A stretch of DNA of 64,000 nucleotides. Origin: Branchiostoma floridae (lineage: Eukaryota; Chordata; Leptocardii; Amphioxiformes; Branchiostomatidae). The notes under the pieces are model-generated. The model was not told the origin of the DNA. It saw only the letters and a program-made list of their open reading frames with translations, and did no database searches. Shown one piece after another: positions 1 through 64,000 of the stretch. Each line of letters begins with the position of its first letter. Within the stretch, counting starts at the first letter, position 1. The position numbers and the translations under genes are program-made. The stretch covers positions 23,867,429 through 23,931,428 of the forward strand of contig NC_049988.1 in assembly GCF_000003815.2 (NCBI RefSeq). The letters are read 5' to 3'.

Positions 1-1320
1 GAACTGGCACGGAATACGGGTAGTGGATATGGTGTATGGTTATGACAAAGAACATTACAAATATGATCGTATAGTGAGATTGCATGGAACACTTGCTGTG
101 ACTTTGTAGTATAGATGTTACACTGTTAGCTGGCAATGCTGTAAGCTCTCTAAATCAGAAAAAGGGAGAGGTTTGGAGACCTTGAACTCATGAAATAGAA
201 GTATTGACAACAACCTTGTGCCCATTCAAATACAGACGTAACGTGAGCAATAGGAGGACATCAGTGTGATTCACGCTTAGGAAACGCGAAGACTTTCAAC
301 TGCACTGGAACGCCACATAACTGTAAGACATAACTACATGTGTATGTTGCCATGTTATGTCAAAGAACATTACGAAAATGATCGTATAGTGAGATTGTAT
401 GGTAGACATCATTTTGTGACATTGTAGTATATGCGTAAACTTGCTGTTGTGACCTTGTAGTATATCTATTTGTATCTTCTTAACTGACAGTGATGTAAGC
501 TATCTAAATCAGAAAAAGGGAGAGGTTTGGAGACCTTGGCAATAACCTTTGTCCATTTGTTTGGGAACTGTTGTGTTTCTTAAGTCTCCTACGAACGTAG
601 CCGAATGAATTGTAAGAGAATCTTAAATTCGGCAGCTATAACAATGACGGATATCAGGCTACTTCAAGTAGTCACATTTTATAAGAGTCTCTATCTCTTA
701 AAAAAAAAAGTCACCTTAAGAAAACTTAATAGCACTTTAAAAGTGTCACAATTGTGGTGACACACTTCAAGGTGTGCTCCTGGTCCCTTGGTACACGTCT
801 GTGGCTCCCCTCGAAGCATTCGTGATATATTTTAAGCGTCCAAGTTGTCTTAACGAATAATATGGCACCTTGAGAAGGACCCTGGGATCCTTAAGGGATA
901 ATATTACATCTTGAGAAGCATCCTTGCCCCTCAAGACTCTAATCCGCCGACCTCACGTTCTCAAGGCGGTCAGGGCTTCTCAAGATTCGACAGGCTGTCG
1001 TTAAGATTTCATCACAGGCGTTTCCAAGACAAGGACTCGGGTTGTACCATCCGTCCCGAATGTTCTTGGCATGTTCTTAGATTTTTAGACAAGTAAAGAA
1101 AACGACAACAACAAAAACTGAAAATAAGAAAAGAATTTGCCACAAAAGGAAAGGAATATTGAATATTCGACGGAACGATAGACTATTTGAAAAGGGGACA
1201 ATGAAAATGATTTATTTTCAGCCCACCCCTGCTAGTAAATGGTCGGGTCCATCTGTCGGAACGAGGCGCCGTGTGTTATGACTTCGGCACGCGGAGCATC
1301 TCGGATCTCTCTCCTCTATC
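1..1320. other. Intergenic stretch with a short tandem duplication
   Basis: I see no gene here. Two diverged copies of the same ~150-190 bp segment occur at about 40-195 and 353-540. Both contain the phrase AACATTAC followed by ATGATCGTATAGTGAGATTG, and later CTAAATCAGAAAAAGGGAGA. The remaining sequence is AT-rich, and the short open frames have no recognisable content. Confidence 0.6.
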
Positions 1321-1324
1321 ACAA

Positions 1325-2500
1325 GTATGCAATAATCGGCATACAGACCTACAGCCGCAGGCACTGTACACTTACGGAAACATTCCGTACATCTTACAGA
1401 GAGCTTGGGGAATTTCCTCGTACAATTCTAAGATACAATTCTAGTGGACTCAACGGTGAAATAACGTCTTGTGTCAGTCTGTCAATGCCCCCTGTATTTT
1501 AGGCCAGTAATGACCCACGTGACCTGGGATAAATATTACTTTCTTCTATGTCTGAATAAAGAGTGATTTTACTACTGTAGATACTGTAAATAGCGTCTGC
1601 CTTCTCTGTCAGGACCAGTGGAAGACTTCATTCATAACTAGAGGCAGAAGCACTGCACACTCACGGACACATTCTCCACGCCTTACAGAGAGCTGGGGGA
1701 ATTTCTCTGTACAATGAACCTGTAGATACCGCATAATCTCCAAGCAGATCCTACGATAGCATATGAGATAGTATCAAAAGCTGGGTGAGGAGTGAAGCCG
1801 GCTTAGGAGTGTGTATGCGACCGGAGGTGCCCGTTTGACTCCCTTTGGCCGGCTATACTCTTAGGCCAGCTTTGATACTCTCTTTGATATAGTAAATATG
1901 TAACTTTATATACAGTTTATACAGATGCAGAGGCACCGTACACTCACGGACACATTCTCAACATCTTACAGAGAGCTGGGGGAATTTCCTCGTACAATGA
2001 ACCTGTAGATAGCTGTCTACAGCGCCTATCTCCTTTGTCACGACCAGTGGACTGAGAAGAGTTTTTCATTAATAACTTAGCAATTATGTACATACAGAGA
2101 AAGAGGCACACTCATGGATACATTCTTGACATCTTACCAAGAGCTGGGGGAATTTCTCCGTTACAGTACTAGTACATAAGTGTCTACCTTCTCTGTCACG
2201 ACCAATGGAAGAACAGCTCTTCATCATAACTATCGGCATACAGAGCTACAGCCGCAGGTGCACTCACGGACACATATTCCACATCTTACAGAGAGCTGGG
2301 TGAATTCTCTCGTACAATAAACCTGTAGATAAATGTCTACAGCGTCTATCTTTATTGTCACGACCAGTGGACTGAGAAGAGTTTTTCATTCATAACTTAG
2401 CAATTATGTACATACAGAGAAAGAGGCACCGCACACTCACGGATACATTCTTGACATCTTACAGAGAGCTTGGGGAATTCCCCGGTATAGTGATAAGTTG
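1325..2500. repeat. Degenerate minisatellite, about six units
   Basis: A unit built around CACTCACGGACACATTC, then ACATCTTACAGAGAGCTGGG, then GGAATTTCCTCGTACAAT recurs near 1375, 1660, 1940, 2110, 2260 and 2430. Spacing is irregular, mostly 150-290 bp. Some units also share the phrases CACGACCAGTGGACTGAGAA and TAACTTAGCAATTATGTACA. The core has an open frame in several copies, but I do not recognise the peptide and frames are not kept throughout. It could be an expanded exon fragment of an unknown gene, like the arrays further right, or plain satellite DNA. Confidence 0.65.
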
Positions 2501-2698
2501 GAGTCTATAGCTCTTCATTCACAACTACGCAATAATGTCATTTACAGGTCCACACTGTCGCTATTAATCATTTTACACATTAACAATGGACCACGTTCTC
2601 TTCCAGCCAAACTTTGGCTCGCTCTTTAACGTTTGAAATTTTTTCTCAACCAACCTCTGCTTGGAGAATAGCTATAGGGTAACCTGGCGTTACGTAAG

Positions 2699-3050
2699 TA
2701 CTCTTCAAGCAGAGTTCGATGGGCAAGATCGTGACCTTTTTCTTTTAGCTGACAGATAAAAAACTAGCCTGGTATTCAGCCGTAATATAGCTCCCGATTC
2801 TCTTCTCTCCTCTTTGCAATTACAATTGTAATTGCAAAGAGGAGAGAAGAGACTCGGGAGCATATTACGGCTGAATACCCAGGCTAAAAAACGGCATATA
2901 AGAAAAGAGGTTCGGCTCTGGTTGTCTTTTACGTATTTTGAAACATTTTTCGTATTCATCGGGCTTTCTATTCTGTCCTAGTCTTCATGTAAGTCGGATA
3001 TGACTAAATCTGGACAAGTCCGACAAAACCGAACCTCTGTTTGGAGAGTA
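2699..3050. mobile_element. MITE of the CTCCAAGCAGA family, carrying a nested insertion
   Basis: The left end reads TACTCTTCAAGCAGAGTTCG and the right end CGAACCTCTGTTTGGAGAGT, a near-perfect terminal inverted repeat. Inside, near the right end, is the phrase ATCGGGCTTTCTATTCTGTC, shared with the copies at 36.7 kb and 37.7 kb. A different palindromic element (2765-2886) sits inside it. No protein is encoded, so it is a non-autonomous element. A further copy of the right end (CCTCTGCTTGGAGAATAGC) lies just outside, near 2652-2670. Confidence 0.65.
2765..2886. mobile_element. 122-bp palindromic foldback element (TAGCCTGGTATTCAGCC family)
   Basis: The two halves are almost perfect reverse complements around TTACAATTGTAA at the centre. 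The ends are TAGCCTGGTATTCAGCC and its complement, and the inner part of each arm is CTCTTTGCAATTAC. AAAAAC lies directly on both sides and is a plausible target-site duplication. It is inserted inside the MITE at 2699-3050. A second family member is at 34162-34275. Confidence 0.75.
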
Positions 3051-3059
3051 GCTCCAGAA

Positions 3060-6000
3060 TAATCTGGCGTTAGGCGCCGTTTGCCAAGGGCAACCAGCGC
3101 TGGCAGCTTCAGTACCGTAACAAGACGCAAGGGCGACAAAAATCTAATCGTTTCCATGTTTTTATCAATACCTACCTACATGCCAAATATCAATGCGATT
3201 CATTCAGGCGTTCTCGAGTTATGCTGGTCCTTTGCAAACACACACTGTGGTAAACACACACACAGACACACAAACAAACAAAAAACGCTACCCAAGGTAA
3301 AACCTTCTTGGCGAAGGTACAAAAGGTCATCAACCCCTGCTTGGAGAGTTGTGTTATATGCCGTTCGCCAAGGGCACGTCCCGGCCCCGCCTTGCCGCTG
3401 TATGGCCATAATTGGGCTAATCAGACATACATGGTGACTGCGGGAGCGCCGCCGGCTGGATATAGTCCCTGCAGGACCCGTGAGCGGTGATGTAAGGCCT
3501 GGAGAACTCGGCCCGACGCGTGAGGAGTCAGCCACACGACTACACGGAGGAGTTCAGACTAAGTGAGACGTCAGGCGGGAAGGATGTGTTGAAGGCTCTG
3601 AGTGAACCCACACACGCACACAGCAGTATGGACGTGTTTTCACTGATACAGGCTACTCTGGTGCTGGCGATCCTGAAAGGTACATTTACATTGTTTTCTA
3701 TATATGAATAAACCCCTGGTGTAGGTTATATTCGTAGCCACTGCAGATAGACTGTTATGAAAACACAATGATGTATTTAAACCGTTGTTTTGTAAGTTCT
3801 TTTTTGTTTTTTGTAAGGTTCTGAAATGGACTGTGTTCCACAGTGTCCAATTTCTCGCCACTACTGGTTTTCTTTGCTCTACATCCTACTATTCTCAGTT
3901 TATTTTTTTCTAAGACACGCAAGCGTTTCCTCCTTGTAGCCTGTATCTTAAGACGTGAGATGCGTCTTGTTCTTTTTCTTGAGGTGTAAGAACATGGTAA
4001 AAAGGTGACGCACACTCACGCACATCTCTGATGACCTTTCCGTACGACCTGGAGGTCACCAGGGTCACGATGTGTCACCTCTCTTCCGCCATTGTCGTCC
4101 GATTTTTCATCCGGATGATCCAACAGTGTGCAAATATGGAGATATGGAAATGTGTATTTTGATACGGCTAAGCTGACAGAAAGATTAACCTCGCTGATCG
4201 CGAGATAGAAAAAAAGGACGATGCTATGTAAATGTAACGGTCCACAGAGATTCATTGTACTACTTTTCGTAGAGTACAATAAACAGAAAAACGCATCATA
4301 AGGCAACACTATAAGTAATAAACCCTTTTTCGTATCGTTTACGGGTTTATACTAGTTAATTTGAACTCATAACCTTCTTTTTTAGACGGTTTTAAGACTT
4401 ATTTTGATAGAGAGAAAAAAGATTTTTTGACACACACACACAAACGTGGGGGTCACCATCAACAATGCCATGTACACCAATAGCATCGGAGTCAAGACCA
4501 CAATGTTTTTGATCTGATGTTTTCCCAACAACAGATTTTTGGTGGTGTTAGGTCGTACAAAAACAACTGGCTTACACTGTGGTTCCCACGACAGTTACTA
4601 AGTCACATAAAACACTACTGATGACAGCCACGTCTGTACCCGACCTTATTAAGCGCCCTGCAGCATATTTTCTCTATGTTCCATATAGACATAGGGAGTC
4701 GTCCAACGACCCACGCACCAAATGCCTGGTTGGTGTCCGTGTCTTTTCATTCTACAATAGCAAATAAAACTACATTTAGAGATTATTCTAAAAAAATGTA
4801 AGTTATATTTGTATTTACACCTGAAAAAGAGCGGCTGTAACGTTAGTGTTGCAACTCTGGAGCTTATTTATTTATTTATTATTCATCTCAAAACGTTAAC
4901 GGGTGGGTAACCCCTACAACTTAGGTATTATCGGGCTTGGCCCTACATACTTGGAATTAAAACACTGTCATTTTTTTCTAACTATATCAACTTCGAGAAA
5001 CGGTTCTATCCTGGGTAGGGCATCTCGAATGGGGCTGCATCCGTTTTTCGGAAGGGACGTTCGCGCACGTTAAAGCGGAACTATTGTAACGTTCTTGTAA
5101 AAATATACCCCGCTACTCAAAGGGCAAAGAAACATACTGACCCATGTGCCACTAGGCACTACAAGTTGAAAATCAACCAGAAAATATGCTTCTGGAACAA
5201 ATGTACTGCCGAAGTCACGTCAAGCATTTCTATGAACTGTTGAGCCCAATCCGATAAACCGACTGCTATGATAAGTCCTTAAACTCCGATATGTCAGATT
5301 TAATGACAGTGTGTACGAAGGACAACAATACCGGCTGACTACGTCCATATTTATCGACAGGAATTGATGTTCGTCCCTTGGAACTTTATTCTTTGCTTTC
5401 AGACACAAGATATGTCAATATCAACGTAACCAAACATTAGATATAACAACCACAATGATAAAAAGAAACAATATGAGAAACAATAGTAAAAACTACAATG
5501 ACAGAAGGAAACAATGACGACTTACATAAAGCTAAACTTTGACGGGTCCTTCATAAGTTTCTTTTATATCATAACAATATTGCTTAATTGATAAATTCAC
5601 TGTCTCGAGGGCCATTGTAGGACAATTCATAATTTCTATGAACTCATCCGGATTTGGGTTTCTTGAATAAAATGACGGGATACCGGTTGACTGGGTCCAT
5701 ATTTAGCGACAGGAATTGATGTCCGTCCCGCGGGAAAGTGTTTAATTTGTAGGTGATGAATGACGGGCAGGGACAATATTTCACCGGCACATGTTCACTG
5801 TGACACCCGCGCGGGGCCGCATTTCCCTGGCCTCCACCAGGCCATCCTACGCCTACTGGGTACGGAGAAAGTAGAATTGGGCAAAATATCGGAAAAATTG
5901 GCCAGGGGAGACACACGCGCGCGGTGCCCTTCCCCGTAAGATTAACAACGTTAACTTCTTTGCTGACCACGCGATTCTTTGAAAAGTACTATATCCCGGA

Positions 6001-8140
6001 AACATTTACAAAGCTGTTATGGAGAACATTTTTTCGTAGTGTCTTTTCTTGTTTGATAGCATAGCAATAATGATGAATTTGAAAACTATTGTCATGAATT
6101 TCGTAGAATTTCAACTTGTCGGCTTCGAGGTAAAGATGCTTGAGAAAGGCCTGTTTCTGTCCTTTCTTTTTGTCTGGCCTTTTGTTGAGAATTCGCCGTC
6201 CAGAGAGCTCTGTAATGGAAACCATCCCCGTAAAATTTCCCGGCGTGCGTAAATGAACTGGACGGGCGGACTACATTCGCAGCACCGTAGAGACAGCGGA
6301 GAGCTTCCGATTGCATTGTTCCCGAGCTAGTTCCGTTGTAAAACAGTTCCAGTTTCAGTGTAAATGCACAACAAGTCTAATCTTTGGAAACCATCTCGCC
6401 GCCAATTTACACTCCGTACGGCTCGGTTTTCTCAAGGGCGACTCGTCTTTTCTCTGTCCTTTTATGGGCAATGGCCTAGTTCAGAAGCGAAATACTGGTC
6501 CGTGTGGTAGATATCGTTCGTGATTGTATGTATTTTTCTGCGGTATTTGTTGTTGTTTTTAGGAAATAGGTGCAAACAGTTGGTCACGGCTGTTTGCACA
6601 GCTCAATTCTAGCCTCCAGGCAGCTGTTGGTTGAGACAACAATAGTTTAAACTCGACACAGTCTTGTCTCGTTTCTGTCGAGAACCAAGAACACAATAGA
6701 GCAAGAAAACGTCTCTATCTCATTCCGAAGAGGTTTAAAGTTGCTCATTCAGACATATCTTTACATCGATTTCAGCCATGTGACATGTGGTCATTCTTCA
6801 ATATTTCCGTTGAATGCTGTACTCTAGCTTTGTATCTTTGTCTTGTATTTTACGTTTTTGCAGTTTGTCAAGGTGTACGAAAGTTAATTTGTACGACAAT
6901 CGCTGTACTTCGTGCAGCGTCAGAATGTCATCTATGTTCAAATGTGACAAAACAGGGCCTCGAAACGCTCCTCTTGCTTTTTTTACGTTTTGCGTGTGTT
7001 TTGTGTGTCTTTTCAGTCACTTTAACACTGTTTAAAGTAGTGTTTGTATGATATACCCACTAAGAAATCTAAACACGTCAATTTTAGGTCGCTGTGAGAA
7101 CACAGCGCGATCGCCGTCTAGTGGAAAAGTAGCCTCATACCCAGTCGTCAATCATTTCCAATGAATATGAACATTTTTTTTCTGCTCCCCGAGTGTCCAT
7201 CACAATCCGAACCCTCCCAGGACGCGCCCAAATTAAAATTCTCATCCACAAATTTCACGCGTCGTTGGGAATTTAATCAGCACGGCAGGAGTCTGCGGCG
7301 GACAGAAAAAACAGCTAATTAAAAACAGTCCGTGCAGACCGGGCTGGGGCGGGATGTTATTCGACTCTTCGGAAACATTCCAAGTAAAGATTCCAAGTAA
7401 AATTGATACATTCCTCTCGTTCTAACCGTTCCTGGTGGTGAATGGTCTGAAGACGAGTTGATTTGTGCCAATTGAAAAGAAAATATTGTAACGTCAAAAA
7501 GTCTAAAAGTATGCCTTTGCATTTCAATCGTTTAATAAACAAAATAAACTCATTTTTTTTCCGCGCCTTGTTAGAAAAAAATGCAACAAAAATATTGATT
7601 TTGGCCTCTTGATAAACAAACTAATGACAGGTGTTGTATTGTCGTTCAAAATAATTCAGGGAACAAAGTATGTTAATTTCAATATTAACGAAAACAATCG
7701 TTTGTCCTACGCACGAGACCGGTCCGGTGATTGTTTTCTATCCAATTAACGGTAGATTGGTACTTGACTCTTGGTACTTGAGCCCTTGAGAGCTTCATAT
7801 AATTCACACCTTATCAATCATTGTAAGCAAGCGAGACCGTACGAAATTCGTAGCAGGAATGTTTAAATACATAGAGCAAAACCATGAATTTCACTTCTGT
7901 TATTTGAACAATTGAAGAAATGTTTGCTATCTGGGGAGGCGGTGACATAATTAAAAGTCCAGGTCCAATTTGCGACAGGAACTCGGCCAGGCGGTGCCCA
8001 GATCGGAACAGGGAGGGGTAAGATATACAAAAGGACGACCAATCAGCTGGGTAGCAAACCTACCTTTTAGGAGATGGGGGGGGGGGGGGGAACGCAGGAA
8101 AAGAGCCTAAGTTTTACTCAATTCAATTGCCAAACTTGCC
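3060..8140. other. Intergenic region without recognisable genes
   Basis: I found no exon with recognisable protein similarity on either strand. Items seen: a CTGCTTGGAGAGT end fragment near 3340; a TTATTTATTTATTATTCATC tail near 4864-4885, similar to one near 44636, which looks like a retroelement 3' end; and a pair of similar segments at about 5230-5400 and 5640-5760 sharing TATCGACAGGAATTGATGT-like sequence. Open frames here are short and show no conserved motifs. Confidence 0.5.
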
Positions 8141-8143
8141 TAC

Positions 8144-8182
8144 GTATACCCAAGGAGGTTTTTTTAAACCTCCTTGGTATAC
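8144..8182. repeat. Short perfect hairpin
   Basis: GTATACCCAAGGAGG is followed by a T-rich loop and then CCTCCTTGGTATAC, giving an inverted repeat with arms of about 17 nt. There is no gene beside it to terminate, so I read it as a repeat remnant and not as a regulatory hairpin. Confidence 0.6.
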
Positions 8183-8570
8183 CTAGCTGGGAGATACGGA
8201 GACAAAAATGACGGAAAAGGGAATAGCTTGCCTACACCTGACACGAATATTCTCATTCTTGTGTTGTTGTTTTTCCCTCCTTGTCGTAGGCCAAGCATTT
8301 CTTCCCCGCTAGTTTGCTTACTGATTATGGCTTTGAAAAATATGGAAGACGGGTCCAAACTCCTTGCAAGCTGTATTCCAATGATACAGCCTAGATTCAG
8401 AACTTCTGCCCTTTTACAGCCTATCATTGCGTGCAGAGTAGAACCACCTCCGTATGTGTGTGTTTACCGCGCTATGTATAGATATCGGTAAACGGGACAA
8501 ACAACACTAGTCGTTATCTTCAAGTAGATATAGTGTCCGACTTATTACTTTCACTAAGAAGGTTATGTTT

Positions 8571-8730
8571 TGGCGCGCGCGCGCACGTGTGTGTGTGCGT
8601 GCGTGTGTGTGTGTGTGCGAGTTTGTGTATGTGTATGTGTGTGTGTGTGCGTGTGTGTGTGTGCGTTCGTGCGTGCGCACGCGTGTGTATGCGTGTGCTT
8701 TGGTTCGTGTGTGTGTGTGTGTGTGTGAAC
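8571..8730. repeat. GT/GC microsatellite
   Basis: Imperfect (GT)n with GC interruptions, beginning GCGCGCGCGCACGTGTGTG. It creates long cysteine/valine-rich open frames with no biological meaning. Confidence 0.9.
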
Positions 8731-11460
8731 AGTTTAACTCGAGAAGTAATTAATGGATCTTTATGATAAAAAAGGACGGTAGGCGCTACTTGAACTCCTC
8801 TGTTACAACTTCGTATGTTGGTAGGGGTTCACAAAATGGATAAACTAGCGGCTTTCCATGATGGTGCAGCTAGGCTTCTGGTCTCGATATATCGTTTAAC
8901 GCATTTTTTTCGATATTCCGTACATCTATCTGGTGGTGAACGTTTAAGAGGTACAACTAATATCTAATGTGCAGGACGAAGACGTCCAGATCCACGCCAC
9001 ATCTGCTCGGAACTGTCAGCCTCTCCACGTGTTTGTCCGCTGACGCTGTCACGTGACAGACGACCCCTCCCTTCCCGGATCACACATACCTGCCCATATT
9101 TGGGCATGGATGTCCGACCTTCACTGTGGATCTTATCTCTGCATCTTCAGATCATGACTGTTTTTCTGGAACGTCTTAATCATTCACGGCTGGAGGGACA
9201 GGTGTTGCTTGAAGTCCCTTTAGAGTCGTCTCGCCCTCGGAAATGTTTCCTTCTGCGCCAATTCCTTATGAAGCTGCAAATGACTAACGCTAGTTCACCT
9301 TTATCCGTGGGGTAACCTATATCCGTTGAATGTTAAGGAAAGAAAGTCGAACAGCAACACTATAAAAAAGATTACATGTATAGTTTTTATAGCGAATTGA
9401 TAAAGGCCACCCCTTGGATAAAGGTGAAAAAGCGCTTGCTTAACAAGCCCGCTTATCTCAAAAATCAAAAAGCAGCTATCTGCACCCATGTGTTGTGATT
9501 GTTTTGTTTTCTTCACAAATTAAGTCAAAACGATTTTTTTGGGGTCATTTGGCGAACAGGGTGTCCGATTCATAACCGAGAGGTTCTGGGTTCGAATCTG
9601 TTGATGTGCCACCGATCTCGTGCCCTTTGGAAATGCAATTAAACGACCTTTATTACTTCGTTTAGGTAGGTTTCTTTAGCAGGGTATATTTTCACAGGGA
9701 GGGGTCGCTAGCCTTCCCCTAAGTACCCTATTATGAAAGGAATAAAGCTGTTCTGTCGAACTATATAGATAGATAATATTGAAGATGATAAGAGACCAGA
9801 TAGTCAGCAGCCAGCATCTAGTTACACATTAGACAGTTAGACGTTAATGATCACATTCCTATTGCTGAGAGAATGTTGATTGAGAACCCTACAAGCAATC
9901 AGTGAATTCCACGGCGTGGGTTTTCCTTAATAAGATGTCTTGATGTGGGAAGACTTTTTAAGACTTTATCGTAGAGCAATCAAACGTTTCGCCGTCATCT
10001 GTGCATTCATCACTACCGTTTAGCGATAAAGTATGGAGACTAGCAAAGTGTGCAGTAGCTGGCGATAGAGTCCTGATCAAGGCAGTGCGCGTTAGCTAGA
10101 AGACGTTCACTTGAGCTAGAAGAGCTTCATACATGTATTTCAACTAAATAGCATCTAGAGATAGAGGGTCATCGAAACTGTTGAAGGCAAAATTCCTAAC
10201 AAACGAGGGGGTTCAAACCTACACATCTTCTTTCTTACATCAAAAGCTATCTGCAACTGTTAAGAGATAATTAAGACCATAGCATGTCCAGGTCAACAGA
10301 TACAAAACCTGAAGTTCTGCTGCAGTACCAAGGACACACACCGGGGGGCCCAATATCGACCCTGACCTTGGTCTTCCCAACGCCTATCCACAAACTAGAT
10401 ATCTTTACAGTCCATCCAGAGGTTATTATTAATCTTTAATTATGCTGAGCACCAGTAACTGGAAACGCAAATACACAGACAGACAGGCAGATACACACAT
10501 ACGCACCAAAAACAACATCTCTTTTCTTCATGGAGATATACGTAATACCATATACTAGTAGTAACTGAGTACAACTCAGAAGTACTTTTATGACTGACCT
10601 GTCCTCGGCAAACACCCTACTGGCACGATGCGCCCCATAGCGAAACATGGGTAAAGTGTAGCACCATTAGATAGCGGCGTATATCGCAAAGCACGCCTTC
10701 TGTCGTCTCCAAGCCAACGTGCATTCACTGATTATTTTCAAGTCTACAATTCCCCTGCAAAATAGAAACTTCAAGGCAATATTAAAATGTTTGGCATGAT
10801 TGGCATATTTTGCGATGTCATTGTAACCCCCATGTCATTGTCGTTATGCATTCATTCTCACCATTTTTGATTGCCGTCGTTTTGTTTAATGAATTATTAA
10901 TAGGACATCACAATTCACTTGATTACCCTCCCAGTCTATATATCCCACATGTTAGAATTTAGCAAAACGTTGGAAAATTTGTCGCTTATTACATACAGAA
11001 AAGAATTCTAACCAATTCAAACAACTTTTAAGAGTTTGAATTTAAATGTCCTTCGATTTATTAAAAACAATTGTACAACTGATTCAACACAAAATAGCCT
11101 GGCGCTATGTACAGTATATACACGCTCAGTGTACCGGAAACTCTTATACCCTTTACATGTATACATTGTATACATACCGGTGCAATGAAAGGATCTAAAA
11201 CTATCCTAATACATTTGTTCGGCATTTCTCGTTTCTTAGTAAATTAAATGTTATTGAGATCCACAATTACTAAGCCGACGTAATTGGTAATCACAAGAAA
11301 AATAGCAGCTGTCAGAATTACATATACAGCCAGAAAACACCACATAACAACCTATAAAAAACAACTGCGCTGTGAAGCTAAATTGAGAGTGTGGATAACA
11401 ATATTAATGTCCTATCGGCTGGTCACTAGACTTGTCTCACTTTAACCTATTAGCTAGTCA
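8731..11460. other. Intergenic region with a SINE fragment
   Basis: No gene is recognised. At about 9546-9680 (plus) is a degraded tRNA-derived SINE: a B-box-like GGTTCTGGGTTCGAATCTG followed by CTCGTGCCCTTTGGAAATG, the same tail seen in the SINEs at 18.5 and 22.4 kb. Near 9975-9995 a CAAACGTTTCGCCG phrase resembles the end of a non-LTR retroelement on the minus strand. Confidence 0.45.
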
Positions 11461-11465
11461 CTGGA

Positions 11466-11666
11466 CTAAGGCCTACGTCACATTTCCAAACCGGGGACCG
11501 GCCGGGCAGCTTTCGGGAAAGACAAGTATGATATAAAAGACACCAAACTACACAAGACATCAACTTTAAAGAAGAAATTCGTGGGCATTGTTTGTGTATT
11601 GTCAATTTTTTCGTGTCTACAAACAGCCCGACCGGGCCCCGGTTCGGGAATGTGACCTTAGCCTAA
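11466..11666. mobile_element. MITE with CACATTCCCGAACCGG-type inverted ends
   Basis: The left arm CCTACGTCACATTTCCAAAC with CCGGGGACCGGCCGGGC is complementary to the right arm GCCCGACCGGGCCCCGG with TTCGGGAATGTGACC. About 120 bp of non-coding DNA lie between them. It lies just downstream of the K2P gene on the minus strand. Relatives are at about 25480-25653 (truncated) and 47075-47275. Confidence 0.7.
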
Positions 11667-11810
11667 ACTGTCTAAACTACAATGTACTTTTGTGGCTATT
11701 TAAAGGTATAGGTAAGAAATTTCCAGGGAACACCTTAAAGACAAAACTATAATCATAGCCTTGTTCGTGGTGAAGAGAGGTCGTTCAACCTTGACCTGAC
11801 AGCATTAAAT

Positions 11811-12559
11811 TTAAACCCTAGAACAGGTTTCGTTTACATCACATGTGGATGCGGTCACGCTAGCAGCAGCGCTGTTTCCCTTCAGACGTTTGTTTCGCTG
11901 CTCTCGGAGTTCTAAGACCTCCACGGCTCTCCTCAGCTCCTTCTCAGTCTTCTTCTCCGCCGTCTCCTCCAAGACTTGGACTCCCTGAGACATCAGCTGG
12001 AACACTGTGGCCAGAAACGCCAGGCCCACCACGAACACCATGGTCATGAGTATTCTATACGGCTCCCAGTACCTAACCCCCCTCTGTAACCCTGCTACAT
12101 AGTCCCCAAACCCGATAGTACTTAAGGATATGAACGTGAAGTATAGCGACTCGGAATAGGTCCACCCTTCAACGTGTGAGACGACTATAGACGGTAAGAG
12201 CCAGAAGATCGTCACGCCCGACACGAAGAAGATCCCCGCGACGAGCCGGCGCACCCTTCGGGGCAGCATGCGAGGTCGCCTGAGGCGGAGCGCTGCCGTG
12301 CCCCNNNNNNNNNNNNNNNNNNNNNNNNNNNNNNNNNNNNNNNNNNNNNNNNNNNNNNNNNNNNNNNNNNNNNNNNNNNNNNNNNNNNNNNNNNNNNNNN
12401 NNNNTCATTCCGGCGCCGGTTTAGCCTCCGGTGGAAGCTAAATATCTCTTCCCGAATCTTGTCTTCTTCGCGATGCTCCAGAGCATGGAAGACCCCAGCT
12501 CCAAGCAGTAGGTACATGAAGCATAACACTATCAGCACCAACAAGGCAGCCTTCTTCAT
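11811..12559 (-). CDS. Two-pore-domain (K2P) potassium channel, gene 1, interrupted by assembly gap
   Basis: K2P channels are dimeric plasma-membrane leak K+ channels; each subunit has four membrane helices and two pore loops. The first part (12559 down to 12405) starts MKKAALLVL and encodes helix M1 and the start of the extracellular cap (GVFHALEHREEDKIREE). The part below the gap (12304 to 11811) encodes the M2-M3 loop, M3, the second pore loop with filter TIGFGD, M4 (MVFVVGLAFLATVFQLM) and a charged C-terminal tail. The first pore loop and M2 are missing in the 100-N gap. I chose the start at the MKK methionine because the paralogue at 18.7-21.9 kb has MKK at the same place; the frame stays open upstream to 12622. 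No intron interrupts IVVSHVEGW, where the paralogue has one. The pore sequence is of TREK/TALK type; the exact subfamily is not resolved. Confidence 0.88.
12305..12404. other. Assembly gap (100 N)
   Basis: Exactly 100 N bases, the usual placeholder for a gap of unknown size. By comparison with gene 2 it should hold at least the cap, the first pore loop (TIGYG-like filter) and M2 of K2P gene 1. Confidence 0.97.
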
Positions 12560-13516
12560 GGTTATGTAGAGAGAAACACCGACAGCAGAGTTCTCAACAA
12601 ACCATGTCCAACATGTCGGCATCGGGAAACTCCAAAAATAGGCTTGTCAAAGAGCACATTTCGCAGGCAACAGCTAACCCACTGATACTTCCTCTGTACG
12701 TGTCAGTGTTTTGGCGCGGGTTGTGCCAAGAAAACAACGCTGAGTGCCAGCATACATACAGTGCCTTGCGAGTTTTCCTTTCTGTGTTTCATGTGGCTTG
12801 GACTAAGCCTACCATGGCATGGTATATCTTTACACGGAAGAGTTGCTATAGCCCGTCCCCTATTACTGACACCTCCTCAAACACGGGAAATGCATTTTAC
12901 GTCCCATCCGAAAAACGGATGCAGCCCCAACCGAAATGTCCTTCTCATGAGTAAAACCGGGTCCCCAATAAATTGTCACCAGGAGCTCAACTGTGAGGCT
13001 ACTAACAGTTGAGCTACAGGGGGATCCCTGGATGCTAGCACACAGCAATCACAATCATCAATCAATTTTATGGTCCATTTCGTACGCATAAAGACCTGCC
13101 ATCACTATACAAAAGATATCACATGCACATGGTTCATTTGGCACAGATGAAAAGCCGCCACAACAAAAGATATGATACCACGTGTAACTGTTTTGAAACA
13201 TCTGAAGGTAAGCACAACAATGGAATGCTAGAACACGGTCCTGGTGAACTTATATTTAGAACATGGTGTGCCAAAACACCTTTCCTGGGTATAGTGAAAA
13301 GGCCACAAAGAATTGCAACAACAGCCGCAATACCTAGCATATAGCAACAACAAAAAGCAACAAATCGCATCTCTACAACTTCTACGCATTGCCCATCTAT
13401 AAACCAAGTAAAAATTACATATAGTGGGCCTATCTAAATTTATCTATCTATGATATGAAGAGACTTTGAGACTGTATTTAAAATCCGTGAATAACTTCAT
13501 CAGGTTGGCAATTATT

Positions 13517-13599
13517 CATATAGTAAGGTTCTTTTAGCACAACCAGAAAATAACTTACTTCCGACGTTTCTGGTTGTGCTAAAAGAACCTTACTATATG
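13517..13599. repeat. Long perfect-arm inverted repeat
   Basis: The arm CATATAGTAAGGTTCTTTTA continuing GCACAACCAGAAA is repeated in reverse complement after a ~17-nt spacer. Both outer sides carry a GTATTTAAAATC phrase (near 13473 and 13598), which may be a duplicated target. Confidence 0.75.
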
Positions 13600-14157
13600 T
13601 ATTTAAAATCGTTAATGGTGTGTCCGGGGGTACACGACTAATCTTCCTGGACTTCTTCACAGACTATTCTTATAAATAAATAAATAAATACATGGACATA
13701 ACACACAGACACGAATATCATCAAATATTCTTTTGACAAAGATTTAAACAATACACACAACTAAAGTTCAATTAGCTTGGGGAAGCTTTCGAGACGAACT
13801 CTGTCTCTTTGTCAACCCAGAGGTCTCATCTTGGAGTTTCATTGTCACGTAACGGTTGATGGACATCGTCACGTGACAGGCCACAGTTATACACAGGTCT
13901 CAGGTAGTGGCGCCCCCTGTCCCTGTTCAAAGTGCTCTTCTGTCGACGGATCTGGATGGCCTCCCGCACACCCCTCGCAAACCATGAAATATTCACACAC
14001 TATCACCGTAACTTTAAAATCAGTCGTACTACTTACTATAGGCGCAGTCGAGATCATTTCAGTTCAGTTGAGATGACACTCTGCAGAGTTCGGTATTAAA
14101 GGACTGTAAAACTGAGCCGTCTGTAGTGCTAGTGGTAGCTGTTTCGTGGCTTTTGTG

Positions 14158-14733
14158 TAACAAGTCTTTCCAAAGGAGTTTGTCATTGGATTGTCTAATT
14201 TCTAGGCGCACTTGGAACCGAAGTTCTGTGGTTTCGTTGTTTGTTAACACAGGACAGTTTACTCCAGAAGACCGTTTTCCATTGACCGTACATACTAGTA
14301 TGTTTGCATAACAAAACCAGCAGACGGATGTAAACAAGTTCAACGTACAGCCAGCTCCAAGCGACAAAGCTCCACACCATCACGTCTTTGTTACTGCGTG
14401 ATTGTGTACGTTTCTACCTGATGTTCGTTCGATAGAGATGGTCGCTGATTCTTCTGGCTTTGTAGCTAAAAGCCTTTCCAAAGGAGTTTGTCATTGGCTT
14501 GTTTGATTTGTAAATGAACTTTGAAGCAAGACAAGTTCTGTGGTTGCGTTGTTTGTTAACAGAGGACAGTTTGAAAACTATATTTCCTTTGACCATAACA
14601 AAACCGCAGACGATTGTAAACAATTTCAACGTACAACGTTAACTAGCGCTAAGCGACAAAACTTCCCACCATCAGACATCACATCTTTGTTACTGCATGT
14701 ACATTTCTGCCTAATGTCCGTTTAATATAGATG
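14158..14733. repeat. Tandem duplication, two ~280-bp units
   Basis: Both units contain CTTTCCAAAGGAGTTTGTCA, GTTCTGTGGTT, GTTGTTTGTTAACA and CATCTTTGTTACTGC-like sequence in the same order. No coding content is recognised. Confidence 0.75.
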
Positions 14734-15991
14734 GATGTTCCGCGGGTCAATTTCCCATAAACCCACCGCGGGAGGTGCCGATAGTCCCACCTGGTCCCGC
14801 GGGGTGGTCCTTCCTCGGTAATTACGTTTCTGTCGGCAATTTTCCTGACGTTACTTTTTATGATATACTATGGCAAGTAATTATGCATATGGTGCTCCCC
14901 GCTTCTCTTATGCAGTAAAAGAGACTATGGAGGGGTAATGGTTGATGGCTGAGATGCAAGTGTTGAGCTTTTCTTAAGTTAATCTTTGTCTAAACGTGTG
15001 TAACTTCCTGCTGTATCGTTATCACGGAGGTACTACGTAGTGCCACTATGCACGTGTTTTTATCTACCTCACGTTAACCTTACAATGTAAGAAAGTAGTA
15101 GAAACAGTCTTCTAGCACCTAGGGATTCGAACCGGCGCCAAATCAGGGCATACCACAAACCCAGTGTGCTAAACTGTTCCGCCAAAAGCTCAGAGCATGG
15201 TCAGTTAAGCGGTGCTTGCTTGTACCCTACTGTCACAAAAATTTGTGTCCAATTGTTTTGTTTTTCACCTTTATTAGTATAGCTTTGCTGTACAAACATC
15301 GCGTGATTCAATTTCTGTTGACCTGTTCTGTTGTATTCAACATCATATTCAGGTCTATTGTCAAGCACTGCTATACATACATACACCAGTAACAAGTTAT
15401 GATGTAGGATCACAACCAGGTGCCTTTCGTCTGTATCATTTATTCAAAACAATAAAAAAAGTACAGTATTCTTTGTTCCGTAAGTCTTGTATACTTAAAT
15501 TTTCATTTCACTGAAGAAAGATAGCTGTGGATGCTGCCAGAAACGTTTGAATAAACATAGTCCGATAGAAAGATTGATTGAACTTCTACTTTCGCCTTGA
15601 AGTTCGAAAAAAACGACTTTCCAAATTCAAATTGACCAGTGTGCATTGCATGATACATGTAGATGTCTCTACTCGATATCATATGGCTGCCCGCATCTGC
15701 GGCACTGATAGGTATTTATAAAAAACATACTTAATGGGAACAACCTTAAATGATTTGACCTCGCGTCACTCTATCGATCTCTAGCCTCGGAAACAGGCGT
15801 CTTGGGAAGCGTCCTGACATGCTGTACTATAGTTCATTACGTATTTCATCCCACTTCCTCACTGCTTTGTTGTGGCTGCCAATGATCTAGAGGACGTTCA
15901 ATGGATGTCTCGAGTTCGAAAGGTGTCATTCCCGAGCACGTTAAAGAACCCATTACACTTATATTAATGAAAAGATTGTGGGTCCTTTCCG

Positions 15992-16270
<279 letters not shown>

Positions 16271-18480
16271 GAGATATTGCTGAAGTGTAAGTCTCATCCA
16301 TTTAACATAAAGAACTTATTTCAGTGCCGAAAATTACACCGAGGAAAACTCAGCCATCAGAATACGGCAACATTCCCAAGAAAATAAATCATTTAGGTGG
16401 AAAAATTTGACCAAATTGAAACGCCCACTGAGAAGCCTTCTTTAAGGCTACCCAATTTAACGCTTCAGGTGTTGTCCCTGTAGCCAGTGTCGTGTTTTAG
16501 CGGAGCACTTCTGTGTCATGCTCAGTAGAGCATGGCTTCATCAAAAGTCGGGGTCAATGACCCCGTTACCATGGCGATAGGGAAAGGCATCGCCACACAG
16601 TTTGAGCTTGTAGAAACTGCGCTGGGTACAACAGAGGCTATGTGTGTTGTGTACAGATAATGAACATCTAACTAGAGTTCGGGGACCTCATACCTCCATG
16701 AAATATTTATTGCTTTTTTGTGGATGGTATGTATGTTTATAGTTTTCTTCTGAAAACACAGATAGAGTAATACATTAAATGTGCCTTGAAGTGGAATAAG
16801 TGAGAATAGACTTATGTCCTGATCCGGATTTCACTAACAGAAAGGTGTTCTCGAACTGTAGGAAGGCAATACTTTCAGGATTGACCTGCCATATCAAACG
16901 TTGTTATACGCCGCGACCTACCAACCTGATGAAACTATCTAAACACAGCACAATGCACATAGCGAACGAAAGGCATCCCGACCCAATTTCTGCTTATAGC
17001 ACATGTATTCTGGTATTGTTTGCTGCAAGGTGATGCACTGTGTACAGTACATACAGGTGTCATTATCCCGAAAACCCTCCTATTCTTCGCTATGTACAAG
17101 CATAAAAAATATTACAAAAGGGTGTCACTGACAAGCTGTAGATTATAGGATCATAGTATCATGGCATTGGTTGTGACAATAACACGAGTTGAGTTTTGTA
17201 CAGTATGCAGAGGTAGGTAATTCATCAATGTACAGAAAATCCTCAATTTCAACCAGCACATTACAACAATGGCAGCTGTCACGACCATAGCGAATAATAC
17301 ACTATTCTGGGTATTGTGTCTTACAAGGCCATTATATGCGCTATACCACGTCTGGTGACCCATTTTTGTTGTATTAAAGTTCGTTGTGCTTGGGATAAAA
17401 AGTATAATAGTATTCGGCACTGTAAACATGTATGACTATACTATATATAACATGTGTTTTCTTTACAATAACAGAATCGTGTCCTACTAGTTATAGCTGG
17501 ATTGTGACGCCCGTCATTGTTGTTATAATATCCATTGTTTATACTTATGTATTGTTCATACTTGTGTATGGCAAGGCGATGTGCTATGTACAGTGTATGC
17601 AGATTATCTGTGCCGAAAAACCTGCTATGTTTTGCTACAAGTAATATGTACATTAAAACAAACAAAATATCGCCACAAGCCAACTATGGCGTAACGAACA
17701 CACTTCTGGTATTTCTGACAAAGTAACTCGCTATGTACAGTATATACACATTCACTACACCGAAAATCCTCATCATTTTACTCAAAGCAAAATGAATATT
17801 AAAGCAAACAAAAATCGTCACGATTTAACTATAGCTTATCGAAACCTTTTGTTCCTTGAGAGGCCAAACATTATTAAAAGTGTATATACAAATTCACTAT
17901 ACCGATAATCCTCTTGAATGTTTACTCCCAGCACAATAAACATAACAACAACAATGACAGACTTAGTCTGGAATTCTTAATCAGTACAAAGTCCTGGTAC
18001 GTAGCAGCGCAGAATGCCATGAAATGTTCTATAAGAACTCTGTTAAACTAAACATACAAACAACCTTATATACATATTACACCAACAATATTCTGTTTAG
18101 ACAACGCCGATGTGCATCCTAGGCCAAGAAAGGCCAATATAACATATAAACCAACTACTAACGATTTGGAATAGTTGTTGGTAAGTCTTTGAATACGAAC
18201 TACCAATCACCAAAGTAATGCGAACAAAATGATATTCATAACATAAAGACATGTTGCCTGGCTTGTCCACATCAAAGATGCTGTCTTTGACATCTATACT
18301 TGTAAGACATGAATGCCTACCAGTACCACAGCCCTGACAAGGACAACGTATGCAAAAGTTTCCACATTACTTGGATCAAGTAAACATAATCTAAATGTAA
18401 AGGTACTGTGTTCTTCTTCTTTCGTTTTGAGGCTACCAACTTCAACTTGCTGAAGACCTTTGTAGCCTATATACTCATTT

Positions 18481-18612
18481 TTCACTTGAGTGAAGTGAGG
18501 AAAGTCGTGTTAAGTGCCTTTCCCAAGGGCACAAAATCGGTGACACGGCGGGGTTCGAACTCAGAAACTTCTGGACCTCAAACGTGCTGGCGATTGCGCC
18601 ACGCGGTCCCAC
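18481..18612 (-). mobile_element. tRNA-derived SINE
   Basis: Read on the minus strand it begins GGGACCGCGTGGCGCAATCG (A-box-like), continues to TCTGAGTTCGAACCCCGCC (B box) and then TTGTGCCCTTGGGAAAGGCA and CACTTCACTCAAGTG. The copies at 22354-22518 (plus) and 22808-22950 (minus) have the same order of blocks. Confidence 0.75.
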
Positions 18613-18662
18613 AAAAACACAGTGTGTTTAACACTATTAGGAGCACATTTGGACTACAATAG

Positions 18663-21600
18663 CTACATCTGCCACACATGTTGCCTGGCCTGCCTCCCTT
18701 CTGGTGCAGGATTATCCACGATCATGATGAGCGGGACCCTCGGCCTCCTCGTTGCGCTCTGCCGAGGAGCTGCCCCGGGAGGGTCCGGTCCTCCCACGGC
18801 CTCATCCTCCTCCGTCTGCTGCCCTTGCTCCTTCTTGTTGCCATCGCTGTTCTCTAGATCTTCTGTCTCCGCCTTATCCTGTCCAAGATTGTCTTCCCCC
18901 GTCTCTTCCCCTTCCATCTCCTCCTCTATCTTGTCCTCCACCTAAAGAACAAGAAATAGCCATGTCTTTAAGTACCAGAGTTACCAACCTAGCATTGATA
19001 TGTTCACATTGAATCACATTTTCCCAGAACTATCGTAGAGCGGAATGTGTTATCACCAAGCGCGATAGGGGCATCTTCTCTGGGTAGTTTCAAATAATAG
19101 ATGTGCAAAAGCTAGGTGTGACGGTTCGTTCAGTGTAATATAACCAGCTGCTGCCTCGCTGCGTGCCTGCGAAGCTGACGTGTTACGCCGATGGGCGGTT
19201 ATACAGGCTATGCAGATACAGATATAGATATATGGATGCAGATACAGATATTTAGATACATATATGTAGATACACATATGTGTAGATACAGATACAGATA
19301 TATAGATACAAATATTGATATATGGATACAGATACAGATACACAGATACAGATATAAATATACGGGTACAGATATTTAGATACAAATATAGATATATATG
19401 AATACATATACACATATAGAGAGAGAGATAGATAGATAGACAGATACAGATATAGATATTTGGACACAAATACCTTCTTGATGGCCTGAGAGATGAGATC
19501 GAAGATGGTGGCCAGGTAGGCCAGACCGACGACGATCCATATCTTCATGAGGACCCTGTACCCGGCCCAGTACGGCTGTTTCTGGTTCCCCGTCACGAAG
19601 TCCCCGAACCCGATGGTGCTCAGCGACACGAACATGAAGTACACTGACTCCAGGAAGTTCCAGTTCTCCACGTGATGCACCACCTGTAACAGAAACAGGA
19701 AGGAACAAATTCTGGTACAGAGAAGATACAGAGTAGAAAGATACAGAGTAGAAACAGAAAATAATAAATCCTGACTCCCTGGGTTCGAACCCGCGCCGCC
19801 AGATCACAAACTCAGCAACGCAAACCACTACGCTAAAAGGCTGACAGTCGTTTGACACGAACATGAAGTACACTGACTCCAGTAAAGTCCACTTCTCCAA
19901 GTGATGTACCACCTGTAACAGAAACAGATAGGAACAAATTCTGGTACAGAGAAGATACAGAGTGGAAAGGTACAGAGTAGAAACAGAAAAGAACAAATCC
20001 TGACTCCCGGGATTCCAACCCGCGCCACCAGATCACAAAACCAGCAACGCAAACCACCACGCTAAAAGTCTCAGTGCTTGAACCTGACTGTTACACTACT
20101 CCCCTTTTCTTTTCAAGATTCGTCCTCAAATCTCCGAGTTCGATATCCCTGCGTGGCAAATCGCTAGCCTGTTACTCACAATGTGGCAGGCACATCTCAC
20201 AGGGTCGGCATGGGAACCAATATAAAAAGGGAGCAGAAACAGAAAGAAACCATTACCCACCCAAGCGGGCACGAGGAAGAACATGCCCGTCCCCAGGAGC
20301 AGGCAGACCGCCCAGGCGAGGTGCGAGGCTTGAGACGGGGTGCACTTCGGGTGGCGCTCCTGGATGGTGCTGGTGACCCTCCGGACCACGTCACTCATCA
20401 CTCCAGCTAGTCCGCTTAGAAACGCCGCTGGGAGGAATGGATGAAGGAATTAATGTAGTAGTAGTACATAATAGTAGTAGACTGGTTTATTAATATCCCT
20501 GTCACATTTGGCAAAAATCGATCGGACGACGATACAGCGGCAATCGTTCGAGCCTCGCTTATGATTACAACCTTATTGCACAACAATTGTGCAAGGTACA
20601 ACGTATGGCTTATAAGTGACAGCCTTGGTGACAGGGACGGTTTTCAGGTGAAATACGCGCAACCCACTTTCGATCTTAAATATGGCCGATCTTCCATCGA
20701 TACGCCCGAAGATCGTGGATAATGTTACAAGGGTATAAGCAAGACGCATAACAGTCCTCCTGGCAGGCTTGGGGGCTGAATTGCGAGGATGTTACATTGA
20801 TGAGTCTTACAAAGAGCAAACTTTGTGGAAATGGTCATTTGGGGATTAATCTTTAGGAACCTGAAATCCTTGCCCCAAGCCTAAGTAAGTCTAAGTAAGT
20901 ATCTGGTATTCAGACCTGTAAGCGAGATACCATTTAACTTTGTAACTACATTTAGCAAACGAGATATCAAACCAGAAGTCCCGCTGCAATACCGTAACAG
21001 GCCGCTAGGGGGCCCAAAGTCCAATCGTTTTCAGGTTTCATCAAGATCTACCCACATATCGAATATCAATACAATCCATGTAAGTGTTCTTAAGTTATTC
21101 TGATCTTCTACAAACGTACAAACATACAAACGCTGCCCAAAACATAACCTTCTTGGCGAAGGTAATAACAATTGTCTCTACATTTCAATTACATTATCTG
21201 TTATCCATACCTGTGAGTGGAATGCCCAACAGCGCGTAGAAGATGGTGAAGATCCGTCCGCCTTTAGTCTTGGGAGTGGTGGCACCATAACCGATAGTCG
21301 TCACCACCGTCATAGAGAAGGTAGTGGCGGGGATGAAATCCCAGTGAGGCGGGGAGCTGTCGGTCTCGTCACTGAAGGGGTCGAGTCCACTTTCTGAAGC
21401 CTGCCACACTGCGTCAATGATGTCTTCTAGTTCGTACTGAGACAGGACTATCGTAGGGACGTGCTTGCGTCTGATCATGTTTCGATTTGTAGTATTGGTT
21501 GTTGCATTTGTGTTGTTGTTGTTGTTGCCGAGATCCTCTGGAGTTGGAGTCTCCCAGGTCAGGTTTTTGTGTTGTAGATCCAAGTTGATCTTCGCTCTCT

Positions 21601-21925
21601 TCACGAGCTCGGCTACTTCCTTTGGTGTGAGGTAGTGGTCGGGGTCGTCGGCGGCTTGTTTTGTGTAGTCGTCAAAGGCGTAGTAGTCATTGTCGTCTGA
21701 GGTGTAGTTTTGAAAGTAGTCATCGTCAAACAGCCATTCTTCGTGTTCCTGTTGCTCCTTGTGGAACAGGAAGGTTTTCTCACGGATCTTCCTCTCGTTG
21801 GGGGACTCCAGAATGTGGAAAACTCCTCCGCCGAGAAACAGGTAGCCCACAAACGCCACACCTAAGGCGAGGAGCGTGGTCTTCTTCATTCTACGTCGCG
21901 CGAGGTTCACACTATAATTAGGCAC
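18663..21925 (-). CDS. Two-pore-domain (K2P) potassium channel, gene 2, complete
   Basis: Four exons with GT-AG borders: 21925-21211, 20427-20261, 19683-19474, 18941-18663. They join in frame to 456 codons plus stop (intron phases 1, 0, 0). A second start at 21889 (MKK) matches the paralogue and would give 444 aa. Residues: M1 about 14-38; an unusually long extracellular cap loop, about 40-195, with acidic DDDY and DDNDYY patches and several N-glycosylation sequons (NYT, NLT and an Asn-rich run); filter 1 TIGYG at 210-214; M2; M3; filter 2 TIGFGD at 317-322; M4 (WIVVGLAYLATIFDLI); then a strongly acidic cytosolic tail. The family's function is background K+ conductance setting resting potential. 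Pore and M4 look like the TREK/TALK branch. Relative to gene 1 it has an extra intron between PAW and VVHH. Confidence 0.92.
19203..19470. repeat. GATACA/GATATA microsatellite in a K2P intron
   Basis: Imperfect hexamer and tetramer runs (CAGATACAGATATAGATAT and variants). They start a few bases past the 5' splice site of K2P gene 2 exon 3. Confidence 0.9.
19740..20062 (-). repeat. Tandem duplication of intron plus exon start, with tRNA-like SINE pieces
   Basis: The segment at about 19684-19840 is repeated at about 19913-20062. Each copy has a TGTTTCTGTTACAG acceptor tract (minus strand), a ~60-bp stretch with TACAGAGAAGATACAGAGT, and a tRNA-like block. On the minus strand that block has an A-box-like TAGCGTAGTGGTTTGCG and a B-box-like GGGTTCGAACCC. 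Confidence 0.75.
19854..19912 (-). pseudogene. Partial duplicate of K2P gene 2 exon 3
   Basis: After a good 3' splice site the sequence encodes VVHHLEKWTLLESVYFMFVS, matching the first 20 residues of the real exon (VVHHVENWNFLESVYFMFVS). Similarity then stops before the pore loop and runs into SINE sequence. It lacks the selectivity filter and a 5' splice site, so its use in place of the real exon would truncate the channel. Most substitutions leave the peptide similar. Confidence 0.8.
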
Positions 21926-22353
21926 GATCTAGACACAGTTTTTCCTGATATCTGCGAGCCGATAGCTTGTCGCCGACAGCTTTTTCAGCGTCTAGATGGA
22001 ACCACATATATCGCTGTCAAGATGTCGGCAAAATTTCTCCCGAAAGGTCCAGAGTATTCGCCCGATAGCTAAGCAGGGGTCCCCGACAGCTTCCCTACGT
22101 CCTAAGACTGGTGCCTGAATCAGAAACGGCGTCAAATGTACAAAGCCACAAAGCCGAACTCATTAATAATTCAAGCGCGCGTGAGGCGTCTAACAAATTG
22201 CAGCACTTACTACTATAGGATGTCATTGTGTTTTAGTAAAACGGCGATGTCATTGTACAGAAGCATTGAGGTATGTTATGGGGCAAGACCAATATTGTGT
22301 TGTGTTTTCTTTTTATGGGGTCGAGAACGTTTTCATGCAACTGTGGAGATGGC

Positions 22354-22518
22354 GTCGGGCGTGGCGTAACTGGTAGAGCGTTCGGCTCGGAACCTAGAGG
22401 TTCTGAGTTCGATCCCCGCCGTGCCCCGCCCCGACGTTGTGCCCTTGGAAAAGGCACTTTACACCACCTTCCTCACTTCACCCAGGTGTAAAAATGGGTA
22501 CCTTCTGTCTGTACCGTG
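22354..22518 (+). mobile_element. tRNA-derived SINE
   Basis: A box: GTGGCGTAACTGGTAGAGCG. B box: GAGTTCGATCC. The tail is TTGTGCCCTTGGAAAAGGCA followed by CACTTCACCCAGGTGTAAAA. The anticodon-arm region does not make a clean functional tRNA and the extended tail is shared with other copies in the window, so I call it a SINE and not a tRNA gene. Confidence 0.8.
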
Positions 22519-22748
22519 TATGTGGCACTGTTAATATAAGTTAAAAAAACTTGAGTGCAGTGCCACATTGTCCTCGTCTGTCCAAAAAAAGCAAAATAGA
22601 AAAAAAAAACTGTGGAGATTTTTATTGGCGTAGCTAAAGCAAAAACGAATAATTGTTCGCTATATGTTTTTTAATGCGTTGACACAGACGACAACGATAT
22701 GGCACTGCACTTAAGTTAATGGCTTATTTTAACAGTGCCACTTACATA
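22519..22748. mobile_element. Foldback MITE with hairpin-containing ends
   Basis: The left end TATGTGGCACTGTTAATATA, later AGTGCAGTGCCACATTGTCC, matches the reverse complement of the right end (GGCACTGCACTTAAGTTAAT and AACAGTGCCACTTACATA) over about 65 bp. Each end can itself fold, because GTGGCACTG is followed by CAGTGCCAC. A related single hairpin lies near 30048-30082. No coding capacity. Confidence 0.75.
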
Positions 22749-22807
22749 GAACATGCAGAATGTAATTCTAGTATTTTACCTCCCCGACCGAGGTCAGGTA
22801 TCATTTT

Positions 22808-22950
22808 TTTTACACCTGAGTGATCGAAGTGAAGAAGGTCGTGTAAAGTGCTTTTCCCAAGGGTACAACGACGGGGACACGACGGGTATTGAACTCAAGA
22901 CCACTAGGTTCCAAGCCATACACCAGTTACGAAGGCACCAAGTGCGGCCA
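22808..22950 (-). mobile_element. tRNA-derived SINE
   Basis: Reverse orientation of the same family as 22354-22518: on the minus strand it has ATACCCGTCGTGTCCCCGTC, TTGTACCCTTGGGAAAAGCA and the CACTTCGATCACTCAGGTGT tail. With the plus copy it forms a large inverted pair around the MITE. Confidence 0.7.
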
Positions 22951-23965
22951 TGATGCATATGAGTCTGTATGTTTGCGACCCATTTACAACAGAGTACCCC
23001 TCATAGACCGTAATGGTCTCGCCCGGAAATGTTTCACTGTAGCAACAGGTGCATAAACTGTGAGGGAGGTGGGAATTCACTCAAGGACAACCCCTCATGG
23101 AGATTACAATGGTATCGCCCGGCTGGTATGATTCTAGCAACAGGTGCATTTCATGAAGGGAAAACACCCCTCACAGAGACTGCAGTGGTTTCGCCAAGTA
23201 TAACAGGTGCATGGATTAGGCAAATAGTCATAGGCTAGCATCACACCGAAACGGGGTCAGGGTTATGGTATCAGCTGTGAACACAAGGGCATGGTTACCC
23301 CCTCCCCCAACACACACATCAAACATGACGGTAGCCTGGAATGCATCCTATTCTGTTTGTTTATCTATTATTTATTTGCACAAGAAAATACGTGAAACAC
23401 AACACAAAAGCAATACATACAAACAGGTGCAGGAGAAGGGGAATATCGCAAGAAGCTTAAACTAAGCCACCCTTCCAAAAACTAGACTAAATCGATCACA
23501 ATCAATAATTTTACCTCCAGCTTTGTCCACTGATCACATCCAAACAGATCAAGGCTATCCCCCACATTGATTTGTAAAGACCAGTAGGCCGCCTAAGCCT
23601 CGTATCTAAATACCTACCCTTAACCACACATGACCTTGCACAACTCCTAGACAAGGTCTACAGGCCATGGCTGGTCATGTGTTACTGTGACTTTACGGAC
23701 ATGGACCTGACTGATTAAAAGGAAACGGACCGGGAAAGGCTTTGGCATTAAGTAATGGAACGTTCATGGCTGTCTCGTCGTTGTTGGCTTACAGGTAGAC
23801 AATGCTATTCGCTCAACAAAGGAAACGAACAATGTCTCCATACATTTGTTTCTTTACTGGTTTATTTCTGTTCCGCGCTGTGATGCTGGGATCTCTGAGG
23901 TTTGCCTAGTACAGGATCTGTTGTTTGTTTATCTGTTTTTTATTACCTGTTTGTTTGTGTTCCAG

Positions 23966-24442
23966 GCTGTGTTCCAGTAGAAGGCGGAGACCCTCAGGGG
24001 CAGTTAATGCGGGACCTGGTTGTTTGTTTATTTAGATGTTTACCAATTTGTTTGTGTTCCAGGCTGTGTTCCGTTAGGAGGAGGAGACTTTGAGGTACAA
24101 TTGATGCGGGGCCTGTTTGTTTGTTTGTTTACCTGTTTGTTTGAGTTCCAGTAGAATTTGGAGACTTTGATCTGAGGTACAGTCAATGCGGGACCCGTTT
24201 ATATGTTTGTTTGTTTACCTGTTTGTTTGTGTTCCAGACTGCGTTCCAGTAGAAGGAGGCGACCCCGAGGTGCAGCTAATGCGGGACCTGTTTGTTTGTT
24301 TGTTTGTTTATTTATTTACCTGTACGTTTGTTTGTGTTCCAGGCTGTGTTCCAGTAGAAGGAGGAGATCCTGAGGTGCAGTTAGTGCGGGACCTGTTTGT
24401 TTGTTTGTTTGTTTGTTTACATGATGTTTGTTTGTGTTCCAG
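23966..24442 (+). repeat. Exon-fragment array 1 of nAChR gene A (acceptor plus start of exon 2)
   Basis: Five partial copies start at 23966, 24063, 24152, 24238 and 24343, before the full exon at 24443. Each has a GTTCCAG-type 3' splice site and about 55 nt of the exon (encoding [17 protein letters not shown]). Each then breaks at the GACCTGTT of the exon into (TTTG)n. The copy at 24152 lacks the first bases. Most copies stay in the exon's reading frame, and the TTTG linkers read as LFVC-type residues without stops. Confidence 0.9.
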
Positions 24443-27400
24443 GCTGTGTTCAAGTACAAGGAGGCGACCCCGAGGTGCAGCTAATGCGGGACCTGTTCGC
24501 GGACTACAGTTCCTTCCCCCGGCCCGTGTCCAACACCACCCACATCGTCTCTGTCAAGTTCGGGCTATCACTCTCACAGATCGTCGGGCTGGTCAGGAGA
24601 AATTTGTTTCGTTACTTGTTATGTTAAAGAGAGAGCGGAAGATAGATGGATAAAAGAATATTTAGATAGAGAGAGAGAGAGATTGGAGCAGAGATTGCAA
24701 TCTGGCAAAATCGATTATTCTAACGGTACTGTAGGGATAGCGATCAATCGAAGTTCACATCGAGATCTCTACTGGAAAAATCGTCGACTGTACCGGCGAT
24801 TCTGTTCCCAATGTGTACCGGGAGAATCCGCCATTCTGCGACACCACAATCTCTACCCTAATATGTAAGCACTTAAAAGTTGGATATGGTCAGTCAATCG
24901 GACGAAAATCTCTCTGGGTGAAAATGATGCTTTCTTTGACTGTTGAATTGTTAACATGATCTTCTGAAAACTATATTGACTTGCATCTTATGGTTTCTTG
25001 TGTCTTATAGAACATGAAGGACCAGGTGATGACGACAAGTGTGTGGCTCAAGCAGGTGAGAGTCTTCATTGCATTGTAAAAAAAGGTTTTAAAATGCCGA
25101 GATCGAACTCACGACCTGCTGAACGCCAGGCAAATATTTCACCTACTTGGCAGCGTAGTTTAGGTTAGTACGTGCAAATGCTGTCATAGTGCCCACCTTT
25201 ATGGTGCCCACAGACCTGGACGGATTATAATTCAAGGTGGAATCCTGCCAAGTAAGGCAACATGAGGCGTATAATCAGTTACGAGACAAGTAGGGTAGTA
25301 TAAAACATGTATCGTTACATAGTATGGTCTTCATATGACTTTGCTGTGCCCGCAGATCTGGGAGGATTACAAGCTGACGTGGGATCCTGCCGAGTATGAC
25401 GGGATCACCCGGATCAAGGTTCCCGTGGACATGATCTGGATCCCGGATGTTCTGCTCTACAACAAGTAAGTAAATCGTCTTAGGCTAACCTCACATTCCG
25501 AACCAGGCTGGCCTGTTTGTGGAAACGAAGAATAGAAATATACTTAAAATTACTCGTGGAGTATTCGTAAAAATATTCACAAATAATGACCATGATTATC
25601 CTCTTTACGTCTTTGTGTGCTTTGGTGTCTTTTATATCATACTTGTTGTTCTTGGTCGGTGGTCTGGACGCCAGGGGGCATCTAGAGTTCCTGTTTATCC
25701 TTTTAGTGACACTCTCTTTCCTTCACTCTCTTTAACCTTTTGTTCTACAGCGCTGACGGAAAGTTTGAGGTCTCTTCCTTCACCAAGGCGACCCTGTTCT
25801 ATAACGGCACGGTGGTCTGGACGCCGGCGGGGATCTACAGTTCCAACTTATTCTTTTGTGACTCTCTCATTCAATCATTATCTGTTCTACAGCGCTGACG
25901 GCAAGTTTGAGGTCTCGTCCTTCACCAAGACGACCCTGTTTTATATCGACACGGTAGTTTAGACGACGGCTCCTACTTATCCTTTTGTAATTCTTTCATT
26001 CATTTATTCATCGACTCTCTTTACCCAGCGCTGACGGAAAGTTTGAGGTGTCCTCCTTCACCAAGGCGACCCTGTTCTTTAACGGCATGGTTGTCTGGAC
26101 GCCGGCGGGGATCTACAAGTCGTACTTATCCTTTTGTGACTCTATCATTCATCCATTCTCTCTTAAACTTTCTGTTCTACAGCGCTGACGGAAAGTTTGA
26201 GGTCTCTTCCTTCACCAAGGTGACCCTGTTCTATAACGGCACGGTGGTCTGGACACCAGGAGGGATCTACAGTTCCTACTCATCCTTAGGTGACTCTCTT
26301 ATTCATTCATTCCTCCACTCTCCCTTCTACAGTGCTGACGGCAAGTTTGGGATATCCTCCTTCACCAAGTGACTCTCTCATTCATTCATTCCACAACACT
26401 CTCTGTCTTTTTTACAGCGCTGAAGGCAAGTTTGGGTGTCCTCCTTCACAAAGACAACGTTGTTCCATAACGGCATGATACAGAATCTCTAGCAACTCTC
26501 TCTCTCTCTCTTTCTCTTTGTTCTACAGTGCCGATGGCAAGTTTGAGGTCTCGTCCTTCACCAAGGCGACCCTGTTCTATAACGGCACGGTGGTCTGGAC
26601 TCCAGCGGGGATTTACAAGTCTTACTGCTACATCGACGTAACGTTTTTCCCGTTCGACCGTCAGAACTGCTCCATGAAGTTCGGCACGTGGACGTACGAC
26701 GCCACAGTGGTGGACATGGTGCCGATAGAGCCTGTGGTGTGTATGATGGATAGATATCTGTTTGTTTGTTTGTTTGTTTGTTTGTTTGTTTGTTTGTTCG
26801 GCACATGGACGTACGACGCCACAGTGGTGGACATGGTGCCGATAGAGCCTGTGGTGTGTATGATGGATAGATATCTGTTTGTTTGTTTGTTTGTTTGTTT
26901 GTTTGTTTGTTCGGCACATGGACGTACGACGCTACAGTGGTGGACATGGTGCCGATAGAGCCTGTGGTGCGTATTATGGAGAGTTTTTGAATAAATATCT
27001 GTTTGTTTGTTTGTTCGGCACGTGGACGTATGACGCTACAGTGGTGGACATGGTGCCGATAGAGCCAGTGGTGTGTATGATATAATACTGTGGAGAGTTT
27101 TGAATAGTTGTTTGTTTGTTTGTTCGGCACGTGGACGTATGACGCCACAGTGGTGGACATGGTACCAATAGAGCCCGTGGTGCGTGTGGCATATTTACTG
27201 TGGAGTGTTTTGAGTACATATCTGTTTGTTTGTTTGTTTGTTTGTTCGGCACGTGGAAGTACGACGCCACTGTGGTGGACATGGTACCGATAGAGCCCGT
27301 GGTGCGTGTGGCATATTTACTGTGGAGTGTTTTAAACAGATATCTGTTTGTTTGTTTGTTTGTTTGTCTGTTTGTTCGGCACGTGGACGTATGACGCCAC

Positions 27401-30400
27401 AGTGGTGGACATGGTGCCGATAGAGCCAGTGGTGTGTATGATATAATACTGTGGAGAGTTTTGAATACATATCTGTTTGTTTGTTTGTTTGTTTGTTTGT
27501 TTGTTTGCTTCGTTTGCATACCAGGGGGTAAACCACCTCAACAGCAGTAACATACCACGTTTGTACTGTGAACAGTACAAGTTGCATATCTAGGTTTAGG
27601 GCATGGTGATGTCTTCGACAGAAAATGCCGATGCAAACCTGAGGCTAGAAATTTGAACTATAGATATCGTTCCTATCCATTTTTTTTCTTTTCCTGGCGA
27701 TTAAAAAATACTTATGGGTTGGTACTTGTGCAGGCTCATTTATCATTTCTCACATTACTTATCGTAAGTATTTATATCACTTATCAGATTTATCACATTC
27801 TTAGCCTGGCAATTTCATTCTTTATCACAGGTAGACATTTATCATTTATTTATCTATTTATCATAGCCATTTCCTTCTTCCTCACAGGTGGACCTGTCCA
27901 ATTTCCTGGCGAACGGAGAGTTTGTGATCATGAGCGCTCCTCTGTACAGACACGTCCTGTCGTACGAGTGCTGCCCGCCGTATGTGGACATCACCGCCTA
28001 CATCGTACTGGAGCGACTCCCGCTGTACTTCACCGTGAACCTGCTCATCCCGTGTCTCCTCTTCACCTTCTTGTCTCTTCTGGTATTCTACCTGCCGTCT
28101 AAAGCTTGTGAGAAGATCACGCTGTGTATCTCCATCCTGCTGTCGTTAGCTGTGTTCCTATTGGTTGTGGTGAAGATCATCCCGTCCACGTCATTGGCTG
28201 TGCCGTTGCTAGGGAAGTACCTGCTCCTGACGACGGTGTGCGTCATCCTGTCCGTGGTGGTGACGACTGTCGTGCTGCACCTGAGCGACAGGACGGACCC
28301 CATGCCGGGGTGGGCCAGGAAGGTCAGTATTTTTTTTTCTTCATTTTTTTGCTTATCCAGAAAATGTATTTCATCTGATGGCGCTTTTAAAAGATTTCTG
28401 GAGGGGAGGGAGGTGCACAAAATAACATTATGATATCAGAAAAAAAAACATAGCTTCTTATCTTTCTGCTAATAGTTTTTGCTGATCATAATGAAAACTT
28501 TTAGGGCTGCTGCAGCCTGGAGTCATGATTTTTCTTTGCCCTAGCTGTTGTCTGTATCTAGATCTTTATAGATCTAGTTCTGGTTTCTTGTAGAATTTTA
28601 GTGTGACCAACTAAACCAAACCCTTTAGAGCATTTTAAATGCCAAATGCAATTGACGATGATGTGAGCGTAGCTATAGAGCATTGAGCGACAGGACGGAC
28701 CCCATGCCGGGGTGGGCCAGGAAGGTCAGTAACAATTCCTTCTAACACAAACGAATGTTTAAGCAGACTTTCCGAACTACGGAAAGAAAACTTTACGGTG
28801 TCGTCAAGGCCATTGAAACTATGGTGTGACCTTCCCGCAACGTTCCTGCATTCGTTAAGGTGGCCAAAATACATGCTGTATCTTTACTTAACCATTGAAT
28901 ATCCTTAGATGAAACCCCTTATCATTGATGTATATAGAATATGTACAGCCTACAGGCTTTGACACGCCTACGACTATACGTTCCACGTATTGTATAACCT
29001 ATAGGTTCTATTACAAGTCCTGTCGCAGCTGCTGTGCAGGACGAGACCCAGAGGTAGCAAGGTTACCACCAGACTGCTTGTTTATATGTTTGTTTGTTTG
29101 TTCCCGTAGATGTTGTTACAAGTGCTGCCGCGGCTCCTCTGCATGACCAGACCCGGCAGTAACAAGGTTGCCGAGATGCTCCTGAACAGTCAGGCGGACG
29201 TGCTGGACGATCTGCCCGAGGGCGAGACGGTGTACGCCAGCATCAGGCCGAGGGGCAGCCCGAGGTTCGCTTTAGTCTGTTAAATACGCACAATTTTAGT
29301 GAACATGTTGGACTTAATAATGCACATCAAGGTTGTACATTGAGAAAAAAGCCCTTCCAAGTTCCAGCACAGACGCAACAAACACCCGATTCCCATTCCC
29401 GATTTCCCAGGTAACTAGCCCAATTGATCTACGAGGTGGGTCAAACTCAAAGGTGATCGAAAGTTTGTAACGCCCCCCGTCTGATGAGTCTGATATGTGA
29501 AAATTTTTCTGAGGATATTCTTAGTAAGTGACTAAACAGGTGTGCGACGTGTTCGTTGCTCAATCAATGTATTTAGAATCCATTACAAATCCAACAAAAG
29601 TCTAGAATTACCAGATCTGCAGAGTAAAACTCGTTATCAAACTCGTTAAGATATCTTTCAAAAAAAAGTTTATTTGCAAGTTCATACTCGGAGGCTAATT
29701 GCAAGTACATGGTGGAAACATAGCAGGCATAGCAGTGACAATGAGCTGTAATAAACATTGCTGTAAGTTATCCTAGTGATAACTATTTCCAAACGGGTTG
29801 GGTTTGACTTCTAAATGGTTTGGAGTCATAGACGTGAGAGTTTATTGTGGTGTAATCAGGACTCTCCCCCGTGTGTCCAGGTTAACGAGGAACCTGCAGC
29901 TGCACAGAGAGGAGCACCCCATCTCTCCCGAGCTGCGCGCTACCGTGAAGAACATCAACGCTATCGCCAAGAGCCTCCGGGGAGACATGCTCAACTCGTC
30001 GGTACGTACTTCCTGTTTCATTAGACGGACGAAGGCAATGTAGCACTGTCCTCAAGTTAGTACCTTAGCAGTGCCACATACAAAGAAGTCACCTAGTATC
30101 TCGTGTTTTAATGATGTTTATGTGACAGTTTTACTCATATGATATTATTTCTTTTATATACGTTTTGATTTTTATAAGCTTTCTATGTACTGGCAGCGAT
30201 TATAAGAGATACGCAATTCAGCCTCTGGCTGCAAGGTATTTTCTGAATACAGTTTCAAAGCTTTTTTCTATCTTCTTTTTACAGTTGTCTGACGATTGGC
30301 AGTACGCCGGCCTGGTGCTGGACAGGTTCTTCATGTGGGTCTTCTTCCTCATCTCTCTGATTGGCTCCCTCGTCATCTTCCTGCCGCCATTCGTCTTCGA

Positions 30401-30425
30401 CAGGTCTGTCGTGATATCCTACTGA
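24443..30425 (+). CDS. Nicotinic acetylcholine receptor alpha-type subunit, gene A (5' exon not found)
   Basis: Exons 24443-24591, 25011-25055, 25356-25465, 26529-26736, 27888-28322, 29110-29264, 29881-30001 and 30285-30425 join in frame to 454 residues plus stop, needing one base from an unseen phase-1 signal-peptide exon. It is a pentameric ligand-gated cation channel subunit of the Cys-loop family. Visible: loop A ([10 protein letters not shown]); the Cys-loop (two cysteines with 13 residues between, in exon 26529); loop B FGTWTYD; adjacent cysteines in YECCPPY, the mark of alpha subunits; M1; M2 with EKIT at its inner end and K at position 20'; M3; a cytosolic loop; M4 in the last exon ([17 protein letters not shown]). 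All splice sites are GT-AG; the donors after 24591 (GTCAGG) and 29264 (GTTCGC) are weak. Array copies surround several exons. Confidence 0.9.
25090..25146 (-). mobile_element. tRNA-like SINE fragment
   Basis: The minus strand reads GTCGTGAGTTCGATCTCGGC, a B-box-like end, preceded by GCCAAGTAGGTGAAATAT. It lies in an intron of gene A. Confidence 0.45.
25480..25653. mobile_element. MITE truncated by exon array
   Basis: It starts TAGGCTAACCTCACATTCCG, then TGTTTGTGGAAACGAA, and later TTTGGTGTCTTTTATATCAT, matching the reverse complement of the element at 11466-11666. The second inverted end is missing: at about 25654 it abuts an exon fragment (GGTGGTCTGGACGCCAGGGG). Confidence 0.65.
25654..26528 (+). 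repeat. Exon-fragment array 2 of nAChR gene A (acceptor plus start of Cys-loop exon)
   Basis: Partial copies start at 25751, 25893, 26029, 26183, 26333 and 26418. A headless piece lies at 25654, and the intact exon starts at 26529. Copies begin right after a pyrimidine tract and CAG/TAG-type acceptor with CGCTGACGG, encode [19 protein letters not shown] and extend to about GIYKSY, then pass into ACTTATCCTTTTGTGACTC and a TCATTCATT-rich linker. Period is 85-154 bp. The copies at 26333 and 26418 are shortened, and the one at 25893 has in-frame damage (GTAGTTTAG). Confidence 0.92.
26737..27510 (+). repeat. Exon-fragment array 3 of nAChR gene A (exon 3' end plus donor, TTTG linkers)
   Basis: Six copies of the last ~57 nt of the exon, each with its 5' splice site, start at 26797, 26910, 27014, 27123, 27245 and 27375. 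They encode [19 protein letters not shown] and are followed by GTGTGTATGAT or GTGCGTGTGGC. Each copy is joined by ATATCTG-(TTTG)n, with a period of 104-130 bp. The open frames on both strands (FVCLFVC one way, NKQTNKQ the other) are by-products of the TTTG runs. Confidence 0.92.
28683..28730 (+). pseudogene. Duplicate of the 3' end of nAChR gene A exon 27888-28322
   Basis: GAGCGACAGGACGGACCCCA and the following 24 bases, including the GGAAGGTCAGTA donor, repeat 28285-28328 without change. The sequences on either side differ. Confidence 0.85.
29003..29063 (+). pseudogene. Diverged duplicate of the 5' part of nAChR gene A exon 29110-29264
   Basis: TTCTATTACAAGTCCTGTCG and later ACGAGACCCAGAGGTAGCAA align with the start of the intact exon (TGTTGTTACAAGTGCTGCCG, TGACCAGACCCGGCAGTAAC). 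A TTTG run and the real acceptor (TTCCCGTAG) lie between the two. Confidence 0.7.
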
Positions 30426-31499
30426 CACCAAACTGTCGTAAAATTGCCTTCTCCACTATTTCTCACCAAACGGCTCGGACATGCGCAGTGCTGCATCACT
30501 GATACCCAACTGCTGCAAAACCTCACTTGCATTCTTCACCATCGCTCGTCAAACGGCTCGAACTTGCGCAGTGCTGCATTACTAACGGACCCAACATGCT
30601 TGTAGGAACTCATCAACTTCGGTTTGAACCTCCCCATGAAGAGACGCAAAACTAGACTAATATCCAAGCAGATCTTGCTGTGGCATAAAGATAGTATCAT
30701 TAGCTTGGGAAGGAGTTTAGCCGGCTGAGGAGTTCCATTGACGACAGCTGAGATCACAACTACACCTCACAGCACTGCCTTGTACAGCACCACGGACGAC
30801 TAACCAATAATACTACATCATGTTACAACACACCTGAACAATGGACAGAAAGATGTTGTGGACATTGGAAGTGGTCGTCATCACACTTTCTGACATGTTT
30901 TATTGCGTGATCACCTATTGACGACCTAAAAGTGACAGTGACGAAACAACGAAGAAGACATTCCTAAACATCTGGAAGAAACATGATAGTGCCAATTATC
31001 TAAAGATCATAGAGCACTTCTCATCCTGTGTTGAAGGATACGAAATGACTGCCATGGACCTAACATCACTTGACGAATTTGACATTGTGCCATTGACTGA
31101 AAAGTGATGAGATTTTTATGATGCCAAATCTATGAGGAATAACATAGCTCGTACTACTATTCACACATGTAGATATCCATTCTCATTGAATTTACTGGTT
31201 TGGTAATGTTTGTGTTTGAAAGTAAATCCGTGAAATATCAAAGGTAAGTTTTATCCTTAGGGAGGTTCGCATGACGATTGTTGCCTCTAGTATGAAGGAA
31301 TCATCTCCAAGCAGATGTTTCTTTTTCTTTGGTTTGTTTTGTACATTTAAGTGGACACACGTCGCCTTAAAAAGCTTACACTACGTTATCCGAAACGGAC
31401 AGAAATTCTTGGAAAACGTACAAAAGCAGTACATCTGTTTGGAGACTATGAGCGTGTGGTGAGACTGTGTCAAAAACATAAATAACGTTTTTTTTAATC

Positions 31500-31505
31500 A
31501 ATAAA
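31500..31505 (+). terminator. Candidate polyadenylation signal, nAChR gene A
   Basis: Canonical AATAAA on the coding strand, 1.07 kb after the stop codon of gene A. It is assigned by position only. Confidence 0.35.
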
Positions 31506-31751
31506 TTAGCATTATTGGTTAGTTGTGATTTCTATGCGTGACTTGTAACATACGGGAGCAGCTGGTTATAGATCGGTAGGGCCTACAGTAGGGGTTACAT
31601 TGGGCCGTACATTAAACACACTTGAGCCTTGCTATGCATCAAATCAATGGAGCGTGTCTTGCGATGAGGTGACTTAGGATTCTGAACAAATACGGATTAA
31701 ATGTTAGGAAATCGCCCTACTAAACTCAGTATTGGGACGGACCTGGGGGGT

Positions 31752-31945
31752 CTTAGCCTCTACCAGGCTCCGTGGATCGGTGGTCTGATTGTGGAAATTG
31801 GACTAGTACGCTAAGTGAGTCGGCCAGCTAGTAAAACATTATCCTCACCATGACTGGCCGGCCGACTCCCCTAGCGTACTATTGACTCTATTTGTCCAAT
31901 TTCTACAATCAGAACACCGATCCACGGAGCCTGGTAGAGGCTAGG
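31752..31945. mobile_element. Foldback element, ~85-bp arms
   Basis: TAGCCTCTACCAGGCTCCGT with GGATCGGTGGTCTGATTGTG is matched in reverse complement by CAATCAGAACACCGATCCAC with GGAGCCTGGTAGAGGCTA. GTACGCTAAGTGAGTCGGCC pairs with GGCCGACTCCCCTAGCGTAC. The right arm has a 15-nt insertion. The ends recur as fragments near 61285 (CCTGTTAGAGGCTA). Confidence 0.75.
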
Positions 31946-32640
31946 GAGTCTGTTTGTTTGGTTTGTAACCCATCCGGAACGAACCAAAATAAAAACTAGA
32001 AAGCGATTAACCAGAGCACGCGATGTTGCGAACAGGGTGGGCCGTCTCCCTTCTGTGCTGCGTAATTTGCACCAAATGACACAATTATAGCAAAATGACG
32101 AGAAAATAGCTCGTTTCATATTCGATCGATAAATGATCAACCAAGCGTTTTTAGGTCAAGGCTCTGGAACGGCGATAGATTATCCAAGACAAATCAAATT
32201 AAACAGTGGCTTAAGGTTCATTTCACTTGCCTGTTCACTGATTGTCTGTATTATCTTTCTGATAGTGTTTCTTTCTTTCTTTCTGTCTTCCTTTTTCTTT
32301 TTTGCTGTCTTTCGTTTTGCTCGTGAAAACGTTGAAAAGTAGATTGGGAAGTAAACTGGCCATAACGCAGCAACTGATGAAGCGCACGAGTGAAAATATG
32401 TTACAATATAACCCAAAACATTTTTGCAAACCGTACCTTTTTTCCCATTTCGAGTATATTTTTCTCACAGTTTTCCTTTCTGCTTTCTTCGTTACTTTGT
32501 ATTCACCAGAAAAGGCATAACATTACTGAGGGGCATACATTGGAGAAAATATTCAGCTATTGAAACACTTGAAAACAAGAAGATGTTACAACCTAGCCGA
32601 GATTTTATATCTGCTTGACGTTTACCACCCAACCCTATGC

Positions 32641-34161
32641 CTATAGATGCTGTACATGGTTACAACTCGACCTTGGATGCCGCACGTCAGTCCGTTCCTT
32701 TGGTCATGACATGAGAGAGAAGTCAGCCGCGACATTGCCTCTTACTTATACGGCATCAATCACTGACCCACCATACATGTAAACAAGAGAAACAATGTGT
32801 TACATTCAATAATAAAATTAGTGTCCATAACTCAAGTTCACAAATGTCAAAGGTCAAAACCCCAAAATTCAAAAATAAGGTTTGCAGGTCAGAGGTCACG
32901 ATGTTACATGAGACGTGTGATTTAAGGCAGAGTAAACTGCCGTAGAATTGATACATGCCTAACTTCAGCGGGGAGTGTTCTGTAGTAATTTATGCCTTTT
33001 GAACGCGACTGTGCTGTACATGGATATAGAACTCGACCTTGTATATCAGTCCGTTCTTTTGGTAATGACGTGAGAGAGAAGTCAGCTGCGACATTGCTTC
33101 TTACTTAAATACGGACGGCCGGAACTGCACTGGCTCAACTTGTCGGGCATCGGGCATCGTGTCTGACCTCTGGGGTAACCTTGGCTGTCAAATATGAAGA
33201 GTCAAGGTCACGTATGCATCACTGTCAAGGTCAGAAGGGAAGGAGAGGGGCTTAAATTTCACGCCCTTTTTTACTAGACGGCGATGGTGCTGCGCTCTCA
33301 CTGAGAACTAGAGGATGTGTATAACCTACAATTAAATACTGAATATACAGCGCAAAATATAAAAAGTCTGACTGAAAAGACAACAAGAGAGAGTGCCGTC
33401 CTAGAGGAAAGGTGATATTACAGACAACTAAGATCAGCCAAAAAATTTCATTAAGTACTAATTTTACTTACATTTTGCTGTGTTTGTTGTCATTATATGT
33501 CGATGCAGAACCCAGTGACTGATGATGATGATGATTGTGAATTCTATTGAAATTATAAAATCAAGGATCATACAAATCAAGCTTCGGTTGCTCAGCGAAA
33601 GGAAGGTGGTCTTTATGACGTATCTTCATCCACTAAGTGTCTTTGACTTACAACACAAAACATCGCGATTATCGACGTTTTCACGTACTTAAGTACAGGG
33701 ACTACGATTAAACCCTATTCATAATGTCAGAAATTTAAGTCGACCAAACTTATAGTGCTGGTCGTCTCTTTGACATTCTAAACGTGACATTACAATTATC
33801 GACAGTTTTTTTTCATGCTCGTATTAATGGTATCAGCACAAGGAACGCACTTGAACCTGACTCGGGATGTCAAAACTAAAGAGCAAAAGCAAACTCTGTA
33901 ATCGCTCATTGAAGGCAAATGGAGTGCGGAGCGCTCTGCTGTCCCGTACAAACATCGATAGTACAGGGACTACGCATTCACACTATTTGTAATGGAACAA
34001 ATGAAAAGCCGAGCAAATCTAGTCATCTTTGACATTTGCAACATTACAATGACAATGACAATGACAATTATCGACAGTTTTCATGCTCCTAGTAATAATA
34101 TCAGCACAAGGAACGAACTTGAACCCTGACTTGGAATGTCAACACTAGAGAGCAAAAGCAA
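32641..34161. other. Intergenic region with two tandem duplications
   Basis: A ~110-bp segment at 32645-32755 is repeated at 33005-33117 (GAGAGAGAAGTCAGC and the GACATTGC that follows). A second unit at about 33785-33970 recurs at about 34035-34370 (ATTATCGACAGTTTT, TATCAGCACAAGGAACG, AATCGCTCATTGAA). No gene is seen. Confidence 0.6.
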
Positions 34162-34275
34162 TATCCTGGTATCCAGCCGAATTATAGCTATCGAGTCTCT
34201 TCTGTTCTCTATTTGCAGAGAGGACAGAAAAGGCTCTGCAGATCTGGAGCTATAACACTGCTGGATACCAGGCTA
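34162..34275. mobile_element. 114-bp palindromic foldback element with target-site duplication
   Basis: Ends TATCCTGGTATCCAGCC and GGATACCAGGCTA; same family as 2765-2886. It sits in one copy of a tandem duplication. The other copy, near 33885, reads GAGCAAAAGCAAACTCTG without it. The flanks are CAAAAGCAA (34153-34161) and CAAAATCAA (34276-34284), a 9-bp duplication with one mismatch. Confidence 0.85.
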
Positions 34276-34289
34276 CAAAATCAAACTCT

Positions 34290-35003
34290 ATAATCGCTCA
34301 TTGAAAACAAACGGAGTGCAGAGCGCTCTGCTCTCCTGTCCAAACATCGATAGCGGAGGAGCTCCGGTCACAGCGAGAGAAATTGAGCCTTCGGGACCGC
34401 CATTTATACCCCCAGTCTGGCGACCCGGGCGTGCACGCGAGACCGGACTGTCATCATACCACGGAATCTGGTTCAGACCGTCCCAGCGCGCAGCACAGCT
34501 ATGTCCGACATCTCCCAGCTGTAGGAGCTGTAGTAACCACATCATCGGGAGCTCGTCGCTATCTCTACGGAGCTAGAAGTGTGGGGTGCCCGCACAGTTC
34601 ATTAGCTCACGCCGGGGAATTTTATTACAGGGTTGGGTTTGGTGTAGAACTCTCACCGGGTGCCGAAGACTACACCGTCGGCAGGGAGCGTCATCTGCCC
34701 CGAAGAGGACCTTGCCAAGCCACGGTAGACTGGCTACCGGGTTATGAGCTGGAGGAGCGGGATGCCGGGACTCTCCTGAGGAGATCTGCAGATTGTACAG
34801 GAAGGCAGTAGAGAACACGGATGTACGTGATACGTCACGCCTGGCGGGAACTGAGGCGGTCTGTTTGGCAGGCCTGCAGACGACACCAGGCATGATGATA
34901 TCTGAGGCACTCCCGCCATTCAGCTGAGGGGACTGCGTGTTTGTCTTGTAGAGGCTGTTCAACTTGCTGTTTACGCGCTATGTTGGTGTGGTGGGGGTCC
35001 AAC
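34290..35003 (+). promoter_or_regulatory. Probable promoter and 5' UTR region of nAChR gene B
   Basis: This is more GC-rich than the flanking DNA, with several CpGs, and lies directly before the signal-peptide exon. No TATA box or start site can be fixed by eye. The open frames here (for example 34383-34811) show no conserved domain. Confidence 0.35.
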
Positions 35004-38000
35004 ATGTCGGTTCTAACGGTCGCGGTCATCGTCTGTTCTATGGTGGACGTAGGTGAGTGTTAACGGGTGAAAGTGAGTCGTTAAGAGCGAAAGTGAGGAA
35101 AGTTGTTGAGGTAGGGTTTAAGGACGTGGGAGGGGCGTAGGGTGGGTCTATGTTGTGATCTTGCCTAAACATGACCGTCATGGCGCGGACGTTTGCTTTG
35201 GATAGTTCAGTGCAACGAAAGTGACAGTTTGAGGACAACTTTCACTCTTGTAGTCTCTAATACCCTTAAAGAGGCATGATAAACTACAGCATTACAGTGT
35301 GTCAAATTTTCATGTAACAGCTCAATGCTATTTTTTCGTTGTATATCAACCGTTAGTCGCTTGGTTTATTGCAAAAATTAGCACAATAAAAGTCAGGGTT
35401 TTTATTTCAAAATAATCATGCAAAATCTCTATCAACAATGTTGCACAGATTGACTAAAAAGCGCCACATAAATGATGGGCCGTTTAGCAATGTTGGTTTG
35501 TGTAATCTTGGCGCCAAATATAGCTCTGCGCGGGGCCCGATGTAACCGGACACCACGCGACTCTCAGGGCGGTGACCGCGCGTCATTCCGCGGGGCCGAA
35601 TGTGCGGCTAAGAATAGAGGGATAATTGCGGCTAATGAAGGCGCGGACTGGTGGCACCACACGGACACATGCCGCGGGACGGGCTGAAGGGATCAGGTTA
35701 CACACGGGCGGGTCAGGTTACACGGACGGGTGGGCGCTAGGGTACTGGTGCGGACCACTGATTCTGGATTACCACTAAAATCACCGCAAGCAGATGTTTG
35801 GTAGAACATGTATTTTGTACGATCTTGTAATACACTCTCTCTCAAGATGACCCTATGACAAAAACACAGCTTGATAACAAATTGAGCATACTCATGTGAG
35901 TTTGGAAACAAAAACTTCCTTTTTGCTGATGACTTGTCCAATATTACCGCAAGATCATTAAAAAACCAGCACACACTTATAACAATTTGACTCGCTATAT
36001 ACGTTTGACATTCCCATTTCTAAATCTCTCAAAAGACCAAAAGAAGATACCACAGAAGAGATAATTAGATGACAGGCAATATCCTGTCAAACAGATGACT
36101 TATCTATATAATAAGGTATATTACTACTATTATCTTCAAGCAGAGGTGTAGCTGGTGTTTAAACATGTCTCATGGACACTTGCTCGGGAAGCAGATCCCA
36201 TATGCAATATACTGTGCCCTATCCGAAGGTTAAGAGTATGATATGATATGATACAATATGATATGATACGATAAGGTAGGATATGATATGGCATGTACGT
36301 TTTAACGCACTGAAAGTCTATCAAGTCAAACAAATGCCACATGAGAGGATGGGCAATCAGATTAAATGGATGGTGACCACAAAATCAGTCATGCGGACGA
36401 CTGGTTTTTATTACCAACAGAATGATACTCGTACAGTAGATGTGGACTAATTTTGAGCGCCTTTTTAGCTTTAAAGTGTTTGTTTTGTTTTCACCGCAAT
36501 TATTCAAAATGCCATACTATAAACACATGTAAAATCCCATATAAAATATAAAAGCATACATCTTACGAGAAAACTAAATTCTAACAAATGCTACTAATGA
36601 ATTAGGACTTACTCTAAGTTTCATCTGAAGTTTTCGTCAAATGAAATCCCATCTTCTTTCATATTGCCATTTAACAACACAGACGAACGTTCGTGGTAAT
36701 CTCCAAGCAGATGTTGTACTTCGGCTACAGTCTTTTTGAAACGTTTTTTAGTCGTTTTATCCTGCTTTAAGCTTTCTATTTTATACTCTTTCTTGATATC
36801 TCTCGACCTAACATCAACGAGTACAAGATAGTAAGTCCGCTAAAAACGACTAATAAACGTTTTAAAAAACACAGCCGGGGCCTAACTCTGCTTGGAGAGT
36901 ACTTTCAAGGTAAGGGTACATCTTATTGAAGAGTAATCCAATCGCATAAACGGCCCCTGAGCACACCATAAGTCACATCTGACGTTTCTCGCGGTACCTT
37001 ATGGTGCTTTGGGCATCTCTCCAGCTGTAAGCTGGGTGGATAGACAGTGTCCTTACCAGGCTGACTGGGAGGCTGCACTTTGTGTGTACAAGACATCTAT
37101 CGATTCAAATCATCGAATAGATTCATTACACACAATGGGGGTATACGGGATGTTTGTTCATTGCTTACTTGTGGAGGCAGTGGAAATTAAGGAGGGTTTG
37201 AAAAAGGGGGAAGAAAAGCAGAGAGACATGCCTCAAAACTCAGACATTAAGAACATTGTGTAGATATGATCATAGTCTTGTGAGATTCACGGATGCCTAT
37301 TTCTACCACTGCTACATTGTTAAATGACATACAAAATGTTAAACCCAACATCACTGAAATAGAATCTTACAGAAGACAACATATCAGGATCACAAAAGAC
37401 ATTCATTAGTCACTTGTTCATTTGCAATAAGCACAATAACATGAATTTGGAATACAGAACCTGTGCATTGATTAAAATACGATCTTGAACAAAGATTTTT
37501 TCATGGATGTTATTCAGAAAAAGATGCACTGAGACACATTCAACCCTTGACTGGATTACACTTTATGATATATTTTCCTAGATAATTACGTCGAAGCTCT
37601 TTTTGAAATGGGCCAGATGAATATTTCGCCAAATGGAATCCGACCAAGGCTAAGATACGAGCAAAGTATGACGTTTCTCTGGTTGCGTTATTGACGTTTG
37701 ATATCTAAGGGAGAATGGCTACAGTACGGTACCAATACTCTCCAAGCAGAGTTTAGGCTCCGGCAGTTTTTTTAACGTGTTTTTTTTTTTGTCGTTTTTA
37801 TCGGGCTTTCTATTTTGTCATTTTTCTTGAAGTACGCCAGCCAAACGCCAGGTTAGGATTTGACACAGCAAGATAAAATACAAAATAGAAAGCCCGATAA
37901 AAATGACTACAAAAATGTTTTAAAACAGCCGGAGCCTAACCTCTGCTTGGAGAGTAGGGTACCAAATCTGGAATCTGGGTCAGACAAATCTCAACATGAC

Positions 38001-41000
38001 GCCAGCCTTGTCTAATCACCAGGGTTCTGTTGTAAAGTTGATTTGATTTGAAAATGGCGAATGCAAATGTCGATTAATGGCGCAAGAGGGACAAGGAGGT
38101 AATAATCATCGAACTGTGTCTTTCGTTTCAATAAGGAAATTGTCATTGGTATGTTTGCTATTTGATTACCCATGCCATTGCTTTTTATATAGAGATTAAT
38201 TCATATTTTTTTGTTTTCATTTATACATGAGAAGCTCAAATCGGCCAGCTTTTCATTAAGGTCATGACGAAGGTAAGGGTCAGATAAAATATACCAGAGA
38301 TACAGATTACACCGAGTCCTAAAAATCTATCAACACATATCATTTCATATACATAGTACAAAAGGATATAGTATAGCGGAAGCTACTGTTTCATTTTTAT
38401 ACAAAAAATACATAGAAAATTGACAGATTTAAGCATTTTAAGCAAATTTAAGCAAATTGACAAATGTAAGCATTTTCTTAAAGATCTATATCTCTGAACC
38501 GTCTGATGGTTAAATAAAGTTAACCGAAGTGACTGAAGTGTCACTGGAATTATCTGTATGTCGGATACCTCCTCCAGGCAGTATAATAAGAAAGAGATCA
38601 GAATGTCTTGAATGTCTTGCGCCTTAAGATAAGTAAGAAGACATCCGCGAGATGCCGTGATCTTTTCCGACGCCTTTAATGTAAGAGGGGTCCCCTGTTA
38701 TACGAGTAGTTATCACCGGTTCATTTTCATACAAAAGAACATAGAAATTTGACAGAACAAAAATGTAGGCATTTTCTTAAAGATGCATATCGATCTTCTG
38801 CAGGTTTGAACAATTATGATGGTAAAGACACAACTGCTAGAAGTCTAAATAAAGTTAACCGAAGTGAATTCGGAACATATCTATAAGTTGGATGCCTCGT
38901 TCGGGCAGTATAATAAGAAAGAGATCAGAATGTCTTGAATGTCCTGCGTCTTAAGATAAGTAATAAGACATCCGTGAGATGCCGTGATCTTTTCCGACGC
39001 CTTTAATGTAACAGCGGTCCCCTGTTATACGAGTAGTTATGAAAATGTAGGCATTTTCTTACAGATGCATATCGATCTTCGGCAGGTTTGAACAGTTATG
39101 ATGGTAAAGAAGTAACTGTTAGAAGTCTAAATAAAGTTAACAGAAGTGAATACTGAACATATCTATAAGTTGGAAGCCTCGTTCGGGCAGTATAATAAGA
39201 AAGAGATCAGAATGTCTTGAATGTCTTGCGCCTGAAGATAAGTAATAAGACATCTGTGAGATGCCGTGATCTTTTCCGACGTCTTAAATCTAACCCTGCG
39301 GTTCCCTGTCATCATAGTTATCACCGGAATAGCGGACTGATTAAGGTTGTGTTATTATCCGTCATCTGTGGGACGGCCAGACGGGTCCATCTGCTCTTAT
39401 TTACACTAGATAACTTGGTTAATGAGGGTCTTACATGATAACCATATAGGTTAATAAGCATGGATTATGAGACATCAAAGAGATTGGCATTGGATTGTGG
39501 CGCGGCACGACATTGGACGGCAATGGATGGTGCAGCCCAACCCTCCTCTTCTACTACACTTACCCCCCCCCCCCCATCCATGCACATTTGGAGTTTTATT
39601 CTGTGTAGTACTTACAAGAACACATCTAAATCTTCATATACAGTCTCCCCGATGGACGGTTTTGAGTTGTAGGCTGTGTAGTTGCTAGTGAGTAAACTTT
39701 TTTCCAAGACAACACTTATAATGACTTTAAACGATGTAAATTGTATTTCTGTTATATACTTTGTCTGACCCTTGCCTCTTCCCTCATGACTTCAATGAAA
39801 AGCGGCTTGCGGGCCGATTTGAGCAGTCATGAATAAACAAAGATTCAAACAAAACAGAAACACAAACAAGAACACGACGTCTAGCCTGGAATGTCAAGAA
39901 TCAAACTCGCGACCCCTCGATATCTCGCGTCATCAAACCTAAGCACTCAACCATCCGACGCCACTTATCTGTACTAGATAAGATATCGATGATTAATGAG
40001 CATGCAGCATGTCTCATCGTCCAAATGGACTCATCATCCTGGACCGGTATCTGATACTGATGATGACATTTGATTCACATATGGTTGCCTCTATGTGCAA
40101 AATTCGTCATCATTAATTTCAGGTGACTGAAATAAAATTTACTCATTAGGGACAGATGATGTATAAATGTGGAAATTCTCATCCTCTTTTTAACAAGAAA
40201 GCCCAGTCCCCTCACCCTTTACAACAGCGTGTAACATATGGTTGAGTGACATCATTAAAATGGGCTCATAAGAGTGACTTAATATCTCAAAATAATGAAA
40301 TTGTTTAGGTATGGCAACCGTAATTTGAAATATCACCCCGATGTATGTCCGAGATAACTGAAATTTATTGATGATTACAAATATTACAAATAGTATATAA
40401 ACTTGGAAGACAAAGTCCATTCCTCCCCATCCACTGCCTGCTGCCCCTACCAAGGTACCAGGTACCAATATGCACAACTATATATATAGAGAGGGGGGTG
40501 AGAGAGACAGAGGGACACAAAGACAGAGAGACAGACATAGAGAGAGAAAGAGAGAGAGAGAGAGGGGGAGAGAGAGACAGAGAGACAGGCAGAGAGAGGG
40601 AGAGAGAGAGAGGGAGGGAGAGAGGGGAGAGAGGAAGAGAGGGAGAGAGACATAGAGACAAGCAGAGAGAGGGAGGGAGAGAGGGAAAGAGGGAGAGAGG
40701 GAGAGAGGGAGAGAGGGAGAGAGGGAGAGAGGGAGAGAGGGAGAGAGGGAGAGAGGGAGAGAGGGAGAGAGGGAGAGAGGGAGAGAGGGAGAGGGAGAGA
40801 GATTTCAAATACATCGTGTCCACAAGCAACATGGCCTTGACTTTCCTACCGCGAGAATTTCAACCCTCTGCATATATTTAGCTGAGCGCCATCAGGCCAA
40901 CGGGTCGGGACTCGAACTCGCGACCTCCAGGTTAGGTTAAACAGGACTGTAAACCACCACAACAAGCGCGTTGCCGAACACATGTAGTGATATAGACCTC

Positions 41001-44000
41001 TACCGAGCCATACCCTGTGGCGATTCCTTCGCACGAAACCCGATAATCCTCCAAACTATGTAGCAGTATCACAGTAATGTAGCGTTATCGTGGTGTGTAT
41101 CGGTGTGATATGCTTCTGTAGCGGTCCCCAAGGAACGAATTTGTAACATGTTGCACGTTTGACCCCTGAAGGACAGGGGTGTGCCGGAGAAATGCTACAC
41201 TTCACGAGAGAAACTGTACCCCAAATGCGTGCTGAGGGTGTTTGTAGTTTGTAAACAGAAACTACAAGATGGATCAAATGGCAGACTTGGTTATCATTTC
41301 AATGTTACTAATGATACTATAGACTGTACGTCTACCGGTGTAGTAGTGACATGTAGCAATGGCAGATGCAACAAGTTTGCTACATGTTCTTTATCTGGCT
41401 TCTAGAGGTTACACGAGATGACACCATGTGGTGAGCGTTCATAGCTTGTAAACAGAAACCGACGAATGGTTTGAATATCGTTTAGATTTAACTGATGACG
41501 CCATAAACTATTTACATGTGGCGGTTTAACTGTGACATTTATGATTAGTAATGACAAATACAACAGGTTTGCTACATGTCCTTCATTTGACTTCTAAATA
41601 ACAAAAAAAATGTACAGTCGATGAGAGAAACTTAATCCCAAATCCGTGTGGTGAGTGTTTATGGTGCGTAAATGGAAACTTTTAGAAGGTTCAACTTTCC
41701 GACTACCAGTCTGGAACTGTCGCGTGAAACCCACAGCTGTGAACAGGGTGTGATGCATGTATCATTACATACATCTATGTCGCAAACTTATCCAGGTTTG
41801 TAATGAAGCCAGCGGACGAAACAAATGTTCAGCTATTTATGTGTACCGAAAAGTCATACTTTAAATGATGCACAAAAACGGAAATATAAATTGGACTGCT
41901 ATGCACATTTCATGATACATGTATATCGCAAGCTCGTCCGATTTTAAAAGGTATATACATAGCCAATATGTTACGAAAGAAACAAGATATTTACAATGTT
42001 TTTATGTGTCAAATTGCTATATAAACTACCCTGTAGAAAATAAATTATGAGAAATGGGAAATTAGAATGAATAGGACAGCTACGCCACAAAGCATGTGAC
42101 CGTGTCCCAGATGACAAATCCTGGCGCGTCAAAAAGGTTTGAAACTTACCAATAGACAATAGTAAATGGGCATCTGAATCATTCTTTACGGTGCAGGACA
42201 GTTTGGTATACCTCATGCATATCTCTATAGGTTTATCCCTCTCTGATCGTACTCTGGTTTTTTTAAACCCTCCTAAATGAACATTGACGAAATGGAACGT
42301 TCGAAATATTTCGTATATCTGGAATAGTGAACAATTAGATAAGATATAAGTGATGGAAATAGAAAATGAAGATAAACAAAACAGCTGGTTCTGGTGGTGA
42401 TATATCGCTACATATGTTGCAATTCATCAGATCATGTTTCAAATATCCTGGGGCGAGCTGATTCTCTTAACTTAGTCTGGGATTGGCACCAAACCTTGAA
42501 GCCCCGAATGATGCAAACAAATCTTCAAAAGGCACCCCTTCCAAAAAGGCCTCTTTTCATTTCTTAGGAACACGTACATTTGACCGTCGTTTCATTCAGG
42601 TTGTGAATTCTATATAGGTACAGATGCTGCACATTACCAGCTTATATTTCATTTGCCCTTGGGATGGCTACATTTCACAACATTCATCTGGTACAGAAAC
42701 GGATACGTTCATATTTTCAACAAACCGTCATTCACAAAACTCATGCTCTCAATCCTCATAATACTAAAGCAAGAACTAATAGTGCTCTCTCTTGAATGTC
42801 TTTGCATACAATTGTAAACACATATTTTTTGCGCCAGTGGAACTAACATGTACGATAGATAGCATTTATTCATTCTTTAGACCAGCCCGCTCGACATAAT
42901 TGAAACAACAACACAAATATAAAGCGATGTACATATATATATGTGTAACTCCTACTTTTGTTGCAAATCTAGTGGGGCCGGCTTTATTTTTTCTTTGAAG
43001 GCAACCCGCTAGAATTCGGACGAAACAGCAACATATAAGTAAATAAGATATTCACATTTCTTCTCAAGTGAGCAACCGGTGCACCCTTTTAACTCAGATT
43101 ACAGCCATGTGTCACAAATATGTTGCACTTTCTACCGTCATGTGTCACAAATATGTTGCACTTTCTATCTCATGTTTCACGTCCCCTGTGGAGAACTCTG
43201 GCTCATATGTTAGTCTGGAGTTGAAATTAACACCCTGATCCCTGCTGCTGGATACCACAAACAGTATTTCACATGTATCAGTGGCTGCGAAACGTGGGTA
43301 GTTGATACACAGTTTAATTGATAAGACATATATGCCAAAAGCAGTTACTCAAGCAACTAGATATCATTTTCCAAAATCATGTCTAGTTGCTTGAGTAACT
43401 GCTTTTTGGCATATCTTATTACCTGGATGTCTTATCTTCATCGACGGATAAGGCATATACATTGAAGCAAGATGCACTACAGTTGTTGAAAAATGAAACA
43501 GGATATCGTCTGGACAATATTACCTGTATGTCTGCTGATGTGTTCTTCTTTTTTGTCTTCTGTCTGGAGCCGAACAGAGTTTAGAACTACCGTAAACCAG
43601 TCAGAGCTTACAACTTACTGCTGTTGTTGAAAACATGAAACAGGATATCGTCTGGACAATACTGTAAATGCAGAAATGTTCGCGGCGGCCGCTTCACCGC
43701 GAATTTAAAACCACCGCGAAAAGTCCATTTTCCAGCTACCGCGAAATTAAATCCCCGCGAACTTAAGTGCATTTACAGTATTACCTCTATGTCTGCTGAT
43801 GTGTTCTTCTTTTTTGTGTTCTGTCTGGAGCCGAACAGAGCTTAGATATGCCGTGAACCAATCAGAGCTTAGAACTGCATCAGCAAATTGATATGTATAA
43901 ATATGACCAAGATAGCAAGAACATGCATTTCTTCTCGCACACAACACTGTATAGTGCGGGCCTAGAAATCTATGCGAGTAGCTTGACAAAAGGCTACAGG

Positions 44001-47000
44001 GAAAACCATTCTCTTGAAGATGTTGCCTTTCTAGTTATAATGTCTACGTGGCAACGAAAAGTGAGGATTGAACCACGTTTCAGCCGAAATGCCATGATCA
44101 TGAAAACAACACAAACCGTTAATAATGTACAATGAAAGATGATATTGTCTGTACCACTTGACGCTATGTTCATAACCCAGTCTGGCTTAGTTAAGCCCAG
44201 TCTGAACCACTACTACTTCCTATTGGCTGCTGGAGAAATAGAAGAAATTGGCCAAATAGACAGAATGGTACTAGTATGGCGGACGAGTTAGCCGACCATA
44301 TGGGGTACATTCTGTTACTCAGGGACTCTGTGTATTTATGTCATACCTGTGACGCGAAAACGTGAGGATTTAATGCACGTTTTGGTCGATGAGCCATAAA
44401 AGCAATACAAACCGTTAACATTAATGCTGGACAATGACATGTGATATTGTCTGGACCATCTTGCCTCTATGTTTATAACCCAGTCTGGCTTAGTTAAGCC
44501 TGGTCTGAGCCGCTACCAGACCCTATTGGTTGCTGTGAAATAGAAGAAATTGGCCAAATAGACAGAATGGTACTAGTATGCCATACAAAATTAGACGGCC
44601 ATATGGGGTACATTTTGTTACTCAGGGAGTCTGTATTTATTTATTCATCTCAAAACGGGTGGGTGGCCCCTAGAACTTTTGAATTTTCCAAGGGTGCCCA
44701 CCATACATGTAAAACAAACTATTCACCTAGAGTTAAGACACCAGTGGACAACATACAATACATCACATAAAAACTGAAGCGTCATAAACAAAATCAGTGC
44801 CCATTTCACCAAGGAGACCAGATAAAACCTCCTCCTTGATTTCACAGTCGCAAACGTTCGAAGGTCAAACTCAAAACGTCAAAGATGGAGATTTTATGTC
44901 ATAGGTCAAGGTGCTACATATGTCACGTGGCAGCTTTAAACTGTGGAAGGTAACCTACGGAGTTAGGTAGAGACTGATGAAAGCTAACCTATTGGACTTA
45001 TGTCAAAACAGTGTTTTTATATTGTATACTATTTAAAATCTCTTTATAAGCCGCTCTATTACACATAAATAGTGAAACGTGAAGGACGGTTCCTGACAGA
45101 CACGTAAACATGACAGAACACACCGTACATAGGAAGGACGCTACTCTGGTGAACCCAGTCGAGAATTACTTATGAAAACATAGGAACCTTTATAATGAAT
45201 AAATAGACAAGGTTTTGCGTGTTTTATATAATTTTATCGGTGATTTGAAACACCATTTTGTTTTGTCACTTTTGAAACACTATTCAGTTTAAAGTAGAGA
45301 TAGCAAGAGGACCAGTAAACATATAAGAAACCCTAGTCCGGATGACCCCCATGTTTCACCCTTCCTACCGCTGGCCCACAGTAATGTCAGGAATGGGAAC
45401 CATGGCGGTGGTGTCTGCTGTGGGTAGTCTCTACCGGGCTCTACAGGGCGGGCGGAAATAGTAGAAATTGCCAAATAGACCAACTTGTATTTATACGGTT
45501 GCAATAGTGCAATGGCCGAGTGGGTTGAGTGTTCGCCTTCCATTAAATGTTGTACTATATAAGGAGGGTTTAACAACCTTCTAAGTCTTAGAATAATCCT
45601 CCAGTAAGGTGTGTGTACGTCTGTGAATACCATGATAATTCAGACTTTGTTGTTTCAAGTCTGCGAAGTGGTATACTGAATAAAGATTTCAAAGATTTCC
45701 ATTCGGTAGGTCTTGAGTTCGATCCCCGACCGACAAGAGACTTTAAACACACATCAATACCAATGGACTAGCTAGCCCCCTGTTGTAGTGGCTTGCACAA
45801 TTGTTTGGAGCAAGGGCTAAAGAAATGGATATGGGCACCACCCCTTAGCATTTGTTACAGGTGTATGGGCAACTTTAACTTTTTAACGTAACTTGTATAC
45901 CAGAGGAGTTAGAGGGTCTAAGTTACCGTATATTGTCCAGTCTATTGGCTCAATATGTTCTATATCCAGTGATCTATGGATTCTTTATTTAGGCTCCGCT
46001 GTTCTCAGTACGGACAACACAGGCTTGTTTCATGTTCGTCCATACTGCTACAATTGTTTATGTAGTCACGGCTGACCTACTATTAAACCTGTAACCAAAC
46101 CAGTGGTTCATTCTTAGAACAGTTGGCCTTTTGGCCTACGAAACCAATACACAATACAAAGCGTTGAGTGCGTTGTCAGGCACCTAAATATGACTGTTCA
46201 CGTATCTTTTCCTAGGTCTGGAATCCAGTCATTGTCTTCAAATCATTTAAGATATTAATTCGTATAGAACCTGCTCTCCGAAAGATTACTTCAGTCTCAC
46301 TGATGAAAGATAACGGATGTTGTCTGATACGTCTGACTGTTTCCAAAACCATGTACAAATGCTTGAGTAATTGCTATTTGTTGTATCTTACTCCCTGGAT
46401 ATCTAATCTTCACTCACACTCACTCAGTCCCACAGCTGGTAGCCGTAGGGGCATTGAGTCTGTCCACAAAATGAAGGTTTTCCACTTCTGACGGTCGTCA
46501 GCCAATCTGGTCAGCCAATCTGGGCCGTCGTCCTTCCTGACGACTCCTTGACGTCGCTGATCCATGTTCCTTAAATCTGCTTTTTCTTGTAGGAATGCGT
46601 GTGCCAAAGTTCCTTTCCATCTAGTCTAGCATTCATCAAAATATAATTGTAAAACATTCTCTCTCTCTCGCTACAGGACTATCGCAAACGGGGGCAAGTG
46701 AGCGGCTCATGTCCGACCTTTTTGACGTTTATCACAAGTTTCCCCGGCCCGTGAAGAACATTACGGACAAAGTCACCGTCAACTTTGGAATTTCTTTATC
46801 TCAACTTATTGATATGGTAAGTGTTGCATAGGAAAGACTATCTTCACCATGTATTCCGTCTGCCTACTTGTTGTTTCAAGTACGCACGTACAATACAGTA
46901 GAAGCCAGTTAATTGCACAACGGTTAATCGCACACTTCTGTTAGTAGCATGGAATCCTCAAAGCCCATGGTGGTGCGGTGTAGTTGGATAACTTCGCTTT

Positions 47001-50000
47001 GTTGCACCACCCGGATAATTGCACGAAATGTGCTGGCAAATGAGGTGTGCAATTAAACGGCTTCTACTTCTACCGCTAACGTCACATTTCCAAAAAATGG
47101 TCCGTCCGGGTAGTTTTTGGGGGACAAAAAGTACAATTTAAAAGACAACAAAAACACAAAACGGACCCAAAAAATTATTCAACGTCATTGCTTTTGTATA
47201 TTGGCAAAAAACTGTCATTTTTCGTTTCCACAAACAGCCCATTTGGACCCGGAAAGGAATTGTGACGTAGGCCTTCAACACCTTTCGTAAAAAAATGTTT
47301 GCTAACACGCTTGCTGCTAGTACTGACACATTGATGTCTATCAGCAATTTACTCATGATCTACACTTATGCACTGTCTACTATCCTACTGCCTTCTATGG
47401 TATGTTAAACACACATTCCTTTATCAAATGCATTCAAATACATTACTTCGTATATCCGGACAGATGTATCACTCCTTACAGCGCCCCCTACCGTTCCTCT
47501 CGTTCACCGCAGCTTTATGGGCAAGGACAGCAAAGTGTGTACCATACAGAGTAGCGGTACACGAAGACTTCACTTTGCCCTCGTAAAGGGCATGAATTAC
47601 AGCTACAGTTATCGATATAACTTTCCTGTCGCTTCAGGACGAGAAGAACCAGGTTCTGACGACCAGCGTCTGGCTGAAACAGCGGTGGGACGACTACAAG
47701 CTTACATCCCTAAATACCTTGTTTTTAAACGAATATAGGTTACCCCATGGATAAAGGTGAACTAGCGTTGAATTTCCTGCCGCTTTAGGACGAGAAGAAC
47801 CAGGTTCTGACGGCCAGCGTGTGGCTGAAGCAGCGGTGGAAATTGGATGGTACCCAAACTAATCCTAAACGCTCAGGACAGCAATTTGTGTACCAATGAA
47901 GTAGCGGTACAAGAAGGTTTGACCATGCCCACCCAAATGACAATAGGGTATAAATTGCATCTAAAGTTATCAATTTCAATTTTCTGATTCAGGACGAAAA
48001 GAACCAGGTTCTGACGACCAGCGTGTGGCTGAAGCAGCGGTGGGACGACTACAAGCTGACGTGGAACCCTGACGAGTACGACGGCGTCAAGTACCTCAAG
48101 GTCCCGTCGGACATGATCTGGGTTCCCGATGTGCTCCTGTACAACAAGTGAGTGGGTAAATTCTTTTGGGCTAGCCAAAACATGTCCTATACGCCCTATG
48201 TGTTCCTATGCAACAACAGAAACAACGTTGATCCACTTGCAGGGGCACGTGTCCAACGAAGTCAATAATTAATCCATTGATAAAAAAAAAACAATGCAAA
48301 TTTTGTGACGATGTTCAATACATTGCTCATCTGTTCAATACATTGCTCATCTGTTTGTTTGTCTATGTTTTTATCCATATGTTTGTTTGTTTGTTTATTT
48401 TCCCAGCGCTGACGGCCGGTTCGACGTGTCGTCCTATACCTGGGCGAAAGTTTTCTTTGTCTATGTGTTTGTTTGTATGTTTGTTTATTTGTTTGTTTAT
48501 TTGTTTATTTCCCAGCGCTGACGGCCGGTTCGACGTTTCGTTCTACACCTGGGCGAAAGTTGTCTTTGTCTATGTGTTTGTTTATTTGTTTGTTTATTTG
48601 TTTGTTTATGTGTTTATTTCCCCAGCGCTGACGGCCGGTTCAACGTTTCGTTCTATATCTGGGCGAATGTTTTCTTTGTCTACGTGTTTGTTTGTTTATT
48701 TGTTTGTTTATTTATTTCCCAGCGCTGACGGCCGGTTCGACGTTTCATCCTACGCCTGGGCGAAAGTTTTCTTTGTCTCTGTGTTTGTTTATTTATTTGT
48801 TTATTTCCCCAGTGCTGACGGCCAGTTCGACGTGTCACCTGGGCGAATGCTGTCTTTGTCTATGTGTATGTTTATTTGTATGTTTATTTGTTTATTTCCC
48901 CAGCGCTGACGGCCGGTTCGACGTGTCGTCCTTCACCTGGGCGAAAATTTTCTTTGTCTATGTGTCTGTTTATATGTTTGTTTGTTTGTTTTTTTCCCCA
49001 GCGCTGACGGCCGCTTCGACGTGTCTTCCTATACATGGGCGAAAGTTTTCTTTAACGGAACGGTGGAGTGGATTCCCGCCGGCATCTACAAGTCCTACTG
49101 CTACATCGACGTCACAAACTTCCCGTTCGACAGGCAGACCTGCAAAATGAAGTTCGGCACCTGGACGTACGACTTCACCCTGATCGACATGAAACCGCTG
49201 GACGAACAGATCGACTTGTCGAACTTCAGGGAAAGCGGAGAGTTTACCGTTGTGGACACGCCGCTTGTGAGGAGCGTGGTGGAGTACGCGTGCTGTCCTC
49301 CGTACGTGGACATCACGGCGTACATCGTCATAGACAGGCTGCCACTCTTCTTCACCGTGAACTTGGTGATTCCGTGTTTGATTTTCACGTTTTTAGCCAT
49401 CCTGGTGTTTTATTTACCGGTGGATGCCGGGGAGAAGGTGGGCCTGGCCATCACGATTCTGCTGTCTCTGTCTGTGTTCCTCCTGGTGATCTTCACTATT
49501 ATCCCCGCCACATCGTTCGCGATCCCGCTACTGGCCAAGTACCTGCTGTTCACTAACGTAGTGTGTACTATATCCGTCATCATCACCTGCGTGGTGCTAC
49601 ACCTGCATCATCGCACGGACGAGATGCCCAGGTGAGTTTGTTTGTTTGCCTATCCTTAAAATGATTTAGACCCCAGAAGAACTGATGGATATTCTCCTGT
49701 CTTTTTAACTGCAGCTGCGTTTTGTAAGATTGCCCATCAAATCCAAAGGTTACTCATGCAACTGAATGAGTCTTGCAATGTTTTTTTGTAATCCGTTTTG
49801 TACTGACCATTTACAAAGGTATCCAGTTGTTTAAGTAACGTTTTGCAGTGGGCATCTCATTACGGATTATATTTGTTCATTTGCAGATGCTTCGTACGAA
49901 TAAAAGTATGATTAAAGCTTTTCTTGGGGAACATTGAAGCGGATGTTAGCCATTTAATCAAATCAACATGGATTTACATACTGTAGTAACCAGGATGTCT

Positions 50001-52124
50001 AATCTTCATCATCACTCCCGTAAATACTCTACCGCACCTCTCAGGTGGGGCAAACGGGTGTTCCTGCACATCCTGCCGAAACTGCTGCGGATGGGCCGCC
50101 CGGACGACGGCGAGGCGGACTCGGTGCGGGACGACGACGTGCGCGGCTCGGACCTGGGCGGGGGGAACATGCTACGGTCCCGCCACAGGAGGGAGCGGGG
50201 CGGCGTGCCTGACAGCCTCATGGCCGAACTGGACCCGGCTGTCAAAGGGGTGGAATATATAGCCGAGCACGTCAAGGGCGAGATAGAGGGTGGACAGGTA
50301 AGGACATTGAATTGACTTACTTGACTTATGTCGGGTGCCACTTTTCCCTGCCACCCGAACCACTGTGGCAGCCCAGAAGTCCCTGTCCAGCATGGTGAGT
50401 TATAACTACATGTACATTGAGATCACTTTCTTTTCCTTTTGTTTTGTCCCCAGGTTGCGGATGACCAAAGTAGTCCGCCAGGGTTGTAGACTGCATCATC
50501 ATATACCTGTTCATCATATTTTTCGGCATTTATGCATTAATTTTGGAGTCTCCAGAGAATGTCGACCATAAGATTATAAGTAACCATGGTCTTACGCCAC
50601 ACACGAAGTCTTTTCCTTTCCCTCTTGTTTCCCTGTGTGTCCCTAGGTTGCGGATGACTGGACGTATGCTGTGATGGTTGTAGACTGCATCAACATGTAT
50701 CTGTTTATCATCTGCCTATAGCCCTTCACGCATTAGTTTTGGAGTTTCATCAACAAGATTAAATCACTATGGTCTTACGTCACACACGATGTCTTTACCT
50801 AACTCTATTGCATCCATGTGTGTCAGCAGGTGGCCGAAGACTGTGGCCACGGCGATGCGATGGTTGTGAACTACATCAGAATACCATTTTTTTGCCTTTA
50901 CGCATCAGTTTTGGAGTCTCCAGAGGATGTCCTCCATAACATTAAATTACGGTGGTCTTACGTCACACACGACGTCTTTTTCTTACCCTGTTGCTTACCT
51001 GTTGCTTACCTGTTGTCCTCCAGGTTGCGGATGACTGGAAATACGCCGCCATGGTTGTGGACCGCATCAGCATGTGACTGTTAATCATCTTTTTCCTTTG
51101 CCTTTACGAATCAGTTTTTCAGTTTCATCCATAATATTAAGTCACTATGGTCTTACGCCACCCACGACGTCCTTTCCTAACCCTATTGCATCCATGTGTG
51201 TCCCCAGGTGGCAGATGACTGGACGTACGCCGCCATGGTTGTGGACCGCATCAGGATACCATTTTTGTGACTTTACGCATCAGTTTTGGAGTCACCAGGG
51301 GATGTCATCCATACGATCAAGTCACTGTGGTCTTGCGCCATGCACACGTGGCGTCTTTTCCTTACCCTGTTGCTTACCTGTTGCTTACCTGTTGCTTACC
51401 TGTTGCTTACCTGTTGTCCTCCAGGTTGCGGATGACTGGAAGTACGCGGCCATGGTTGTGGACCGCATCATCATGTGCCTGTTAATAATCTTTTCCCTTT
51501 GCCTTTAGGCATTAGTTTTGGAGTCTCCAGAGGATGTCCATATGATTAAGTCTTTCAGAGGATGACATCTATGAGATAGGGTCTTACGCCACTGACGACG
51601 TCTTTCCCTGTGTCTCTCCAGGTTGCGGATGACTGGAAGTCCGCCGGCATGATTCAATACCACATCAGGATACCATTATTTGGAGAATGTCATCCATGAG
51701 ATTAAGTCACTATGGTCTTACGCCATGCACACGTGGCGTCTTTTCCTTACCCTGTTGCTTACCTGTTGATTAACTGTTGTCCCCAGGTTGCGGATGACTG
51801 GAAATATGCCGCCATGGTTGTGGACCGCATCAGCATGTACATGTTCACATCTTCTTTTTTGCCTTTACGCATTAGTTTTGGAGTCTCCAGAGGATGTCAT
51901 CCATATGATTAAGTCTTACGCCACTCACGACGTCTTTCCCTGTGTCTGTCCAGGTGGCAGATGACTGGAAGTACGCCGCCATGGTTGTGGACCGCATCAG
52001 CATGTACATGTTCATCATTCTTTGCGGCATCGGCGTGTTGGCGACCTTCCTCCCGCCCTTCGTGTATGGGCCGCCCGAGCCGGAGATCCCGCCATCTCAG
52101 GTTGGAGGACCACCAACAGCGTAA
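35004..52124 (+). CDS. Nicotinic acetylcholine receptor alpha-type subunit, gene B, complete
   Basis: Exons 35004-35052, 46677-46816, 47993-48147, 49002-49631, 50045-50297 and 51954-52124 join in frame to 465 residues plus stop, all GT-AG. Exon 1 encodes a short hydrophobic signal peptide ([16 protein letters not shown]) and ends in phase 1 at GTGAGT; an in-frame ATG at 34980 is an alternative start. Then come the ligand-binding domain with [10 protein letters not shown] (loop A), the Cys-loop at residues 148-162, FGTWTYD (loop B) and the alpha-defining pair in YACCPPY (about 212-213). M1, M2 (GEK at the inner end, T at 20'), M3, a charged cytosolic loop and M4 ([19 protein letters not shown]) follow. 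Gene A has extra introns at WLKQ/IWED and EPV/VDLS that gene B lacks. Expected at the plasma membrane as part of a pentameric acetylcholine-gated cation channel. Confidence 0.93.
36236..36296. repeat. GATAT microsatellite
   Basis: Imperfect repeats of ATGATATGAT and ATGATACGAT in the first intron of gene B. Confidence 0.8.
36697..36901. mobile_element. MITE of the CTCCAAGCAGA family
   Basis: The left end TCTCCAAGCAGATGTTGTAC and right end CCTAACTCTGCTTGGAGAGT are inverted. The sub-terminal TTTTTTAGTCGTTTTATC pairs with AAAAACGACTAATAAACG. It is more diverged than the copy at 37736-37956, and no clear target duplication is seen. Confidence 0.7.
37736..37956. mobile_element. MITE of the CTCCAAGCAGA family, best-preserved copy
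   Basis: TACTCTCCAAGCAGAGTTTA then GGCTCCGGC at the left, GCCGGAGCCTAACCTCTGCT then TGGAGAGTA at the right, with long complementary arms (TTTATCGGGCTTTCTATTTT against AAAATAGAAAGCCCGATAAA). GGTACCAA occurs just before the left end and one base after the right end, so an 8-bp target duplication is plausible, as in hAT-type elements. Confidence 0.8.
38460..39320. repeat. Three-unit tandem repeat in nAChR gene B intron 1
   Basis: The units share TAGGCATTTTCTTAAAGATG, AATAAAGTTAACCGAAGTGA, CAGTATAATAAGAAAGAGAT, TCAGAATGTCTTGAATGTC and GAGATGCCGTGATCTTTTCC in order, near 38460-38720, 38760-39040 and 39041-39320. The first unit is the most diverged. Non-coding. Confidence 0.85.
39893..39965 (-). 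mobile_element. tRNA-like SINE fragment
   Basis: The minus strand reads GTGGCGTCGGATGGTTGAGT (A-box-like) and ends GGGGTCGCGAGTTTGATTCT (B-box-like). Confidence 0.5.
40487..40802. repeat. GA / GGGAGA microsatellite
   Basis: Purine-only tract of about 315 nt, ending in a regular (GAGAGGGA)n array. The Arg/Glu-rich and Ser/Leu-rich open frames across it are artefacts. Confidence 0.95.
40895..40985 (-). mobile_element. tRNA-like SINE fragment
   Basis: The minus strand has CGCGCTTGTTGTGGTGGTTT, then GGAGGTCGCGAGTTCGAGTC and CCGACCCGTTGGCCTGATGG. The B box GCGAGTTCGAGTCCC is clear; the A box is poor. Confidence 0.5.
41190..41690. repeat. Degenerate tandem repeat, ~2.5 units of ~210 bp
   Basis: CGAGAGAAACTGTACCCCAA, TAGTTTGTAAACAGAAACT and GTTTGCTACATGTTCTTT recur with changes near 41205, 41450 and 41625. 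The first unit is open in one frame for 74 codons, but the later units are not, so I do not call a gene. Confidence 0.65.
43329..43414. repeat. Inverted repeat, ~30-bp arms
   Basis: TGCCAAAAGCAGTTACTCAA then GCAACTAGA is complementary to TCTAGTTGCTTGAGTAACTG then CTTTTTGGCA across an 18-nt loop. Related single arms occur near 46353 and 49828, often followed by CTGGATRTCTAATCTTC, so it belongs to a dispersed family. Confidence 0.75.
43490..44645. repeat. Two sets of tandem duplications in nAChR gene B intron 1
   Basis: Set 1: about 43495-43620 and 43780-43880 share TATGTCTGCTGATGTGTTCT and GTCTGGAGCCGAACAGAG. Set 2: about 44150-44345 and 44450-44645 share ATAACCCAGTCTGGCTTAGT and AATTGGCCAAATAGACAGAA. 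A MITE at 43662-43778 splits one copy of set 1. Confidence 0.8.
43662..43778. mobile_element. 117-bp MITE inserted at TA (mariner-type)
   Basis: Ends CTGTAAATGCAGAAATGTTC and GAACTTAAGTGCATTTACAG are inverted; the centre is rich in CGCGAA and TTCGCGG. It is flanked by TA on both sides. The sister copy of the surrounding duplication, near 43511, reads GACAATATTACC without the element, giving the empty site directly. Confidence 0.9.
45501..45755 (+). mobile_element. tRNA-like SINE split by a second insertion
   Basis: The left half carries GCAATGGCCGAGTGGGTTGA (A-box-like) and the right half GGTCTTGAGTTCGATCCCCG (B box). Between them, 45545-45696 is an unrelated ~150-bp piece ending GAATAAAGATTTCAAAG. 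It is flanked by TTCCATT at 45538-45544 and 45697-45703, a 7-bp target duplication. Confidence 0.75.
46896..47071. mobile_element. MITE with CAGTAGAAGCC inverted ends
   Basis: CAGTAGAAGCCAGTTAATTG then CACAA at the left is complementary to GTGTGCAATTAAACGGCTTC then TACT at the right. Internal TTGCACCAC and GGTGGTGCGG phrases also pair. It resembles pogo/Tigger-type non-autonomous elements. It sits in intron 2 of gene B, directly against the next MITE. Confidence 0.7.
47075..47275. mobile_element. MITE, same family as 11466-11666
   Basis: CTAACGTCACATTTCC at the left pairs with GGAATTGTGACGTAGGC at the right. The sub-terminal AATGGTCCGTCCGGGT pairs with CATTTGGACCCGG. The internal ACAAAAAGTACAATTTAAAAGAC and TCCACAAACAGCCC also match the other copies. 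Confidence 0.65.
47638..47992 (+). repeat. Exon-fragment array of nAChR gene B, exon 3
   Basis: Two partial copies, starting at 47638 (about 66 nt, to GACTACAAGCTTACAT) and 47789 (about 52 nt, to CGGTGGA), precede the intact exon at 47993. Each follows a CAG or TAG acceptor. Both encode [15 protein letters not shown]. The preceding intron pieces (CGGTACACGAAG, CGGTACAAGAAGG) are also related, so the duplicated unit included intron and exon start. Confidence 0.88.
48407..49001 (+). repeat. Exon-fragment array of nAChR gene B, exon 4 start
   Basis: Six partial copies start at 48407, 48516, 48626, 48723, 48813 and 48904; the intact exon starts at 49002. Each has a (TTTG/TTTA)n-CCCAG acceptor, then 52-61 nt encoding [17 protein letters not shown]. 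Five break at TTTCTTT and the shortened 48813 copy at CTGTCTTT, all into GTCTATGTG-(TTTG)n. Period is 90-110 bp. The shared break point shows the array grew by repeating a finished unit. Confidence 0.93.
49632..50044 (+). other. Intron 4 of nAChR gene B with dispersed-repeat arms
   Basis: GTGAGT to CTCAG borders. CAGTTGTTTAAGTAACG (near 49821) and CCAGGATGTCTAATCTTCAT (near 49990) belong to the family of the inverted repeat at 43329-43414. No extra exon is seen. Confidence 0.6.
50316..50396 (+). repeat. Dispersed repeat shared with 57777-57862
   Basis: CTTGACTTATGTCGGGTGCC, CCTGCCACCCGAAC and CAGCCCAGAAG-type phrases recur in the same order at 57777-57862 behind zinc-finger gene C. Confidence 0.7.
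50454..51953 (+). repeat. Exon-fragment array of nAChR gene B, last exon (M4)
   Basis: Eight partial copies start at 50454, 50647, 50830, 51024, 51208, 51425, 51622 and 51787; the intact last exon starts at 51954. Each has a CAG or TAG acceptor then about 55-75 nt of GTTGCGGATGACTGG-type sequence encoding [19 protein letters not shown]. Each then runs into a shared linker (TTTACGCATYAGTTTTGGAG, CCAGAGGATGTCATCC, TCTTACGCCAC). Period is 165-217 bp. No copy has a full M4 in frame. GTTGCTTACCT is itself repeated in two linkers. Confidence 0.93.
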
Positions 52125-52126
52125 GG

Positions 52127-52830
52127 TCTCTGTGCCATCATGGTCTGGAAAACATGAGAAAAAAATGTGTCATACTTGTGAAAGGCTGAGCTGGAACTTA
52201 CGAACCATCAACTGGGAGTTGGAACTTTCACTGGGAGTCACCTAATGTGTGGTCGTACCTACGTCAATGGTCAAACGAAGATTCCTGTGACATTTTGGTC
52301 TGGAAAACATGAGAAAAGTTGTGCCATACTTGTAGAAGGCAGAGTTGGAACTTTAACTGGGAGTCATGTAAAGTTTGGCCGTATCCACGTCAATGGTCAA
52401 ACAAAGGTTCCTGTGGCACCATGAGAAAAAAAAAACGTCATACTTGTCGAAGACAGAGTTGAAACTTTAACTGGGAGTCACCCAATGATTGGTCATCTCA
52501 GGAAGGAGGGCTGCAAGGTCCCTGTGAGATTATGGTCTGGAAAACATAAGAAAAAAATGCCATACTTGTGGAAAGCAGAGTTGGAACTTGCGACCCATCA
52601 TTCATCAACTGGAAGTCACTTTATGTTTGACCGTACTTACGTCCATGGTTAAACGAAAATCTGTGACTCATGCTTGTGGTCAGCAGAGTCAGCAAACTTG
52701 TGACCTAGCACAGTTGAACCGATTGCTCAGTGACGTTAGGATGTGGAAAAGACGGGAAACGATTTCTTGCAAAGCAGAAGTGGAAAGCAGAGCTGAACCT
52801 GACGAACCATGATTTACGAATTGCCGAATG
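52127..52830 (+). repeat. Degenerate ~130-bp tandem repeat after the stop codon
   Basis: GGTCTGGAAAACATGAGAAA, CATACTTGTGRAAGGCAGAG, TTGGAACTTTAACTGGGAGT, CACGTCAATGGTCAAACGAA and CCTGTGACAT recur in order about five times (from near 52127, 52285, 52405, 52525 and 52640), with decay to the right. Confidence 0.8.
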
Positions 52831-54098
52831 TTTAGCCGTACCAATGGCCATATTGAAAAGAAAATCTCTGAGAATTGTATAGAGCAGAATTGAAACTTGC
52901 CACCCAGCACGAGTTGACAGGGAATCACAAAATGTCATCCCAAGCCTTTGACCTTCGCCAAGAGAATATTGCGACTGTATCGAACACGTGGTTTTACGGA
53001 CACGTGACTCAACGGCTCAGTGACGTCATGATATAAAAACACGAAACAAAAGAAGAAGTTTTCGACACAGAAACTGATTCACCAAATGTGATGTGAGGCT
53101 ATGACTACTGCCTTCTTCAAAATGAATGACCCAATCACAGAGGACACGTGACCGGAGTGGGTCAATGGTGACGGCCTGTTGTTGTCATGGTTACGGTGCT
53201 GAGGCCAAGACGCGATGTTAAGGAAGTCTTGGAATCTATACACCTTCAACGAGGCATCACTACGTGCCATGCAAGGTCCCTCGACACGAATGCAAGAATA
53301 CAAGCGACTTTACTAGGGTGAATGCATTGAAGCTTCATCTAAAAGACGACTGAGTATTTCACCGGTTTGTGTTTTTATCACAGGATTGAAGTTTGATCCT
53401 CACCAAAGATTTTAGCAATATTCTTTCTGATCACTGAACTCATACAATTGAGACAATAAGGCTGGTTTTATTTTATTTTGTATTTTGTCGATTGTTGGTG
53501 GGTTACGTGTAAGAGGTCGCAAACGAAGCAAAATACTTGGAGAAATGTTATAAAACAGATTTTCGAGAGCTTCGAGTGTGATGTTGTTATATGAAATGGA
53601 GGGAAAGGGCTATGCAAGATAGGAATGATACAGCAAGTACATTGTTTTTTTTGTCTGAAACCAAAGAACAAGAAAAATTATAGACGTCGGTTCAGGATAA
53701 ATGAGCAAAAATCAATGTATTTCGTAAAATTTAATGAACACAGAGCGAAGACCTCTTGAACTTTACTTTAAACTATATCTTTTCACTAAAATACGATGAG
53801 TTTTATCTAACTTGATACATTGTATCTGTTTACACGGATTGAGTTATTTGATACTTAATCTGATACTTATATTTTCAACGAAAGCCTCCAAACTGCTACA
53901 GATTTTTTTATCTTTAAATCTGAACAAGAGAATAAATCATATGTTCAGAAATGCCTTTATAAAGTGACCTGATAAACCTCGGAATATTTGATGTGTATAA
54001 ATCCTTTGTTGAATATAGTCTGACATATAACATCATATGTTAGTGTTATATATGTTAGTATATGACATCAATTGTTATATGCCAACTTTGTACAAAAC

Positions 54099-54104
54099 AA
54101 TAAA
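54099..54104 (+). terminator. Candidate polyadenylation signal, nAChR gene B
   Basis: AATAAA followed by T-rich sequence, 1.97 kb after the stop. AATAAA at 53931 is an alternative. Confidence 0.35.
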
Positions 54105-54287
54105 TGTTTTTACTCAATATATGAGTCGGCTGGTGCCTTTTCACTATCTATGGTAAATGTGTTAACCTTTAGTAGCGTGACTTTCTTGCGTTTTATCTTA
54201 TTGAAAAAAAAGCTCCGTGCATATTTTCATTGATGGACAACAGAATTTAAGCTCCTCCTAAACTACCAGAGAGTTGGGAGGGAGGGT

Positions 54288-54490
54288 GGAGGAGAAAGAA
54301 AGAGTGAGAGAGGGAGAAAGGGAAGGAGAAAAAAAGGAAATAAGATAGAAAGGAAGAAAAAGAAAGAAAGAAAGAAAAAGAAAGAATGAAAAAGAAAGAA
54401 AAAGAAAGAAAGAAAAAGAAAGAATGAAAAAGAAAGAAAAAAAAGAAAGAAAAATAAAGAAAGTAAGTAAGTAAGAAAGTAAGAAATAGA
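54288..54490. repeat. GAAA/GAGA purine tract
   Basis: Imperfect AAAGAAAGAAAG runs with a GGGAGAAAGGGAAGGAG start. A similar tract at 59950-60022 stands at the same place before zinc-finger gene D. Confidence 0.9.
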
Positions 54491-54799
54491 GGGATTAGTG
54501 TGCGGCGACAGGAATTCTAGGTTATATGCCAGAGTTAAAGGCCCCGTAATGTTTTGACTTGCACTGTTGCACAACACTGCCAGACGGGTTTTGTTTTCTG
54601 TTTAGGGGCCTTTACCTTTGACATAATACCTAGAATTCGTGTGCCACGTGAAAACACAACAAGAGAAATAAGAAAAAAAAACTATTGAAAGAAAGAAAGA
54701 ACAAAAGGCTGTCGGATAATATTCAATGAATCAGAGGACATCTCTAGCATCTAAGGTGCCAAATGCAACTAAAAATACAGCAATTCTGTAGGCGGAACA

Positions 54800-55800
54800 T
54801 ACTACACACTTATGGGTAAGCAGGCATCAATTGACCTTTCACCCTAGAGCCAGTCACCTTTCACCCCTATCTGCTCCAGACAGACGCTTGCAGGAGGATT
54901 GTGCGGAGGTAATGATCGTCATTGGAAGCAGGTAACAACGAGATACTTAAAATATGACTGTATTATTATGAACTAGAGAAGGTAGAGGTTACTTCTGTGG
55001 TATGTGGGCTACATTAGACAGAAATGTAAGACTTTTCGGGGTGACGAAAATGTGGGTGGGGAGGGGGGCATCTTAACTGGTACCTTTGCGGGAACAAAGG
55101 AAAGCATATTGTTTTTGCTCCATTTCTTCTACTTCCTCTTCTTATTTTCCCAACAAATGAGGTAAACCTGGACCAGACAGCTAGCGCCGTGGTTAACAAA
55201 CAAATAACAAACAGGCAAGGCAGCTGTCACCATGGTTACTGGAGGTGTAACAGACACCCTGTGGTGTTTGGTTATATGTAGCAAGTATAAGCAAGGACTG
55301 GATTATGAATGCGTTCGCCAAATACATAGAAGGCACGAGAAGGTTTGCCGAGCAGGTCTAAAACACCCCAAACACGCATATGCAAAGTACCAGAGTACAA
55401 GCACCAGCGAGGTCAACAAATCTAAGAGCACCCAGCAGAAAAAGCACCAAGAGACCATGAAATAGACGTTAAACAAGGACAACAACAACAACGTAAGACT
55501 AAACAAATCTTGTTTAAATTGGCTACCTGACAGGCGACCGACATATCTACTCAGATGCCGCCGGGGTCATTTAGGTCATTGGGAGAGTCTGCTGTAAATA
55601 GAACTAGCCAATGCGACTCCGCAAGGAAAAAAAAAGTATTTTACTTGTAATGCATAGTGTTGTTTTTCTACGTATAAAATACGTTTTTCCTTGCGGAGTT
55701 GAACTTTTGCGACGGGTGATCTGTTATGAGTTGTATACAATCAAAATGGACCAAGCTGTAAATTTTCCTGTCACTTTAGAGTGACCGTGACTAGTTTATT
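54800..55800 (+). repeat. Left copy of the duplicated 5' flank of the zinc-finger genes
   Basis: Matches about 60050-61110 in order: TGACCTTTCACCC, GGAAGCAGGTAA, GTGTGGGCTACATT-like, GGGGGGCATCTT with ACTGGTACCTT, GTAACAGACACCCTGTGGTG, GGGGTCATTTAGGTCATTGG and AAAGTATTTTACTTGTAATG. Open frames in it (for example 55232-55465) are not kept in the other copy, so it is non-coding. GGAAGCAG/GTAACA at 54932/54933 may be the donor of a non-coding first exon. Confidence 0.8.
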
Positions 55801-56382
55801 CGAAACATATATATTTTTTAACTGCAAAGCACGACAAACAGAAGAACAAAACAACACCGTTAACTTCTTGAACAAGTTAAACTGTAAATTCCAACACAAA
55901 AATTGGACTCACCCAAATTTTTCACCGTTAATAGTTTTTTTTGCCGGTGCATAACACCGGCTTAGAAGCGAAAGAAGCCGTTCATTCAACGGTTTGGTTT
56001 GCATGGATGCATGGATGGATCAGTTAAATTAACCAAACTATTCTTATAGCCCTTCTATACGCACTATTATGCAATGGAGTTAGTGTCCGAGCGGTCTACG
56101 CGCTGGGTGGATATAGCGATTTGCTTTTGCTTTTTCTTTGTTAGACAAATCCCATGTAATGTTTTTTTTAATAGAAGACAGACCAATTCAGAAATTCGAT
56201 GTTTAAAAACTCTTTTTTCATGTGATTTTGTTTAACATCCAGGCTTTTTCCAAAATACACACCGGCCAGCTTTTTTCAGAAGCTTTCATGTTAGTTAAAC
56301 ATTTATTTTTTGCTTGCAATCATCTAGATTTAACTGGTCTACTTATTCTTTTCTAATGTTTTTCTATTTCATTAGGTTTGAC

Positions 56383-57294
56383 ATGGCAGAAGCAAATAGT
56401 AGGTCTCCTACTGCTGTTCTCCAGAACGTCTGTGATGGGTCTCCTACTGGGGTTTTGTGTGTCAGGGATGCAAGCACAGCCACTTCGGCCAGTCAACCGC
56501 AATCAGACACCGATGCAAAACCCTACATATGCGATGAGTGTGGATACAGGACGGCTCGAAAATCTGACTTATCTCAACATATCAGAACTCATACTGGAGA
56601 AAAAGCCTACAAGTGTGACCAGTGTGACTATTCTGCTGCACATAAATCCGACTTGAGCCGACATCTAACCATGCATACTGGTGAAAAGTCCTACATGTGT
56701 GGGGAGTGTGGGTACAGGGCAGCTCGGAAATTTTATTTATCCGAACACATGAGAATTCATACCGGTGAAAAACCCTACAAGTGTGACCAGTGTGACTATT
56801 CTACTTCACGAAAATTCAGTTTGGACCAACATCTAGTCAAACATACTGGTGAAAAACCCTATTCGTGTGACCAGTGTGACTATTCTGCTGCAAGAAAGTC
56901 CACCTTCAAGCAACATCTAGCCAAGCACGCTGGTGATAAGCCCTACATGTGTGGGGAGTGTGGGTACAGGTCAACTCTGAAGTCTACCTTATCCCGACAT
57001 ATGAAAACTCATACCGGTTACAAACCTTACAGATGTGACCAGTGTGACTATTCTACTGCGCAAAAAGCCAACTTGGACAGACATCTAGCCAAACACACCG
57101 GTGATAAACCCTACATGTGTGGGGACTGTGGGTACAGGACAGCTTGGCAGTCTGAATTATCCCGACATATGAGAACTCATACTGGTGAAAAGCCCTACAA
57201 GTGTGACCAGTGTGACTATTCTGCAGCACATAAAGCCAACTTGGTTAGTCACCAAGCAAAGCACACAGGAGATAAATCCTACATGTGTGGGTAG
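56383..57294 (+). CDS. C2H2 zinc-finger protein, gene C (3' end cut by a stop)
   Basis: Predicted nuclear DNA-binding protein of 303 aa. An acidic/Ser-rich N-terminus of ~50 residues (with NVCDGSP) is followed by nine complete C2H2 fingers of CX2CX12HX3H form joined by HTGEKPY-type linkers, then a tenth that ends at MCG and a TAG where relatives have GAG (MCGECGYR). Fingers mostly alternate CGECGYR and CDQCDYS types. I start at MAEAN (56383): ATTAG/GTTTGAC just before it looks like a 3' splice site, and the paralogue has the same FDMAE context after ATTAAG. The frame is open upstream to 56314 but the hydrophobic extension is not conserved. No KRAB, BTB or SCAN domain is seen. The target is unknown. 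Confidence 0.88.
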   Translation: MAEANSRSPTAVLQNVCDGSPTGVLCVRDASTATSASQPQSDTDAKPYICDECGYRTARKSDLSQHIRTHTGEKAYKCDQCDYSAAHKSDLSRHLTMHTGEKSYMCGECGYRAARKFYLSEHMRIHTGEKPYKCDQCDYSTSRKFSLDQHLVKHTGEKPYSCDQCDYSAARKSTFKQHLAKHAGDKPYMCGECGYRSTLKSTLSRHMKTHTGYKPYRCDQCDYSTAQKANLDRHLAKHTGDKPYMCGDCGYRTAWQSELSRHMRTHTGEKPYKCDQCDYSAAHKANLVSHQAKHTGDKSYMCG

Positions 57295-57640
57295 CGTGGG
57301 TACAGGACACCTCTAAAGTCTGACTTAGTAAACTATATGAGAACCCATACTGGGTAACCGCACAAACGTGACCAGTGTGACTATTCTGCTGCACAGATGT
57401 CCAACTTGAACAAACATCTAGCCAAACACACGATGAGAAGCCCTACATGTGTGGGTACAGAGCAGCTCATCAAAAGTGTCACTTATCCAATCATATGAGA
57501 ACTCAAACCGGTGAAAACCCTACAAATGTGACCAGTGTGACTATTCTGCAGCAAAAAAATCCAACTTGAACATACTTTGTAAAAAAAACACTACATGTGT
57601 GAGGATTATGATTTCGGGACACCTAAGAAACCTCCTTTCT
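57295..57640 (+). pseudogene. Decayed zinc fingers after gene C
   Basis: Recognisable finger DNA continues past the stop: GTGACCAGTGTGACTATTCT occurs twice and ACATCTAGCCAAACACAC once, but with stops, a lost G in ACACGATGAGAAGCC and other indels. It ends with a TACATGTGTGAGGATTATGA segment that matches the C-terminus of gene D, so the ancestral gene was about three fingers longer. Confidence 0.85.
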
Positions 57641-59940
57641 CCGAACGGATATCGTACCAGTGTTGTATGTTGCCTGGATTTAGTAAACACTCATGGTAAA
57701 CTCTGATTGCGTAAGGTCAAACCTGATGAAACATATTAAAAGAATGGTAGAATTCTCATATTTCCGGAAAGCGAATTTGACTTGACTTATGTTGGGTGTC
57801 GCGCCTCCCCTGCCACCCGAACGATTGTAGTAGCCCAGAAGACTCTGTTGAGCATCGCCATCCTCCAGACCCGACTCAGAACATCTCCCTTCTCAGAACA
57901 GCTAATTTATTACACTTAAAAGGTGTTAAATTTTTTTATAATGATTCAGTGCTGAAAATTTACTGAATTTTGTGGTACTCTTTTTTTCCTCCTCTTAGGA
58001 AAAAAATAGGAGCGAGTAAACTGAAATTATACAACATTCTTGTTATTAGTGAGAACTTTAGAATGACGTATACTTTTATTAAGACCTATTTCAAACTGGC
58101 GTGCCCTTATGTAAACTACAGCGCAATCCAAGCATCCAGTGCGTGCCGGCGAAGCCGTAGTCTGTCTGTATAACTATTGTTATCGTTATATTTTTTATTG
58201 TTATAAACATATTAATGAATCATTGTTAAACATGTTGCTCACAAAGTTTGCTATTTATAAGATTCAAATCAGGCTACAAGGAGGACTGTTATGCGTATTG
58301 TCTATTAAACCAGTATACTGTAAATACTGTAACGTTATACGGAATAAAACAGCCATGTGATAATAATTCGACGCCTGTAGTTCTATTCCAATATTCGAGA
58401 ATAAACCATACTAATTTGTGCATATGCTGTGATGATGTGATCAGTAATTGCCCCAGGTACAGCATATGGCCTCCTTCGGTCAATATTGACCATGGTAAAA
58501 TCTTAATTGAGGTCCAGCATAGGACTGTAGGTTTTGAATGAATGAATGGTTCATTTGATCATTGTAATCAGATTAAAAAAGGACCTCGCAGGCTGTATAC
58601 TTTTGTATACGTTTTTTTACACATAGATGCATAAAATAATTTAATTAAGTAGGTTTATGATAAAGGTTTAATGACCAGCCCAGAGGTGCTTCGCTCACTC
58701 GGTGGATTTATTCGTTTTTATAGCAAATGAGCGGCCTTATGATACCATCTACATATATAGGTGGGTTATTAACTAAACTAACTTATTTGAGACAAAAGTT
58801 TTTCTTTGATACTATAATGAATTTTCAAAAGTTATATTTGTCCTTTAATATTTGTACTCACTTTGGCTACCTGCCTATGGCATTGGCTGCAATTACACCA
58901 GACACATAAGAAGATTATAGATTTCATTTTGAAACGAAAATTTCCGTGGATAATATTCGCAACATTGAAATCATGGCCTGTTAAGCCTGAATACCATCAG
59001 GAAGGTAGTCCGCTCCGAAGTCTATCATACACTATGTACAGTCGCTTCTCTGCATTGGAGCTAACTACTAACCGGATGGTTCCCAGGCTAATGGTCTGTC
59101 AAATCTTTTAAAAATCTTATCTACTGTATTGTTAATCAACATTTCTCCCTTCTGGGTATGAACATTCCTCCCTGTTGGATTTAATTCTGATTGGTGAATC
59201 TTCTGTGAACTCTCCTGTGTTAATTGTAGCAATGTACCAATGGTTTTCTATGTTACGGCGTCATGAACAATATGAAATTGGACCTTCTGATTGGTCAACG
59301 TCAGCTGGCTTTATGATAATATACAGCTTAACACCTTGTGGAATGTAAAGACAAAATGGAAGTAGAAAGAGAGGCAAAACTGCAGCACGGGGAAGGAGAA
59401 TAGAACACACGAGAGCTGAGGACGTACATACGAGAGAAGAAGAAAGAGCTGAAAAGAGCTAGACTTAAACTACCCCAGCAAAGGCTACAACACAGCCTAG
59501 ACAGAAGCTAGACTGTGAGTTAAACATACGAGCTGTGGAGAACTGAACTGTGTAGAGTCACAAGGAGTTGTAGAGAACGATACGGAAAGGGTCACTGAAC
59601 CTTGAAAGTGGAACTCTAAAGAACTTTATTGAACTCTTGAGAGTTATGTGTACAATGCACAGAAATAGAGACGAGAAGAGACAGTTATTATGGTATGATA
59701 GATCTGATAGTGATTTTTTTAATGTCCCAATGGTCATCAGTAGACTAGACGTTTGGGGCATGGGATACCCCTGGCAGGTTCGTTCACCTGCCCTCTGAGA
59801 GATTGTAAATATGAGTACGAAATTACAACAATATAAGGATATAATTTATTTTATTTTAACATGATTGCTATGTACCACATGTTTAATGTCACGGCTTCCC
59901 CTTTGTAAATACTTCAGCTATGCAATGCTCTCCCAAGGGA
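57641..59940. other. Intergenic region between the zinc-finger genes
   Basis: No gene is recognised. It holds the dispersed repeat at 57777-57862 and an AATAAA at 58343-58348 that could end gene C transcripts. At 59340-59650 is a purine-rich stretch (GAGAGAAGAAGAAAGAGC) without coding motifs. Confidence 0.5.
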
Positions 59941-59949
59941 GGAATAAAG

Positions 59950-60022
59950 TACAAGAAAGAAAGGAGAAAGAAGAAAGAAAGAAAGAAAGAAAGAAAAAAG
60001 GAAGGAAGGAAGATAGAAAGAT
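59950..60022. repeat. GAAA microsatellite
   Basis: AAGAAAGAAAGAAAGAAAGA run, the counterpart of 54288-54490 in the duplicated block. Confidence 0.85.
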
Positions 60023-60049
60023 ATTCTAAAGTGTAATCCAAACTTGATA

Positions 60050-61200
60050 CACAATAAAGGGTAAGCAGGCACAAAATGACCTTTCACCCCACAGTATCAA
60101 GGTGACCTTTCACCCCTTGCTGCTCCAGACTGACGCGTCCATGAGGATTGTACGTACAGAGGTAATAATCATCACTGGAAGCAGGTAAGAACGAGATATG
60201 CATACAACATATCTGTATTATCATGAACTATAGGCGGTAGTGGGCATTTCTATGGTGTGTGGGCTACATTGCGCAGAAATGCAAGACTTTTTGGGCTGAC
60301 GAAAAATGGGGTGGGAGGGGGGCATCTTTACTGGTACCTTCACGGAAACAAAGGAAAACATTTGGTTTTTGCTCCGCTTCTTTTACTTCCTCTTCATAGA
60401 TCTTCTTTTTATCCTAACAAGGTATATAAACAGACAGCTCGCGCCGTGGTTACCAAACAAATACGGCTGTCACCATGGTAACTGGAGGTGTAGCAGACAC
60501 CCTGTGGTGTTCGGTTACACGTAACGTTAGCAAGTATCAGGACAAAGCTCGAGGGGCTGAATTATGAATGTGTTTGTGTAAGACTAAAAAGATGCAGATC
60601 TCTTGTTAAAAACGTCTAGTCTACCCGACAGGCACCCGACATTGCCCGATGAATCAACTCAAGATGCCGCTGGGGTCATTTAGGTCATTGGGAGAGTCTA
60701 CTGTAATATGGGTAGAACTAGCTGATGCCACTTCGCAAGGAAAAAAAGTATTTTACTTGTAATGCAATGTGTTATTTTTGTGCGTATTATAAGTAAAGAG
60801 CGAGGCTACTCAGTGTGTCAATAGCCAAAACAGGCTGTTGACACACTGAGCCGAAAACAGGCTATTCACTCAGTCAATAACTCACTTTTTTCCTTGAAGA
60901 GTTGCATTTTTCTTCCATGGCTAGGGTAGAACTTTTAATGACGGGTGATTCGCAATAAGTTGTATGCAATCACGAAAGGCTTGGAGCTAAGTTGACCAAG
61001 CTGTAAATTTTATGACGATAGAAAAAAAGCAAATCCTTTCTTGGGAATAAATTGCTATCGTATCATATTTGTCACCGCCTGTCACTTTAGAGTGAACGTG
61101 GCTAGTATATTCAAAGCATACATATTGCAAAACACGACAAACATAAAAAAAAATCACCGTTAATAGTTCTTGAACTAGTTAAACTGTAAACACCAGAGGA
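60050..61200 (+). repeat. Right copy of the duplicated 5' flank of the zinc-finger genes
   Basis: Aligns with 54800-55900 as listed there. GGAAGCAG/GTAAGA at 60184/60185 is a better donor than its partner and may end a non-coding first exon of gene D. A hairpin (CTCAGTGTGTCAATAGCC and GGCTGTTGACACACTGAG, 60809-60850) is present only in this copy, so it was inserted after the duplication or lost from the other copy. Confidence 0.8.
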
Positions 61201-61822
61201 GTTGGTTGGTCGAGGAATGCAGTTTGCAACCTAAGGTGTGTTTTCTGTCTATTTGGCCAGTTTCTACTATTTTTCCAGCGACCTGGGGAGCCTGTTAGAG
61301 GCTAATTTTTCAGCTTCAGTGAATAAAGTGGCAAAACAGATCTTTACATTTAACTAGAAAAACAGACATATCAAAGTCAACTCATATGCAAATTATGTTT
61401 GGATAAATCAGTTAGCATATTGGGATTGTCTTTAAATATTGTTTACCTGTACATAAATGTCTAACCTCCATGGAAAAATTTAGGCTTATCGATGTTATTT
61501 AGAATTATTTTTCTTAACTTTCCAAGAACTGATGATATTTTGATGTGTGTAAACGTTTTCTAATGTCAGGTAATAATGGATAAAAGCTACTTGCAATGGG
61601 TGGTGCACGTTTAGAGTTTAAACTTGCACTGGGCAATCAAAGTTGACATGCACAAACTTTCATATGCATGTGGTATTTTGAGCTCTTAGCGTCTAACCAT
61701 AAATAACCTGACGTTATTCTGGACCGTGTTAAGGTAAACATTATTTGTTTGTTTGTTATCTATCTATTTTTAATGGCTCCGTTTCTTCTTTTCTAATAGC
61801 TTCCTATTCCATTAAGTTCGAC

Positions 61823-62836
61823 ATGGCAGAGGGAGGTAATGGGTCTCCTACCACTGTTTCTCAGAATTTCTGTGATGGGTCTCCTACTGCTGTTCCTCAG
61901 AACGTCTGTGATGGGTCTCCAATTGGATTTCTATGTGACCGGGATACAAGTAAAACCACAGACCAGCCAACAGCGAGCAAAACATGTTCAGTCTCTCAAC
62001 CGGAAGCAAACACTGGTGACAAACCCTATATGTATGGGGAGTGTGGGTTAAAGACAAGTAAGAAGTCTCATTTATCTGCAAAACCCTACATATGCGATGA
62101 GTGTGGACACAGGACGGTTCGAAAATCTGACTTATCTCAACATATGAGAACTCATACTGGTGACAAACCCTACAAGTGTGACCAGTGTGACTATTCTGCA
62201 GCAAAGAAATGCCATTTGAAATATCATCTAGCCAATCACACCGGTGATAAGCCCTACATGTGTGGGGAGTGTGGGTACAGAACAACTCAAAAGTGCAACT
62301 TAACCCAACACATGAGAACTCATACCGGAGAAAAGCCCTACAAGTGTGACCAGTGTGACTATTCTGCTGCACGGAAACACCATTTGGACCAACATCTAGC
62401 CAAACATACTGGTGATAAGCCCTACATGTGTGGGGAGTGTGGGTACAGAGCAGCTCGGAAGTCTGACTTATCCATACATATGAGAACTCATACTGGAGAA
62501 AAACCCTACAAGTGTGACCAGTGTGATTATTCTGCTACAAAGAAATGCAATTTGCATTATCATTTAGCCAAACACACTGGGGACAAACCCTACATGTGTG
62601 GGGAGTGTGGGTACAGGACAGTTCTCAAGTCTGACTTAGCCAAACATATGACAACTCATACCGGTGAAAAACCCTACAAGTGTGACCAGTGTGACTATTC
62701 TGCTGCGCTGAAATCCAGCTTGGACAGACATCTAGCCATGCACACTGGTGATAAGCCCTACATGTGCGGGGAGTGTGGGTACAGGACAGTTCGGAAGTCT
62801 CATTTATCCCGACATATGAGAAATCCATACCGGTGA
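61823..62836 (+). CDS. C2H2 zinc-finger protein, gene D (frameshifted 3' end)
   Basis: Paralogue of gene C, its start 5.44 kb downstream. The N-terminus from MAEGG repeats a short motif (GSPTTVSQNFCDGSPTAVPQ and a third partial copy), then a degenerate finger (KPYMYGECG with the first Cys lost) and eight complete C2H2 fingers strictly alternating CDQCDYSA and CGECGYR types. The ninth finger is cut short: HMRNPYR and a stop replace HMRTHTG because one extra base lies in AGAAATCCAT (about 62821-62826) relative to the AGAACTCAT of all sister fingers. The start at 61823 is chosen from the ATTAAG/TTCGACATGG splice-acceptor context shared with gene C. Predicted nuclear DNA-binding protein; target unknown. 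The extra base may be real or an assembly or allele error. Confidence 0.88.
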   Translation: MAEGGNGSPTTVSQNFCDGSPTAVPQNVCDGSPIGFLCDRDTSKTTDQPTASKTCSVSQPEANTGDKPYMYGECGLKTSKKSHLSAKPYICDECGHRTVRKSDLSQHMRTHTGDKPYKCDQCDYSAAKKCHLKYHLANHTGDKPYMCGECGYRTTQKCNLTQHMRTHTGEKPYKCDQCDYSAARKHHLDQHLAKHTGDKPYMCGECGYRAARKSDLSIHMRTHTGEKPYKCDQCDYSATKKCNLHYHLAKHTGDKPYMCGECGYRTVLKSDLAKHMTTHTGEKPYKCDQCDYSAALKSSLDRHLAMHTGDKPYMCGECGYRTVRKSHLSRHMRNPYR

Positions 62837-63227
62837 CAAACCCTACAAGTATGACCAGTGTGACTATTCTGCTGCACAGATGTCCACCTTGAACAAACAT
62901 CTAGCCAAACACACTGGTGAAAAGCCCTACATGTGTGGGGAGTGTGGGTACAGAGCTACTCAAAAGGTTCATTTAGCCAAACATATGAGAACCCATACAG
63001 GTGACAAACCCTACAAATGTGACCAGTGTAACTATTCTTCAGCAACGAAATCCAACTTGAACAACCATTGTAAAACACACTACATGTGTGAGGATTATGA
63101 TCTCGGGACTAAGAAACCTCCTTTATCCGAATCGTGTTGTATGTTGTCTAGCTGTAGTAAACACTCATTGTTTATTGTTTATTGTTCATTAATTCCTTTA
63201 GTTGTTAACATTCAATGCAACAACTAA
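62837..63227 (+). pseudogene. Out-of-frame 3' continuation of zinc-finger gene D
   Basis: After the one-base shift the next frame is open to 63227. It has one finger with Cys replaced by Tyr (KPYKYDQC), two intact fingers (MCGECGYRATQ, KCDQCNYSSAT) and a short tail with CKTHYMCEDYDLG. The end CEDYDLGTKKPPLSE matches decayed sequence behind gene C. If the shift is an error, this is the true C-terminus of gene D. Confidence 0.85.
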
Positions 63228-64000
63228 TCTTCCAGGAGTAATACACATAATACTTGGAAACATACAGTTTGCAACATACACACATACAACATGTCAATAA
63301 AAATCATTAAACAAAACGCATGTGCCTTATCCAAAAATCATTGTAAACTGTAAATGCGTAGGGGCGACAGAAATCTTCTACTAGTAGCTTAATTGTCATA
63401 CGTGTATGCAAAACGCCTGCAAGAAGACTGCACGTCCTATTCCGAAATTTGAGAATAAGCCATCTCGCAGTTACGAGCGTGCACATGCTGTAGTGATGTC
63501 AACTATTTTCAAAGCTCTTTCCTGACTAATGAACATTCCTAAAGTCTGTATAGCTGTTTACCACGGGAACAGTGATTTTCTGCACAGATATGGACTCATA
63601 ATTTTTGTCATTGTTAGTGCACAGGTTAAGGACGCATATAATGTTTATATTTTTGTATAACTTTTAAACAATAAATATTTACTGATGGGAATATAGTCGA
63701 CGTTTTGTTCTTTTCTGTTTGACGTCCAATTTGTGTCATGAAAACTTATATGAAAACATCAGCTTTGGGGGACTTCTCAGCAAAACACAAATCACTACAT
63801 TCATCGCATTTAATGCAAAAGAATCTATTTTCAAAAACCTCGAATATAAAGACTTACCCGGCAACATCATAAGTTGAAGGGGCTGCCAACATGTCTAGAG
63901 ATAAATAAATAAATAAATAATGGAAAATTTGATTATGTTTTTGAAAGAAAGACGCAACATCTGATTACTACTTGTTCATGGCGTTAGATACTAGTATGAC
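63228..64000. other. 3' flank of zinc-finger gene D
   Basis: AATAAA occurs at 63296-63301 and 63670-63675; either could end the transcript. Nothing else is recognised up to the window edge apart from an AAATAAATAAAT run near 63902. Confidence 0.5.

Follow-up and report, generated by a model that had tools for sequence, protein, structure and literature searches.

Two nAChR subunit genes and a K2P-type potassium channel gene of Branchiostoma floridae carry partial copies of their own exons, 38 in total at 11 exon ends (31 acceptor-side and 7 donor-side, a remnant at 25657-25684 excluded). Very probably these are amphioxus mirage minisatellites, i.e., short tandem duplications across splice sites that are tolerated and require no function. 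The pattern is not new in kind: the arrays are new members of the "mirages", here in nAChR and K2P genes, and the additions are their density, the repeated ends of some of the same exons in gene models of other species, the weakness of most partner splice sites and the mostly synonymous variation among the copies of one exon. The window, meaning the whole stretch of DNA analysed, is C10:23867429-23931428, the last 64 kb of a contig that ends at 23,931,428. The genes concerned were modelled as follows (positions are those of the window).

nAChR subunit gene A, plus strand, starting at modelled exon 2: exons 2-9 at 24443-24591, 25011-25055, 25356-25465, 26529-26736, 27888-28322, 29110-29264, 29881-30001 and 30285-30425 (splice sites, open frame, Pfam, PDB relatives).
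nAChR subunit gene B, plus strand: modelled exons at 46677-46816, 47993-48147, 49002-49631, 50045-50297 and 51954-52124 (Pfam).
K2P-type potassium channel gene, minus strand: four modelled exons at 21889-21211, 20427-20261, 19683-19474 and 18941-18663 (Pfam Ion_trans_2 in two stretches).

The exon ends of gene A were set from splice sites and the open frame and adjusted by reading phase. Both receptor genes contain the ligand-binding (Neur_chan_LBD) and membrane (Neur_chan_memb) domains in Pfam, and among PDB entries gene A matches nAChR alpha-4 best, in agreement with the identity proposed in a preliminary description of this DNA. The window also holds another Ion_trans_2 ion-channel coding stretch on the minus strand (11814-12404), for which the uniform pipeline described below detected no local copies, and two C2H2 zinc-finger coding stretches (56299-57291 and 61733-62833), whose 84/168-base tandem repeats are ordinary zinc-finger repeats. 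Further local repeats lie beyond the modelled genes at 38511-39327, 44055-44640, 33692-34353 and 1335-2493.

Copies were detected by direct reading, by local BLASTN of each modelled exon against its surroundings, and by alignment. The inventory is given below.

23966..24442, plus strand: 5 acceptor-side copies of exon 24443-24591; exon part approximately 53-55 nt, unit approximately 97-105 nt, intronic part rich in (TGTT)n.
25214..25258, plus strand: 1 diverged acceptor-side copy of exon 25356-25465; 74% in BLASTN with E 0.007, or E 1.8e-6 with flank; also by alignment.
25657..26528, plus strand: 6 acceptor-side copies of exon 26529-26736, at 25751, 25893, 26029, 26183, 26333 and 26418; exon part at most 98 nt (BLASTN and alignment).
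25657-25684, plus strand: remnant of the same acceptor-side array (BLASTN).
26796..27516, plus strand: 6 donor-side copies of exon 26529-26736, with the last 58 nt of the exon and the GT donor.
27801..27836, plus strand: 1 short acceptor-side copy of exon 27888-28322, with 6 nt of exon; 78% over 36 nt (tile scan).
28684..28731, plus strand: 1 donor-side copy of exon 27888-28322; 48 identical nt (41 exon and 7 intron), 402 bp downstream, not head-to-tail.
29004..29067, plus strand: 1 diverged acceptor-side copy of exon 29110-29264, with 79% identity across 57 nt (BLASTN and alignment).
47638..47839, plus strand: 2 acceptor-side copies of exon 47993-48147 (BLASTN and alignment).
48407..49001, plus strand: 6 acceptor-side copies of exon 49002-49631, with 52 nt of exon in a unit of approximately 100 nt.
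50454..51953, plus strand: 8 acceptor-side copies of exon 51954-52124; the seven found by BLASTN have 50-77 nt of exon, and the eighth (50831) comes from alignment.
19912-19854, minus strand: 1 acceptor-side copy of K2P exon 3, 59 nt at 90%, making this the third gene with the pattern.

Most of the BLASTN rows are highly significant (E at most 1e-4 in 35 of 37, with a best value of 5.7e-33); the two weaker values are 8e-4, for the third and degenerate copy of exon 24443, and 0.007, for the copy before 25356. The arrays and copy counts of the preliminary description (5; 6 before and 6 after; 1; 1; 2; 6; 8) were all recovered by direct reading, BLASTN and alignment, and its claim that most exons are affected holds for 8 of the 13 modelled nAChR exons. 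The copies before 25356 and 27888, the remnant at 25657-25684 and the copy of K2P exon 3 extend that list. Tandem copies lie head-to-tail and adjoin the intact exon, with the exception of the copy at 28684, which is separated from it by unlike DNA. Here 28282-28329 and 28684-28731 form an exact direct repeat of 48 bp around 354 bp of unlike DNA that is T-rich at its start. The pair has the look of an insertion flanked by a long duplication, or of a templated copy, more than of a tandem duplication.

A uniform pipeline was applied to 18 exons, namely 17 of the three genes and one further channel exon, and found copies for nine of them. It returned 36 matches including the remnant, while three of the 38 copies fell below its threshold. 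The matches hold the 5' exon end only (27), the 3' end only (7) or neither end (2), and none holds both. In 34 of the 36 the unit spans the exon/intron boundary, the other two being the remnant at 25657 and the diverged copy at 29004. Alternatively spliced duplicated exons, which comprise a full exon with both splice sites, were considered as an identity for the copies and rejected, as both ends were present in 0/36 matches.

Whether exon ends are favoured as sites of duplication was addressed from several sides. Random placement of units on these exons gives 7.9 one-ended units out of ten, with P = 0.053 for all ten (unit lengths were approximate and entered by hand); since random placement yields mostly one-ended units, targeting of exon ends is not required. 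In a rotation test, splice sites fell within locally duplicated DNA in 7 of 30 cases against a chance mean of 10.3, a weak test because arrays were counted as intron. A tile scan of the three genes revealed no purely intronic long-unit duplication except a low-complexity stretch, and plain geometry does not explain this absence. Among 20 control loci (chaperonin and kinesin), two of 11 long-period arrays touch a known exon match and nine lie more than 200 bp away. The rotation test speaks against splice-site targeting and the tile scan of the three genes points the other way; both results are kept. The bias towards acceptor ends (9/11) reaches only P = 0.052. Four founding joints were displayed, two with microhomology of 1 and 3 bp, one with no overlap and one unscored; the null mean of microhomology is 0.68, and 3 or more is reached with P = 0.05. 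Seeding by short tandem duplication is weakly supported.

The retention of splice sites claimed in the preliminary description is seen throughout. An AG lies within 0-1 base of the set exon start in 31/31 acceptor-side copies, one of them after that start was shifted; the count comprises 29 of the 30 scored copies, the thirtieth (24139), in which the AG at 24150-24151 was found by reading, and the K2P copy. The GT is kept in 7/7 donor-side copies, with a score close to that of the real donor. The matrices behind the splice-site scores were consensus values. By these scores, 21/30 acceptor-side copies are no worse than the weakest real acceptor. Before the next acceptor, only 3/30 of them have a downstream GT that scores as high as the 25th percentile of real donors or higher, and 13/30 have one that equals or exceeds the weakest real donor, itself poor. 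No upstream acceptor in the real range was found for the six donor-side copies of exon 26529, whereas for the single donor-side copy at 28725 there is a good one, 364 nt upstream. Retention of one splice site, mostly without a good partner, would explain the silence of the copies by exon definition, and the copies are probably unspliced, judging from these site scores. Under exon definition a lone site without a partner is disregarded, so that regular splicing could survive the arrays. Two mechanisms had been offered for the arrays at the outset: a supply of decoy or alternative splice sites gains little from such poor partners, and a local duplication that spares the intact exon fits better.

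The preliminary description regarded repeated expansion of exon ends as unfamiliar, yet it is already known from amphioxus as mirages (PMC3087553, PMC3902484). According to PMC3087553, tandem repeats across exon-intron boundaries occur in globin genes, Adh3 (Canestro et al. 2002, as cited there) and other amphioxus genes, and were given the name "mirages". Haplotypes of the globin gene BflGb6 had 6 and 3 units, globin RT-PCR and Adh3 data were reported as suggesting normal splicing, and one globin mirage was apparently aberrantly assembled in the draft genome (PMC3087553). PMC3902484 describes imperfect tandem repeats of 60 and 108 bp at the splice sites of exons 3 and 4 of B. floridae PGBD5, whose copy number varies by assembly version and whose splicing the authors infer to be undisturbed; troponin C is cited there for the same kind of repeats. 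The arrays described here likewise belong to a cephalochordate, Branchiostoma floridae. They resemble the mirages of Adh3 and of globins BflGb6 and BflGb9 in that boundary copies stand in tandem beside an intact exon, at 5' as well as 3' boundaries; in those genes many, though not all, units keep the AG or GT, and copy number varies between haplotypes (PMC3087553). They differ from them in extent, with 11 exon ends in three neighbouring genes and up to 8 copies, and in that gene models of other Branchiostoma species repeat fragments of some of these exons. With the PGBD5 repeats they share imperfect tandem repetition at splice sites, in a different gene (PMC3902484). A related process is intron gain by tandem genomic duplication, in which a splice-site-bearing duplication can turn exon sequence into intron (PMC3087553); in contrast, the present copies lie within existing introns, and no new intron position was noticed among them. 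In the limited range of literature covered, mirages are reported neither for nAChR nor for K2P genes, and no single array of these genes is described as common to several species.

Gene models of relatives suggest that some of the arrays extend beyond this assembly. The best 120 of 2,725 relatives of gene A were compared, of which nine are labelled Branchiostoma and two of the other 111 are nameless. Within these 120, the closest relatives are from Branchiostoma, and a repeated exon end occurs in four proteins, all of them Branchiostoma (4/9, leaving 5/9 without one), and in 0/111 others. Counting the intact exon, the protein model P0002 of B. lanceolatum has fragments of exons 26529 and 24443 three times each. 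In B. belcheri, the exon-26529 fragment occurs three times in model P0004, in which pieces of exons 29881 and 30285 (offset 22) are also present twice each, and P0005 has the exon-51954 fragment twice. P0001, a prediction (not reads) from a B. floridae x japonicum assembly, contains, again counting the intact exon, three identical fragments of exon 29110 and thus two extra ones, where the window has one diverged copy; its C-terminal TIANGGK matches another reading frame of the first modelled exon of gene B. The fragment ends (...LMRDL, ...GIY, ...FIIL) fall at or within a few residues of the ends of the window copies, although they may mark the splice point of the predictor rather than a breakpoint in the DNA; the exception is P0001, in which the unit is longer than the window's copy. 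Since P0003, a B. belcheri model of the same gene A, lacks the fragments present in P0004, the repeated fragments of P0001, P0002, P0004 and P0005 are most likely mirage copies misread as exons by the predictor. For the K2P gene, 0/15 listed relatives were flagged for an internal repeat, and the K2P copy has no counterpart there.

In the gene models, the copies of other species resemble their own exons. Two B. lanceolatum copies match the exon of that species at 15/16 and 14/16 residues, but only 7/16 residues of the floridae exon in either case. For the B. belcheri copy the figures are 23/23 with the exon of its own species and 21/23 with that of floridae, and it shares both residues that set its exon apart from floridae. 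The simplest reading of these models is that the arrays predate the species and that turnover or conversion keeps the copies like the local exon, the alternative being recurrent birth at the same place.

The most likely origin of the arrays is as follows. Tandem duplications of approximately 100-200 bp would straddle a splice site by chance, and each unit would consist of an exon end with its splice site and part of the intron. Some units would expand and contract as minisatellites by unequal exchange or slippage, with the TGTT-rich intronic parts possibly helping. Intronic copies would normally be ignored, having one site and a poor partner, and exon definition would take the intact exon, whereas events within exons or extra full exons would be purged by selection. 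As copies of other species resemble their own exon in the gene models, the arrays would be long-lasting, subject to turnover or to gene conversion by the functional exon. None of these steps would need the arrays to have a function.

The codon pattern of the copies bears on their relation to the functional exon. Differences between copy and exon amount to 136 synonymous and 98 non-synonymous ones (pN/pS 0.20) over 35 of the 38 copies, the counts being non-independent. Of the 122 distinct states in the 32 copies of six arrays, 60 are synonymous, with P from 0.002 to 0.15 depending on the mutation model, against a null model in which a constrained exon lineage is joined to free copies and which already predicts a synonymous excess. 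Changes confined to the copies number 22, 31 and 58 at codon positions 1, 2 and 3; with CpG weights raised as far as 20, no more than 40% at position 3 is accounted for, and the observed third-position skew exceeds CpG weighting. An excess over the exon-lineage model is present only at exon 26529-26736, where 22/36 distinct states of the 5' copies and 8/9 of the 3' copies are synonymous (over four mutation models, P 0.003-0.012 donor-side and 0.005-0.06 acceptor-side); the arrays of exons 24443, 49002 and 51954 exhibit none. Under most of the mutation models tried, inert copies should show less synonymous change than this, which tells against the mirage account; with six arrays tested, the excess is suggestive only. 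A function deduced from coding constraint was dismissed on two grounds, namely that the constrained exon lineage predicts part of the pattern and that only exon 26529-26736 stands out.

Two further observations concern the copies and their exons. Exonic parts are less diverged than intronic parts in four of five arrays (25 of the 31 copies of those arrays). When 24443-24460 is compared with 23966-24442, three of four copies compared encode VPVE while the window exon encodes VQVQ; VPVE is also what the exon encodes in a gene model of B. floridae x japonicum, and the copies thus agree with another allele. It is conceivable, though we consider it unlikely, that the arrays are long-lived exon satellites, kept through Branchiostoma speciation, that exchange with the functional exon and store coding alleles; in a very large population, indirect selection against copies with amino-acid changes, which can convert the exon, would then leave a coding-like constraint on sequence that is never translated.

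Elsewhere in the genome, exon-edge copies affect a few per cent of the sampled exons, and the window is unusually dense. With the same pipeline, local copies accompany 3/55 chaperonin exon matches (one at a 5' end, two at 3' ends) and 1/39 kinesin exon matches (two 5'-end copies), and all five copies are one-ended. Exon limits in both samples are those of HMM matches, not splice sites. The chaperonin sample represents 55 of 60 matches, five from three places with long open frames being left out; the kinesin sample comprises 39 of 134 matches in eight chosen genes, one of which (C2:31966000) was picked since its matches already showed repeated fragments, and without it copies accompany 0/34. 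The difference between 9/18 window exons and 3/55 chaperonin exons (Fisher P 7e-5) is descriptive, as the arrays were the reason for choosing the window and exons do not count as independent. No array was found at another locus matching an nAChR exon (L006, 3.1 kb). The preliminary description placed the pattern in two paralogous genes; both nAChR genes do carry arrays, but this frame is too narrow, as the unrelated K2P gene of the window and chaperonin and kinesin genes elsewhere carry copies too.

This density might reflect a regional mutation hot spot, since minisatellites could be abundant close to a chromosome end. The position at the end of contig C10 and the contrast in exon copies would agree with it, as would the TRF comparison, in which long-period arrays make up 5.6% of the window minus its zinc-finger genes and 2.2% of 50 other loci (including 30 kinase-search loci, mostly matches with long open frames and employed for this comparison alone). 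When the main exon-edge arrays are also removed, however, 745 bases (1.2%) of long-period arrays are left, below the 2.2% elsewhere: the window abounds in exon-edge arrays but not in minisatellites at large, which lowers the odds of a hot spot. Moreover, no TTAGGG repeat is present in the window, so the contig does not necessarily end in a telomere; array starts are confined to 16-56 kb, and the window was picked for its arrays. A hot spot is accordingly a doubtful explanation.

Two other accounts appear weaker still. Copies might be useful and be kept by selection, either because they offer decoy or alternative splice sites or because they act as mini-exons that can be included in frame. The complete retention of AG and GT and the mainly synonymous variation around exon 26529-26736 would suit this account, as would the exon-26529 fragment, which when cut at an internal AA|GT is 90 nt by hand count, a multiple of three, and the in-frame joining of fragments in the B. 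lanceolatum and B. belcheri models. The mostly poor partner sites speak against it, as do stops or frame loss in several copies, the three arrays lacking a synonymous excess over the exon-lineage model, the P0003 model and the globin and Adh3 data reported to suggest undisturbed splicing (PMC3087553); usefulness is improbable. Amphioxus is highly heterozygous, and false tandem copies could in principle arise from collapsed or stacked alleles. The apparently mis-assembled globin mirage (PMC3087553) is a precedent. Yet the units end inside exons at a repeated breakpoint and have diverged intronic parts, unlike whole-allele stacking; orthologue models from other assemblies contain fragments of some of the same exons, and mirages are reported in several amphioxus genes (PMC3087553 and PMC3902484). 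Because other Branchiostoma models repeat some of the same exon ends, mis-assembly as the whole cause is unlikely, indeed the least probable of these accounts, while exact copy numbers would still depend on the assembly.

As tolerated mirage minisatellites, the arrays extend a scattered curiosity to ion-channel genes, in which they form a dense cluster, and the control samples supply a first rough rate of exon-edge copies elsewhere in the genome. A practical hazard follows for users of public Branchiostoma gene models, some of which appear to take mirage copies as coding exons and so to present receptors with repeated pieces. The models of other species suggest that some arrays outlive species, and if exchange with the functional exon were true, these loci would constitute a natural test of how the conversion of exons by broken copies is policed.
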